A stretch of DNA of 64,000 nucleotides from Archivesica marissinica. Lineage: Eukaryota; Mollusca; Bivalvia; Venerida; Vesicomyidae. Positions 1 to 64,000 of this stretch are shown in pieces. Positions within the stretch are counted from its first letter, which is position 1, and the number at the start of each line of letters is the position of its first letter. Under the pieces are notes generated by a model. The model ran no database searches, had not been told where the DNA came from, and saw nothing but the letters and a program-made list of their open reading frames with translations. The stretch lies in contig CM026398.1 in the NCBI GenBank assembly GCA_014843695.1, forward strand, positions 49,875,579 to 49,939,578. The letters run 5' to 3'. A program made the position numbers and the translations under genes.

Positions 1-32
1 ATATGCAGACAATTAGTTGTTTTCAACATGTA

Positions 33-62
33 ACACGCACGCACACACGCACACACGCACTG
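33..62. repeat. CACG-type microsatellite
   Basis: Short array of cacg/caca units; the mirror copy at 60717-60790 is much longer. Confidence 0.8.
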
Positions 63-734
63 TAATTTTATTATAACACATAGCTTTCATTGTAACAAAG
101 TTTCAAGACTGGTTTCTATACAACACCATTAATTGTAAGGCTGATTTCAATATAATATTGGTTCAATATGTTGATTTATACACACCACTGATTTCAATAT
201 ATACGTTCATTATAGAGCATGCTTCCTTATAATGCTCATCATTATATTGTCGAATTCCTTATAACGCCTAGATAAGGCTAGCTATTTATTATATGTCCAA
301 TGAGAGACATCGGTCAGTTACTGCCCCTGATTACTCCCTAAAAGTAGATTGGTCCTATTAAGTGTTTTCCTCTGTTTTTATCGTTGTTTCCTTTGCACAA
401 CATGCTAGCAATGTTATCCCACTATCGCCTTTTTGTGATTATTAAATTACTATATCTCAACAGATCTCCCACAGTATATGCAATGGGTACTTATTTGTAA
501 TACAATGTTATCACTTAATTAACACATTTTTGATAAAATCCCAATTATCATACCGCAACATCTGGTTAGAGCACAACAGTAAAAACAAAGGATTCTAACT
601 AAAAGGACGTATTCACATTTTGGAATAAATCGGACTTTATCTGTCAAGGGAGGTAATAGATAATTACAGATGTCTCTCATTACACGAAACTGACAGCGAT
701 AACGTTCTGCTGTGGATCCAAGATCAATCAATAG
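63..734. other. Intergenic/intronic sequence, nothing recognised
   Basis: No coding signal in any frame and no repeat found. It mirrors 60030-60715 on the right. By comparison with the right copy it lies inside the last intron of the chitin-binding gene. Confidence 0.5.
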
Positions 735-2066
735 GTGGCCCTCTTTAATTACTTGATACCATTTTATATCGTACAATTACTGTACACAAGAAGAAGTCCA
801 TATAGCACCATATTTCTTATTTCCGAGTACACGGCCGATTTACTCATACTGCTGATTTGACTCGTTCCATTAGAGATGTCAGCGTATTAACAAGACTTTA
901 GTGCGCCCAAAGCAGATGTAATCTCGCCATTTTATCCAAGCCTTATTAACTGAAATGTAAAATTGCGTTATTATAAAATATTTGACATGATCGCTGGTTC
1001 AACCTCGGTGCCCGTCCATGCCTGGAATACTGCTCGGAGGGGCACCCATAATCTCCATACGGTGTCTGCGAGTTTAAACCACAAAACACACAAGCATAAT
1101 GCATGGTGACTGTTTTAATTTTGAATTGATGCCGGTATATAAAAGTAAAGTAACGTGTTTGTTTATTATACAGACGGATCTGTAGCCCAGTGGTAACACG
1201 CTAGACTGGTAATCCAGGGATTGCAGGTTCGATCCCCCGTCTGACCATAATAACATTAACAGTCTTTCAGATGGGACATTAAACCGAGGTCTCGTGTCGG
1301 TGCTTTACACCGTGCACGTAAAAGAACCAGAGGAGACTGGAATGGGTCTCTGTCTGTATCATTGCACTATCCTCCAAAAATCTAAAATGACTAATCTCTT
1401 CAGGTGGCGTCGCTCATATGGGCAACTGGTAGCGACGATAAATAAACGTAAAACACACACTGTTTATTATACCAGGTCTCTCCTCCACTACGTGCACGTC
1501 GTGACCTAGGTACAGCTCACAACAGGAATATGGTTCAAGGACTTCGCTGACGGAAGCCGCGCTATCGGAATCGCGTGACTCTATACATTTACATATAGAG
1601 TACCATTCGACTAACTTCCCTACTTGGCGAGACAGCAACACTTAGTGCTGGCGACGACGGATATCTGGTTTTCTTTTCGTTGGCTCCTTCAAGTGGAGCG
1701 ATCTCCTTGAAGGAAGACGGTGGGACGTAGACTTCTTGATGGCGTGAGGACCCCAGCGAAGAAACCTGAACCATTATTGCTGCTGTGAGCTGGCAAATCG
1801 TGGAGGATGTGGCCCTACAAGGGAGCCCTTTGAAAGATGATACAGGACTTGTCACCCTGAGAAGAACGAAGATGCCTTTCCAGTTGTCTACATAAACAAC
1901 TTAGATGACAACGTAAACTTCGTAGAGAAACCAGTCGCCCAAATGCCTCGGCGGAGGTGACTATAAAGAAAACTTAGTTGGATTTGTTTATTATAGTGTC
2001 ACTCACCCCTATTTAAAGGGCCAGCACTTTCTGACTTGTGAGACACCTTTTTTTATGTACATCAGT
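735..2066. mobile_element. 1.33-kb insertion present only in left arm
   Basis: The right arm passes directly from the homologue of base 2067 to that of base 734 near 60002-60025. The inserted DNA carries a complete SINE (1171-1460) and about 500 bp (1472-1975) with no gene I can name, though the element-like phrase gctggcgacgacggat recalls sequence near primer sites of LTR elements. No clear terminal repeats bound the whole insertion, so it may be a deletion from the right arm. Confidence 0.7.
1171..1460 (+). mobile_element. tRNA-derived SINE, family A, copy 1 (complete)
   Basis: The tRNA-like head has an A box (tggtaacacgc) and a B box (ggttcgatccc), followed by a conserved body (ggtctcgtgtcggtgcttta) and a tail ending ataaataaacgtaaaacacac. 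It is flanked by a perfect 11-bp target-site duplication tgtttattata (1160-1170 and 1461-1471), which fixes both ends and shows L1-like retroposition. Absent from the right arm. Confidence 0.93.
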
Positions 2067-2346
2067 CCTTCCCGAATCCTATACTTATACATGTGCTTGT
2101 TTAGTTGTATTTAATTAAAGAATATCATATACATTTAGCAACTCTACAGCTTGATGATGGAGGAAGACACACCATCAGGAGACGGAATGTAAGCCCCAGC
2201 TTCATGATAAACGAAGACATTAGCTGCTCAGCATCAAGTTGGGCAGGCCCGGCAGAACTTACAAGCAAGGAACTGTAAATGGAAAAGCTCTTATTTAAAG
2301 TGGACAGGCCCCTATTTAAACCTGTTGCTATATTTAAGTGTACAGG

Positions 2347-2610
2347 CAGACGGATCTGTAGTATGTGGTAATCCAGTGATCGTAGATTCGCCCATCTGAC
2401 CATAATAAAATTAATAGTCTTTCAGATGGGACTTTGAACTGATGTCGGTGCTTTACACCGTGCACGTAAAAGAACCAGAGGATACTCTAGAATGGGTCTC
2501 TGTCTGTATCACTGCACTATCTTCCAACAATCTAAAATGACTAATCCCTTCAGGAGGCGTCGCTCATATGGGCAACCGGTAGCGACGATAAATAAACGTA
2601 AACCACACAC
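2347..2610 (+). mobile_element. SINE family A, copy 2
   Basis: Same head, body and tail as copy 1, with a deletion in the tRNA-like head. A target duplication near gtgtagag is still visible in the right-arm version. Lies in the last intron of the chitin-binding gene. Confidence 0.88.
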
Positions 2611-2701
2611 AGGTGTAGAGTTGCTAGAGTGAACGGGCACTTCAATCACTCGTGGCGAGACACCATCGGGGATGGTGACCTTATCTATAAATAGTACTCA
2701 C

Positions 2702-5700
2702 CAATCAGATCTATTTCCGCATGGGCCGCACGTTTTTTCTGCGGGCATGCACACGTCGTATAAAGCGTCAAACGTCTCCCCAGCTTGACACATCACATGG
2801 TTGGAGAACGTGCCTCCGCTGCAGACTGTGTATCTATCACAGCGGCCAAACTCATCCAAATAGAACCCGTCTGATAAATTTGTACAGTCTGGCATCATGC
2901 CACCATGTTCACGCGGTATTTGGTCTAGAGGGACGCACTCGTTGAGTTCCGGGTGGAAAAGTTGCGTTCTGCCGTTCACGTCTGCTTTGCAAATCTTTTG
3001 GGATATCGTGCGTTCTTTGTAACACTGTATAAAGTAGGGACTCCATAGTTTCATTTGATGGGCGTGCACACCGTCTGGTTTACCTTCACAGCTCGGGAAT
3101 CTAATACCGCACGGGATACAGTGTGACACAGGACATTGAGTATGCCTATAATCGCCTGGAGTTTAAAAACAAAAGAAACAGCAATTATTTACTAACTATA
3201 GATGTGTTCAAGCATGGCATATTGGTTCCGATGTTTACACTAATATATTTACAATGTTAGCAATTATATGCACTTATAAGTCGTATTTAAAGGGCTCGCC
3301 GTATGACTAAGATTTACGGTACACAAACTAAATACGTTGAACATAAACAACTAAACAGACGGATCTGTAGTCCAGTTGTAACACGCTGGACTTGTAATCC
3401 ATGGATCGCAGGTTCGATCCCCCGTTCTGACCATAATAAAATTAACAAGTGTTTCAGATGGGACTTTAAATCGTGGTCTCGTGTCGGTGCTGTACATCGT
3501 GCACGTAAAAGAATCAGAGGAGACTCTGGAATGGGTCTCTGTCTGTATCATTGCACTATCCTCCAAAAATCTAAAATGACTAATCTCTTCAGGAGGCGTC
3601 GCTCATATGGGCAACCGGTAGCGACGATAAATAAACGTAAAGCACGTACAACTAAAGCATTATCACCATGCGTCCCCTTTTTCTTGGTTTAAACACATTT
3701 ATTTTCTATCATGTACATGCTTATTTACAAAAATTAAAATAAGGAATGGGACAGAAAGCTATACAGCTTATGGTTGCCCTCTCCTTTTTTTCTTGAATAA
3801 ACTAATCGGCAAAATGCTTAAAACGAGAAACAAAATACATTGTTAATGAATGCGACTGTTCCCCCTTAAATCATCCAACTGTTTATTGTTGATTATCCAG
3901 TTGTTTTCATGGGTTTATTGCCCCCGCAAATCATACAATACATGCAGATAGCACACTTATACTAGTATAACGTAGATACTTACATCCATTTTTAAAATTT
4001 TGCCGATTGCCACATTTGACGTTTTCAAAGTGGTCGCATTTTCCGGTTATTGAGTTGAAGAGTTGCGGATAGGAGCACTCCTGCATGTATTGTTCGTAGT
4101 ATCTGGGTACATGGTCGTACCAAGTACTGCAGTTATAATACGCCTGACACTCTGTCGGATGGGGGATCACGCCACCTTTCAACTGGCATTGTTCCGCCAC
4201 AGTCATTGGACCTGCAACATTAGATCATTATATCATCACATAGTTCTAGACTATAGCCTACTGTACCTGGCATATACGTAACCTTGCCCCTACCAGACTG
4301 ACAATTCTCCTACCTAACCAGACTCCTAACTGACTTGGCCCCTACCTGGCCTGGCCCCTACCTGACCTGGCCCCTACCTGACTTGGCCCCTACCAGACTG
4401 ACAATTCTCCTACCTAACCTGGCTCCTAACTGACTTGGCCCCTACCTGACCTGGCCCATACCTGACCTGGCCCCTACCTGACTTGGCCCCTACCAGACTG
4501 ACAATTCTCCTACCTAACCTGGCTCCTAACTGACTTGGCCCCTACCTAACCTGGCCCTTACCTGACCTGGCTCCTACCTGATGTGGCTCAGAGGTCATAA
4601 CCCTTTTTTGAAACCCAGTATCGATACAACTCTCCGACTCAATGAAACGTTCGAGACATGTAATATAATTATCATCGTTTACATTTACAATTTGTATTTA
4701 CAGTCTACATCCGTTATGTCGAATTCAGTCGGACCGAACAAAATGCTTCGACATAACCGATGTTTGACTTAACGAAATTCGATATAAACGGAGCCAGTTA
4801 TATGTAAAATGATAGTGTATGAAACGGAACTTTGATCCGACTTCGAGATAACGGAATAATTCGACATAACCGACTTTGACATAACGGACGTATAACTGTA
4901 CTATGTTATATAATTTATTGTCATTTCTAATTTTGACCGTACATTTTTTGCGATATGTTTACCTTCTTTTTTTAATAGATACAAGTTTGATATTGTATTT
5001 AATTGAATGGCATAACACAATATTTACATATTTATACATAGTGGGAATCTCGAAGAAAGTGTATTGTTTTATCGGCCCCCCCCAGTAGACCTCTGTTTTA
5101 GTTCTCGTTTGTGTTGCTAAGGAACAACTTATGTTGTATAAAATGACCAGTCATTGTTAGAGGCCGGTTCCCGTCTGCCCCTAATAAAATTAACAGTCTT
5201 TCAGATGGGACGTTAAACCGAGGTCTCGTGTCGGTTCTTTACACTGTGCACGTAAAAGAACAGAGGGGACTCTGGAATGGGTCTCTAATTGCACTATCCT
5301 CCAACACTCTAAAATGACTAATCCCTTCAGGAGGCGTCGCTCATATGAGCAACCAGTTGCGACGATAAATAAACGTAAAACACACAAGAGACGGTTCGCT
5401 ACGTCCATCGGGTTGTCCTGTATTGCTATTTGCAGTGAGAGAACTATCTTAGAGCAGATAGTTTTACTATTTACTTCGTTTTTCATCATATTCTATTGCA
5501 GTTATCACATGACATGAAACAGATAGCTGCATTATCAAAGATATACTCACATTTTTATTACAAAACACAAACTGAAAAACTAAAAATATTCCAAAATGTT
5601 TAAAACTATGTATTTATATAGTTATTGTTTTTCATGTAAAAACACACTTATCCGAAGTGTGCGTTTTCTATGTCCTCTAGTATATTGCGCCAGGACCGTG

Positions 5701-6046
5701 ATACCCAACATACGAGATCAGCCACCTATATCACATAATGATAATATAATTATTATATAATGTATGGCTTACCGACATCAGGAGTTGTAGGTCGTATGTC
5801 TACTTTACAGTCATCATAAATACTGTCCTTTGGAACGCACACGTGCGCTGTTTTGCTGAACGAGGAGCCGTACGGACAATCGGGCATCTCTACCGGTCGT
5901 CCAAACACGCATAGGAAGTAACCCTTACAGTCCAACTTGGGTATCAGCTGGTATTGACCAGGCGTTGTGCACACAGGTTTTTGGGCGCTAATAGCACCAG
6001 CGTAAACCGCAGAAAGAAGCAATACTCCGAATGCAAACATTTTCAT
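2702..6046 (-). CDS. Secreted chitin-binding protein (ChtBD2 modules), left copy, 3' end outside window
   Basis: Three coding exons on the minus strand: 5773-6046, 3984-4211 and 2702-3155. Exon 1 encodes a signal peptide (residues 1-21, hydrophobic VLLLSAVYAGA) and a six-cysteine ChtBD2/peritrophin-A module (Cys 26, 40, 46, 57, 70, 80). Exon 2 holds a second such module (Cys 100, 113, 119, 137, 150, 158). Exon 3 is cysteine-rich and carries two further divergent modules. Introns interrupt in phase 1 after exons 1 and 2 and phase 2 after exon 3, with GTAAG or GTGAGT donors and CAG acceptors, so the frame stays open throughout. By family knowledge such proteins bind chitin in extracellular matrix, gut lining or mollusc shell. 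By comparison with the right arm, the last exon lies about 60 bp beyond the window edge. All splice sites seen here are intact. Confidence 0.85.
3356..3647 (+). mobile_element. SINE family A, copy 3
   Basis: Complete element flanked by the 9-bp duplication acaactaaa (3347-3355 and 3648-3656). Lies in intron 2 of the chitin-binding gene, opposite to its transcription. Confidence 0.9.
4285..4590. repeat. Minisatellite of ctgacctggcccctac-type units
   Basis: Nested array of 17-18-bp units (cctgacctggcccctac, with gactgacaattctcctacct interleaved) forming a higher-order period near 105 bp. Lies in intron 1 of the chitin-binding gene. Confidence 0.9.
4701..4898. mobile_element. pogo-like MITE, type 1 (left arm only)
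   Basis: 198 bp bounded by terminal inverted repeats cagtctacatccgttatgtc / gacataacggacgtataactg and flanked by TA on both sides. Similar internal motifs (gacataaccga, ccgacttcgagata) occur in the copy at 26726-26918. The TIR style and TA target fit Tc1/pogo-type non-autonomous elements. Confidence 0.85.
5164..5388 (+). mobile_element. SINE family A, copy 4, 5'-truncated
   Basis: Retains the end of the B-box region, the body and the tail, but lacks most of the tRNA-like head. In the right arm only 57 bp of its 3' end remain (57030-57086). Confidence 0.85.
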
Positions 6047-6135
6047 AAATTAGGTATTAATTACACGAAGAAATACTATCACTTTTATCTCATTGCGTTC
6101 AGTCTGGAATGAAGAACATGGTGCAGAGTGTTGCC

Positions 6136-6143
6136 TATTTATA
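6136..6143 (-). promoter_or_regulatory. TATA box of chitin-binding gene, left copy
   Basis: Reverse complement TATAAATA, identical context to the right copy, with the same initiator-like sequence about 33 bp downstream on the minus strand. Conserved between arms. Confidence 0.7.
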
Positions 6144-6407
6144 GGCAGTGGAAACCCGTCTTTGGGTTGGGTTTATCTTTATTGAGTAAACACATTAACG
6201 CATCTAAATGACGCAGCACGTCACGGAAGCACAGACGACGATATTTATGAATGCATATGCACACCTTAATCCGTCTCTGAACTAATGAATTGTCACATTA
6301 TGAACAGTTATTAGCTAGTTCCGTAATGAGTAACATTTCGTCTATCTGGAAAATATATGTTATCTGTAATGTATGAACGTCTTAGTGGTCATAAATTAGC
6401 TATAAAA

Positions 6408-6472
6408 CGTTGTTACTAAATATTGCGGTCGATTATTTAAAGACATTACTAAATATTGCGGTCGATTATATA
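6408..6472. repeat. 35-bp tandem repeat, 2 copies
   Basis: Two units containing actaaatattgcggtcgatt, upstream of the chitin-binding gene promoter. Expanded to 8 in the right arm. Confidence 0.9.
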
Positions 6473-6871
6473 AGATGGCTTGTCATTCATTCAGTCGTAT
6501 CAACCACACACTATTGTTGTCTGGAATTCAAAACCAATTATTTTAATATTATAAAATTTGTTAAAGATCTTTTTGATACACCATTGGCTTGACACTATAT
6601 ATGCAAAACGCTTAGGACATGTCCAAGCATATATGTATTTAATGACACCCCGTCACTATCAGAGTAATTAATTCTCGACCATACAAACACACCAGTAGTT
6701 CTTGATTTGTGTGTATTTATCAGCGTAATATCGCTTTTGTCAATGGGCGGCCCAACTCATTAATAGATTTCTCAAATGAACATTGTGTGAGATAAGCATA
6801 CAGATAATTGAAACAAAACGCGCAAACACAGGACGTTTGCGACTATATATCATTGTATACTGATTTAAGAA

Positions 6872-7122
6872 CACTGTAGTCCAGTGGTAACAAGCTGGAC
6901 TTGTAATCCAGGGATCGCAGGTTCGATCCCCCGTCTGACACTAATAAAATTAACAGTCTTTCAGATGGGACTTTAAACCGAGGTCTTGTGTTGGTGCTGT
7001 ACACCGTGCACGTAAAAGAACCAGAGGAGACTCTGGAATGGGTCTCTGTCTGTGTCATTGTACTATCCTCCAAAAATCTAAAATGACTAATCTCTTCAGG
7101 AGGCGTCGCTCATATGGGCAAC
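6872..7122 (+). mobile_element. SINE family A, copy 5, 3'-truncated
   Basis: tRNA-like head (tggtaacaagc ... ggttcgatccc) and body present; it stops at catatgggcaac, without the tail. Confidence 0.88.
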
Positions 7123-7389
7123 ACTTTACATCAATAAATATTATGGGCATATACCAAATATGGTTAAATTTGTTAAGTTAATGCAATTACAAAATGAAAA
7201 TGCAGTTCGGGAATTATCTTTATACATTTGCAAAGCATTTGAACGTCGTAGATCAATTGTCAATATCTAAACAGATCTTAATAGTTAATATTGTTTTCAA
7301 TGATTAATACTCAATTCGTGTTGTTTTGTTTGTTTGTTTGTGTGCGTTGTTTTTGTTTATAAGAATGTATGTCTCTCCTATAATTGGTC

Positions 7390-7669
7390 GTTGAGATTAG
7401 TGTCCGTCACCATATTACCATACATGTTTCACTTTGTAATGTTTTGTATTGATGCTTTGTTGAGATTAGTGTCCGTCACCATATTACCATACATGTTTCA
7501 CTTTGTAATGTTTTGTATTGATGCTTTGTTGAGATTAGTGTCCGTCACCATATTACCATACATGTTTCACTTTGTAATGTTTTGTATTGATGCTTTGTTG
7601 AGATTAGTGTCCGTCACCATATTACCATACATGTTTCACTTTATAAAGTTTTGTATTGATGCTTTGTTC
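7390..7669. repeat. 69-bp tandem repeat, 4 copies
   Basis: Units start gttgagattagtgtccgtca and end tattgatgcttt. Because 69 is a multiple of three, the array reads as an open frame of 23-residue repeats; nothing else supports coding. Confidence 0.95.
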
Positions 7670-7683
7670 ATTGGCCTGAAATG

Positions 7684-7754
7684 GCTTATTACGAAATAAA
7701 GTTATATCATTATTATCATTTATGATAATGATATAACTTTATTTCGTAATAAGC
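7684..7754. repeat. Perfect 30-bp-arm hairpin
   Basis: Arms gcttattacgaaataaagtt... and its exact complement, separated by about 11 bp. It directly abuts the 69-bp array. It could be a miniature foldback element or a replication-derived inverted repeat. Confidence 0.95.
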
Positions 7755-8118
7755 AACATATTGCAGGGTGTATATTCTGAATCATCACGATTTGGTTAAT
7801 AAATAAATAAAGGTTAATAAATAAAGATTATTTTACAATAATTGCAAAGTAAGCTTGAACATCTTATATTAATCACTCTCATTGGCGCAGAGTTTGGTTA
7901 ATAGACACTAGACGAAAGATAACATATCATCTAGGTGTACACTGTTGAACCCAGTAATTAAGCTAATGTTTCCTTATTCGAATATACTTCATTAGAGAAA
8001 CTGCCTGTCAACAGTTCGTCCCAGTTTCTCAGATCTATTATGTGTTTGAATACGTTACTTCAAAAACGTCTGCTGTGATGACAAATACAGATGAGAAATT
8101 ACAGCCATAGTATAATAT
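7755..8118. other. Non-coding spacer
   Basis: AT-rich; no gene or repeat beyond a short aataaataaagg duplication near 7798-7828. Mirrors 53865-54231. Confidence 0.5.
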
Positions 8119-8128
8119 TACTCATACT

Positions 8129-8425
8129 GGTGTGTGTTTTACGTTTATTTATTGCTGCTACCGGTTGCCCATATGAGCGACGCCTCCTGAAGAGATTAGT
8201 CATCTTAGATTTTTGGAGGATAGTGTAATAATACAGAGTGAGAGAGACCCATTCCAGAGTCTCCTCTGGTTTTTTTACGTGCACGGTGTAAAGCACCGAC
8301 ACGAGACCTCGGTTTAACGTCCCATCTGAAAGACTGTTAATTTTATTAGGGTCAGACGGGGGATCGAACCTGCGATCCCTGGATTACCAGTATAGCGTGT
8401 TACCACTGGGCTACAGATCCGTCTG
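8129..8425 (-). mobile_element. SINE family A, copy 6
   Basis: Complete reverse-oriented element with a perfect 10-bp target duplication tactcatact (8119-8128 and 8426-8435). Confidence 0.92.
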
Positions 8426-8499
8426 TACTCATACTACAATATAAAACAGCATTTATATATTTAAGTACGGTAACACAGGAAAGGATGAGGGAGAATAGC

Positions 8500-8965
8500 A
8501 GTTGGAGTCACATGGAAGGATGAGAATGTGGGATGTTGAGTGAGAACAAGATAGATAAGGAGGGAGACGAGGATGAGGAGGAGGTAGAATAGGATGATGA
8601 TGAGGGAGGAGAGGATGATGATGAGGGAGGAGAGAATGATGATGAGGGAGGCGAGTATGATGATGAGGGAGGAGAGTATGATGAGGAGGGATGAGAGGAG
8701 GAGTAGGGGAGAGGAGAGGAGGATGAGAGAATGAGGGATGAGGAGGATGAGGGAGGAGATGGTGAGGAGGAGGAGATGATGAGGAGGGAGGAGAGGATGA
8801 TGATAAGGGAGGAGAGGATGAGGAGGAGGGGATGATGAGGGATGAGAGGATGGTGAGGAGGGTGAAGAGGATGCTGAGGAGGGAGGAGAGCAAAGTAGTA
8901 GGAGTGATATGGAAGGATGAGAATATGGGATGTTGAGGGAGAAAAGGATGGATGACGAGGGAGAA
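8500..8965. repeat. Purine-rich GAGGATGAT tandem array
   Basis: About 460 bp of gaggatgatgatgaggga-like units. The minus strand is open in three frames as Ser/Pro/Leu low-complexity peptide, which is the signature of a simple repeat and not of a gene. The strong purine/pyrimidine strand bias could favour triplex or slipped structures. Confidence 0.92.
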
Positions 8966-9153
8966 GAACACACACTGTATGTATTGTTAAAATCATAAAG
9001 CAAACTGAAGATACAGCCCATTCTTTACGTAGTTAAACATCATTTCTATAGTTCAATAGTTATTAGTTACCTTTTCAACCTCTTTCAAAACGAGCCGGAA
9101 TATGTTGTGGTCGTCTTGCATTCTTTCGACCCATCATCCAGAGTGTCAAGCTA

Positions 9154-9366
9154 CAGGGGCGTAGCTTGACCGGAATCGATGTGTAGGCCAACTTAAAACT
9201 TAAGACGGGAGAGGGGTCCGGTGGTCGTCCCCAGGAAAGCTATTTATAGCGTAATATAATTTAATCCTGGCCTCCCGATTTTTGTTGCAGAATTTGCATT
9301 TTTAATTTTTCGATTTTTCGGGGGGGGGGGGAAAGCCTACACGGCCTATAGTAAGCTACGCCAATG
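9154..9366. mobile_element. hAT-like MITE (caggggcgtagc ends)
   Basis: Terminal inverted repeats caggggcgtagctt / aagctacgccaatg, about 213 bp with an internal poly-G run. Flanks share agcta, compatible with a decayed 8-bp target duplication. Confidence 0.75.
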
Positions 9367-9540
9367 AGCTATACTCTAATATGAAGCGTAACAATGCCAA
9401 CTATGCTGATGTTGTGATGAGTTTGTTTTTTGAAATATTTTAGTGATGTTCGAGTCCCACTTCAGATCGTCGGGGAGGGTGGCTGCTAGGTAATACGATG
9501 ATGCATTTTCTTGGAATTGTTGGAGCACCACTGTGGCCTG

Positions 9541-9670
9541 GAGGTTATAAAACCTTTCTCCAGTCTCAAAACTCAGTCTCAATTGTCTGATTGGTTCAGC
9601 TGACAGTACCACTCAGAATCAACCAATCAGATCACTTGAGCTTGAGATCTGAGAAAAGTTTTATAACCTC
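9541..9670. mobile_element. Foldback MITE (gaggttataaaa ends)
   Basis: Nearly palindromic: gaggttataaaa...ctcagtctcaa...ctgattggtt on one side and aaccaatcag...ttgagctt...ttttataacctc on the other, with a short loop. Confidence 0.85.
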
Positions 9671-9916
9671 GGGGCTTCACAAGCTGTAGCAATTTGATGA
9701 TTTGCTGATGATGCCCATTAAATATAATGTCTTGGTTTTGAATTTCCCAATGTAGTTTCTCAATGTCAAGATATATTGCTGACGTATAAGGTATATATTG
9801 TTACAGCTTTCAGTATGTATCTTTAGCGACTAAACGTCTCGATGCACATGCTATATGCATGCAATCAGTTGTTTTCAGCTCGATTGTGCAACACGTATTT
9901 ATAACATTAGATTAAT

Positions 9917-10190
9917 CGTTCTCGAGACCTATTTCCTTGTGGAATCCACAGCATCCAGGGAGAGAGAGAGGGAGAGAGATAGAGGGAGAGAGAGAGAGAG
10001 AGAGAGGGAGAGAGAGGGAGAGAGAGGGAGAGAGAGGGAGAGAGAGGGAGATAGAGAGAGATGGAGAGGGAGAGAGAGAGAAGAGGAAATGTGGATTTAA
10101 GTGTATTGACTATCTTGGTTTTGACGGAGTTCGAATTCACAACATCTGGGTTACAAGGCGGACAGCGTACCCATCACACCGCGGAGGCTC
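9917..10190 (-). mobile_element. tRNA-derived SINE family E with GA tract
   Basis: Minus strand reads gatgggtacgctgtccgcct ... gttgtgaattcgaactcc, a tRNA-like head with a degenerate B box, then a body containing a (GAGAGAGG)n tract at 9957-10085. The body end (ctcgagaacgattaat) resembles that of family B. Confidence 0.7.
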
Positions 10191-10315
10191 CATACAGGTC
10201 ATTTTCAAATGCTCCTGAAAACTGCACTATTTACTGCCACATTAATATTATATTATCGCGTGACGCAAAAGATGAATTGTATTACAAAGAAGAATTGGGG
10301 GTGATGGTAAAGTCG

Positions 10316-10565
10316 CACCAACATCTAAGATCATATGTCGCCTCTCCGGATAGTACTGGTAGAGGAAGACTCCAGGTTCCACTCCGAGCAGTATTTACTG
10401 CACGGGCGGACACCCGGGTAGAACCACCGACCTTCCACAAGCCAGCTAGATAGCTTCCTCACTTTAAAGCATTCGACACCCCAGTGGGATTCGAACCTGC
10501 AGCCGTGAGGTACAGGTGGCTTGAAGTCAATGACTTTAACAACTCTGTCACGGAGGCCTTCAGAA
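10316..10565 (-). mobile_element. tRNA-derived SINE family D
   Basis: Minus strand: ggcctccgtgacagagttgt as A-box region and ggttcgaatcccactggggt as B box, followed by a body with cgggtgtccgcccgtgcagt. A related piece occurs at 63100-63296. Confidence 0.78.
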
Positions 10566-10895
10566 AGCCAGGGTACTTAATAATATAGCATGCACTCAAT
10601 AATATCACACATCCTGTTTTACTATCCTGGTAGACACTCGTCAATGTGTACGTAATCAAATACGTGTAATCCTTTCGTCAAATACATCATTTTAAACTAT
10701 GTTTACCCCCGCATTGTGCTGAGTGGCGTTCCGCCTATGGTATGACGTTATTTACACCCATTACTTGCCACGGTCACTTGAGATTGTTATGAATATTTGC
10801 TAGTGCTACATGCGAACAAATATATAATGCATGTACAATGGATATATATTATATTTGTTTTACTCAACACATTTTCAGATATTATATCTAACCCC
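10566..10895. other. Non-coding spacer
   Basis: No gene or repeat recognised. Mirrors 51012-51350. Confidence 0.5.
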
Positions 10896-11332
10896 TTAAA
10901 GCGACATTACATCGCAAAAACCAAATAAAATGCATTTGTGCACGTATACATGCATTGCTATTACAAATTCTTCCGAATAAAGTATGATTTCATATAACGG
11001 TCATCCATGCTCCTGAATTGACGTTTGTTTGTCATTGGAGTCAATACTAAACACGCTGATACTTTCGTTTAGAGATAAAGATATGGCACAAATGTGAGAC
11101 ATCATGGTAAATATGTACCATATCTCGTGTTATTCAGGATAAACGCGTTGTATTACGCATGAATGTCGACCCTATTTACATTATTTTATTATGTCAACAA
11201 ACCGCGTATACGACGTTTGTTTATTTGTTGAAATACTCAGTTTTTGAGGCAAATAATTGGAAAAAATATTTCCATATAATAGCGAATTACATTCTGCAGA
11301 CATTTGTTTTCGCCGATGTAGTGTCGCTTTAA
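10896..11332. mobile_element. MITE with TTAA-bounded ends
   Basis: Inverted ends ttaaagcgacattacatcgc / gccgatgtagtgtcgctttaa, with similarity continuing ~15 bp inward, about 437 bp in all. TTAA at both limits would suit a piggyBac-type target, but assignment to a superfamily is inference. Confidence 0.75.
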
Positions 11333-11681
11333 GTCTATGAATAAAACAATGTGAAGTGACACACACTGGGTTATAAAATACATATTCAGATTGGGGAAAC
11401 GACAACAACAACATTTACGTTTATTCAATGTCGGGCTACAATGTGGGACGGGGTGGGGCGAGGCGGTGGGCCACATGGGTAATTGTCATAGAAGAGGAAG
11501 GAACATCTACCGTAGCCTACATATACAGACAAGAGAGCATTGCTTTTGGAGAGGAATTAATATAAGTTTTCTGAAGACTTGTTTTCCAATCCAAACCATT
11601 CACAATTTATGTCATTTGTAACATTTTTTGTGTTATACATGACATTTATTTTATGCTAATTGATGAAATACAGTGTTCTAT

Positions 11682-11733
11682 CAGTGAGATATAATCCATA
11701 TCTCATCGGTGAGATATGGATTATATCTCACTG
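11682..11733. repeat. Perfect 24-bp-arm hairpin with 4-base loop
   Basis: cagtgagatataatccatat... followed by tcgg and its exact complement. Perfect in both arms (right 50191-50242, loop ccga). May be a tiny foldback element. Confidence 0.95.
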
Positions 11734-12335
11734 CCGGACTACTTTTTTATTATCTCCCTTCCCAATACACTATTCTTGCACTATTACTCTCCCTTTAAAT
11801 GCATAGACAACAACAACAACAAACAACAAATCAACCGTCTGCTATTGAATAATAATATATAAACAATTAATAGCTCTAACAAAATTTAAATAAATAAAAA
11901 ATGGAATCTAACAATATTGAGGATATGTACCTGGAATGTAAAATAATTTTATCATCCGATGTTGTTGTTTTTTTCACAAACTTGCACCGTGTCACACGTG
12001 TCATTTAATTTTCACCGTTTACCTGGCTTCAATGACACTATTTACCTGTATTATTGTTTTTGTTAGGAAACAAATCAAAAGCGAAATACAACTGACAATG
12101 TCTCGAATTTTGTCACTGTAAATTGAAACAATAAATCCAAATTAAATTAAGGCCTGCTCTGGCTCTTAATTTTTTTGTAGCCAAATCGCCATTTTCCCCA
12201 GAGTATTTATAGTATATTAATTTATTATATCTATCTTGCAATTGCACCACCTAAGTGCTGTATGCCCATAAACTACAACTGAGGTAAGGGTTACATACTG
12301 CTTTCCTTTGAGATATTCAAATTAACATACACAAT
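11734..12335. other. AT-rich non-coding stretch
   Basis: Short A- and T-rich microsatellite runs (caacaacaacaaacaac near 11810); no gene seen. Mirrors 49635-50190. Confidence 0.5.
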
Positions 12336-12788
12336 CAGGGCCGTTGCTGGAGCTATTTTGATGATACGCACGGCCAAAATATGCTTGTTTATCGAGTGAG
12401 CGAGTACGCTAGGGGGGTCCGAGGCCATGCCCCCCGGAATTTTTTTGAAATGAGGAAGCAATTTCTTGCATTTTGTAACATACAATTGCAGGACTAAAGT
12501 TCTTACGACAATCCGAATAAAGGTATAAATTAAGGCTAGATGTATAATATACATGATATATCGCCCTTATCAATTAAACAAGCACGTAAAATAGCACAAA
12601 CTAAATTTTGAGATGCACAATATTTGCAATGGGCTCAATTATTCCACCACTACACACATCCCGGCGCCTATGTATCCCTACAAGCCCACCCCCGGGGTTT
12701 TAATGCATTTTTGGAGTTTTCATTTTTTTCGTTTTCTGAGACCAATGATACGCACGTGCGTACTTGCGTATGCCCAGCGACGGGCCTG
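12336..12788. mobile_element. hAT-like MITE present only in left arm
   Basis: About 453 bp with inverted ends cagggccgttgctgg / cccagcgacgggcctg and the GC-rich internal phrase ggccatgccccccggaattt common in marine-invertebrate non-autonomous elements. The right arm has an uninterrupted empty site at 49585-49600. It lies in the presumed intron just after the exon at 12833-12974. Confidence 0.85.
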
Positions 12789-12832
12789 ACTAACGACAAC
12801 AAAAACAAAACAAAAGTTGCCGACACACTTAC

Positions 12833-12974
12833 GTCTAACCACATGCACCATACACCAACAAAATTGTGCGTCTAACAGTCGTGTAAAACTTTTCAATTTG
12901 GTAGCATAATTTTCGTCTACAAAGGATTTGGGCAACAATGTAATGCCGCCCTGCTCAATATAATAAGCATTCAT
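12833..12974 (-). CDS. Putative first coding exon of an unrecognised gene, left copy
   Basis: Reads ATG AAT GCT on the minus strand and encodes 47 residues, starting MNAYYIEQGG and ending near VVRR, before a consensus donor (agac|gtaagtg) in phase 1. The frame is open and conserved in both arms with few changes (HVVRR here, PVVRR on the right). I recognise no domain, and no second exon could be placed. It could be a fortuitous open frame. Confidence 0.4.
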
Positions 12975-12989
12975 AGTGTGTCCCGTGTT

Positions 12990-13439
12990 TGCACACTAAT
13001 CAAACACTACGCCCCATTAAATAAACAAACAACACGCTTGTATGATTCTCCAGTCCGAGATATTAGTCACGCGCGACACGATTTCACCTTGACCCGAGTA
13101 ATTTTCCAAAAATAGTCTCGGGGGAATTTCCAATTTTCGGATAATTTCGCCGTTTTTATAATTTTCGCCAAACAGTTTTTATTAGCCAATTTTGCAATAT
13201 TGTAGCCATTAAACTGAGTTTTTATTAGCCAATTTTGCAATATTGTAGCCATTGGCGAGGCTGGCGATTGGCGATTGTTCATGTATTTTTCCTCGATTCA
13301 ACTGATGAGTATCTGGACCCATATGTGGCCACTCTCAGGTAGACAGCTCTTAGTGCATGCTGGACGAGTGCACTATGTGATGATGGAACCTTGTCAATAG
13401 TCCTATTACCATATCAAAACATGTTTCCTAGCATCGTTT
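12990..13439. other. Non-coding stretch with short tandem duplication
   Basis: Contains a two-copy repeat of about 52 bp (13178-13255, attagccaattttgcaatat). No gene seen. Mirrors 48965-49390. Confidence 0.55.
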
Positions 13440-13796
13440 CCTAGCTCATATGGCATGTTCTGGAGTACATAAGAACAACAAATCTCTCGAGCACTGCTGT
13501 GTCTTCATCAGGAACGTGATCAGGTGCTGAAGATAATCTCTTGAAAAATGCAAAGATTTCCATATGTTGAATACCGTCCTTATACCAACACCATTTAATG
13601 CAGAGATCGTTTCAAAGCCGGAGATAGCATGGAATAATAGGAGTCCCCAAGATCTCGAGCTTGTCAGATATTTCATGTCAAGGTATGGAGCAGAAATGCT
13701 TGGCATGGCATAAGGTAACCCACAGACAGCAAGTAGAAGCTGTATGTAAATTGAGCACAGCATTTGCTAACATCACAACGTTAGTATCAATAGCCT
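13440..13796 (-). pseudogene. Decayed repeat-associated gene, C-terminal part (left)
   Basis: Minus-strand frames read LANAVLNLHT ... CLWVTL ... FCSIP, then, after a frame change, LLLFHAISGFETISALNGVG and a WKS motif. This order (LAxxxF ... LWxxF ... xIPxH ... LPxFHAxTGCDTxS ... WxxWKSFP) matches the C-terminal half of a large uncharacterised family that is multicopy in mollusc and cnidarian genomes. Stops and frameshifts show decay. The upstream part continues on the other side of the MULE at 16198. Confidence 0.65.
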
Positions 13797-16197
13797 GGAC
13801 AAAACACCCCCCGGACTAAACACCCCCCGCTCATTTTTGTATAGGTGGACAAGCGGACAAAACACCCCCTACGGTTTTTACAAGGTGGACAAAACACCCC
13901 TTAACTAAAACACCTCCTAATAATGAGGTTACAATAATGACAAAATATTTTTCAATATTTTATTTTTTATTTTATTACACATGTTTAATTTACACAGAAA
14001 ATAAAACATTCAAATGGATTTATATAACAGAATAAGATATCAGTTTTCAACTGATTGTCAAATTGATTTACATAATAGAATAAGATATCAGTTTTCAACT
14101 GATTGTCAAATTAAAGGTAACACTTTGAAGTATTTAATCACTATTAATTGCTTACACAGTGTTACCTTAAAAGTGACAATCAGTTGAGTTTCAACACCTA
14201 AAGACAAATTTTACATTAACATTATATTTCATTATATTTCATTACCAAAGAAAATTTAAATTGATTCAATATAAGCTACACTTAGCACATAGTTTTTAGC
14301 ACCTAAAAAATGTTTTGTCCAGTTTAATGCAGTCTGATGCACTGTCCCATGGTGTGCAGAAACTGGGCCAGAGTCTTCTGTCCGTTGTTGAGTTGAAGGC
14401 ACAATGTCTTAAGGCGCTTCTGGTGTACGAGAGTGTTTTTTCTTTTTCTCTTGGGAGCTGGTTGCCCCTGCTGGTTACTGTACACTTCTGTTTCTACCAG
14501 TGCGGCGTCCCTCTGTAAGCACTGGATTACAGTCCACAGTGATGGGTTGTTATGGCCAACCAAATGCTTGAAACCATTATTCCATGACTCGCACATATTA
14601 TTAGTGCGATGCTGGTCTGTCACTGTGGCGTCATGAACATTCCAGATCTGAGGTGGAAACCGTGGAGTTGTTCGCCGGAACCTCATTCTTCCTTCCTCAC
14701 CAACCACAGCTCTGTAATTTCCGGACACATACGTTCTGTCGAAATACTCGATCAGCCCGTTGAGATTTTCTGGCGCAGTTTCCTTCAGGATTCTCATTCC
14801 CTCTTTGACCCGGTCGACTGGAAGGAACGCCAGGGCATCAAGCATCCCACAGAAGATGCGAACTTCTTCATCTGACTTGTAGAGATTATGAAGACCCTCG
14901 GACTGGACACGTCTCCATGTTGACTGAGTGAGGTGGTAGAAACATCCCTGTATATGAATATTTGCCGAGATGACAGCCCTTACTGCGTTGTGTATGGCGA
15001 CCTCGTAGTCTGCGACAATGCGGTTGGGATTAGGACGGATGTCCTTTCGCAGGCAGGCGTCTAGGAGGGCGGTGAGGCACTCTTCATACACCTCCTGATG
15101 TTTGGATGGCAGCAGCGCGTAGGCAGCAGACACACATGTTTCTCACAGAGGAACACGGATGCAGAACAGCTGAGGGAACTGAGAGGGCGCTGTGGAGTGG
15201 GTTCCATCCATGAACCATGTATCAGCGTTTTCGAAGAGCTCAAATCCATCACCGCTTGCGAACACCAGTAGCCTCTGATGTCTGGATCCGTTGTCGTAGA
15301 TTAGGAATGACACGTCCCCTCGCATAGTGGTGTATTCCTCTGGTAGTGGGTATGGGATGTCCTGTCTGGTTGCTGGCTCTGAGGGTGCTGTTCCACATTT
15401 CGCCCGACGTACGACTCTCTGCAGGGATTCGACCCTGCCAGCCGCAGATGCTACCTCCTTAGGCACGGTGGCTAGTTTGTCTGTAACAATCTGCCCAGGT
15501 TTCCCTCTGTTGGCCTGGACGGTAGCCTTGATTTCGGACTTCACCTTCATGGCAGCGATGGCGAACAGATCAGCCTCATGGTTGTGCTTTGTTGTAGACT
15601 TCACCTCTGTAGCAGCACAATCAGTTGTGAGTGCACCTTTGCACTGTTTGCTTGAGCGATGAGTACACTCCCACCGAACTGATGTGTTCGACTCTTTCTT
15701 CTTGGTGTACGCATACCCTGCATAGCAGAGTCATCTAGAGCCTTTATTACTGGTTATGAATTCCATATTTGCAGTTGCAATGATGGAACAGAAGATATGT
15801 TTCTTGCAATATCAATTGGCAACCTCAATTAATTATTAATCTTTATATAACAGACATTTTGTGCAGTTTGCATCTTTTTGCAGTTTGCATTTCGCAGTTT
15901 TATGTGTAAAAATAATATAATTGGCAATAACCATTAATATTATTCTATGATATCAGTTATAAATGATAACAGCTAATCAAGGAATTCCAACAATAAAAAA
16001 CTTCCTAATTAACATTAGCAGAAAAAAAGAAACCATAGGGGTGTTTTGTCCACCTTGTAAAAACCGTAGGGGGTGTTTTGTCCGCCTTGTAAAAACCGTA
16101 GGGGGTGTTTTGTCCACCTTGTAAAAATGATGAGGGGTGTTTTGTCCACCTATACACAAATGAGCGGGGGGTGTTTAGTTCGGGGGGTGTTTTGTCC
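13797..16197 (-). mobile_element. MULE-type DNA transposon, left copy
   Basis: Bounded by long inverted ends built from 30-33-bp subrepeats (ggacaaaacaccccctacgg, then tttttacaaggt): 13797-13915 and 16035-16197. The interior codes for a transposase on the minus strand. It splits the pseudogene of the surrounding family. No clear target duplication was found, so flanking bases may have been lost. Confidence 0.85.
14324..15766 (-). pseudogene. MULE transposase with FLYWCH-type zinc finger, left copy (nonsense mutations)
   Basis: From the ATG at 15766 (minus strand) the product has an N-terminal FLYWCH-like finger (W-x-C ... C-x-G ... H-N-H), then a MULE transposase core. Likely catalytic acidic residues lie in WFMDGTH, IVADYE and NNMCESWNN, with the family's C-x-H (GCFYHLTQS) between the second and third. 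The tail is basic (KRKRKN). Two in-frame stops break this copy: one after GSR near the start, and one at VPL (tga at about 15142-15144) where the right copy reads VPLGETC. The second half is intact, including residues deleted from the right copy. Confidence 0.85.
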
Positions 16198-16905
16198 GGC
16201 TCCCGTATGGAAAGAATGCGCTGCATGGAGAAGCATTCTGTCGTCTGCTTCTTCATGGTTACAGGGTTGAAGGTCAGTCACATCAAAGTCGATCTCTGTG
16301 TTCGATTTCAAGACATTATCTCCATGTGTTGATATAACAGTTTTACCTGTCATGAAAGTGTAGCTCTCAATGCATTGTGATGGGTACTCATATAATGCAA
16401 TCCAACCACTCCCATCTAACCAATCTCCAATAACCTCCAAGAAGGCCACCCATCAACACCATGCCATTTCCAGATCCATACCCGGTACTATGTGGGCCAT
16501 AACCATTGTATCTTCTTGGTTGATCGACTGTGATCTGGCCATGGTTCTTATCTTCAGTGACATGTTTGATAAGTGGCATTCCATGCTTTACCTTAGCCAC
16601 AGTGAACACAGTCACGAAACAGTGGGAATAGTGCTGTTATGGCTGGTGCTCTTGTGTCAATTGAGAGGTGTTGTGCAAAGAATGGTGACCATGAAAACGA
16701 TTCGTTTTGACCTACGTTGTCTTTCCAAGATTTTCGGCAACATGCTATAACCATTTGGTCACTAAGAACTAATTCACGTTGAGTAGTTCGGAGGAGGCTC
16801 ACACGACAACCGGTTGTGGAGTGTTGGCCTTCAATGTTACAGGAGGGACATCTTTGTACTTCTCTGGTAGATATTTTGTGACTTATCGGCCTTGAGATGA
16901 GTTAT
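16198..16905 (-). pseudogene. Decayed repeat-associated gene, middle part (left)
   Basis: Minus-strand frames include LDGSGW (family: LGDWLxGSGW), then TGKTVIST and LQPCNHEEADDRMLLHAAH, the most conserved motif of the family. They end at the MULE boundary 16197. Upstream, 16593-16802 gives another open piece in a different frame. Function of the family is unknown to me. Confidence 0.7.
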
Positions 16906-16913
16906 ATTTATAC

Positions 16914-17886
16914 TAGGGATGGCAACGAATAGCGATTTTGGTATTCGAATATTCGGTCGGGAAGGTATTCGAATATTCGAATATTTGATAGAATTCTATC
17001 AAATACTCAAAATCACTCAAACTCTTATAAAAAATGCGTAAACGTCATCTTCCTATAAGGCCATGCAAATATGACGACGACTCATTCAGTTATTGTTATC
17101 GGGCACTGTACATTGGTTTAAACATTGTTTATTCTAACATTTTACATATAAATTAACAGCAGTATACTGAAAGGGACTAGAACGAAAGAAAAAACATGCA
17201 TAGTTCTTTTCCCTATCAATTGATTGATATACAAAAAGCAGGAGAATGATATATATAACAATGAATACACGTGAAATCTATACTAGGTATATGCTAGAGA
17301 ATTTCAGGAGTTATTGTATTAGTGAGTCAATATAGTTTTGGATGTTAAAAGGAAAATGGTTAATATTTAAAGGAATATTTAAAGAAAGCTCAAGAACGTG
17401 AAATATAACATTGGAGCTAGAGAAGAAGATATTAGTATAAAGACAAGTGGTTGAATATGATATACATTCATGGGTGTTTTCACAAATGAAACCACACGTT
17501 ATTTAAAATTGTATGATACAGGTACGTGTGGGTAGATGTTTGTAGAGTCTGTAATATGTCATTCTCTGTCTAAATAGTTCTGACATCATAATTAAATAAT
17601 ACCTACCATAACACCTACTGCACGTATCCGATTACATTGTGTATCTATTAACACCTGCCATGGATGCAACAACAACATAATTTATTCACACATCCTGGAG
17701 CGATTTATTTTGTATTGGAAGGTGTTATGATGGTTTCAAAGGAAAATAAAGTATCTGATTTATGACAGTTTATTTCATTTTTGTAAATATAATATTTTCC
17801 CCGAATATTAGAATACTGGAATAGTATTCGGATATTCGGATGTCCGAGCGAATATTCGAATATTCGCATATTCGTTGACATCCCTA
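16914..17886. mobile_element. Non-autonomous hAT element with perfect 8-bp TSD, left copy
   Basis: Ends tagggatggcaacgaata / gttgacatcccta with Ac-like tagggatg termini and subterminal gaatattcgaatattcg motifs, 973 bp, no transposase frame. The flanking atttatac (16906-16913 and 17887-17894) is a perfect 8-bp target duplication, diagnostic of the hAT superfamily. It sits inside the decayed gene, so the insertion post-dates that gene's arrival. Confidence 0.95.
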
Positions 17887-17894
17887 ATTTATAC

Positions 17895-18912
17895 ATTGCC
17901 CCTCAGACTTCGTGTGACCGAGATTGCCGTACCATGAAATGCATCATTCGATGTTACTGACTGTGGATTGTGATCCATGCTGTGGTGTACAGTCCGTTCC
18001 TGAGATTTGGTGGGCATGCAATGCTAGTAGTTTCATATTCACCTTAGATAGTTTACTATGTCTGTGGAGACCTGTATAACCCTGTTATAAGACACCGAAA
18101 CGCCTTTGTCATTTATTATTATCAACAAGCCATCACTTTCACATTAATCAGTTTAACTCTCTATATATGCAATCAACTCAGCAACAATGATAGCCTATTT
18201 CAATTAATCATCACCAGTATCGTACACACGAATCGACGTAGAATCAGTTGAAAGTGTATACTGCCTATTGTACTTGTTATAAAATGTGCACAAACAGTTT
18301 CCATGATATTCTGCGTCTCTTGGTACCATATCCACCTCTTAATGTTTGGCTAGAATTTCGATATCTGACATCTCAGTTGTGATATGTCACATTTTCGTAT
18401 CTATTTCCATTATTCTACCAAATGTAGTCTACCATAAGATTTAGTGTAAACGAAACAACTACCGTGCAACGTTGTACCAAAGCTCTTTCTAAGCCCCTTT
18501 GTCTCTATCGTTTCCATACACACTTGCTGTCTCTTTACTGCTCGCTCAATATTCTGCTGCTGAAGCAGGACATATGCCAGACGGCATTTTGCTCCATCAT
18601 TGCCACTCCATAGGTCAAGTCATTCCAAAGTTTTAATGATTCCTGTGGCAATGCATTGTGTGGACTCAGGTTGATATGGCATTCAGTCTTCTTTTGGCAT
18701 AGGCAACACTGGCTCCAGTTGGAACATCGTGCCCTGTACAACACATATGTCGAAGGTTGCTCAAACCCAACAGCATGTCCTGATGTGGATTCCAAAAATG
18801 TAGAATACATTATTAATTGTCTATCAAAATGTAACCAATACAAGATTGTACAGAACGACAGCAATACCTCAGAATGATCACCAATGCATACTGACAACTG
18901 CAGGATAGGCAT
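17895..18912 (-). pseudogene. Decayed repeat-associated gene, N-terminal part (left)
   Basis: The start region (18535-18912) is open for 125 residues with a C-x2-C pair (CCLCQKK) and a later AVWHMSC segment, as in the family's N-terminal finger (C-x-F-C ... WHxxC). Further along the minus strand, AEYHGNCLCTFYNK and AELIAYI match the family's YHxxCLxxxYN and ALAELVAYIE motifs, but with frameshifts. Identification rests on recalled family patterns. Confidence 0.55.
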
Positions 18913-19000
18913 GCCTGTGTCCGCACAAATAGGTAGATGGGCCTATGAATGTAACCCTTGATTGAAAATTGAAATGATTATGAATTGGAGAATAAAACAG

Positions 19001-19331
19001 CTCGGGTAGCACAGTGGTTAGCCCCTTTAATTCCAAGGCGGGAGGTCATGAGTTAGATCCCCGGCCGAGGCACAGTACTAGTTGATTTTTATCCAGGAAT
19101 GTGTCCTAGTTCTGGTTCGATCCAGGAAGAATAGTTGCCACTGAACGTTCAGGTCTCAATGTCAGTTGTTTCAGTGTGTACAATTTGGGTTCAAAATTTC
19201 TGGCAGGTAAATTTCCTCCTTCAGCTTCAAAAAAGTTTACTTTAAGGCATGTGGGGGACATGCCGGGGTCACTACTCTACTGCGCCAAATGGGTGGAATG
19301 ACATTGTAAGTATAACAAAACAAACAAACAA
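19001..19331 (+). mobile_element. tRNA-derived SINE family F
   Basis: Head cgggtagcacagtggttagc (A box) and gagttagatccccggc (degenerate B box), a body of about 250 bp, and a tail of aacaaaacaaacaaac. Confidence 0.78.
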
Positions 19332-19850
19332 GCAGGTCGAATACATTTGCATTCAGTCCTCAACATCACATGTTATATAATAGTATATTAAATTACGCAC
19401 CATAACCTCTGGTTGATTGTTGTCAACATGTGACAGTGTTACTCAATTTTCAATTTTGTATTTAACAAAAGTCATTTTTTATACTGGTGTAACCTATTAT
19501 CCGGATAACATACCTCATTTGCACAAGCTATATACCATTTGTGACTATAATAAATTAATTATATACATGCAAATTTACACAATTATGTGCCCCTTTGGGG
19601 CCCCATCTCACGGGGGACTCAGGGTCTCTCGTGATTGTCTTCCGGCCTATTATTTACAAGCTGGTTCTAAACTACCACCATGCCAAATTTGGTGCTTTTT
19701 ACACCCTCTGAACATTCATGGTCCTTATCTACTACACTATATTGGAATAAATACTGTTTAAACCAAGAGAGCATTGTTTGTAGTACAATTATAATTACAA
19801 TATATAATAGCGTGCTCTAAGCAAGGAATCTAGTTACAGTTGAGTAAGGA
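19332..19850. other. Non-coding stretch
   Basis: Includes the palindromic phrase gcccctttggggcccc (19590-19605) and an open frame of 114 residues without family resemblance, so I do not call a gene. Mirrors 42490-43014. Confidence 0.45.
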
Positions 19851-20393
19851 GCGTGGGCTACCGACTAGGATGTCTAGCGATGGTAGATTTCGCATATGCC
19901 CTCAATTTGTCTATATGCTCAGTCCTGACCGAGTTTAACGCGGAGCGTTTCTTACGGAGGTTGGTGCACCCAAGTACTGGTTAACCGTTGGAGCCCGTCC
20001 AGGAAAGGTGTTGTTTGGTAAACTGCCCGCCGATATAGCCCGAAATGGTGCTGATGCAGGCGTAAATCCCGAACTATAACATAACATAACGAGGAGCATT
20101 TAGATACATGTATACTGTTCTCGGTCTTCAGGTTCTAGCTTACATAGTTTACATGTTGGATTTACATTGAACTGGTTGTAGTGTACTATGGAAGAGCCTG
20201 TCAATAGCCGGACCTTGATATCTGCCCGTCGGATGTCATGTCGGTTGTTCCTGACAGTGGACCAATCATGATGTGTACTACCAACTTTGACATTCTCCGG
20301 ATTTATGTATCTCAGCGACGTCTTTGGTCTGGTGTCCTCCCTCAAATCTTCCTCGATAGTGCGGTTCACATTCTTCTTTAGCATATTTCCCAC
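19851..20393 (-). pseudogene. Non-LTR retrotransposon 3' fragment (RT C-terminus and 3'UTR), left
   Basis: 97 residues (20393 to 20100) with the pattern TSLRYINPENVKVGS ... DWSTVRNNRHDIRRADIKVR and a C-x2-C (CKLCKLEPED), like the C-terminal region after the reverse transcriptase in LINE elements of molluscs and cnidarians. The following 250 bp (to 19851) form a plausible 3'UTR ending in a taacataacataac-type repeat near the stop. 5' truncation is the usual outcome of LINE insertion. Confidence 0.7.
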
Positions 20394-20439
20394 TGAATCT
20401 TTGACGGTGGCTTCTTTATCAGCTCAAAAGGTGGATGGT

Positions 20440-21100
20440 AATTCGTACTTTGGATGAACCTCTTAAACTTTCATGAACCAGTGTGTCTCTCCCTTTCCAC
20501 ATTCGGGAGGATTATAAGTTTATGGGGATACTTTTTTATCGAATGGTGCCATTTCAAAGTTGGTGGGTCGTTTTAGGCTTAGGACGGTAGAGATACAACC
20601 GAAGATGATAAGCATACTGGCAGGCCAATGACCGAAAGTGGGCGAAATTCAGGAATACATTCTTGAAGATAGAAGAGTAACTTTTTAAGATGTTGCGAGA
20701 CAATTTGGTATTTCATATGATACAGCTGAGGACATTATGTCTAATAAGATTGGAATGCGTCGTGTTTCGGCAAGATGGGCACCACTCTTGCTGCTTCCGG
20801 GTCAAATGGGGGTATGGGTCAAGAATGCCGCTAATACTGTCAACTGTACAACGACGAGGGTGATGCCTTTCTCAATCGGGTGGTTATATGGGTACACTTA
20901 ATTGAGCTGTAAAGAAAACAACAGAGCTCCTTTTTGGAAGCATCATACTTCACTTTAACCGACAAAAGCGTTTATTTCCAAATATGCCGGTACAGTAATG
21001 GCCATAATATGTTGGGATATGCAAGGTATAATTTTACATCACTTTGTTCCTCCGAAAACTACTGGAAAACGAGCGTGCTAACCAGACAGCCAAATTAGTT
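20440..21100 (+). pseudogene. mariner transposase relic, left
   Basis: Frameshifted traces of a mariner transposase in order: EW-x-F near 20543, GRPMTESG, DRRVTF, then DVARQFGISYDTAEDIM and MRRVSARWAPLLL (the HTH and linker typical of mariner), and finally VMAIICWDMQGIILHHFVPP around the second catalytic Asp. Many stops. No intact inverted ends recognised. Confidence 0.75.
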
Positions 21101-21208
21101 CACGATGGGTCCTCGTATATAAATAATATTGAGTTACTAATAACTACAAAAACGGCAACAATCATGTAGGATAAAGTACTTAGTATTTGACAGCTTTTAA
21201 ACGACATA

Positions 21209-21580
21209 TATATATAAACAAATCGTCATTACGTAATTATATAAACAAATCGTCATTACAAATTATATAAACAAATCGTCATTACAAATTATATAAACAA
21301 ATCGTCATTACAAATTATATAAACAAATCGTCATTACGTAATTATATAAACAAGTCGTCATTACGTAATTATATAAACAAATCGTCATTACGTAATTATA
21401 TAAACAAATCGTCATTACAAATTATATAAACAAATCGTCATTACAAATTATATAAACAAATCGTCATTACAAATTATATAAACAAGTCGTCATTACAAAT
21501 TATATAAACAAATAGTCATTACAAATTATATAAACAAATCGTCATTATATAATTATATAAACAAATCGTCATTACATAAT
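21209..21580. repeat. 26/27-bp satellite-like array, left
   Basis: About 14-16 units of atataaacaaatcgtcatta followed by caaatt or cgtaatt, the two endings interspersed. Confidence 0.95.
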
Positions 21581-21689
21581 TTCAGTTCAGAAAAACATTC
21601 GGAAATCATGTTGCATTATATTATTATTTGTAGTCCAGCACATTAGGATGCACATTTATTAATAAGTGTGTAGTACCCACGCGAAATGA

Positions 21690-22050
21690 TGACCATGGTC
21701 ACCACGGTCTAACCATGGTCACCACGGTTTTTGATGGTTGGCCATGTTTTAACATGGTTGACCATGTTTTAACATGGTCAACCATCAAATACCATGGTGA
21801 AAACATGATCAGGAGCATGGTCGACCATGGTGAGAGGAGATCGACCATGGTCGACCATGGTGAGAGAAGATCGACCATGGTCGACCATGGTGAGAGAAGA
21901 TTGGCTATGGTCAACCATGGTGAGACAAGATTGACCATGGTCGAACATGATGACAAAAGACAATCAACAAATATGACCATGGTCTACCATGGTCAACCTT
22001 TTTCATTACCACTGTCAAAATTCACCATACCATGGTTGACCATTGTCGAC
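21690..22050. repeat. Minisatellite of palindromic words (ACCATGGTCGACCATGGT), left
   Basis: Units combine accatggt, ggtcgacc and catgg palindromes, e.g. accatggtcgaccatggt followed by gagagaagatcg. Open frames on both strands (MVDHGERR, TMVDLLSPWS) are by-products of the repeat. Confidence 0.93.
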
Positions 22051-22375
22051 TGTGATGAACACAGCACTTAAATCACTATCAAAGTAAGTATTGCTACTAT
22101 ATTTGGTAGGCCTATTGCTGGACGCGTATTGTTAATGGCTGGAACGTGGGCACTATATTAAACTGCAGCTGTAATAATGATAGAGATTAATCGATTCGGC
22201 CCCGTGCTCGTACCGTAAACAAAAGACCACGTGATTATCAGTCTGGTTTTGATAAGGGGACGTTTTGGCCGATTTCAGACGGTACTGTGTGCTTTGAATA
22301 ATGAAAATTATGTTTTCGAAATCCGAGTGATTGGGAAATATTTCGGCAAGTTACATAGCAAATTCACTTACTTTT

Positions 22376-22650
22376 CTGAAACTCACCCTGAAGCGGCAGT
22401 AATGTACAGTGGTTTAGCCCGAGACATCCCTACATGACCTAAGACGAACCTGAAACTCACCCTGAAGTGGCAGTAATGTACAGTGGTTTAACCCAAGACA
22501 TCCATAGATCATACACGACATAAAATGAACCTGAAACACTGTGAAAGTCACCCTGAAGTGACAGTAATGTACAGTGGTTTAGCCCGAGACGTTCATATAC
22601 TGCCTAAAAGTAAAATGAACCCTGAAGCGGCAGTAATGTACAGTGGTTTA
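22376..22650. repeat. Four degenerate ~75-bp tandem units, left
   Basis: Each unit has cctgaagcggcagtaatgta followed by cagtggttta and a variable spacer. Just downstream of the minus-strand start at 22868. Confidence 0.9.
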
Positions 22651-22730
22651 TACCGTTTAGCCTTTAACAGTTTTAGTTTAACTTTAAGAAGGGTAAACAA
22701 ATGGACAATTAATAGACTTGAGAGCGGTCC

Positions 22731-22868
22731 CTAGAAATACCAACAACTAGGCTCACCAAGCTTCCAAACTGCTTTACCCGTTACATACGTAGATGTAGAT
22801 TGAATCTCATCGTAGCATTCAACAAGGGTTTTAAACCAACGCCGTGTCCAATCAATATCATCCGCCAT
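22731..22868 (-). CDS. Small open frame or first exon, left (divergent start)
   Basis: Minus strand aaagATGGCGG, a strong animal start context, opens 45 residues beginning MADDIDWTRRWF. A possible donor (acg|ggtaaagc) lies within it, so it may be a first exon. It is conserved in the right arm with one change (Ile to Thr). No family recognised. Its start lies 548 bp from, and divergent to, the start at 23416. Confidence 0.35.
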   Translation of the reverse strand: MADDIDWTRRWFKTLVECYDEIQSTSTYVTGKAVWKLGEPSCWYF

Positions 22869-23415
22869 CTTTGATTGATTTCTGCAAACCTTGCTTTTAC
22901 CGATCTTATTAGAACATATCCGAAAACGCTCCCCCAGATTACTGCCCACTGTATTTATCGTTACTGCATCTATCATTAACGGTTATTTGAGGGTCCATCG
23001 CCCCAGATTGACTGGTTATTAATTATGCCAAATACAGAGAAGACGAGTTGAAAAATACAAGTGACACAGTCAAGTCTATGTAAATCGAAAGTAGATTGGT
23101 AAATACAGGAATGTTTACGTCTTAGACGGTCGAATTGACAGGACCCCGCTGTATATATTGAAATGTATTGTTATCTAACGATTGTAAATATGCAACATAT
23201 TAAAGGTCGGACTAGATCTTGTTTATCCCCTATTTTGTGTTGGGTCTGGATTTTACCCCCTAACGTTATTTTACCCAGAGCCAGGGGAAGCAACTTTGTA
23301 TCTCGGCAAATCTAACGACGTTTTTCATTGGTCAATCAAAGTAAAATATACGCGTGTTAACCAATCACAGAGTTCGATAGAAAAATCTCAGCATCACAGC
23401 AGCAGTCTCAACAAC

Positions 23416-26400
23416 ATGTCGAAAGAACTTGCAGGGAAATTTGCGGTTGTTCGTTGGCTGAACGACGACAATAGACTTTCTGTACATAATCAGAAATACA
23501 TCGTGGAACCGCAAAAACAGACATACGTACCAGGAGACGAGGGTATTGCTTGCTACCACGGTGTTCCTGGAAAATGGCAGTATCTATACAGAATTCTTGC
23601 CGTTGGTGGTAAGTACAAGCGCAAATATGTGTGAATGATATAATGTTAAATTAAACAGGTCATTCTTTAAAATGATGCTTTGTGTATACATGTATCTTGT
23701 TATGTAACCTTCAAATAAATTATTATTAGCATGTTATGTGCCCATGTTCGCTTTGGTGAGAGATATAGGGCCATCATCATCCTCTGTTTTCATAAAGCTA
23801 TCTGTTTGTAATAATAATGCTCCTCAGCTTGCAATGATGTATTTCATATATACTTTTTTCAGTTGTGTTTCAATCCAAGACGTCAAAGCACTCAAGGATG
23901 ACGTTCGCACACTCAAGGATGATGTTCGCACACTCAAGGATGACGTTCGTCGGCTAAAGAGAACACTCAACTCGGATCAGCTGCAGCACCCCGAAACCAA
24001 GAAATGTATGGGTAAGGCACCTCATAGGCTGGGTTCCAGTCTGTCTGTCTGCAGAATGGGTACGTTTTGACTTGTGGATGGGTACGTTTTGACTTGAAAT
24101 GATGGGTACGTTTTTGGATTGGTTACGTTTTGACCAGCACCCTCGGAAGATAGATAGATGGTAACAAAAATAGAATTGGTAGTAATTTATACGATATCAA
24201 AAATGGCTGCGCCCAGGATACAAACTGCAGGTCAGACGGTGTTATTGATATAGTGGTCTCGGATTGGTTGAAAAAGTGTAGGGAAGCCCTTAAGAGTTAT
24301 TGATACATGAACTGATTGGCTGAGTAGGTATTGTCACAAATATTGAAAATGACTTCTAAATATTAAAATATATGAGCTGCATTTTGGAATATTTAAAAAT
24401 ATTTGCAGACAAATAAACAGCATATTATCAATGCAGGTGTCAGTGCAACATTCACCACTAAGTTACCTTCAGAGTAGGGGGTGGGTGCCTTTAGTGGGAA
24501 ATTAAAAAACCGCAATCGGTCAACCCCATTGAAATTTGACATTTTCCTGTGTATCAAAGGCCAGTCTGTTGAAAACAACTGTCTTTTGTGCCAAACTATT
24601 TTGGGGGGAAATATAATGGCACTGTATGTTATAATGGTGGCCTATGGAAATTGCAATAGCGGTGTCTGACCTAAACGTTAATTTACCACTGGCCAAACTT
24701 TCTACAACAAAAGAGCCATGGATGACAAAGGTTTAAATATATCAACGGTGCTGCTTAATGTCAACCCAGCTGTCGCAGGTAGGACTTGTTCTAGGACCAA
24801 TTAAACCTGCTACATGATTGAATGTGTACTTGATATAGTTCGGATGTATTGTATCCGGATGCAATGTGTTGATGAATTTAGTTTATACAAAATTAATTTT
24901 AGCTCGATTGCGAAACAAGTTCTTACAACTTATATTACTCACTCTCGAGATATCATTCCTGATGTAATCCATCGCCACGAGGAAGAGAGAAGAGGCAACG
25001 TGGAATTTAAATGCCTTGCCTAAGGGCACAATCGTAACAGCTCCAACTCCGGACCTTTCGCACCTGAAGAGAACGCGCATCCACTGCGCTATCACGACTT
25101 ACGAATTTATCTTTTACTGTTACCCATTTGTTTCTTTATATTTATAGTTTAGATATATATAATAATAAATATATATATTATATATAGTGTGTTCAAACTA
25201 AGCATTTGGAATTCATTTAAGGGGTATGTATGTTTCATTATTGTTAAACCCATTGCGAGGACTTAGACATTTTTCCTGGGCATGCTTAGCCAAGCGGTTA
25301 ACCAGTACTAAGCAATGTGTGTAAGGTGCCTTGCTCAATGACACTACATATGTGGCCAGACTGAGTATTGAACCAGGGACCGTTAGATTCCAACTCCGAC
25401 GCTCTACCACTGGACCACGGACACCACCATGTTTATGGCTTCTAGGATGTGTTAACGATTTTCCAAAAATGCATAATAACATAGCCCTGGCTGCTAGTGC
25501 CGTAGTGGACATACCGATTACAAAATAAGCAACAACCTGTGTAAGTGTGTGTCAAAAAGAACCTGTGCAAATAAAGATTTGTATTATATATATATATATA
25601 TATGTAGAAAAAAAAGGTGAATCAAGCAATAAAATATGATTAAACTAATTAAGACTCGGCATCATAACGCTCCTTCACATTTATTTATGTACAACCCGTT
25701 AATTAAGGTGAATGTGTGGGTAAACTTTAACATGCTTGAATGCTGATATTGAAATTGTGTGATGACATGCATTGTAGACTGTGATAGTTCATTTGTATAT
25801 TATAATCAATGAAAACACAGTTTTATATTTTCTTGACATATTCTAAACTGATTGTGAACAAAGATATGAAAAGTTTGGAAGACTTGAGGAAAGAATTCAA
25901 GTTGTCACGCAGTACAGGTAAATATTAGTTAAGTAACACTGTTTTGTTTGTGCAGAGAATGATAGATCTACTTACAGATCAGTTTATGATCATCATAATC
26001 AGCAGTATATCTTAACCCTTTCCTTCATAGAGATTTAGGTTAATATACTATTATATCTCCATACAAACGACAGCCATTTAGCTATCATGCAATGGATAAG
26101 TAATCGCCATATCTATCCCACCTCCATAGATATTACTGGGACTACATGAGATTCTTGCCTTTATTATGAACATTGGTTTGGCTACTACATTGTCAGTGTA
26201 TGTTGTATTGGTAATGGCGTCAAGAGGTGCCTATATGAGGGAAAGGGTTAAAGATATAACTGTACACGGTTCATTCTAGGTAACAATTTTTGGGAGAAGT
26301 GAGAAAGTGTGCGGTTACATCCTTAAATTGTGTTATTTAATAAATTTCAAGAACATATGGTTAAACCGCATTTACTGCACAGTATGACCATTAAATACAA

Positions 26401-28451
26401 CATTTGAATGCTTTACAATGGCCAGTGTATCTTTACTGGACAATATTCTGTATGAAAATTGTAAAAAAAAGAAAGGGAGAAGTCAGGGCCACTATTTCGC
26501 CCAATTAGCTATCTAGAATAAGCACTGACTGTAAATGTTCATTATAAATAAATTTTGCTTTTTCGGAAGGTATATATGCTGGAGGACTAAGACTGGACAT
26601 ATTTTGGTTTCATTGACCATTACATGTATGTGTGTTTGCTGGAGAACATTGGAGTTCTATGACAATGGTATCTGGGCCTAAATCAGATAACAGAAATATA
26701 CCAGAATTAAAATGGATTTAATATACAGTATACATCCGTTATGTCAAAGTCGGTTATGTAGAATTCTCCTGTTATCTCTAAGTCGGATCAAAGTCCCGTT
26801 TCAGACTCTATCATTTTACATATAACTGGATCTGTTTATATATCGAATTTCAAAGTCAAAATTCGGTTATATCGAAGTATTTTGTTCGGTCCGACGGAAT
26901 TCGACTTTATGTAGACTGTAGTTTGTTAGTCTGTGTTAGTGGTCACCTCTGTCAACCTGCATTAAGCAGCCAGTTTTCAGATACTCAATTTGTTTTATTG
27001 CTATACATTTAGCCTCTACTAAGCAGCCACCTGTGCTAAGCAGCCACTTTCTGTGATTCCTTTGGCTGGCTGCTTATTATTATAACTATATGGACATTTA
27101 TGATTTTGAACATCTTTGGGTCAGAATGGGCTGCTACAGTGTTGATCAGATATATTATTGTATTGCACAAAGATGACAGAAATACCTGTACGCTTTTGCA
27201 TCTGTATTGACAGTGCTAGGTCAAGTGCAAGACTTTCTTCCGAAGATTGCTACAGTGAATGCTGATCTACAGAGTAGACTTGAGGCAGACCCACACTTCT
27301 CAGCGGATATAGAAGACATTGATGATGATGATGCACCACATATAGAAATGGTAAAATTACTAGTAACTAATTACGCTGTCTCTCTGTAGAGGAAATCATG
27401 GAAACATTCTTTGAAAATCACTTCTTTAAATTTCATTATTTTGCGTTGTTAAGATCCATTATTTCGTTTGAAACGTAGCGAAACAAGTTCTTGCGACATT
27501 AGTTTAATCACTCTCTAGTCCTCCTTCCTGTCGCCATGAGGCCATGATGAGGGAGAGAGAAGAGCCAATGTGGATGTAAGTGTGTTGCCTAAGAACACCG
27601 TCACCGTGATTCTCGTTGGGTTCGAACTCACTACCTCTCGATTAGTAGACCATGAAGGTTGCACAAATTTACACAACTAATTGAAAGTTTCGGCGCACAC
27701 CACTTTCTAATATTGACATGACTTTCGGTGCACACTTTCTATTATTGACAGAAGATTGGTCCAAACCATATTATCATACCAGTATTATAAAGTTTTGTAT
27801 GTACAGTCAAACCTGTGTTAGTGGTCACCTCCATTGAGCAGCCAACATGTATTAAGCAGCCAGTTTTCAGATTCCCAATATGTTGTTTTATTATACATGT
27901 GACCTCTATTAAGCAGCCACCTGTGCTAAACAGCCATTTTCTGTGATTCCAATGGCTGGCTGCTTAAGACAGGTTTGACTGTAAGCGCATTATATATAAC
28001 AACATGTTTATACAATCACAACCAAAGAATAATCAAAATCAATGACAATCTTTATTTTCTTTAAATGCAGCCACCTGTGCTAAGTAGCCAAATTCAGTGA
28101 TTCCCTTTGCTGGCCGCATAAGTTCTCGTGTGTAGACGTGGTTAATTGTTATTCCTATGCATCAGAACAAAATTTCAAAATTAGACCATAAACTATGCAT
28201 ACATTGCCAACTATTTATTTGAATTGCAGAATTTAGCACTGGTAGAAGGTGACTACAGCAGTGAGGACAGTGACATAGACTCAGACACGTCCAGTGATGG
28301 TGATGATGTAAACTATGGGAAAGTAAATGATAACAATATAAAACTGTCCAAGGAGAAAGTGAAACTGAAACTGTTTAATTTGATAAAACGTCTAATTGTA
28401 CACATAGTATATTCACTGGCGTTGTACAATATAAGTAAAATAAATATATAG
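23416..28451 (+). CDS. Five-exon gene with coiled-coil and acidic segment (BEN-associated-like N-terminus), left
   Basis: Exons 23416-23608, 23880-24011, 25840-25917, 27214-27350 and 28230-28451; phases 1,1,1,0 join without a stop, giving about 255 residues. The N-terminal 64 residues (FAVVRWLNDDN ... GDEGIACYHG ... YLYRILAVG) resemble the small beta-rich module found before coiled coils in BEN-domain and related invertebrate proteins. Exon 2 has three LKDDVRT heptad repeats, a coiled coil. Exons 4-5 are acidic (IEDIDDDD, SSEDSDIDSD). A DNA-binding C-terminus is not seen; it might lie in the gap or the frame may end at 28451. In this arm the exon 3 acceptor reads gacat instead of gacag, so exon 3 may be skipped (78 bp, in frame). 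Splicing is inferred. Confidence 0.6.
24055..24145. repeat. Short imperfect repeat of gggtacgttttgac
   Basis: Four copies directly after exon 2 of the five-exon gene, inside intron 2; mirrored at 38200-38290. Confidence 0.8.
24900..25103 (-). mobile_element. tRNA-derived SINE family B, copy 1 (left)
   Basis: Minus strand: gtgatagcgcagtggatgcg (A box), a short tRNA-like region, body ending ctcgagagtgagtaatataa ... cgcaatcgagct. In intron 2 of the five-exon gene. A relative lies at 62690-62815. Confidence 0.75.
25255..25435 (-). mobile_element. tRNA-derived SINE family C (left)
   Basis: Minus strand: tggtccagtggtagagcgtc (A box) and ggttcaatactcagt (B-box-like), then gcaaggcaccttacacacat. In intron 2 of the five-exon gene. 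Confidence 0.75.
25585..25605. repeat. (TA)n microsatellite
   Basis: About ten TA units; mirrored at 36750-36772. Confidence 0.85.
26726..26918. mobile_element. pogo-like MITE type 1, left intron copy
   Basis: cagtatacatccgttatgtc ... gactttatgtagactg, flanked by TA. In intron 3 of the five-exon gene. Immediately followed by a partial type 2 MITE. Confidence 0.83.
26921..27078. mobile_element. pogo-like MITE type 2, truncated (left)
   Basis: Contains tgtgttagtggtcacctctg ... taagcagccac ... ggctggctgctta but lacks both terminal cagtcaaacctg ends. Mirrored at 35276-35433. Confidence 0.8.
27475..27665 (-). mobile_element. tRNA-derived SINE family B, copy 2 (left)
   Basis: Minus strand: ctaatcgagaggtagtgagt ... 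ttcgaacccaacgag as tRNA-like part, body gttcttaggcaa ... ggcgacaggaaggaggacta, 3' end aacttgtttcgctac. Intron 4. Confidence 0.72.
27804..27981. mobile_element. pogo-like MITE type 2, complete (left)
   Basis: 178 bp, inverted ends cagtcaaacctgt / acaggtttgactg, TA on both sides, interior rich in aagcagcca repeats. In intron 4 of the five-exon gene. A further fragment is at 28067-28122. Confidence 0.92.
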
Positions 28452-28664
28452 ACATGTACTTACATAAAAACCTGAACAAAATGCTCGTTATTTACAAAAA
28501 GACATTGGTCTAAAAATAATTATGTTACCACACAATAACACATATTTGATCAATCATTATTATAAGCATAATTTTTGGTAAATTATATCATTGTTTCTAA
28601 AACCTTTTTTAACACTACACTAATTCTACAACTATCCTGTTCAGTCTGTCAATACATGAATGTT

Positions 28665-29371
28665 TTAAAACCATGAATAAAATGTTCTGAAGAACAATGT
28701 TTTAAGGTGTTTCTTAAACGTTTCTGCAGAATCCAAGTTTCTCAAATATACGGGTAAAGTGTTCCATAGCTGTGACTCTACTGTTTTGAAGCTCCTGTCA
28801 CCAAATGTTTTTTGTTTGTTATACGGTACCTCATAACAACCAGTAACATCTGAAGATCTTAATCTACGTCTTGGTACCTTTTCAATTAATAACTCGGTAA
28901 GATACGCAGGGGCATGGCCTTTTGAACAGTTATACATTACAGTAAGAATTTTGAATTCAATTCTGGCCCTGATGGGAAGCCAGTGAAGTTGGTACAGTGC
29001 TTGTTTTGAACTATCATATTTCCTGAATATTATCTATATTCTAGCATCCAAACCCACCCCTCAATTGAGAGCGGGGTTGCAGCTTTATACAGTACATACT
29101 GTACTCGTCATCTTACCCAATATAATGCTGTTGAGGATGCAGTTTAGAACAAATCATCTAAGTAAATTTTGCTGTCATGTGCACATTTGGGAACACCAAA
29201 TAGAATTCCATTGCAATAATTCAGATGCGAGATGACAAGTGATAACACCAGAATTTCAGTTGCTTCTTTGGTAAAGTATTTTCTAATATTTTTTATTCTG
29301 AGAAAATTGAACATTGCGGTCTGACATTTTCGTTTGAAATTAACCTTAGCTTCTGGGAAAAACAATCAAGA
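28665..29371 (-). pseudogene. CR1/L2-type non-LTR reverse transcriptase C-terminal fragment, left (internal replacement)
   Basis: Minus strand from 29371: FFPEAKVN ... NFLRIKNIRKYFTKEATEILVLSLVISHLNYCN ... LFGVPK, the standard end of the RT domain in CR1/L2-like LINEs (LV-x-S-x-LDYCN). A 155-bp unrelated segment (29027-29181) then replaces about 54 bp of coding DNA kept in the right copy. Coding resumes: LHWLPIRARIEFKILTVMYN ... FGDRSFKTVE ... LWNTLP ... FKKHLKTLFF to 28665. Confidence 0.88.
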
Positions 29372-29461
29372 AGAGGATGATATTAATAAGTTTTAATGAC
29401 CTACATACGTGTCACCTATTCAATAGATTTGAGTTAAACTGATATGCCCACTCAATCCGCC
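29341..29461. repeat. ~120-bp direct repeat, inner unit (left)
   Basis: aaccttagcttctgggaaaa ... cactcaatccgc; recurs at 30104-30222 in the same orientation, 642 bp further. One end overlaps the LINE coding fragment. Confidence 0.9.
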
Positions 29462-30103
29462 TTTCTGAATATCAACAACTTTACAAATATCAGACACGGA
29501 GGACATATCAGAATGACAACACTATAACCGATACACAACACATCGGGTTCACAATATAGACCATACACGTCAAACTAATCTTTACAAATAAATTGTGTTA
29601 ATCTACAAATATAACACAGTTAATGTTGACGCATATTACTCTAAATAAGTCTATATATACATATTATAACCAAGTCAAATTTGACAGAACCCATTGTGAA
29701 TTAATGATGCATATTACCACTACAGCCGTACGCCATATATGTAGGAACAAAGTACATGATGGTGATTACTATTTCACAATGGATCCTACCAACATGACAA
29801 ATAATGTACCTAGTACATGTAGTAAGCAAACGTAAATTTAAGCAAGCCAATTTTCAAGGGTGGGCGGGTATCAAAATATTCGACAGGTGACAACAAAATT
29901 CATTCAAGTGGCGCGAAATCTCGTGCACGAAACTATAAGTGTGCAAGGAACCAATGAAAACAGTCATCTCTAAATATTATCCAATGACTGAATGACACCC
30001 ATATGACTGTTGCCTGACTGTAAAGATTAAGGTGCTAACGACTTAACATGAGCAGCGCTTCAGTCTTAATTAAATATTTTAATGGAACTAAAATCTACCA
30101 ATT

Positions 30104-30222
30104 AACCTTAGCTTCTGGGAAAAACAATCAAGACGAGGATGATATTAATAAGTTTTAATGACCTACATACGTGTCACCTATTCAATAGATTTGAGTTAAA
30201 CTGATATGCCCACTCAATCCGC
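30104..30222. repeat. ~120-bp direct repeat, outer unit (left)
   Basis: Second copy of 29341-29461 with one or two mismatches (aagacgagg for aagaagagg). Right-arm pair: 32232-32350 and 32997-33117. Confidence 0.9.
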
Positions 30223-30597
30223 CAAACCCCGGCCAAATAAACGCTTCCAAAACTAAGCAGGCAGCATTAATTAAAGCTGAATCCTTTAGTGTGAGAATAC
30301 AGTCAGATAGTATGTAACTTTGTAACCGACAATGAATAACTTCAGAATATGCAAGGTAACAACAGCAACACTCTCACTTTACATTGTAGCTTAACCGAAT
30401 TCAACAACAAATATATCAAACTACATGCAATCCTACCTTGTCTGTAGACATGTAATGACACAAACTGGACAACACCTATAAATTTACATGAACGTACATG
30501 TGTATATATGTAATACTGTATAACACGTTTAATATCACTACGCTACTCTGAACAATAGTGCTGAACTCAGACCGATGTCGTGTCAAAGCACCTGCAC
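30223..30597. other. Non-coding sequence up to the gap
   Basis: No gene or repeat recognised; mirrored by 31857-32231. Confidence 0.5.
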
Positions 30598-31597
30598 NNN
30601 NNNNNNNNNNNNNNNNNNNNNNNNNNNNNNNNNNNNNNNNNNNNNNNNNNNNNNNNNNNNNNNNNNNNNNNNNNNNNNNNNNNNNNNNNNNNNNNNNNNN
30701 NNNNNNNNNNNNNNNNNNNNNNNNNNNNNNNNNNNNNNNNNNNNNNNNNNNNNNNNNNNNNNNNNNNNNNNNNNNNNNNNNNNNNNNNNNNNNNNNNNNN
30801 NNNNNNNNNNNNNNNNNNNNNNNNNNNNNNNNNNNNNNNNNNNNNNNNNNNNNNNNNNNNNNNNNNNNNNNNNNNNNNNNNNNNNNNNNNNNNNNNNNNN
30901 NNNNNNNNNNNNNNNNNNNNNNNNNNNNNNNNNNNNNNNNNNNNNNNNNNNNNNNNNNNNNNNNNNNNNNNNNNNNNNNNNNNNNNNNNNNNNNNNNNNN
31001 NNNNNNNNNNNNNNNNNNNNNNNNNNNNNNNNNNNNNNNNNNNNNNNNNNNNNNNNNNNNNNNNNNNNNNNNNNNNNNNNNNNNNNNNNNNNNNNNNNNN
31101 NNNNNNNNNNNNNNNNNNNNNNNNNNNNNNNNNNNNNNNNNNNNNNNNNNNNNNNNNNNNNNNNNNNNNNNNNNNNNNNNNNNNNNNNNNNNNNNNNNNN
31201 NNNNNNNNNNNNNNNNNNNNNNNNNNNNNNNNNNNNNNNNNNNNNNNNNNNNNNNNNNNNNNNNNNNNNNNNNNNNNNNNNNNNNNNNNNNNNNNNNNNN
31301 NNNNNNNNNNNNNNNNNNNNNNNNNNNNNNNNNNNNNNNNNNNNNNNNNNNNNNNNNNNNNNNNNNNNNNNNNNNNNNNNNNNNNNNNNNNNNNNNNNNN
31401 NNNNNNNNNNNNNNNNNNNNNNNNNNNNNNNNNNNNNNNNNNNNNNNNNNNNNNNNNNNNNNNNNNNNNNNNNNNNNNNNNNNNNNNNNNNNNNNNNNNN
31501 NNNNNNNNNNNNNNNNNNNNNNNNNNNNNNNNNNNNNNNNNNNNNNNNNNNNNNNNNNNNNNNNNNNNNNNNNNNNNNNNNNNNNNNNNNNNNNNNN
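30598..31597. other. Assembly gap of exactly 1000 N
   Basis: A run of 1000 undetermined bases, a round number typical of scaffold joins of unknown length. Open frames drawn through it are meaningless. It lies exactly where the left arm ends. Confidence 0.99.
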
Positions 31598-31856
31598 AAA
31601 GAATTCAATCGTATCCTAGATAATGTCATGTCTAAGGATTTGCACTTCAAATTTATTAGAACTTATCGTCCCTTTTGTTTCAAGGGACAGCCAAGGCGTT
31701 ATCTTTTTGCGAAGTTAGATGGTGGTCTGCATTTAAATACGGAGGGTTCTGGTCGTTTAGGACACTTTTATCATCGGGTCATTTCTACATTATCGTATTA
31801 GATGTATTTAAATTGGTGGGAGTTTCTTAATCTTTACGCCGGGCTGATCGTTATAA
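31598..31856 (+). other. Sequence unique to the right side of the gap
   Basis: These 259 bp have no counterpart left of the gap. A frame open from the gap runs to a stop at 31799-31801 (about 67 residues, basic and aromatic, containing RRYLFAKLDGG). I recognise no family. It may be the end of an exon, part of a transposon, or chance. If the arms are haplotigs, the left contig simply stops 259 bp short of this one. Confidence 0.5.
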
Positions 31857-32231
31857 GTGCAGGTGCTTTGACACGACATCGGTCTGAGTTCAGCACTATT
31901 GTTCAGAGTAGCGTAGTGATATTAAACGTGTTATACAGTATTACATATATACACATGTACGTTCATGTAAATTTATAGGTGTTGTCCAGTTTGTGTCATT
32001 ACATGTCTACAGACAAGGTAGGATTGCATGTAGTTTGATATATTTGTTGTTGAATTCGGTTAAGCTACAATGTAAAGTGAGAGTGTTGCTGTTGTTACCT
32101 TGCATATTCTGAAGTTATTCATTGTCGGTTACAAAGTTACATACTATCTGACTGTATTCTCACACTAAAGGATTCAGCTTTAATTAATGTTGCCTGCTTA
32201 GTTTTGGAAGCGTTTATTTGGCCGGGGTTTA

Positions 32232-33117
32232 GCGGATTGAGTGGGCATATCAGTTTAACTCAAATCTATTGAATAGGTGACACGTATGTAGGTCATTAAA
32301 ACTTATTAATATCATCCTCGTCTTGATTGTTTTTCCCAGAAGCTAAGGTTAATTGGTAGATTTTAGTTCCATTAAAATATTTAATTAAGACTGAAGCGCT
32401 GCTCATGTTAAGTCGTTAGCACCTTAATCTTTACAGTCAGGCAACAGTCATATGGGTGTCATTCAGTCATTGGATAATATTTAGAGATGACTGTTTTCAT
32501 TGGTTCCTTGCACCCTTATAGTTTCGTGCACGAGATTTCGCGCCACTTGAATGAATTTTGTTGTCACCTGTCGAATATTTTGATACCCGCCCACCCTTGA
32601 AAATTGGCTTGCTTAAATTTACGTTTGCTTACTACATGTACTAGGTACATTATTTGTCATGTTGGTAGGATCCATTGTGAAATAGTAATCACCATCATGT
32701 ACTTTGTTCCTACATATATGGCGTACGGCTGTAGTGGTAATATGCATCAGTAATTCACAATGGGTTCTGTCAAATTTGACTTGGTTATAATATGCATATA
32801 TAGACTTATTTAGAGTAATATGCGTCAACATTAACTGTGTTATATTTGTAGATTAACACAATTTATTTGTAAAGATTAGTTTGACGTGTATGGTCTATAT
32901 TGTGAACCCGATGTGTTGTGTATCGGTTATAGTGTTGTCATTCTGATATGTCCTCCGTGTCTGATATTTGTAAAGTTGTTGATATTCAGAAAGGCGGATT
33001 GAGTGGGCATATCAGTTTAACTCAAATCTATTGAATAGGTGACACGTATGTAGGTCATTAAAACTTATTAATATCATCCTCGTCTTGATTGTTTTTCCCA
33101 GAAGCTAAGGTTAATTT
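32232..33117. repeat. ~120-bp direct-repeat pair with 645-bp interior (right)
   Basis: Units at 32232-32350 and 32997-33117 enclose DNA with no recognisable coding. Layout resembles either a segmental tandem duplication or a very small terminal-repeat element; ends do not show clear TG...CA. Confidence 0.7.
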
Positions 33118-33689
33118 CAAACGAAAATGTCAGACCGCAATGTTCAATTTTCTCAGAATAAAAAATATTAGAAAATACTTTACCAAAGAAGCAACTGAAA
33201 TTCTGGTGTTATCACTTTGTCATCTCGCATCTGAATTATTGCAATGGAATTCTATTTGGTGTTCCCAAATGTGATATCAAAAAAATGCAAAGAATACAAA
33301 ATATGTGCGCTAAACTTGTTTTAAAGCTCAGGAAATATGATAGTTCAAAACAAGCACTGTACCAACTTCACTGGCTTCCCATCAGGGCCAGAATTGAATT
33401 CAAAATTCTTACTGTAATGTATAACTGTTCAAAAGGCCATGCCCCTGCGTATCTTACCGAGTTATTAATTGAAAAGGTACCAAGACGTAGATTAAGATCT
33501 TCAGATGTTACTGGTTGTTATGAGGTACCGTATAACAAACAAAAAACATTTGGTGACAGGAGCTTCAAAACAGTAGAGCCACAGCTATGGAACACTTTAC
33601 CCGTAGATTTGAGAAACTTGGATTCTGCAGAAACGTTTAAGAAACACCTTAAAACATTGTTCTTCAGAACATTTTATTCATGGTTTTAA
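33083..33689 (+). pseudogene. CR1/L2-type non-LTR reverse transcriptase C-terminal fragment, right (1-bp frameshift)
   Basis: Same fragment as the left, here retaining the middle (KMQRIQNMCAKLVLKLRKYD), so the family assignment is firm (HWLPxRxRIxFKIL, GDRxF, LWNxLP). One extra T near 33217 shifts the frame after LVLSL. Only the C-terminus is present, as expected for a 5'-truncated insertion. Confidence 0.9.
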
Positions 33690-33902
33690 AACATTCATGT
33701 ATTGACAGACTGAACAGGATAGTTGTAGAATTAGTGTAGTGTTAAAAAAGGTTTTAGAAACAATGATATAATTTACCAAAAATTATGCTTATAATAATGA
33801 TTGATCAAATATGTGTTATTGTGTGGTAACATAATTATTTTTAGACCAATGTCTTTTTGTAAATAACGAGCATTTTGTTCAGGTTTTTATGTAAGTACAT
33901 GT

Positions 33903-36900
33903 CTATATATTTATTTTACTTATATTGTACAACGCCAGTGAATATACTATGTGTACAATTAGACGTTTTATCAAATTAAACAGTTTCAGTTTCACTTTCT
34001 CCTTGGACAGTTTTATATTGTTATCATTTACTTTCCCATAGTTTACATCATCACCATCACTGGACGTGTCTGAGTCTATGTCACTGTCCTCACTGCTGTA
34101 GTCACCTTCTACCAGTGCTAAATTCTGTAATTCAAATAAATAGTTGGCAATGTATGCATAGTTTATGGTCTAATTTTGAAATTTTGTTCTGATGCATAGG
34201 AATAACAATTAACCACGTCTACACACGAGAACTTATGCGGCCAGCAAAGGGAATCACTGAATTTGGCTACTTAGCACAGGTGGCTGCATTTAAAGAAAAT
34301 AAAGATTGTCATTGATTTTGATTATTCTTTGGTTGAGATTGTATGAACATGTTGTTATATATAATGCGCTTACAGTCAAACCTGTCTTAAGCAGCCAGCC
34401 ATTGGAATCACAGAAAATGGCTGCTTAGCACAGGTGGCTGCTTAATAGAGGTCACATGTATAATAAAACAACATATTGGGAATCTGAAAACTGGCTGCTT
34501 AATACATGTTGGCTGCTCAATGGAGGTGACCACTAACACAGGTTTGACTGTACATACAAAACTTTATAATACTGGTATGATAATATGGTTTGGACCAATC
34601 TTCTGTCAATAATAGAAAGTGTGCACCGAAAGTCATGTCAATATTAGAAAGTGGTGTGCGCCGAAACTTTCAATTAGTTGTGTAAATTTGTGCAACCTTC
34701 ATGGTCCACTAATCGAGAGGTAGTGAGTTCGAACCCAACGAGAATCACGGTGACGGTGTTCTTAGGCAAGACACTTACATCCACATTAACTCTTCTCTCT
34801 CCCTCATCATGGCCTCATGGCGACAGGAAGGAGGACTAGAGAGTGATTAAACTAATGTCGCAAGAACTTGTTTCGCTACGTTTCAAACCAAATAATGGAT
34901 CTTAACAACGCAAAATAATGAAATTTAAAGAAGCGATTTTCAAAGAATGTTTCCATGATTTCCTCTACAGAGAGACAGCGTAATTAGTTACTAGTAATTT
35001 TACCATTTCTATATGTGGTGCATCATCATCATCAATGTCTTCTATATCCGCTGAGAAGTGTGGGTCTGCCTCAAGTCTACTCTGTAGATCAGCATTCGCT
35101 GTAGCAATCTTCGGAAGAAAGTATTGCACTTGACCTAGCACTGTCAATACAGATGCAAAAGCGTACAGGTATTTCTGTCATCTTTGTGCAATACAATAAT
35201 ATATCTGATCAACACTGTAGCAGCCCATTCTGACCCAAAGATGTTCAAAATCATAAATGTCCATATAGTTATAATAATAAGCAGCCAGCCAAAGGAATCA
35301 CAGAAAGTGGCTGCTTAGCACAGGTGGCTGCTTAGTAGAGGCTAAATGTATAGCAATAAAACAAATTGGTATCTGAAAACTGGCTGCTTAATGCAGGTTG
35401 ACAGAGGTGACCACTAACACAGACTAACAAACTACAGTCTACATAAAGTCGAATTCCGTCAGACCGAACAAAATACTTCGATATAACCGAATTTTGACTT
35501 TGAAATTCGATATATAAACAGATCCAGTTATATGTAAAATAATAGTGTCTGAAACGGGACTTTGATCCGACTTAGAGATAACAGGAGAATTCGGCATAAC
35601 CGACTTTGACATAACGGATGTATACTGTATATTAAATCCATTTTAATTCTGGTATATTTCTGTTATCTGATTTAGGCCCAGATACCATTGTCATAGAACT
35701 CCAATGTTCTCCAGCAAACACACATACATGTAATGGTCAATGAAACCAAAATATGTCCAGTCTTAGTCCTCCAGCATATATACCTTCCGAAAAAGCAAAA
35801 TTTATTTATAATGAACATTTACAGTCAGGGCTTATTCTAGATAGCGAATTGGGCGAAATAGTGGCCCTGACTTCTCCCTTTCTTTTGTTTACAATTTTCA
35901 TACAGAACATTGTCCAGTAAAGATACACTGGCCATTGTAAAGCATTCAAATGTTGTATTTAATGGTCATACTGTGCATTAAATGCGGTTTAACCATATTT
36001 TCTTGAAATTTATTAAATAACACAATTTAAGGATGTAACCGCACACTTTCTCACTTCTCCCAAAAATTGTTACCTAGAATGAACCGTGTACAGTTATATC
36101 TTTAACCCTTTCCCTCATATAGGCACCTCTTGACGCCATTACCAATACAACATACACTGACAATGTAGTAGCCAAACCATTGTTCATAATAAAGGTAAGA
36201 ATCTCATGTAGTCCCAGTAATATCTATGGAGGTGGGATAGATATGGCGATTACTTATCCATTGCATGATAGCTAAATGGCTGTCGTTTGTATGGAGATAT
36301 AATAGTATATTAACCTAAATCTCTATGAAGGAAAGGGTTAAGATATACTGCTGATTATGATGATCATAAACTGATCTGTAAGTAGATCTATCATTCTCTG
36401 CACAAACAAAACAGTGTTACTTAACTAATATTTACCTGTACTGCGTGACAACTTGAATTCTTTCCTCAAGTCTTCCAAACTTTTCATATCTTTGTTCACA
36501 ATCAGTTTAGAATCTGTCAAGAAAATATAAAACTGTGTTTTCATTGATTATAATATACAAATGAACTATCACAGTCTACAATGCATGTCATCACACAATT
36601 TCAATATCAGCATTCAAGCATGTTAAAGTTTACCCACACATTCACCTTAATTAACGGGTTGTACACAAATAAATGTGAAGGAGCATTATGATGCCGAGTC
36701 TTAATTAGTTTAATCATATTTTATTGCTGGATTCACCTTTCTTTTCTACATATATATATATATATATATATAATACAAATCTTTATTTGCACAGGCTCTT
36801 TTTGACACACACAAAGGTTGTTGCTTATTTTGTAATCGGTATGTCCACTACGGCACTAGCAGCCAGGGCTATGTTATTATGCATTTTCGGAAAATCGTTA

Positions 36901-38930
36901 ACACATCCTAGAAGCCATAAACCTGGTGGTGTCAGTGGTCCAGTGGTAGAGCGTCGGAGTTGGAATCGAACGGTCCCTGGTTCAATACTCAGTCTGGCCA
37001 CATGTGTAGTGTCATTGAGCAAGGCACCTTACACACATTGCTTAGTACTGGTTAACCGCTTGGCTAAGCATGCCCAGGAAAAATGTCTAAGTCCTCGCAA
37101 TGGGTTTAACAATAATGAAACATACATACCCCTTAAATGAATTCCAAATGCTTAGTTTGAACACACTATATATAATATATATATTTATTATTATATATAT
37201 CTAAACTATAAATATAAAGAAACAAATGGGTAACAGTAAAAGTTAAATTCGTAAGTCGTGATAGCGCAGTGGATGCGCGTTCTCTTCAGGTGCGAAAGGT
37301 CCGGAGTTGGAGCTGTTACGATTGTGCCCTTAGGCAAGGCATTTAAATTCCACGTTGCCTCTTCTCTCTTCCTCGTGGCGATGGATTACATCAGGAATGA
37401 GATCTCGAGAGTGATTAATATAAGTTGTAAGAACTTGTTTCGCAATCGAGCTAAAATTAATTTTGTATGAACTAAATTCATCAACACATTGCATCCGGAT
37501 ACAATACATCCGAACTATATCAAGTACACATTCAATCATGTAGCAGGTTTAATTGGTCCTAGAACAAGTCCTACCTGCTACAGCTGGGTTGACATTAAGC
37601 AGCACCGTTGATATATTTAAACCTTTGTCATCCATGGCTCTTTTGTTGTAGAAAGTTTGGCCAGTGGTAAATAACGTTTAGGTCAGACACCGCTATTGCA
37701 ATTTCCATAGGCCACCATTATAACATACAGTGCCATTATATTTTCCCCCAAAATAGTTTGGCACAAAAGACAGTAGTTTTCAACAGACTGGCCTTTGATA
37801 CACAGGAAAATGTCAAATTTCAATGGGGTCGACCGATTGCGGTTTTTTAATTTCCCACTAAAGGCACCCACCCCCTACTCTGAAGGTAACTTAGTGGTGA
37901 ATGTTGCACTGACACCTGCATTTATAATATGCTGTTTATTTGTCTGCAAATATTTTTAAATATTCCAAAATGCAGCTCATATATTTTAATATTTAGAAGT
38001 CATTTTCAATATTTGTGACAATACCTACTCAGCCAATCAGTTCATGTATCAATAACTCTTCCCTACACTTTTTCAACCAATCCGAGACCACTATATCAAT
38101 AACACCGTCTGACCTGCAGTTTGTATCCTGGGCGCAGCCATTTTTGATATGGTATAAATTACTACCAATTATATTTTTGTTACCATCTATCTATCTTCCG
38201 AGGGTGCTGGTCAAAACGTAACCAATCCAAAAACGTACCAATCATTTCAAGTCAAAACGTACCCATCCACAAGTCAAAATGTACCCATTCTGCAGACAGA
38301 CAGACTGGAACCCAGCCTATGAGTTGCCTTACCCATACATTTCTTGGTTTCGGGGTGCTGCAGATGATCCGAGTTGAGTGTTCTCCTTAGCCGACGAACG
38401 TCATCCTTGAGTGTGCGAACGTCATCCTTGAGTGTGCGAACGTCATCCTTGAGTGCTTTGACGTCTTGGATAGAAACACAACTGAAAAAAGTATATATGA
38501 AATACATCATTGCAAGCTGAGGAGCATTATTATTACAAACAGATAGCTTTATGAAAACAGAGGATGATGATGGCCCTATATCTCTCACCAAAGCGAACAT
38601 GGGCACATAACATGCTAATAATAATTTATTTGAAGGTTACATAACAAGATACATGTATACACAAAGCATCATTTTAAAGAATGACCTGTTTAATTTAACA
38701 TTATATCATTCACACACATATTTGCGCTTGTACTTACCACCAACGGCAAGAATTCTGTATAGATACTGCCATTTTCCAGGAACACCGTGGTAGCAAGCAA
38801 TACCCTCGTCTCCTGGTACGTATGTTTGTTTTTGCGGTTCCACGAAGTATTTCTGATTATGCACAGAAAGTCTATTGTCGTCGTTCAGCCAACGAACAAC
38901 CGCAAATTTCCCTGCAAGTTCTTTCGACAT
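33903..38930 (-). CDS. Five-exon gene with coiled-coil and acidic segment, right
   Basis: Exons 38738-38930, 38333-38464, 36436-36513, 35004-35140 and 33903-34124 on the minus strand, mirroring the left gene with a few substitutions (KYIVEP to KYFVEP, RRLKRT to RRLRRT). All acceptors including that of exon 3 (ttgacag) are intact here, which supports the five-exon model. Function unknown; a nuclear coiled-coil protein is a guess. Confidence 0.62.
34373..34550. mobile_element. pogo-like MITE type 2, complete (right)
   Basis: Mirror of 27804-27981. Confidence 0.92.
34689..34879 (+). mobile_element. SINE family B, copy 2 (right)
   Basis: Mirror of 27475-27665. Confidence 0.72.
35436..35628. mobile_element. 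pogo-like MITE type 1, right intron copy
   Basis: Mirror of 26726-26918. Confidence 0.83.
36918..37098 (+). mobile_element. SINE family C (right)
   Basis: Mirror of 25255-25435. Confidence 0.75.
37251..37453 (+). mobile_element. SINE family B, copy 1 (right)
   Basis: Mirror of 24900-25103. Confidence 0.75.
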
Positions 38931-39477
38931 GTTGTTGAGACTGCTGCTGTGATGCTGAGATTTTTCTATCGAACTCTGTGATTGGTTAACACGCGTATAA
39001 TTTACTTTGATTGACCAATGAAAAAAGTCGTTAGATTTGCCGAGATACAAAGTTGCTTCCCCTGGCTCTGGGTAAAATAACGTTAGGGGGTAAAATCCAG
39101 ACCCAACACAAAATAGGGGATAAAAAAGATCTAGTCCGACCTTTAATATGTTGCATGTTTACAATCGTTAGATAACAATACATTTCAATATATACAGTGG
39201 GGTCCTGTCAATTCGACCGTCTAAGACGTAAACATTCCTGTATTTACCAATCTACTTTCGATTTACATAGACTTGACTGTGTCACTTGTATTTTTCAATT
39301 CGTCTTCTCTGTATTTGGCATAATTAATAACCAGTCAATCTGGGGCGATGGACCCTCAAATAACCGTTAATGATAGATGCAGTAACGATAAATACAGTGG
39401 GCAGTAATCTGGGGGAGCGTTTTCGGATATGTTCTAATAAGATCGGTAAAAGCAAGGTTTGCAGAAATCAATCAAAG

Positions 39478-39615
39478 ATGGCGGATGATACTGATTGGAC
39501 ACGGCGTTGGTTTAAAACCCTTGTTGAATGCTACGATGAGATTCAATCTACATCTACGTATGTAACGGGTAAAGCAGTTTGGAAGCTTGGTGAGCCTAGT
39601 TGTTGGTATTTCTAG
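39478..39615 (+). CDS. Small open frame or first exon, right
   Basis: Mirror of 22731-22868, reading MADDTDWTRRWF. Confidence 0.35.
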   Translation: MADDTDWTRRWFKTLVECYDEIQSTSTYVTGKAVWKLGEPSCWYF

Positions 39616-39695
39616 GGACCGCTCTCAAGTCTATTAATTGTCCATTTGTTTACCCTTCTTAAAGTTAAACTAAAACTGTTAAAGGCTAAACGGTA

Positions 39696-39970
39696 TAAAC
39701 CACTGTACATTACTGCCGCTTCAGGGTTCATTTTACTTTTAGGCAGTATATGAACGTCTCGGGCTAAACCACTGTACATTACTGTCACTTCAGGGTGACT
39801 TTCACAGTGTTTCAGGTTCATTTTATGTCGTGTATGATCTATGGATGTCTTGGGTTAAACCACTGTACATTACTGCCACTTCAGGGTGAGTTTCAGGTTC
39901 GTCTTAGGTCATGTAGGGATGTCTCGGGCTAAACCACTGTACATTACTGCCGCTTCAGGGTGAGTTTCAG
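39696..39970. repeat. Four degenerate ~75-bp tandem units, right
   Basis: Mirror of 22376-22650. Confidence 0.9.
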
Positions 39971-40294
39971 AAAAGTAAGTGAATTTGCTATGTAACTTGC
40001 CGAAATATTTCCCAATCACTCGGATTTCGAAAACATAATTTTCATTATTCAAAGCACACAGTACCGTCTGAAATCGGCCAAAACGTCCCCTTATCAAAAC
40101 CAGACTGATAATCACGTGGTCTTTTGTTTACGGTACGAGCACGGGGCCGAATCGATTAATCTCTATCATTATTACAGCTGCAGTTTAATATAGTGCCCAC
40201 GTTCCAGCCATTAACAATACGCGTCCAGCAATAGGCCTACCAAATATAGTAGCAATACTTACTTTGATAGTGATTTAAGTGCTGTGTTCATCAC

Positions 40295-40645
40295 AGTCGA
40301 CAATGGTCAACCATGGTATGGTGAATTTTGACAGTGGTAATGAAAAAGGTTGACCATGGTAGACCATGGTCATATTTGTTGATTGTCTTTTGTCATCATG
40401 TTCGACCATGGTCAATCTTGTCTTACCATGGTTGACCATAGCCAATCTTCTCTCACCATGGTCGATCTTCTCTCACCATGGTCGACCATGGTCGATCTCC
40501 TCTCACCATGGTCGACCATGCTCCTGATCATGTTTTCACCATGGTATTTGATGGTTGACCATGTTAAAACATGGTCAACCATGTTAAAACATGGCCAACC
40601 ATCAAAAACCGTGGTGACCATGGTTAGACCGTGGTGACCATGGTC
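40295..40645. repeat. Minisatellite of palindromic words, right
   Basis: Mirror of 21690-22050, short by part of a unit. Confidence 0.93.
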
Positions 40646-40758
40646 ATCATTTCGCGTGGGTACTACACACTTATTAATAAATGTGCATCCTAATGTGCTG
40701 GACTACAAATAATAATATAATGCAACATGATTTCCGAATGTTTTTCTGAACTGAAATT

Positions 40759-41126
40759 ATGTAATGACGATTTGTTTATATAATTATATAATGACGATTT
40801 GTTTATATAATTTGTAATGACTATTTGTTTATATAATTTGTAATGACGACTTGTTTATATAATTTGTAATGACGATTTGTTTATATAATTTGTAATGACG
40901 ATTTGTTTATATAATTTGTAATGACGATTTGTTTATATAATTACGTAATGACGATTTGTTTATATAATTACGTAATGACGACTTGTTTATATAATTACGT
41001 AATGACGATTTGTTTATATAATTTGTAATGACGATTTGTTTATATAATTTGTAATGACGATTTGTTTATATAATTTGTAATGACGATTTGTTTATATAAT
41101 TACGTAATGACGATTTGTTTATATAT
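40759..41126. repeat. 26/27-bp satellite-like array, right
   Basis: Mirror of 21209-21580 with the same succession of unit variants except for about one copy. Confidence 0.95.
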
Positions 41127-41235
41127 ATATGTCGTTTAAAAGCTGTCAAATACTAAGTACTTTATCCTACATGATTGTTGCCGTTTTTGTAGTTATTAGT
41201 AACTCAATATTATTTATATACGAGGACCCATCGTG

Positions 41236-41896
41236 AACTAATTTGGCTGTCTGGTTAGCACGCTCGTTTTCCAGTAGTTTTCGGAGGAACAAAGTGATGT
41301 AAAATTATACCTTGCATATCCCAACATATTATGGCCATTACTGTACCGGCATATTTGGAAATAAACGCTTTTGTCGGTTAAAGTGAAGTATGATGCTTCC
41401 AAAAAGGAGCTCTGTTGTTTTCTTTACAGCTCAATTAAGTGTACCCATATAACCACCCGATTGAGAAAGGCATCACCCTCGTCGTTGTACAGTTGACAGT
41501 ATTAGCGGCATTCTTGACCCATACCCCCATTTGACCCGGAAGCAGCAAGAGTGGTGCCCATCTTGCCGAAACACGACGCATTCCAATCTTATTAGACATA
41601 ATGTCCTCAGCTGTATCATATGAAATACCAAATTGTCTCGCAACATCTTAAAAAGTTACTCTTCTATCTTCAAGAATGTATTCCTGAATTTCGCCCACTT
41701 TCGGTCATTGGCCTGCCAGTATGCTTATCATCTTCGGTTGTATCTCTACCGTCCTAAGCCTAAAACGACCCACCAACTTTGAAATGGCACCATTCGATAA
41801 AAAAGTATCCCCATAAACTTATAATCCTCCCGAATGTGGAAAGGGAGAGACACACTGGTTCATGAAAGTTTAAGAGGTTCATCCAAAGTACGAATT
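41236..41896 (-). pseudogene. mariner transposase relic, right
   Basis: Mirror of 20440-21100 with the same lesions, so decay preceded the split of the two arms. Confidence 0.75.
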
Positions 41897-41942
41897 ACCA
41901 TCCACCTTTTGAGCTGATAAAGAAGCCACCGTCAAAGATTCA

Positions 41943-42485
41943 GTGGGAAATATGCTAAAGAAGAATGTGAACCGCACTATCGAGGAAGATTTGAGGGAGG
42001 ACACCAGACCAAAGACGTCGCTGAGATACATAAATCCGGAGAATGTCAAAGTTGGTAGTACACATCATGATTGGTCCACTGTCAGGAACAACCGACATGA
42101 CATCCGACGGGCAGATATCAAGGTCCGGCTATTGACAGGCTCTTCCATAGTACACTACAACCAGTTCAATGTAAATCCAACATGTAAACTATGTAAGCTA
42201 GAACCTGAAGACCGAGAACAGTATACATGTATCTAAATGCTCCTCGTTATGTTATGTTATAGTTCGGGATTTACGCCTGCATCAGCACCATTTCGGGCTA
42301 TATCGGCGGGCAGTTTACCAAACAACACCTTTCCTGGACGGGCTCCAACGGTTAACCAGTACTTGGGTGCACCAACCTCCGTAAGAAACGCTCCGCGTTA
42401 AACTCGGTCAGGACTGAGCATATAGACAAATTGAGGGCATATGCGAAATCTACCATCGCTAGACATCCTAGTCGGTAGCCCACGC
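41943..42485 (+). pseudogene. Non-LTR retrotransposon 3' fragment, right
   Basis: Mirror of 19851-20393; the 97-residue frame (41943-42236) is identical by eye. Confidence 0.7.
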
Positions 42486-43014
42486 TCCTTACTCAACTGT
42501 AACTAGATTCCTTGCTTAGAGCACGCTATTATATATTGTAATTATAATTGTACTACAAACAATGCTCTCTTGGTTTAAACGGTATTTATTCCAATATAGT
42601 GTAGTAGATAAGGACCATGAATGTTCAGAGGGTGTAAAAAGCACCAAATTTGGCATGGTGGTAGTTTAGAACCAGCTTGTAAATAATAGGCCGGAAGACA
42701 ATCACGAGAGACCCTGAGTCCCCCGTGAGATGGGGCCCCAAAGGGGCACATAATTGTGTAAATTTGCATGTATATAATTAATTTATTATAGTCACAAATG
42801 GTATATAACTTGTGCAAATGAGGTATGTTATCCGGATAATAGGTTACACCAGTATAAAAAATGACTTTTGTTAAATACAAAATTGAAAATTGAGTAAGAC
42901 AGTCACATGTTGACAACAATCAACCAGAGGTTATGGTGCGTAATTTAATATACTATTATATAACATGTGATGTTGAGGACTGAATGCAAATGTATTCGAC
43001 CTGCTTGTTTGTTT

Positions 43015-43345
43015 GTTTTGTTATACTTACAATGTCATTCCACCCATTTGGCGCAGTAGAGTAGTGACCCTGGCATGTCCCCCACATGCCTTAAAGTAAA
43101 CTTTTGTGAAGCTGAAGGAGGAAATTTACCTGCCAGAAATTTTGAACCCAAATCGTACACACTGAAACAACTGACATTGAGACCTGAACGTTCAGTGGCA
43201 ACTATTCTTCCTGGATCGAACCAGAACTAGGACACATTTCTGGATAAAAATCAACTAGTACTGTGCCTCGGCCGGGGATCTAACTCATGACCTCCCGCCT
43301 TGGAATTAAAGGGGCTAACCACTGTGCTACCCGAGCTGTTTTATT
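43015..43345 (-). mobile_element. SINE family F, right counterpart
   Basis: Mirror of 19001-19331. Confidence 0.78.
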
Positions 43346-43423
43346 CTCCAATTCATAATCATTTCAATTTTCAATCAAGGGTTACATTCATAGGCCCATC
43401 TATCTGTTTGTGCGGACACAGGC

Positions 43424-44440
43424 ATACCTATCCTGCAGTTGTCAGTATGCATTGGTGATCATTCTGAGGTATTGCTGTCGTTCTGTACAATCTTGTATTG
43501 GTTACATTTTGATAGACAATTAATAATGTATTCTACATTTTAGGAATCCACATCAGGACATGCTGTTGAGTTTGAGCAACCTTCGACATATGAGTTGTAC
43601 AGGGCACGATGTTCCAACTGGAGCCAGTGTTGCCTATGCCAAAAGAAGACTGAATGCCATATCAACATGAGTCCACACAATGCATTGCCACAGGAACCAT
43701 TAAAACTTTGGAATGACTTGACCTAGGGAGTGGCAATGATGGAGCAAAATGCCGTCTGGCATATGTCCTGCTTCAGCAGCAGAATATTGAGCGAGCAGTA
43801 AAGAGACAGCAAGTGTGTATGGAAACGATAGAGACAAAGGGGCTTAGAAAGAGCTTTGGTACAACGTTGCACGGTAGTTGTTTCGTTTACACTAAATCTT
43901 ATGGTAGACTACATTAGGTAGAATAATGGAAATAGATACGAAAATGTGACATATCACAACTAAGATGTCAGATATCGAAATTCTAGCCAAACATTAAGAG
44001 GTGGATATGGTACCAAGAGACGCAGAATATCATGGAAACTGTTTGTGCACATTTTATAACAAGGACAATAGGCAGTATACACTTTCAACTGATTCTACGT
44101 CGATTCATGTGTACGATACTGGTGATGATTAATTGAAATAGGCTATCATTGTTGCTGAGTTGATTGCATATATAGAGAGTTAAACTAATTAATGTGAAAG
44201 TGATGGCTTGTTGATAATAATAAATGACAAAGCGTTTCGGTGTCTTATAACAGGGTTATACAGGTCTCCACAGACATAGTAAACTATATAAGGTGAATAT
44301 GAAACTACTAGCAGTGCATGCCCACCAAATCTCAGGAACGGACTGTACACCACAGCATGGATCACAATCCACAGTCAGTAACATCGAATGATGCATTTCA
44401 TGGTACGGCAATCTCGGTCACACGAAGTCTGAGGGGCAAT
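43424..44440 (+). pseudogene. Decayed repeat-associated gene, N-terminal part (right)
   Basis: Mirror of 17895-18912. Contains additional stops (for example in acctagggag) not present in the left copy. Confidence 0.55.
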
Positions 44441-44448
44441 GTATAAAT

Positions 44449-45411
44449 TAGGGATGTCAACGAATATGCGAATATTCGAATATTCGCTCGGACATCCGAA
44501 TATCCGAATACTATTCCAGTATTCTAATATTCGGGGAAAATATTATATTTACAAAAATGAAATAAACTGTCATAAATCAGATACTTTATTTTCCTTTGAA
44601 ACCATCATAACACCTTCCAATACAAAAGAAATCGCTCCAGGATGTGTGAATAAATTATGTTGTGGTTGCATCCATGGCAGGTGTTAATAGATACACCATG
44701 TAATCGGATACGTACAGTAGGTGTTAAGGTAGGTATTATTTAATTATGATTTCAAAACTATTTAGACAGAGAATGACATAGTACAGACTCTACAAACATC
44801 TACCCACACGTACCTGTATCATACAATTTTAAATAACGTGTGGTTTTATTTGTGAAAACACCCATGAATGTATATCCTATTCAACCACTTGTCTTTATAC
44901 TAATATCTTCTTCTCGAGCTCCAATGTTATATTTCACGTTCTTGAGCTTTCTTTAAATATTCCTTTAAATATTAATCATTTTCCTTTTAACATCCAAAAC
45001 TATATTGACTCACTAATACAATAACTCCTGAAATTCTCTAGCATATACCTAGAATAGATTTCACGTGTATTCATTGTTATATATATCATTCTCCTGCTTT
45101 TTGTATATCAATCAATTGATAGGGAAAAGAACTATGCATGTTTTTTCTTTCGTTCTAGTCCCTTTCAGTATACTGCTGTTAATTTATATGTAAAATGTTA
45201 GAATAAACAATGTTTAAACCAATGTACAGTGCCCGATAACAATAACTGAATGAGTCGTTGTCATATTTGCATGGCCTTATAGGAAGATGACGTTTACGCA
45301 TTTTTTGAGTGATTTTGAGTATTTGATAGAATTCTATCAAATATTCGAATATTCAAATACCTTCCCGACCGAATATTCGAATACCAAAATCGCTATTCGT
45401 TGCCATCCCTA
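44449..45411. mobile_element. Non-autonomous hAT element, right copy
   Basis: Mirror of 16914-17886; ends tagggatgtcaacgaat and complement, flanked by gtataaat on both sides (44441-44448 and 45412-45419). Confidence 0.93.
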
Positions 45412-45419
45412 GTATAAAT

Positions 45420-46127
45420 ATAACTCATCTCAAGGCCGATAAGTCACAAAATATCTACCAGAGAAGTACAAAGATGTCCCTCCTGTAACATTGAAGGCCA
45501 ACACTCCACAACCGGTTGTCGTGTGAGCCTCCTCCGAACTACTCAACGTGAATTAGTTCTTAGTGACCAAATGGTTATAGCATGTTGCCGAAAATCTTGG
45601 AAAGACAACGTAGGTCAAAACGAATCTTTTTCATGGTCACCATTCTTTGCACAACACCTCTCAATTGACACAAGAGCACCAGCCATAACAGCACTATTCC
45701 CATTGTTTCGTGACTGTGTTCACTGTGGCTAAGGTAAAGCATGGAATGCCACTTATCAAACATGTCACTGAAGCTAAGAACCCTGGCCAGATCGCAGTCG
45801 ATCAACCAAGAAGATACAATGGTTATGGCCCACATAGTACCGGGTATGGACCTGGAAATGGCATGGTGTTGATGGGTGGCCTTCTTGAAGGTTATTGGAG
45901 ATTGGTTAGATGGGAGTGGTTGGATTGCATTATATGAGTACCCATCACAATGCATTGAGAGCTACACTTTCATGACAGGTAAAACTGTTATATCAACACA
46001 TGGAGATAATGTCTTGAAATCGAACACAGAGATCGACTTTGATGTGACTGACCTTCAACCCTGTAACCATGAAGAAGCCGACGACAGAATGCTTCTCCAT
46101 GCAGCGCATTCTTTCCATACGGGAGCC
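45420..46127 (+). pseudogene. Decayed repeat-associated gene, middle part (right)
   Basis: Mirror of 16198-16905. The best frame reads LQPCNHEEADDRMLLHAAH just before the MULE end at 46128. Confidence 0.65.
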
Positions 46128-48603
46128 GGACAAAACACCCCCCGGACTAAACACCCCCCGCTCATTTTTGTATAGGTGGACAAAACACCCCTCATCATTT
46201 TTACAAGGTGGACAACACACCCCCTACGGTTTTTACAAGGCGGACAAAACACCCCCTACGGTTTTTACAAGGCGAACAAAACACCCCCTACGGTTGTTAC
46301 AAGGTGGACAAAACACCCCTATGGTTTCTTTTTTTCTGCTAATGTTAATTAGGAAGTTTTTTATTGTTGGAATTCCTTGATTAGCTGTTATCATTTATAA
46401 CTGATATCATAGAATAATATGAATGGTTATTGCCAATTATATTATTTTTACACATAAAACTGCGAAATGCAAACTGCAAAAAGATGCAAACTGCACAAAA
46501 TGTCTGTTATATAAAGATTAATAATTAATTAAGATTGCCAATTGATATTGCAAGAAACATATCTTCTGTTCCATCATTGCAACTGCAAATATGGAATTCA
46601 TAACCAGTAATAAAGGCTCTAGAAAATTCTGCTATGCAGGGTATGCGTACACTAAGAAGAAAGAGTCGAAAACAACAGTTCGGTGGGAGTGTACTCATCG
46701 CTCAAGCAAACAGTGCAAAGGTGCACTCACAACTGATTGTGCTGCTACAGAGGTGAAGTCTACAACAGAGCACAACCATGAGGCTGATCTGTTCGCCATC
46801 GCTGCCATGAAGGTGAAGTCCGAAATCAAGGCTACCGTCCAGGCCAACAGAGGGAAACCTGGGCAGATTGTTACAGACAAACTAGCCACCGTGCCTAAGG
46901 AGGTAGCATCTGCGGCTGGCAGGGTCGATTCCCTGCAGAGAGTCGTACGTCGGGCGAAATGTGGAACAGCACCCTCAGAGCTAGCAACCAGACAGGACAT
47001 CCCATACCCACTACCAGAGGAATACACCACTATGCGAGGGGACGTGTCATTCCTAATCTACGATAACGGATCCAGACATCAGAGGCTACTGGTGTTCGCA
47101 AGCGGTGATGGATTTGAGCTCTTCGAAAACGCTGATACATGGTTCATGGATGGAACCCACTCCACAGCGCCCTCTCAGTTCCCTCAGCTGTTCTGCATCC
47201 GTGTTCCTCTGGGAGAAACATGTGTGTCTGCTGCCTACGCGCTGCTGCCATCCAAACATCAGGAGGTGTATGAAGAGTGCCTCACCGCCCTCCTAGACGC
47301 CTGCCTGAGAAAGGACATCCGTCCTAACCCCAACCGCATTGTCGCAGACTACGAGGTCACCATACACAACGCAGTAAGGGCTGTCATCTCGGCAAATATT
47401 CATATACAGGGATGTTTCTACCACCTCACTCAGTCAACATGGAGACGTGTCCAGTCCAAGGGTCTTCAGAATCTACAAGTCAGATGAAGAAGTGTGGGAT
47501 GCTTGATGCCCTGGCGTTCCTTCCAGTCGACCGGGTCAAAGAGGGAATGAGACTCCTGAAGGAAACTGCGCCAGAAAATCTCAACGGGCTGATCGAGTAT
47601 TTCGACGGAACGTATGTGTCCGGAAATTACAGAGCTGTGGTTGGTGAGGAAGGAAGAATGAGGTTCCGGCGAACAACTCCACGGTTTCCACCTCAGATCT
47701 GGAATGTTCATGACGCCACAGTGACAGACCAGCATCGCACTAATAATATGTGCGAGTCATGGAATAATGGTTTCAAGCATTTGGTTGGCCATAACAACCC
47801 ATCACTGTGGACTGTAATCCAGTGCTTACAGAGGGACGCCGCACTGGTAGAAACAGAAGTGTACAGTAACCAGCAGGGGCAACCAGCTCCCAAGAGAAAA
47901 AGAAAAAACACTCTCGTACACCAGAAGCGCCTTAAGACATTGTGCCTTCAACTCAACAACGGACAGAAGACTCTGGTCCAGTGTCTGCACACCATGGGAC
48001 AGTGCATCAGACTGCATTAAACTGGACAAAACATTTTTTAGGTGCTAAAAACTATGTGCTAAGTGTAGCTTATATTGAATAAATTTAAATTTTCTTTGGT
48101 AACGAAATATAATGAAATATAATGTTAATGTAAAATTTGTCTTTAGGTGTTGAAACTCAACTGATTGTCAATTTTAAGGTAACACTTTGTAAGCAATTAA
48201 TAGTGATTAAATACTTCAAAGTGTTACCTTTAATTTGACAATCAGTTGAAAACTGATATCTTATTCTGTTATGTAAATCAATTTGACAATCAGTTGAAAA
48301 CTGATATCTTATTCTGTTATATAAATCCATTTGAATGTTTTATTTTCTGTGTAAATTAAACATGTGTAATAAAATAAAAAATAAAATATTGAAAAATATT
48401 TTGTCATTATTGTAACCTCATTATTAGGAGATGTTTTAGTTAAGGGGTGTTTTGTCCACCTTGTATAAACCGTAGGGGGTGTTTTGTCCGCTTTGTAAAA
48501 ACCGTAGGGGGTGTTTTGTCCACCTTGTAAAAATGATGAGGGGTGTTTTGTCCACCTATACAAAAATGAGCGGGGGGTGTTTAGTCCGGGGGGTGTTTTG
48601 TCC
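46128..48603 (+). mobile_element. MULE-type DNA transposon, right copy
   Basis: Mirror of 13797-16197. The first inverted end (46128-46325) carries about six ggacaaaacacccc subrepeats and the second (48440-48603) about four or five. Subrepeat number and spacing differ from the left copy. Confidence 0.85.
46591..48020 (+). pseudogene. MULE transposase with FLYWCH-type zinc finger, right copy (frameshift)
   Basis: The N-terminal 298 residues are open: FLYWCH-like finger at about residues 10-68, WFMDGTH, IVADYE and GCFYHLTQS in place. Near 47475 two deletions relative to the left copy (2 bp in aatctctacaag, and 12 bp after gaagaagt) shift the frame and end the product early. The remaining C-terminal part (NNMCESWNN, basic tail) is open in another frame to 48020. 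Left and right copies thus carry different inactivating changes. Confidence 0.85.
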
Positions 48604-48960
48604 AGGCTATTGATACTAACATTGTGATGTTAGCAAATGCTGTGCTCAATTTACATACAGCTTCTACTTGCTGTCTGTGGGTTACCTTATGCCATGCCAA
48701 GCATTTCTGCTCCATACCTTGACATGAAATATCTGACAAGCTCGGGATCTTGGGCACTCCTATTATTCCATGCTATCTCCGGCTGTGAAACGATCTCTGC
48801 ATTAAATGGTGTTGGTATGAGGACGGTATTCAACATATGGAAATCTATGCATTTTTCAAGAGATTATCTTCAGCACCTGATCACGTTCCTGATGAAGACA
48901 CAGCAGTGCTCGAGAGATTTGTTGTTCTTATGTACTCCAGAACATGCCATATGAGCTAGG
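48604..48960 (+). pseudogene. Decayed repeat-associated gene, C-terminal part (right)
   Basis: Mirror of 13440-13796. Here the phrase reads LLLFHAISGCETISALNGVG, preserving the Cys changed to Phe in the left copy. Confidence 0.65.
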
Positions 48961-49405
48961 AAACATGTTTTAATATGGTAATAGGACTATTGACAAGGTT
49001 CCACCATCATATAGTGCACTCGTCCAGCATGCACTAAGAGCTGTCTACCTGAGAGTGGCCACATATGGGACCAGATACTCATCAGTTGAATCGAGGAAAA
49101 ATACATGAACAATCGCCAATCGCCAGCCTCGCCAATGGCTACAATATTGCAAAATTGGCTAACAAAAAACTCAGTTTAATGGCTACAATATTGCAAAATT
49201 GGCTAATAAAAACTGTTTGGCGAAAATTATAAAAACGGCGAAAATATCCGAAAATTGGAAATTCCCCCGAGACTAAAATTACTCGGGTCAAGGTGAAATC
49301 GTGTCGCGCGTGACTAATATCTCGGACTGGAGAATCATACAAGCGTGTTGTTTGTTTATTTAATGGGGCGTAATGTTTGATTAGTGTGCAAACACGGGAC
49401 ACACT

Positions 49406-49547
49406 ATGAATGCTTATTATATTGAGCAGGGCGGCATTACATTGTTGCCCAAATCCTTTGTAGACGAAAATTATGCTACCAAATTGAAAAGCTTTACACG
49501 ACTGTTAGACGCACAATTGTGTTGGTGTATGGTGCCTGTGGTTAGAC
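49406..49547 (+). CDS. Putative first coding exon of an unrecognised gene, right copy
   Basis: Mirror of 12833-12974 with the same start and donor. Here the donor is followed directly by sequence without the MITE found in the left arm. Confidence 0.4.
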
Positions 49548-50190
49548 GTAAGTGTGTCGGCAACTTTTGTTTTGTTTTTGTTGTCGTTAATGTGTATGTT
49601 AATTTGAATATCTCAAAGGAAAGCAGTATGTAACCCTTACCTCAGTTGTAGTTTATGGGCATACAGCACTTAGGTGGTGCAATTGCAAGATAGATATAAT
49701 ACATTAATATACTATAAATACTCTGGGGAAAATGGCGATTTGGCTACAAAAAAATTAAGAGCCAGAGCAGGCCTTAATTTAATTTGGATTTATTGTTTCA
49801 ATTTACAGTGACAAAATTCGAGACATTGTCAGTTGTATTTCGCTTTTGATTTGTTTCCTAACAAAAACAATAATACAGGTAAATAGTGTCATTGAATCCA
49901 GGTAAACGGTGAAAATTAAATGACACGTGTGACACGGTGCAAGTTTGTGAAAAAAACAACAACATCGGATGATAAAATTATTTTACATTCCAGGTACATA
50001 TCCTCAATATTGTTAGATTCCATTTTTTATTTATTTAAATTTTGTTAGAGCTATTAATTGTTTATATATTATTATTCAATAGCAGACGGTTGATTTGTTG
50101 TTTGTTGTTGTTGTTGTATATGCATTTAAAGGGAGAGTAATAGTGCAAGAATAGTGTATTGGGAAGGGAGATAATAAAAAAGTAGTCCGG

Positions 50191-50242
50191 CAGTGAGATA
50201 TAATCCATATCTCACCGATGAGATATGGATTATATCTCACTG
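50191..50242. repeat. Perfect 24-bp-arm hairpin, right counterpart
   Basis: Mirror of 11682-11733, stem unbroken. Confidence 0.95.
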
Positions 50243-50575
50243 ATAGAACACTGTATTTCATCAATTAGCATAAAATAAATTACATGTATAACACAAAAAA
50301 TGTTACAAATGACATAAATAGTGAATGGTTTGGATTGGAAAACAAGTTTTCAGAAAACTTATATTAATTCCTCTCTTGTCTTTATATGTAGGCTACGGTA
50401 GATGTTCCTTCCTCTTCTATGACAATTACCCATGTGGACCACCGCCTCGCCCCACCCCGTCCCACATTGTAGCCCAACATTGAATAAACGTAAATGTTGT
50501 TGTTGTCGTTTCCCCAATCTGAATATGTATTTTATAACGCAGTGTGTGTCACTTCACATTGTTTTATTCATAGAC

Positions 50576-51011
50576 TTAAAGCGACACTACATCGGCGAAA
50601 ACAAATGTCTGCAGAATGTAATTCGCTATTATATGGAAATATTATTTCCAATTATTTGCCTCAAAAACTGAGTATTTCAACAAATAAACAAACGTCGTAT
50701 ACGCGGTTTGTTGACATAATAAAATAATGTAAATAGGGTCGAAATTCATGCGTAATACAACGCGTTTATCCTGAATAACACGAGATATGGTACATATTTA
50801 CCGTGATGTCTCACATTTGTGCCATATCTTTATCTCTAAACGAAAGTATCGCGTGTTTAGTATTGACTCCAATGACAAACAAACGTCAATTCAGGAGCAT
50901 GGATGACTGTTATATGAAATCATACTTTATTCGGAAGAATTTGTAATAGCAATGCATGTATACGTGCACAAATGCATTTTATTTGGTTTTTGCGATGTAA
51001 TGTCGCTTTAA
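50576..51011. mobile_element. TTAA-bounded MITE, right counterpart
   Basis: Mirror of 10896-11332. Confidence 0.75.
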
Positions 51012-51350
51012 GGGGTTAGATATAATAATATCTGAAAATGTGTTGAGTAAAACAAATATAATATATATCCATTGTACATGCATTATATATTTGTTCGCAT
51101 GTAGCACTAGCAAATATTCATAACAATCTCAAGTGACCTTGGCAAGTAATGGGTGTAAATAACGTCACGCCATAGGTGGAACGTCACTCAGCACAATGCC
51201 GCTGCGGGGGTAAACATAGTTTAATATGATGTATTTGACGAAAGGATTACACGTATTTGATTACGTACACATTGACGAGTGTCTACCAGGATAGTAAAAC
51301 AGGATGTGTGATATTATTGAGTGCATGCTATATTATTAAGTACCCTGGCT

Positions 51351-51600
51351 TTCTGAAGGCCTCCGTGACAGAGTTGTTAAAGTCATTGACTTCAAGCCAC
51401 CTGTACCTCACCGCTGCAGGTTCGAATCCCACTGGGGTGTCGAATGCTTTAAAGTGAGGAAGCTATCTAGCTGGCTTGTGGAAGGTCGGTGGTTCTACCC
51501 GGGTGTCCGCCCGTGCAGTAAATACTGCTCGGAGTGGAACCTGGAGTCTTCCTCTACCAGTACTATCCGGAGAGGCGACATATGATCTTAGATGTTGGTG
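51351..51600 (+). mobile_element. SINE family D, right counterpart
   Basis: Mirror of 10316-10565. Confidence 0.78.
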
Positions 51601-51739
51601 CGACTTTACCATCACCCCCAATTCTTCTTTGTAATACAATTCATCTTTTGCGTCACGCGATAATATAATATTAATGTGGCAGTAAATAGTGCAGTTTTCA
51701 GGAGCATTTGAAAATGACCTGTATGGAGCCTCCGCGGTG

Positions 51740-52015
51740 TGATGGGTACGCTGTCCGCCTTGTAACCCAGATGTTGTGAATTCGAACTCCGTCAAAACCA
51801 AGGTAGTCAATACACTTAAATCCACATTTCCTCTTCTCTCTCCCTCTCTCTCCCTCTCTCTCTCTCTCCCTCTCTCTCTATCTCCCTCTATCTCTATCTC
51901 CCTCTTCTCCCTCTCTCTCTCCCTCTCTCTCTCCCTCTCTCTCTCCCTCTCTCTCCCTCTCTCCCTGGATGCTGTGGATTCCACAAGGAAATAGGTCTCG
52001 AGAACGATTAATCTA
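51740..52015 (+). mobile_element. SINE family E, right counterpart
   Basis: Mirror of 9917-10190; the CT tract differs in length and phase. Confidence 0.7.
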
Positions 52016-52250
52016 ATGTTATAAATACGTGTTGCACAATCGAGCTGAAAACAACTGATTGCATGCATATAGCATGTGCATCGAGACGTTTAGTCGCTAA
52101 AGATACATACTGAAAGCTGTAACAATATATACCTTATACGTCAGCAATATATCTTGACATTGAGAAACTACATTGGGAAATTCAAAACCAAGACATTATA
52201 TTTAATGGGCATCATCAGCAAATCATCAAATTGCTACAGCTTGAAGCCCC

Positions 52251-52387
52251 GAGGTTATAAAACTTTTCTCAGATCTCAAACTCAAGCTCAAGTGATCTGA
52301 TTGGTTGATTCTGAGTGGTACTGTCAGCTGAACCAATCAGACAATTGAGACTGAGTTTTGAGACTGGAGAAAGGTTTTATAAACTCC
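52251..52387. mobile_element. Foldback MITE, right counterpart
   Basis: Mirror of 9541-9670. Confidence 0.85.
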
Positions 52388-52562
52388 AGGCCACAGTGGT
52401 GCTCCAACAATTCCAAGAAAATGCATCATCGTATTACCTAGCAGCCACCCTCCCCGACGATCTGAAGTGGGACTCGAACATCACTAAAATATTTCAAAAA
52501 ACAAACTCATCACAACATCAGCATAGTTGGCATTGTTACGCTTCATATTAGAGTATAGCTCA

Positions 52563-52771
52563 ATGGCGTAGCTTCCTATAGGCCGTGTAGGCTTTTTTCC
52601 CCCCGAAAAATCGAAAAATTAAAAATGCAAAATCTGCAACAAAAATCGGGAGGCCAGGATTAAATTATATTACCCTATAAATAGCTTTCCTGGGGACGAC
52701 CACCGGACCCCTCTCCCGTCTTAAGTTTTAAGTTGGCCTACACATCGATTCCGGTCAAGCTACGCCCCTGT
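52563..52771. mobile_element. hAT-like MITE, right counterpart
   Basis: Mirror of 9154-9366. Here the flanks read gagcta on both sides. Confidence 0.75.
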
Positions 52772-52959
52772 AGCTCGACAGTCTGGATGATGGGTCGAAA
52801 GAATGCAAGACGACCACAACATATTCCGGCTCGTTTTGAAAGAGGTTGAAAAGGTAACTAATAACTATTGAACTATAGAAATGATGTTTAACTACGTAAA
52901 GAATGGGCTGTATCTTCAGTTTGCTTTATGATTTTAGCAATACATACAGTGTGTGTTCT

Positions 52960-53475
52960 TCTCCCTCCTCATCCATCCTTTTCTCCCTCAACATCCCATA
53001 TTCTCATCCTTCCATATCACTCCTACTACTCTGCTCTCCTCCATCCTCAGCATCCTCTTCACCCTCCTCACCATCCTCTCATCCCTCAACGTCCCCTCCT
53101 CCTCATCCTCTCCTCCCTTATCATCATCCTCTCCTCCCTCCTCATCATCTCCTCCTCCTCACCATCTCCTCCCTCATCCTCCATCCTCCTCATCCCTCCT
53201 CATTCTCTCATCCTCCTCTCCTCTCCCCTACTCCTCCTCTCATCCCTCTTCATCATACTCTCCTCCCTCATCATCATACTCGCCTCCCTCATCATCATTC
53301 TCTCCTCCCTCATCATCCTCTCCTCCCTCATCATCATCCTCTCCTCCCTCATCACCATCCTATTCTACCTCCTCCTCATCCTCGTCTCCCTCCTTATCTA
53401 TCTTATTCTCACTCAACATCCCACATTCTCATCCTTCCATGTGACTCCAACTGCTATTCTCCCTCATCCTTTCCT
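52960..53475. repeat. Pyrimidine-rich CTCCTCATC tandem array, right counterpart
   Basis: Mirror of 8500-8965 with small internal length differences. Confidence 0.92.
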
Positions 53476-53526
53476 GTGTTACCGTACTTAAATATATAAA
53501 TGCTGTTTTATATTGTAGTATGAGTA

Positions 53527-53850
53527 CAGACGGATATATAGTCCAGTGGTAGCATGCTGGACTGGTAATCCAGTGATCGCAGGTTCGATCCCCCGCCTGA
53601 CCCTAATAAAATTAACAGTCTTTATGATCGGACGTTAAACCGAGGTCTCGTGTCGGTGCTTTACACCGTGCACGTAAAAGAACCAGAGGATACTCTGGAA
53701 TGTGTCTCTCTCTGTATCATTACACTATCCTCCAAAAATTAAGAAATGATGTTTAACTAAGTAAATAATGGGCTGTATGATGACTAATCTCTTCAGGAGG
53801 CGTCGCTCATATGGGCAACCGCTAGCGACGATAAATAAACGTAAAACACA
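53527..53850 (+). mobile_element. SINE family A, right counterpart of copy 6
   Basis: Same insertion as 8129-8425, with an extra ~35 bp near 53745-53780 that repeats part of the neighbouring sequence (aatgatgtttaactaagtaa ... gggctgtat), a local duplication absent from the left. Confidence 0.88.
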
Positions 53851-54231
53851 TACTTGTATGAGTAATATTATACTATAGCTGTAATTTCTCATCTGTATTT
53901 GTCATCACAGCAGACGATTTTGAAGTAACGTATTCAAACACATTATAATAGATCTGAGAAACTGGGACGAACTGTTGACAGGCAGTTTCTCTAATGAGGT
54001 ATATTCGAATAAGGAAACATTAGCTTAATTACTGGGTTCAACTGTGTACACCTAGATGATATGTTATCTTTCGTCTAGTTTCTATTAACCAAACTCTGCG
54101 CCAATGAGAGTGATTAATATAAGATGTTCAAGCTTACTTTGCAATTATTGTAAAATAATCTTTATTTATTAACCTTTATTTATTTATTAACCAAATCGTG
54201 ATGATTCAGAATATACACGCTGCAATATGTG

Positions 54232-54302
54232 GCTTATTACGAAATAAAGTTATATCATTATCATAAATGATAATAATGATATAACTTTATTTCGTAATAA
54301 GC
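54232..54302. repeat. Perfect 30-bp-arm hairpin, right counterpart
   Basis: Mirror of 7684-7754, again abutting the 69-bp array. Confidence 0.95.
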
Positions 54303-54305
54303 CAT

Positions 54306-54802
54306 TTCAGGCCAATGAACAAAGCATCAATACAAAACTTTATAAAGTGAAACATGTATGGTAATATGGTGACGGACACTAATCTCAACAAAGCATCAGT
54401 ACAAAACATTACAAAGTGAAACATGTATGGTAATATGGTGACGGACACTAATCTCAACAAAGCATCAATACAAAACATTACAAAGTGAAACATGTATGGT
54501 AATATGGTGACATACACTAATCTCAACAAAGCATCAATACAAAACATTACAAAGTGAAACATGTATGGTAATATGGTGACGGACACTAATCTCAACAAAG
54601 CATCAATACAAAACATTACAAAGTGAAACATGTATGGTAATATGGTGACGGACACTAATCTCAACAAAGCATCAATACAAAACATTACAAAGTGAAACAT
54701 GTATGGTAATATGGTGACGGACACTAATCTCAACAAAGCATCAATACAAAACATTACAAAGTGAAACATGTATGGTAATATGGTGACGGACACTAATCTC
54801 AA
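54306..54802. repeat. 69-bp tandem repeat, 7 copies
   Basis: Same unit as the left array with three more copies. One unit carries catac for cggac. Confidence 0.95.
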
Positions 54803-55071
54803 CGACCAATTATAGGAGAGACATACATTCTTATAAACAAAAACAACACAAACAAACAAACAAAAAAAACAACACGAATTGAGTATTAATCATTGAAAAC
54901 AATATTAACTATTAAGATCTGTTTAGATATTGACAATTGATCTACGACGTTCAAATGCTTTGCAAATGTATAAAGATAATTTTCGAACTGCATTTTCATT
55001 TTGTAATTGCATTAACTTAACAAATTTAACCATAGTTGGTATATGCCAATAATATTTATTGATGTAAAGTG

Positions 55072-55320
55072 TTACCCATATGAGCGACGCCTCCTGAAGA
55101 GATTAGTCATTTTAGATTTTTGGAGGATAGTACAATGACACAGACAGAGACCCATTCCAGAGTCTCCTCTGGTTCTTTTACGTGCACGGTGTACAGCACC
55201 AACACAAGACCTCGGTTTAAAGTCCCATCTGAAAGACTGTTAATTTTATTAGTGTCAGACGGGGGATCGAACCTGCGATCCCTGGATTACAAGTCCAGCT
55301 TGTTACCACTGGACTACAGT
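55072..55320 (-). mobile_element. SINE family A, right counterpart of copy 5
   Basis: Mirror of 6872-7122, 3'-truncated at the same place. Confidence 0.88.
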
Positions 55321-55719
55321 GTTCTTAAATCAGTATACAGTGATATATAGTCGCAAACGTCCTGTGTTTGCGCGTTTTGTTTCAATTATCTGTATGCTTA
55401 TCTCACACAACGTTCATTTGAGAAATCTATTAATGAGTTGGGCCGCCCATTGACAAAAGCGATATTACGCTGATAAATACACACAAGTCAAGAACTACTG
55501 GTGTTTTTGTATGGTCGAGAATTAATTACTCTGATAGTGACGGGGTGTCATTAAATACATATATGCTTGGACATGTCCTAAGCGTTTTGCATATATAGTG
55601 TCAAGCCAATGGTTTATCAAAAAGTTCTTTAACACATTTTAAAATATTAAAATAATTGGTTTTGAATTCCAGACAACAATAGTGTGTGGTTGATACGACT
55701 GAATGAATGACAAGCCATC

Positions 55720-55992
55720 TTAAATAATCGACCGCAATATTTAGTAATATGTCTTTAAATAATCGACCGCAATATTTAGTAATATGTCTTTATATAATCG
55801 ACCGCAATATTTAGTAATATGTCTTTATATAATCGACCGCAATATTTAGTAATATGTCTTTATATAATCGACCGCAATATTTAGTGATATGTCTTTATAT
55901 AATCGACCGCAATATTTAGTAATATGTCTTTAAATAATCGACCGCAATATTTAGTAATATGTCTTTAAATAATCGACCTCAATATTTAGCAA
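55720..55992. repeat. 35-bp tandem repeat, 8 copies
   Basis: Eight near-identical units (cgaccgcaatatttagtaat core), about 300-600 bp upstream of the right gene's TATA box. Confidence 0.93.
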
Positions 55993-56270
55993 CAACGTTT
56001 TATAGCTAGTTTATGACCACTAAGGCGTTCATACATTACAGATAGCATATATTTTCCAGATAGACGAAATGTTACTCATTACGGAACTAGCTAATAACTT
56101 TCACTTTTCATAATGTGACAATTCATTAGTTCAGAGGCGGATTAAGGTGTACATGTGCATTCATAAATATCGTTGTCGTCTGTGCTTCCGTGAAGTGCTG
56201 CGTCATTTAGATGCGTTAATGTGTTTACTCAGTAAAGATAAACCCAACCCAAATACGGGCTTCCACTGCC

Positions 56271-56278
56271 TATAAATA
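56271..56278 (+). promoter_or_regulatory. TATA box of chitin-binding gene, right copy
   Basis: TATAAATA lies 97 bp before the ATG. An initiator-like TCATTC with its A at 56304 sits 33 bp downstream of the first T, the spacing expected of a TATA/Inr core promoter. Confidence 0.7.
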
Positions 56279-56367
56279 GGCAACACTCTGCACCATGTTC
56301 TTCATTCCAGACTGAACGCAATGAGATAAAAGTGATAGTATTTCTTCGTGTAATTAATACCTAATTT

Positions 56368-59300
56368 ATGAAAATGTTTGCATTCAGAGTATTGCTTCTT
56401 TCTGCGGTTTACGCTGGTGCTATTAGCGCCCAAAAACCTGTGTGCACAACGCCTGATCAGTACCAGCTGATACCCAAGTTAGACTGTAAGGGTTACTTCA
56501 TATGCGTGTTTGGACGACCGGTAGAGATGCCCGATTGTCCGTACGGCTCCTCGTTCAGCAAAACAGCGCACGTGTGCGTTCCAAAGGACAGTATTTATGA
56601 TGACTGTAAAGTAGACATACGACCTACAACTACTGATGTCGGTAAGCCATACATTATATAATAATTATATTATCATTATGTGATATAGGTGGCTGATCTC
56701 GTATGTTGGGTATCACGGTCCTGGTGCAATATACTAGAGGACATAGAAAACGCACACTTCGGATCAGTGTGTTTTTACATGAAAAACAATAACTATATAA
56801 ATACATATTTTTAAACATTTTGGAATATTTTTAGTTGTTCAGTTTGTGTTTTGTAATAAAGATGTGATATATCTTTGATATTGCAGCTATCTGTTTCATG
56901 TCATGTGATAACTGCAATAGAATATGATTAAAAAAACGAAGTAAATATTAAAAATATCTGCTCTAAGATAGTTCTCTCACTGCAAATAGCAATACAGGAC
57001 CAACCGAGGGACGTACCGAACCGTCTCTTGTGTGTTTTACGTTTATTTATCGTCGTTACCGGTTGCCCGTATGAGCGACGCCTCGGCGGCGTGTGTCATC
57101 AATCAAATAGTACATGTACGTATAGCTGTGTTCTTGTAAACAAGTTGTTGATATAAACATAAGTAATATGTATCCATTATCTAAAGACGTCTAAAATAAG
57201 CCAGCCCACCATTAAACCTACTATTTGAGCTGTTGACCAATGCGCTGGTACACGTCTAAAATAAACCAGCCCACCATTAAACCTACTTTTGAGCTGTCGA
57301 CCAATGCGCTGGTACACGTTATGACATTATGACCATGCATAAACATTACTGGGAAACTATTAGGTCCAATTACATACAATATGTGTTTATTAGTACTAGT
57401 GAGGCTGGCGTATTTGGTTCTATGTCACTACGGGCGTCAGGCAGCCTTACTGCGCAGATGTTGATCGCGAAGCGAGGATACCTGTCTCAAACGTTTCATT
57501 GAGTCGGAGAGTTGTATCGATACTGGGTTTCAAAAAAGGGTTATGACCTCTGAGCCACATCAGGTAGGAGCCAGGTCAGGTAGGGGCCAGGTCAGATAGG
57601 GGCCAAGTCAGTTAGGACTCAGGTTAGGTAGGAGAATTGTCAGTCTGGTAGGGGCCAAGTCAGGTAGGGGCCAGGTCAGGTAGGGGCCAGGCCAGGTAGG
57701 GGCCAAGTCAGTTAGGAGTCCGGTTAGGTAGGAGAATTGTCAGTCTGGTAGGGGCAAGGTTACGTATATGCCAGGTACAGTAGGCTATAGTCTAGAACTA
57801 TGTGATGATATAATGATCTAATGTTGCAGGTCCAATGACTGTAGCGGAACAATGCCAGTTGAAAGGTGGCGTGATCCCCCATCCGACAGAGTGTCAGGCG
57901 TATTATAACTGCAGTACTTGGTACGACCATGTACCCAGATACTACGAACAATACATGCAGGAGTGCTCATATCCGCAACTCTTCAACTCGATAACCGGAA
58001 AATGCGACCACTTTGAAAACGTCAAATGTGGCAATTGGCAAAATTTTAAAAATGGATGTAAGTATCTATGTTATACTAGTATAAGTGTGCTATCTGCCTT
58101 TATTGTATGATTTGCGGGGGCAAAGAACGCATAAAAACAACTGGGTAATCAACAATAAACAGTTGAATGATTTAAGGGGGAATAGACGCATTCATTATCA
58201 ATGTATTTTGTTTCTCGTTTTAAGCATGCAACGCATTTGGCAGGTTAGATTATTCAAGAAAAAAAGGAGAGGGCAACCATAAGCTGTATAGCTTTCTGTC
58301 CCATTCCTTATTTTAATTGTTGTAAATAAGCATGTACATGATAGAAAATAAATATGTTTAAACCAAGAACAAAAGGGATTCGTGGTGATAATGCTTTAGT
58401 TGTGTCTGTTTTACATTTATTTATCGTCGCTACCGGTTGCCCATATGAGCGACGCCTCCTGAAGAGATTAGTCATTTTAGATTTTTGGAGGATAGTGCAA
58501 TGATACAGACAGAGACGCATGCTAGCGTCTCCTCTGGTTCTTTTACGTGCACGATGTACAGCACCGACACGAGACCTCGGTTTAAAGTCCCATCTGAAAG
58601 ACTGTTAATTTTATTATGGTCAGAACGGGGGATCGAACCTGCGATCCATGGATTACCAGTACAGAGTGTTATAACTGACTACAGATCCGTCTGTTTATGT
58701 TCAACGTATTTAGTTTGTGTACCGTAAATCTTAGTCATACGGCAAGCCCCTTTAAATACGACTTTTAAGTGCATGTATATAATTGCTAACATTGTAAATA
58801 TGTTAGTGTAAACATCGGAACCAATATGTCATGCTTGAACACATCTATAGTTAGTAAATAATTGCTGTTTCTTTTGTCTTTAAACTCTAAGCGATTATAG
58901 GCATAATCAATGTCATGCGGCACACTGTATTCCGTGCAATATTAGATTCCCGAGCTGTGAAGGTAAAGCAGACGGCATGCACGCCCATCAAATCAAATTA
59001 TGGAGTCCCTACTTTGTACAGTGTTACAAAGAACGCACGATATCCCAAAAGATTTGCAAAGCAGACGTGAACGGCAGAACGCAACTGTTCCACCCGGAAC
59101 TCAACGAGTACGTCCCTCTAGACCAAATACCACGTGAACATGGTGGCATGATGCCAGACTGTACAAATTTATCAGACGGGTTCTATTTGGATGAGTTTGG
59201 CCGCTGTGATAGATACACAGTCTGCAGCGGAGGCACGTTCTCCAACCATGTGATGTGTCAAGCTGGGGAGACGTTTGACGCTTTATACGATGTGTGCATG

Positions 59301-60737
59301 CCCGCAGAAAAATCGTGCGGCCCATGCGGAAATAGATCTGATTGGTGAGTACTATTTATAGACAAGGTCACCATCCCCGATGGTGTCTCGCCACGAGTGA
59401 TTGAAGTACCCGTTCACTCTAGCTACTCTACAAATGTGTGTGGTTTACGTTTATCTATCGTCGCTACCGGTTGCCCATATGAGCGACGCCTCCTGAAGGA
59501 ATTAGTCATTTTAGATTGTTGGAGGATAGTGCAGTGATACAGACAGAGACCCATTCTAGAGTATCATATGGTTCTTTTACGTGCACGGTGTAAAGCACCG
59601 ACATCGGTTCAAAGTCCAATCTGAAAGACTATTAATTTTATTATGGTCAGACGGGCGATCGAACCTACGATCACCGGATTACCAGTCCAGCGTGTTAACC
59701 ACATACTACAGATCCGTCTGCCTCTACACTTAAATATAGCAACAGGTTTAAATAGGGGCCTGTCCACTTTAAATAAGAGCTTGTCCATTTACAGTGCATT
59801 GCGTGTACGTTCTCCAGGGCCTGCCCAACTTGAGGCTGAGCAGCTAATATCTTCGTTTATCATGAAGCTGGGGCTTACATTCCGTCTCCTGAGGGTGTGT
59901 CTTCCTCCATCATCAAGCTGTAGAGTTGCTAAATGTATATGATATTCTTTAATTAAATACAACTAAACAAGCACACATATAAGTATAGGATTCGGGAAGT
60001 ACTGATTGATTGATTGATCTCGGATCCACAGCACAACGTTATCACTGGAAGTTTCGTGTAATGAGAGACATCTCTAATGTTCTATTACCTCCGTTGGCAG
60101 ATAAAGTCTGATTTATTCCAACATGTGAATAGGTCCTTTTAGTTAGAATCCTTTGTTTTTACTGTTGTGCTCTAACCAGATGTTGCGGTATGATAATTGG
60201 GATTTTATCAAAAATGTGTTAATTAAGTGATAACATTGTATTACAAATAAGTACCCATTGCATATACTGTAGGAGATCTGTTGAGATATAGTAATTTAAT
60301 AATCACAAAAAGGCGATAGTGGGATAACATTGCTAGCATGTTGTGCAAAGGAAACAACGATAAAAACAGAGGAAAACACTTAATAGGACCTATCTACTTT
60401 TAGGGAGTATTCAGGGGCAGTAACTGACCGATGTCACTCATTGGACATATAATAAATAGCTAGCCTTATCTAGGCGTTATAAGGAATTCGACAATATAAT
60501 GATGAGCATTATAAGGAAGCATGCTCTATAATGAACGTATATATTGAAATCAGTGGTTTGTATAAATCAACATATTGAACCAATATTATATTGAAATCAG
60601 CCTTACAATTAATGGTGTTGTATAGAAACCAGTCTGGAAACTTTGTTACAATGAAAACTATATGTTATAATGAAAACTATATGTTATAATAAAACCTATA
60701 TGTTATTATTACATTAGTGTGTGTGTGCGTGCGTTCG

Positions 60738-60777
<40 letters not shown>

Positions 60778-60888
60778 TGTGTGCGTGTTACATGTTGAAA
60801 ACAACTAATTGTCTACATATGTAAGGCAGACATTTATTATCTGTGATATTTCTATTCTTTATTTGTATTTTCTTTTTGTTTCAGTTAA
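56368..60888 (+). CDS. Secreted chitin-binding protein (ChtBD2 modules), right copy with splice lesion
   Basis: Exons 56368-56641, 57830-58057, 58891-59344 and a terminal exon supplying only four coding bases (60885-60888). Together they would encode 319 residues: signal peptide and four ChtBD2-like cysteine modules, ending in Ser-Asp-Cys. The terminal exon follows a strong acceptor (tctttttgtttcag); its first base completes the Cys codon and is followed at once by TAA. Two defects set this copy apart from the left one. The exon 3 acceptor reads ctctaa|gcg instead of ctccag|gcg, so the AG is lost or shifted by one base, which would break the frame. In exon 3 the conserved Cys of NECVPLD is Tyr (NEYVPLD). 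It may be a damaged allele. Exon structure is inferred from splice consensus and frame. Confidence 0.8.
57030..57086 (-). mobile_element. SINE family A 3' remnant (right counterpart of copy 4)
   Basis: Only the 3' end (gcgacgcctc back to the acgtaaaacacac tail) is left. The sequence then switches abruptly to DNA unrelated to the left arm. Confidence 0.8.
57087..57495. other. Right-arm segment not homologous to left arm
   Basis: Replaces left 4650-5330. It contains a two-fold tandem duplication of about 65 bp (57191-57320, unit including ccagcccaccattaaaccta) and no recognisable gene. Confidence 0.7.
57563..57760. repeat. Minisatellite, right counterpart
   Basis: Mirror of 4285-4590 with fewer higher-order units. 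Confidence 0.9.
58402..58693 (-). mobile_element. SINE family A, right counterpart of copy 3
   Basis: Mirror of 3356-3647. A few bases of the upstream target duplication are deleted. Confidence 0.88.
59436..59720 (-). mobile_element. SINE family A, right counterpart of copy 2
   Basis: Mirror of 2347-2610; here the flanking duplication (tgtagag) is easier to see. Confidence 0.88.
60717..60790. repeat. GTGC-type microsatellite, expanded
   Basis: About 17 gtgc/gtgt tetramers, the longer counterpart of the array at 33-62. Confidence 0.85.
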
Positions 60889-61080
60889 CAAAATTAGAAA
60901 TTATTCATAGTGCATGCATGTGTATGATGTAACAGATTGTGTATGTAAATGATGCATGTATTATATAGTATACTGCATATATAAATGTAACAGATGCATC
61001 ATGAAGCAGTCTACACATGTATATTGAATAAATGGAATCTTATGAAATCCAATAAAAGCATGTAATAAAATTAAACATAA
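60889..61080 (+). other. 3' untranslated region of chitin-binding gene
   Basis: Follows the TAA at 60886-60888. Contains three AATAAA polyadenylation signals (61027, 61051, 61064), with an A-rich stretch after the last. The exact cleavage site cannot be told. Confidence 0.5.
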
Positions 61081-61108
61081 ATGTGATTTGTTTCCCATCT
61101 TGTTTATA

Positions 61109-61316
61109 CAGTCAAACCTGTGTTAGTGGTCACCTCTACAATCAAACCCGTGTTAGTGGTCACCTCTATTAAGCAACGAACCTGCATTAAGCAGTCAGTT
61201 TCCAGAGTCCCAATATGTTGCTTTGTTATACATTTGACCTCCATTAAGCAGCCACCTGTGCTAAGCAGCCACTTTCTGTTATTCCCTTGGCTGGCTGCTT
61301 AAGACAGGTTTGACTG
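61109..61316. mobile_element. pogo-like MITE type 2 with internal duplication
   Basis: Ends cagtcaaacctgt / acaggtttgactg flanked by TA; the first ~30 bp (to gtggtcacctcta) are duplicated in tandem. Just downstream of the chitin-binding gene's polyadenylation signals. Confidence 0.92.
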
Positions 61317-61319
61317 TAT

Positions 61320-62034
61320 TATATTCCTACAAGACCCACAACACTAAAAGCTCGTATGCTGCTATAGTATAACAAGGTTACGATTCAGATCTACCGAATT
61401 ATTGCCAAACGTACAACATTTTAAATTAAAACCGGTTCTGTCAATAAATTTCAGATTGCAAGAGAAAAATGAGTAAACATTACTAGCTCAAGCTTTTGAT
61501 ATAAAATATATCTAACCTTCATAAACACCCTAAATCAGATTTATATAATGTCATAAATACTCTCTTATCAGTTAATTATAGGGAGCAAAGAACCCATAAA
61601 CGAGTGTCTTTGTTCTGTTCTGTTCATAAATAATCCAATATCTGTACAACTAGACACCTATTACTAGTATCATAGTGAGCAATGACACTTTGTTGCAATG
61701 GCTTGCCTGACATGTTGATGAGGCTAAACTCCGAACATAATTAGTTTATTTTGATTTGTATCTAACCTGGAGCTAGTATCATATAAACGTTTGTTGTGGT
61801 CGTATAACTAGTATTCCAAATATAAACACCCATGGCGATCAAGATAATAGTGAATATATACTTGCCCTCAATATCCTCCCGGTTGTACCACGATAGTCTG
61901 TTGATCCTACACAATTGTCCCTGATTCTGTCAAGTTTCTACAGTTTTCCCAGATTCTGACAAGTTTCTACAAAGTTTTCCCAGATTCTGCCAAGGTTTCT
62001 ACAAAGTTTTCCCTGATTCTGACAAATTTCTACA
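61320..62034. other. Non-coding sequence
   Basis: No coding signal. At 61920-62030 a triple imperfect repeat of cccagattctgacaagtttc precedes the 21-bp array. Confidence 0.55.
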
Positions 62035-62670
62035 TCGTTTGTGTATTTAATGCCATCGTTTGTGTACTTAATGCCATCGTTTGTGTATTTAATGCCATTG
62101 TTTGTGTACTTAATGCCATTGTTTATGTACTTAATGCCATCGTTTGTGTACTTAATGCCATCGTTTGTGTACTCAATGCCATTGTTTGTGTACTTAATGC
62201 CATCGTTTGTGTACTTAATGCCATCGTTTGTGTACTTAATGCCATCGTGCCATCGTTTGTGTATTTAATGCCATCGTTTGTGTATTTAATGCCATCGTTT
62301 GTGTATTTAATGCCATTGTTTGTGTATTTAATGCCATCGTTTGTGTACTTAATGCCATCGTTTGTGTACTTAATGCCATCGTTTGTGTACTTAATGCCAT
62401 CGTTTGTGTACTTAATGCCATCGTTTGTGTACTTAATGCCATAGTTTGTGTACTTAATGCCACCGTTTGTGTATTTAATGCCATCGTTTGTGTATTTAAT
62501 GCCATCGTTTGTGTACTTAATGCCATCGTTTGTGTATTTAATGCCATCGTTTGTGTATTTAATGCCATCGTGTGTGTACTTAATGCCATCGTTTGTGTAT
62601 TTAATGCCATCGTGTGTGTACTTAATGCCATCGTCTGTGTACTTAATGCCATCGTTTGTGTATTTAGTGT
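62035..62670. repeat. 21-bp tandem array, about 30 units
   Basis: Unit atcgtttgtgtacttaatgcc with a t/c variant (tatttaatgcc). Because 21 is divisible by three, both strands appear open (MPSFVYL on plus, STQTMAL on minus); this is a repeat effect. Confidence 0.97.
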
Positions 62671-62689
62671 ATACAAATTTATTTTATCT

Positions 62690-62815
62690 TAGCTCGATTG
62701 CGAAACAAGTTCTTACAACTTATATTAATCACTCTCGAGACCTCATTCCCCTAGGGAGAGAGGAGAAATGTGGGATTTAAATGCCTTGCCTAAGGGCACA
62801 ATCGTAATGGCATAT
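62690..62815 (-). mobile_element. SINE family B fragment inside the 21-bp array
   Basis: tagctcgattgcgaaacaag ... ctctcgagacctcattcccc ... ccttgcctaagggcacaatc, matching the 3' part of 24900-25103. Array-like units (atttaatgccgttgtttgtg) resume at 62818-62850, so the fragment lies within the array. Confidence 0.8.
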
Positions 62816-63045
62816 CTATTTAATGCCGTTGTTTGTGTATTTAATGCCGTCACTTTAAGAAGGAAATCTACAAACATTTCATTGACATTATCAGTGCTAA
62901 AACGGCAAAAAGAATTCAGGTGTCTAAGTTAGTCTGACAGTGGCATGTGTACACAAATGTATTATGATGGTGGCCCTACTCACGCCTGGTATACCATACA
63001 TGAAATGTATATGTGGAACGGCGAATGGCCCGGAGTGAGTTAGAG

Positions 63046-63296
63046 CCCCGCTGGAGCCGTTACGATTGTTCCCCTAGGCAAAGCATTTTTATTTGTTGGT
63101 GGAAGATCAAGGTTGCCCTCCGAAGAGTATTGCAGGCATGGACGGACACCTGGGAACAACCACCGACCTACCACAAACCAGCTGGATAGCTTCCTCACAT
63201 GAAATGTTTTGAAACCCCCAGTGGGATTCGAACCATCAGTGGTGAGGGGCAGTGATTTGAAGTCGACGAGCGTAACCATGTGGGCACGGAGGCCCA
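63046..63296 (-). mobile_element. Composite SINE fragments (families B and D)
   Basis: 63046-63092 matches family B (ccgttacgattgttccccta). 63110-63296 matches family D on the minus strand (ggcctccgtgcccacatggt ... gtgggattcgaaccatc as complement of the B box, with accaccgacctaccacaaac in the body). Confidence 0.7.
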
Positions 63297-63347
63297 TCAG
63301 CACTGTAATACAGATCTATAATTTTGCAACAATCGAATTGCAATCCA

Positions 63348-63790
63348 ATAACTAGTGAATGAGACTAATCCAGACTGGTCAGCAAACCAATGCATAACTA
63401 GTGAATGGACTAATCCAGACTGGTCAACAAACCAATGCATAACTAGTGAATGGACTAATCCAGACTGGTCAGCAAACCAATGCATAACTAGTGAATGAGA
63501 CTAATCCAGACTGGTCAGCAAACCAATGTATAACTAGTGAATGGACTAATCCAGACTGGTCAGCAAACCAATGTATAACTAGTGAATGAGACTAATCCAG
63601 ACTGGTCAGCAAACCAATGCATAACTAGTGAATGGACTAATCCAGACTGGTCAACAAACCAATGCATAACTAGTGAATGGACTAATCCAGACTGGTCAGC
63701 AAACCAATGTATAACTAGTGAATGGGACTAATCCAGACTGGTCAGCAAACCAATGTATAACTAGTGAATGAGACTAATCCAGACTGGTGA
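63348..63790. repeat. 45/46-bp tandem array, 10 units
   Basis: Unit ataactagtgaatggactaa + tccagactggtcagcaaacc + aatgc; gaatgagac variants add one base. Not a CRISPR: units are contiguous with no spacers. Confidence 0.96.
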
Positions 63791-64000
63791 CAGTCAGCAA
63801 TAAGAGTATAGGTATGAACACGGATCAACCCAGGTTATAATATACTGTCAAAATAAGTATTTACAATTTATATACATGTATACAAGGGTTGTGAAACATG
63901 CAATTTGTTTATACACAGGCACTAGAATTCACATTGGGTGAAATACAACATCATGTGGACTGCCACCCCAAAACTATGCTTTTCCTTCATTCAATCAATA

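Follow-up and report, generated by a model that had tools for sequence, protein, structure and literature searches.

A mirror across a nominal gap in Archivesica marissinica is probably a scaffolding product within a redundant five-contig cluster

The marks of false duplication in genome assemblies, in the part of Ko et al. 2022 (PMC9516828) used here, are half depth, gaps between the copies, discordant linked reads, and one-copy k-mers; one allele-specific tandem segmental duplication is mentioned in the same text. Ngaro retrotransposons, in the portion of PMC4157794 that concerns us, are described as having split direct repeats and a tyrosine recombinase, and no methyltransferase.

The locus analysed here resembles the false (heterotype) duplications of Ko et al. 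2022 (PMC9516828), as presented in the text cited, in that near-identical copies stand next to each other on one scaffold with a gap between them, here the 1000-N gap at window positions 30598-31597. It differs from them in that the copies are inverted, that a part is present in more than two copies, and that one duplication lies within a single contig. The latter, a direct duplication in contig k3 with microhomology at its junction, which contig k4 lacks, is similar to the allele-specific tandem segmental duplication mentioned in PMC9516828, although our case is putative as to phase and copy number.

The window, i.e., the whole stretch of 64,000 nucleotides that was analysed, corresponds to C13:49875579-49939578; the genome has 1,537,303,305 bases in 2,808 contigs. 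The surroundings of the window (C13:49775579-50039578, 264 kb) were examined as well and contain seven gaps, all of 1000 N, which delimit eight contigs, k0-k7, the first and the last being clipped by the ends of the 264-kb range. The features on which the analysis is based are the following (window positions, negative numbers lying to the left of the window).

1-30597 (+): left arm, the right-hand part of k3 (C13:49861380-49906175, 44,796 bp)
30598-31597: assembly gap, exactly 1000 N, equal in size to the other 6 gaps of the 264-kb range
31598-64000 (-): right arm, k4 (C13:49907176-49940654, 33,479 bp), which ends at window 65076
1-7500 (+): zone T, left copy, starting at about -6914, matched in the five contigs k1-k5
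735-2060 (+): 1.3-kb stretch missing in the right arm, matched in k1, k2, and k5
7800-21582 (+): zone U, left copy, whose tiles match k4, with partial matches only in k1 and k2
21583-29338 (+): zone X, left copy, with further copies in k3 (X1, about -13934 to -6906), in k2 (partial), and in the right arm
27177-27386 (+): exon for the NOPCHAP1 domain (PF15370 in Pfam, E 2.5e-7, a match above the cut-off)
28185-28448 (+): open frame after the NOPCHAP1 exon, with no Pfam match of its own
29339-30597 (-): 3' end of a Ngaro-like retrotransposon, truncated at the gap
31598-33116 (+): 3' end of a Ngaro-like retrotransposon, including the 259 bp next to the gap and a direct repeat of ~124 bp
33117-40754 (-): zone X, right copy, homologous to the left copy
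41126-54500 (-): zone U, right copy, from which the 42000-45000 probe was taken
54876-64000 (-): zone T, right copy, continuing to ~64286, in total nearest to k5 (0.82%)

The contig k3 begins 14,198 bp to the left of the window. Parts of the same sequence are also found in the neighbouring contigs k1 (27,918 bp), k2 (27,845 bp), and k5 (12,948 bp), k2 having the orientation of k3, and k1 and k5 that of k4. In tandem-repeat-masked sequence, no chain of at least 1.5 kb was found between k6 or k7 and any of k1-k5, and the single weak chain between k0 and k2 (1,560 bp in 11 pieces, 91%) appears to consist of dispersed repeats.

The window contains an inverted duplication, with positions 1-30597 matching 31857 to ~60822 in reverse and in colinear order; the initial annotation, which had described an inverted duplication of about 60 kb centred on the gap, with its left arm ending at 1000 N, is borne out in this respect. 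The minus-strand BLAST matches extend from 63/60679 to 30597/31857. Their longest block has 13,003 aligned columns with 98.75% identity, and the block adjoining the gap has 1,417 with 99.5%. The whole-arm alignment is colinear with indels of at most 1,326 bp, and length differences of the kind attributed earlier to transposable elements and VNTRs are indeed seen. Judged on the sequence, such a duplication is far beyond chance. The identity of 97-99% given previously holds for the inner part, where 311 of 22,945 aligned bases between 7000 and 30597 are mismatched relative to the mirror (1.36%, a value that counts some misaligned bases near 29,000), but not for the outer 7 kb, where the BLAST blocks are at 93.9-98.3% and the computed mismatch of 8.0% is inflated by misaligned stretches. 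The mismatch is unevenly distributed (variance/mean of 3.4 in 43 windows of 500 bp), and the stretch 19500-23100 is nearly identical to its mirror (5 mismatches in 3,590), the arms elsewhere differing by ~1.4-1.7%. Position 60822, taken earlier as the end of the duplication, is the projection of the left edge of the window and was rejected as a breakpoint, because the homology between the arms extends ~6.9 kb beyond the left edge and, on the right, to about window 64286. The 1.3-kb stretch at 735-2060 is more likely to have been lost from, or never present in, k4 than to be new in the left arm, since it is found in four of the five contigs.

The mirror is observed only across the gap, because inverted matches within the contigs do not exceed 373 bp. 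The longest one is in k7, the maxima for k3 and k4 being 298 and 261 bp, and no inverted self-chain of at least 1.5 kb was found in the eight contigs, none of which contains an inverted junction in continuous sequence.

The 259 bp between the gap and the start of the mirror (31598-31856) had been described as unique and as a possible anchor between the arms. They are repetitive, with 36 genome matches including the sequence itself, 33 of which span all 259 bases at 89-100%, and the 'unique spacer' was accordingly discarded; these bases form one end of a Ngaro-like retrotransposon that is dispersed in the genome. The repeat that holds these bases runs 1,260 bp further into both arms, so k3 and k4 both stop inside the same repeat. 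At its 3' end the direct repeat is split, k4 635-757 resembling k4 1396-1519, and the 5' start of the element, as seen at copy L034:37 and at the end of k1, equals the stretch from k4 758 (window 32355). In one copy (L031), an open frame upstream resembles the tyrosine recombinase family PF00589 (E 6.4e-5, 23.2 bits versus a cut-off of 27.1). A frame for a GDSL-type hydrolase (PF13472) lies downstream of the recombinase-like frame, at L031:1039-1701. The dispersed repeat fits a Ngaro-like element, an assignment based on the 3' part of the element. It is like the Ngaro retrotransposons, as described in the cited part of PMC4157794, in the 3' split direct repeat and, less surely, in the recombinase-like frame before it, and unlike them in that the recombinase match falls below the Pfam curated cut-off and that the second frame is of the GDSL type.

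Other ends of the cluster fall at the same element. The contigs k4 and k5 end exactly at the base where k1 enters the 5' start of the element, and k1 extends 74 bp beyond this point, 72 of these matching the element start. As proof of a tandem junction, these 72 bp were rejected, because they are the 5' start of the retrotransposon; all that they establish is the presence of a Ngaro-like element after Z, the sequence that flanks T in k1. Several contigs of the cluster thus break at copies of a repeat whose members are still 95-99% alike, and how the two sides of the gap are oriented cannot be read from the sequence itself. The start of k1 (C13:49803617-49810018) is a 6.4-kb array with a 37-bp unit, which is possibly another reason for a contig break in the cluster.

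The zones were delimited by tiling k3 from position 7300 in 400-bp pieces, each of which was sought in k1-k5; zone T in k3 extends from 7284 to ~21700 (below ~7.5 kb in the window). Its divergence was measured on five chosen blocks, ~4.4 kb for each of the ten contig pairs. The closest pairs are k4-k5 (0.82% mismatch), k1-k5 (1.41%), k2-k3 (2.06%), k1-k3 (2.11%), and k1-k4 (2.13%), followed by k1-k2 (2.61%), k2-k5 (2.66%), k2-k4 (2.82%), k3-k5 (2.82%), and k3-k4 (3.10%). The two arms, k3 and k4, are thus the most distant of the ten pairs in total, k3 being nearest to k2 and then to k1. Taken singly, they are the most distant pair in two of the five blocks (T2 and T3), yet they are among the closer pairs in T5 (1.3%), and T is therefore a mosaic. 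These relationships, with the arms least related in total, likely explain the drop in identity away from the gap.

A 3-kb probe from zone U (42000-45000) has, among the best 40 of 6,780 candidates in the assembly, two full-length matches, one in each arm, which differ by ~1.4%; the other matches, at least 78, are partial and mostly due to a dispersed element, and these genome counts are lower bounds. The two arms are each other's closest copies in U and in most X tiles, whereas in T, by totals, other contigs are closer. For comparison, 3-kb probes from the flanking contigs have one full-length match each, with otherwise short or dispersed repeats for k6 (best 40 of 9,820 candidates) and a partial relative in addition for k0 (best 40 of 17,750 candidates). 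The redundancy is therefore local and not general, as far as these two probes tell, and this speaks for a genuine multi-copy element underlying the cluster, besides unmerged alleles. The partial relative of the k0 probe is located at C13:53547840-53548894, on the same chromosome at a distance of 3.8 Mb and in the opposite orientation; it covers parts of the first 1.06 kb of the probe at 89-98%, much of it dispersed repeat.

Zone X carries the NOPCHAP1 domain exon, which is present in all four X copies of the cluster and for which nothing was found among solved structures. The open frame at 28185-28448 we tentatively take, from its position, to be the next part of the NOPCHAP1 gene. A probe from X (34000-37000) matches k4, k3 twice, and k2, all in the cluster, the rest being short repeats (best 40 of 16,381 candidates). 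In k3, X forms a gap-free direct repeat (264-7292 and 35781-42564) with a spacing of 35 kb, i.e., a tandem segmental duplication with direct copies in one gap-free contig and a defined junction. The first copy is joined to T at k3 7284, and the same junction, identical in the 90 bp compared, is found at k2 10470, with 6 bp (AAGTGA) common to both parent sequences at the join. The break falls within the open frame downstream of the NOPCHAP1 exon, such that only the first 60 of its 88 residues match in the k2 copy and in copy X1 of k3, the latter having an internal stop in addition. These X|T junctions inside contigs are direct, not inverted. In k4, k1, and k5, the flank at the edge of T is Z (790 bp in k4) rather than X, and k4 has no X|T junction. 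The arms do not remain one pair out to their outer ends, k3 passing into X1 and k4 into Z at the T edge.

The arms carry several other recognizable sequences. An open frame for a chitin-binding (peritrophin-A, CBM_14) protein, with the Pfam match on the left copy, lies at 2698-3162 (-) and 58884-59348 (+); it is 59-61% identical to Mya arenaria proteins, closer relatives being at 79-80%. A FLYWCH/MULE transposase is located at 14324-15730 (-) and 46546-48020 (+), interrupted on the left by an in-frame stop between two frames and on the right as overlapping frames; it is 63% identical to Ruditapes philippinarum proteins, and a 480-aa relative, P0001, is 97% identical over 94% of the query. These protein similarities indicate a bivalve, the transposase being a poor guide to kinship. 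A 69-bp tandem repeat at 7390-7668, 54318-54803, and k1 10479-11270, which has 4 copies in k3, 7 in k4, and 11.5 in k1, is also found on many other chromosomes.

We consider it likely that the mirror is a product of scaffolding, in which two contigs of alleles or near-identical copies were placed in opposite orientation inside a redundant five-contig cluster. According to this proposal, k3 and k4 would, in U and X, represent the alleles, or near-identical copies, of a single locus; both contigs would have broken within the same Ngaro-like retrotransposon and would then have been set side by side, in opposite orientation, across a nominal gap of 1000 N. The haplotype of k3, to which k2 would be a relative, would carry the direct duplication, with X cut beside the NOPCHAP1 exon and joined to T, while that of k4 would have one complete T-U-X unit, reaching from the edge of one Ngaro-like element into another. 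The simplest addition is that k1, k2, and k5 may represent further units of a direct array of variable copy number. We infer the allelism of k3 and k4, the choice of orientation by the scaffolder, and the copy number per haplotype.

The initial annotation had favoured two haplotigs of one locus joined head to head. The fixed size of the gap agrees with this, as do the arms in their inner ~23 kb, whose behaviour as two alleles is supported at the sequence level, but the reading is not supported for the whole 60 kb, because five successive contigs carry the outer segment, the arms are the least related pair in the T totals, and the duplication junction of k3 is absent in k4. Moreover, the single matches of the neighbouring probes indicate that in places the assembly has only one of the haplotypes, so that simple retention of haplotigs is a less convincing explanation. 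The five T copies and the three Z-T ends (k1, k4, and k5) exceed what two haplotypes of a single-copy locus can provide, and therefore part of the duplication is probably real, or else the sample is not one diploid.

The divergence of ~1.4% in the inner part could also be that between recent paralogues instead of alleles, and in one alternative k3 and k4 are directly repeated T-U-X units of a single tandem array on the same chromosome, separated by a Ngaro-like element, one of them having been flipped by the scaffolder. Such an array would account for the T copies in five contigs, for the low relatedness of the arms in T by totals, and for the Ngaro-like ends that, as read from k1 and k4, have the same orientation at both ends of a k4-type unit. 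However, only two full-length matches were obtained with the 3-kb U probe (best 40 of 6,780 candidates), and the left flanks of the k4-type (Z) and k3-type (X|T) units differ, which fits two haplotypes at least equally well; we regard this arrangement as unlikely. A true palindrome with more than 30 kb per arm, having one or more Ngaro-like elements at its centre and a direct array of such units next to it, appears more improbable still, and we give it very little credence. The colinear mirror of this length is what a palindrome would produce, the inner parts of the arms are more alike than the outer ones, and gene conversion could account for the 3.6-kb block that has 5 mismatches in 3,590 bases; against this stand the gap at the very centre, the termination of both arms in a many-copy repeat, outer arm parts that by totals are not mutual closest copies, contig-internal junctions that are direct, and the lack of a long inverted junction in all eight contigs.

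Where a nominal gap separates contigs that mirror each other, the neighbouring contigs should be compared as well, a comparison that at this locus exposes both a likely artefact and a probably real direct duplication. Taken literally, the scaffold would lead to an over-count of genes, the NOPCHAP1 exon being present four times and the chitin-binding stretch being matched in all five contigs.
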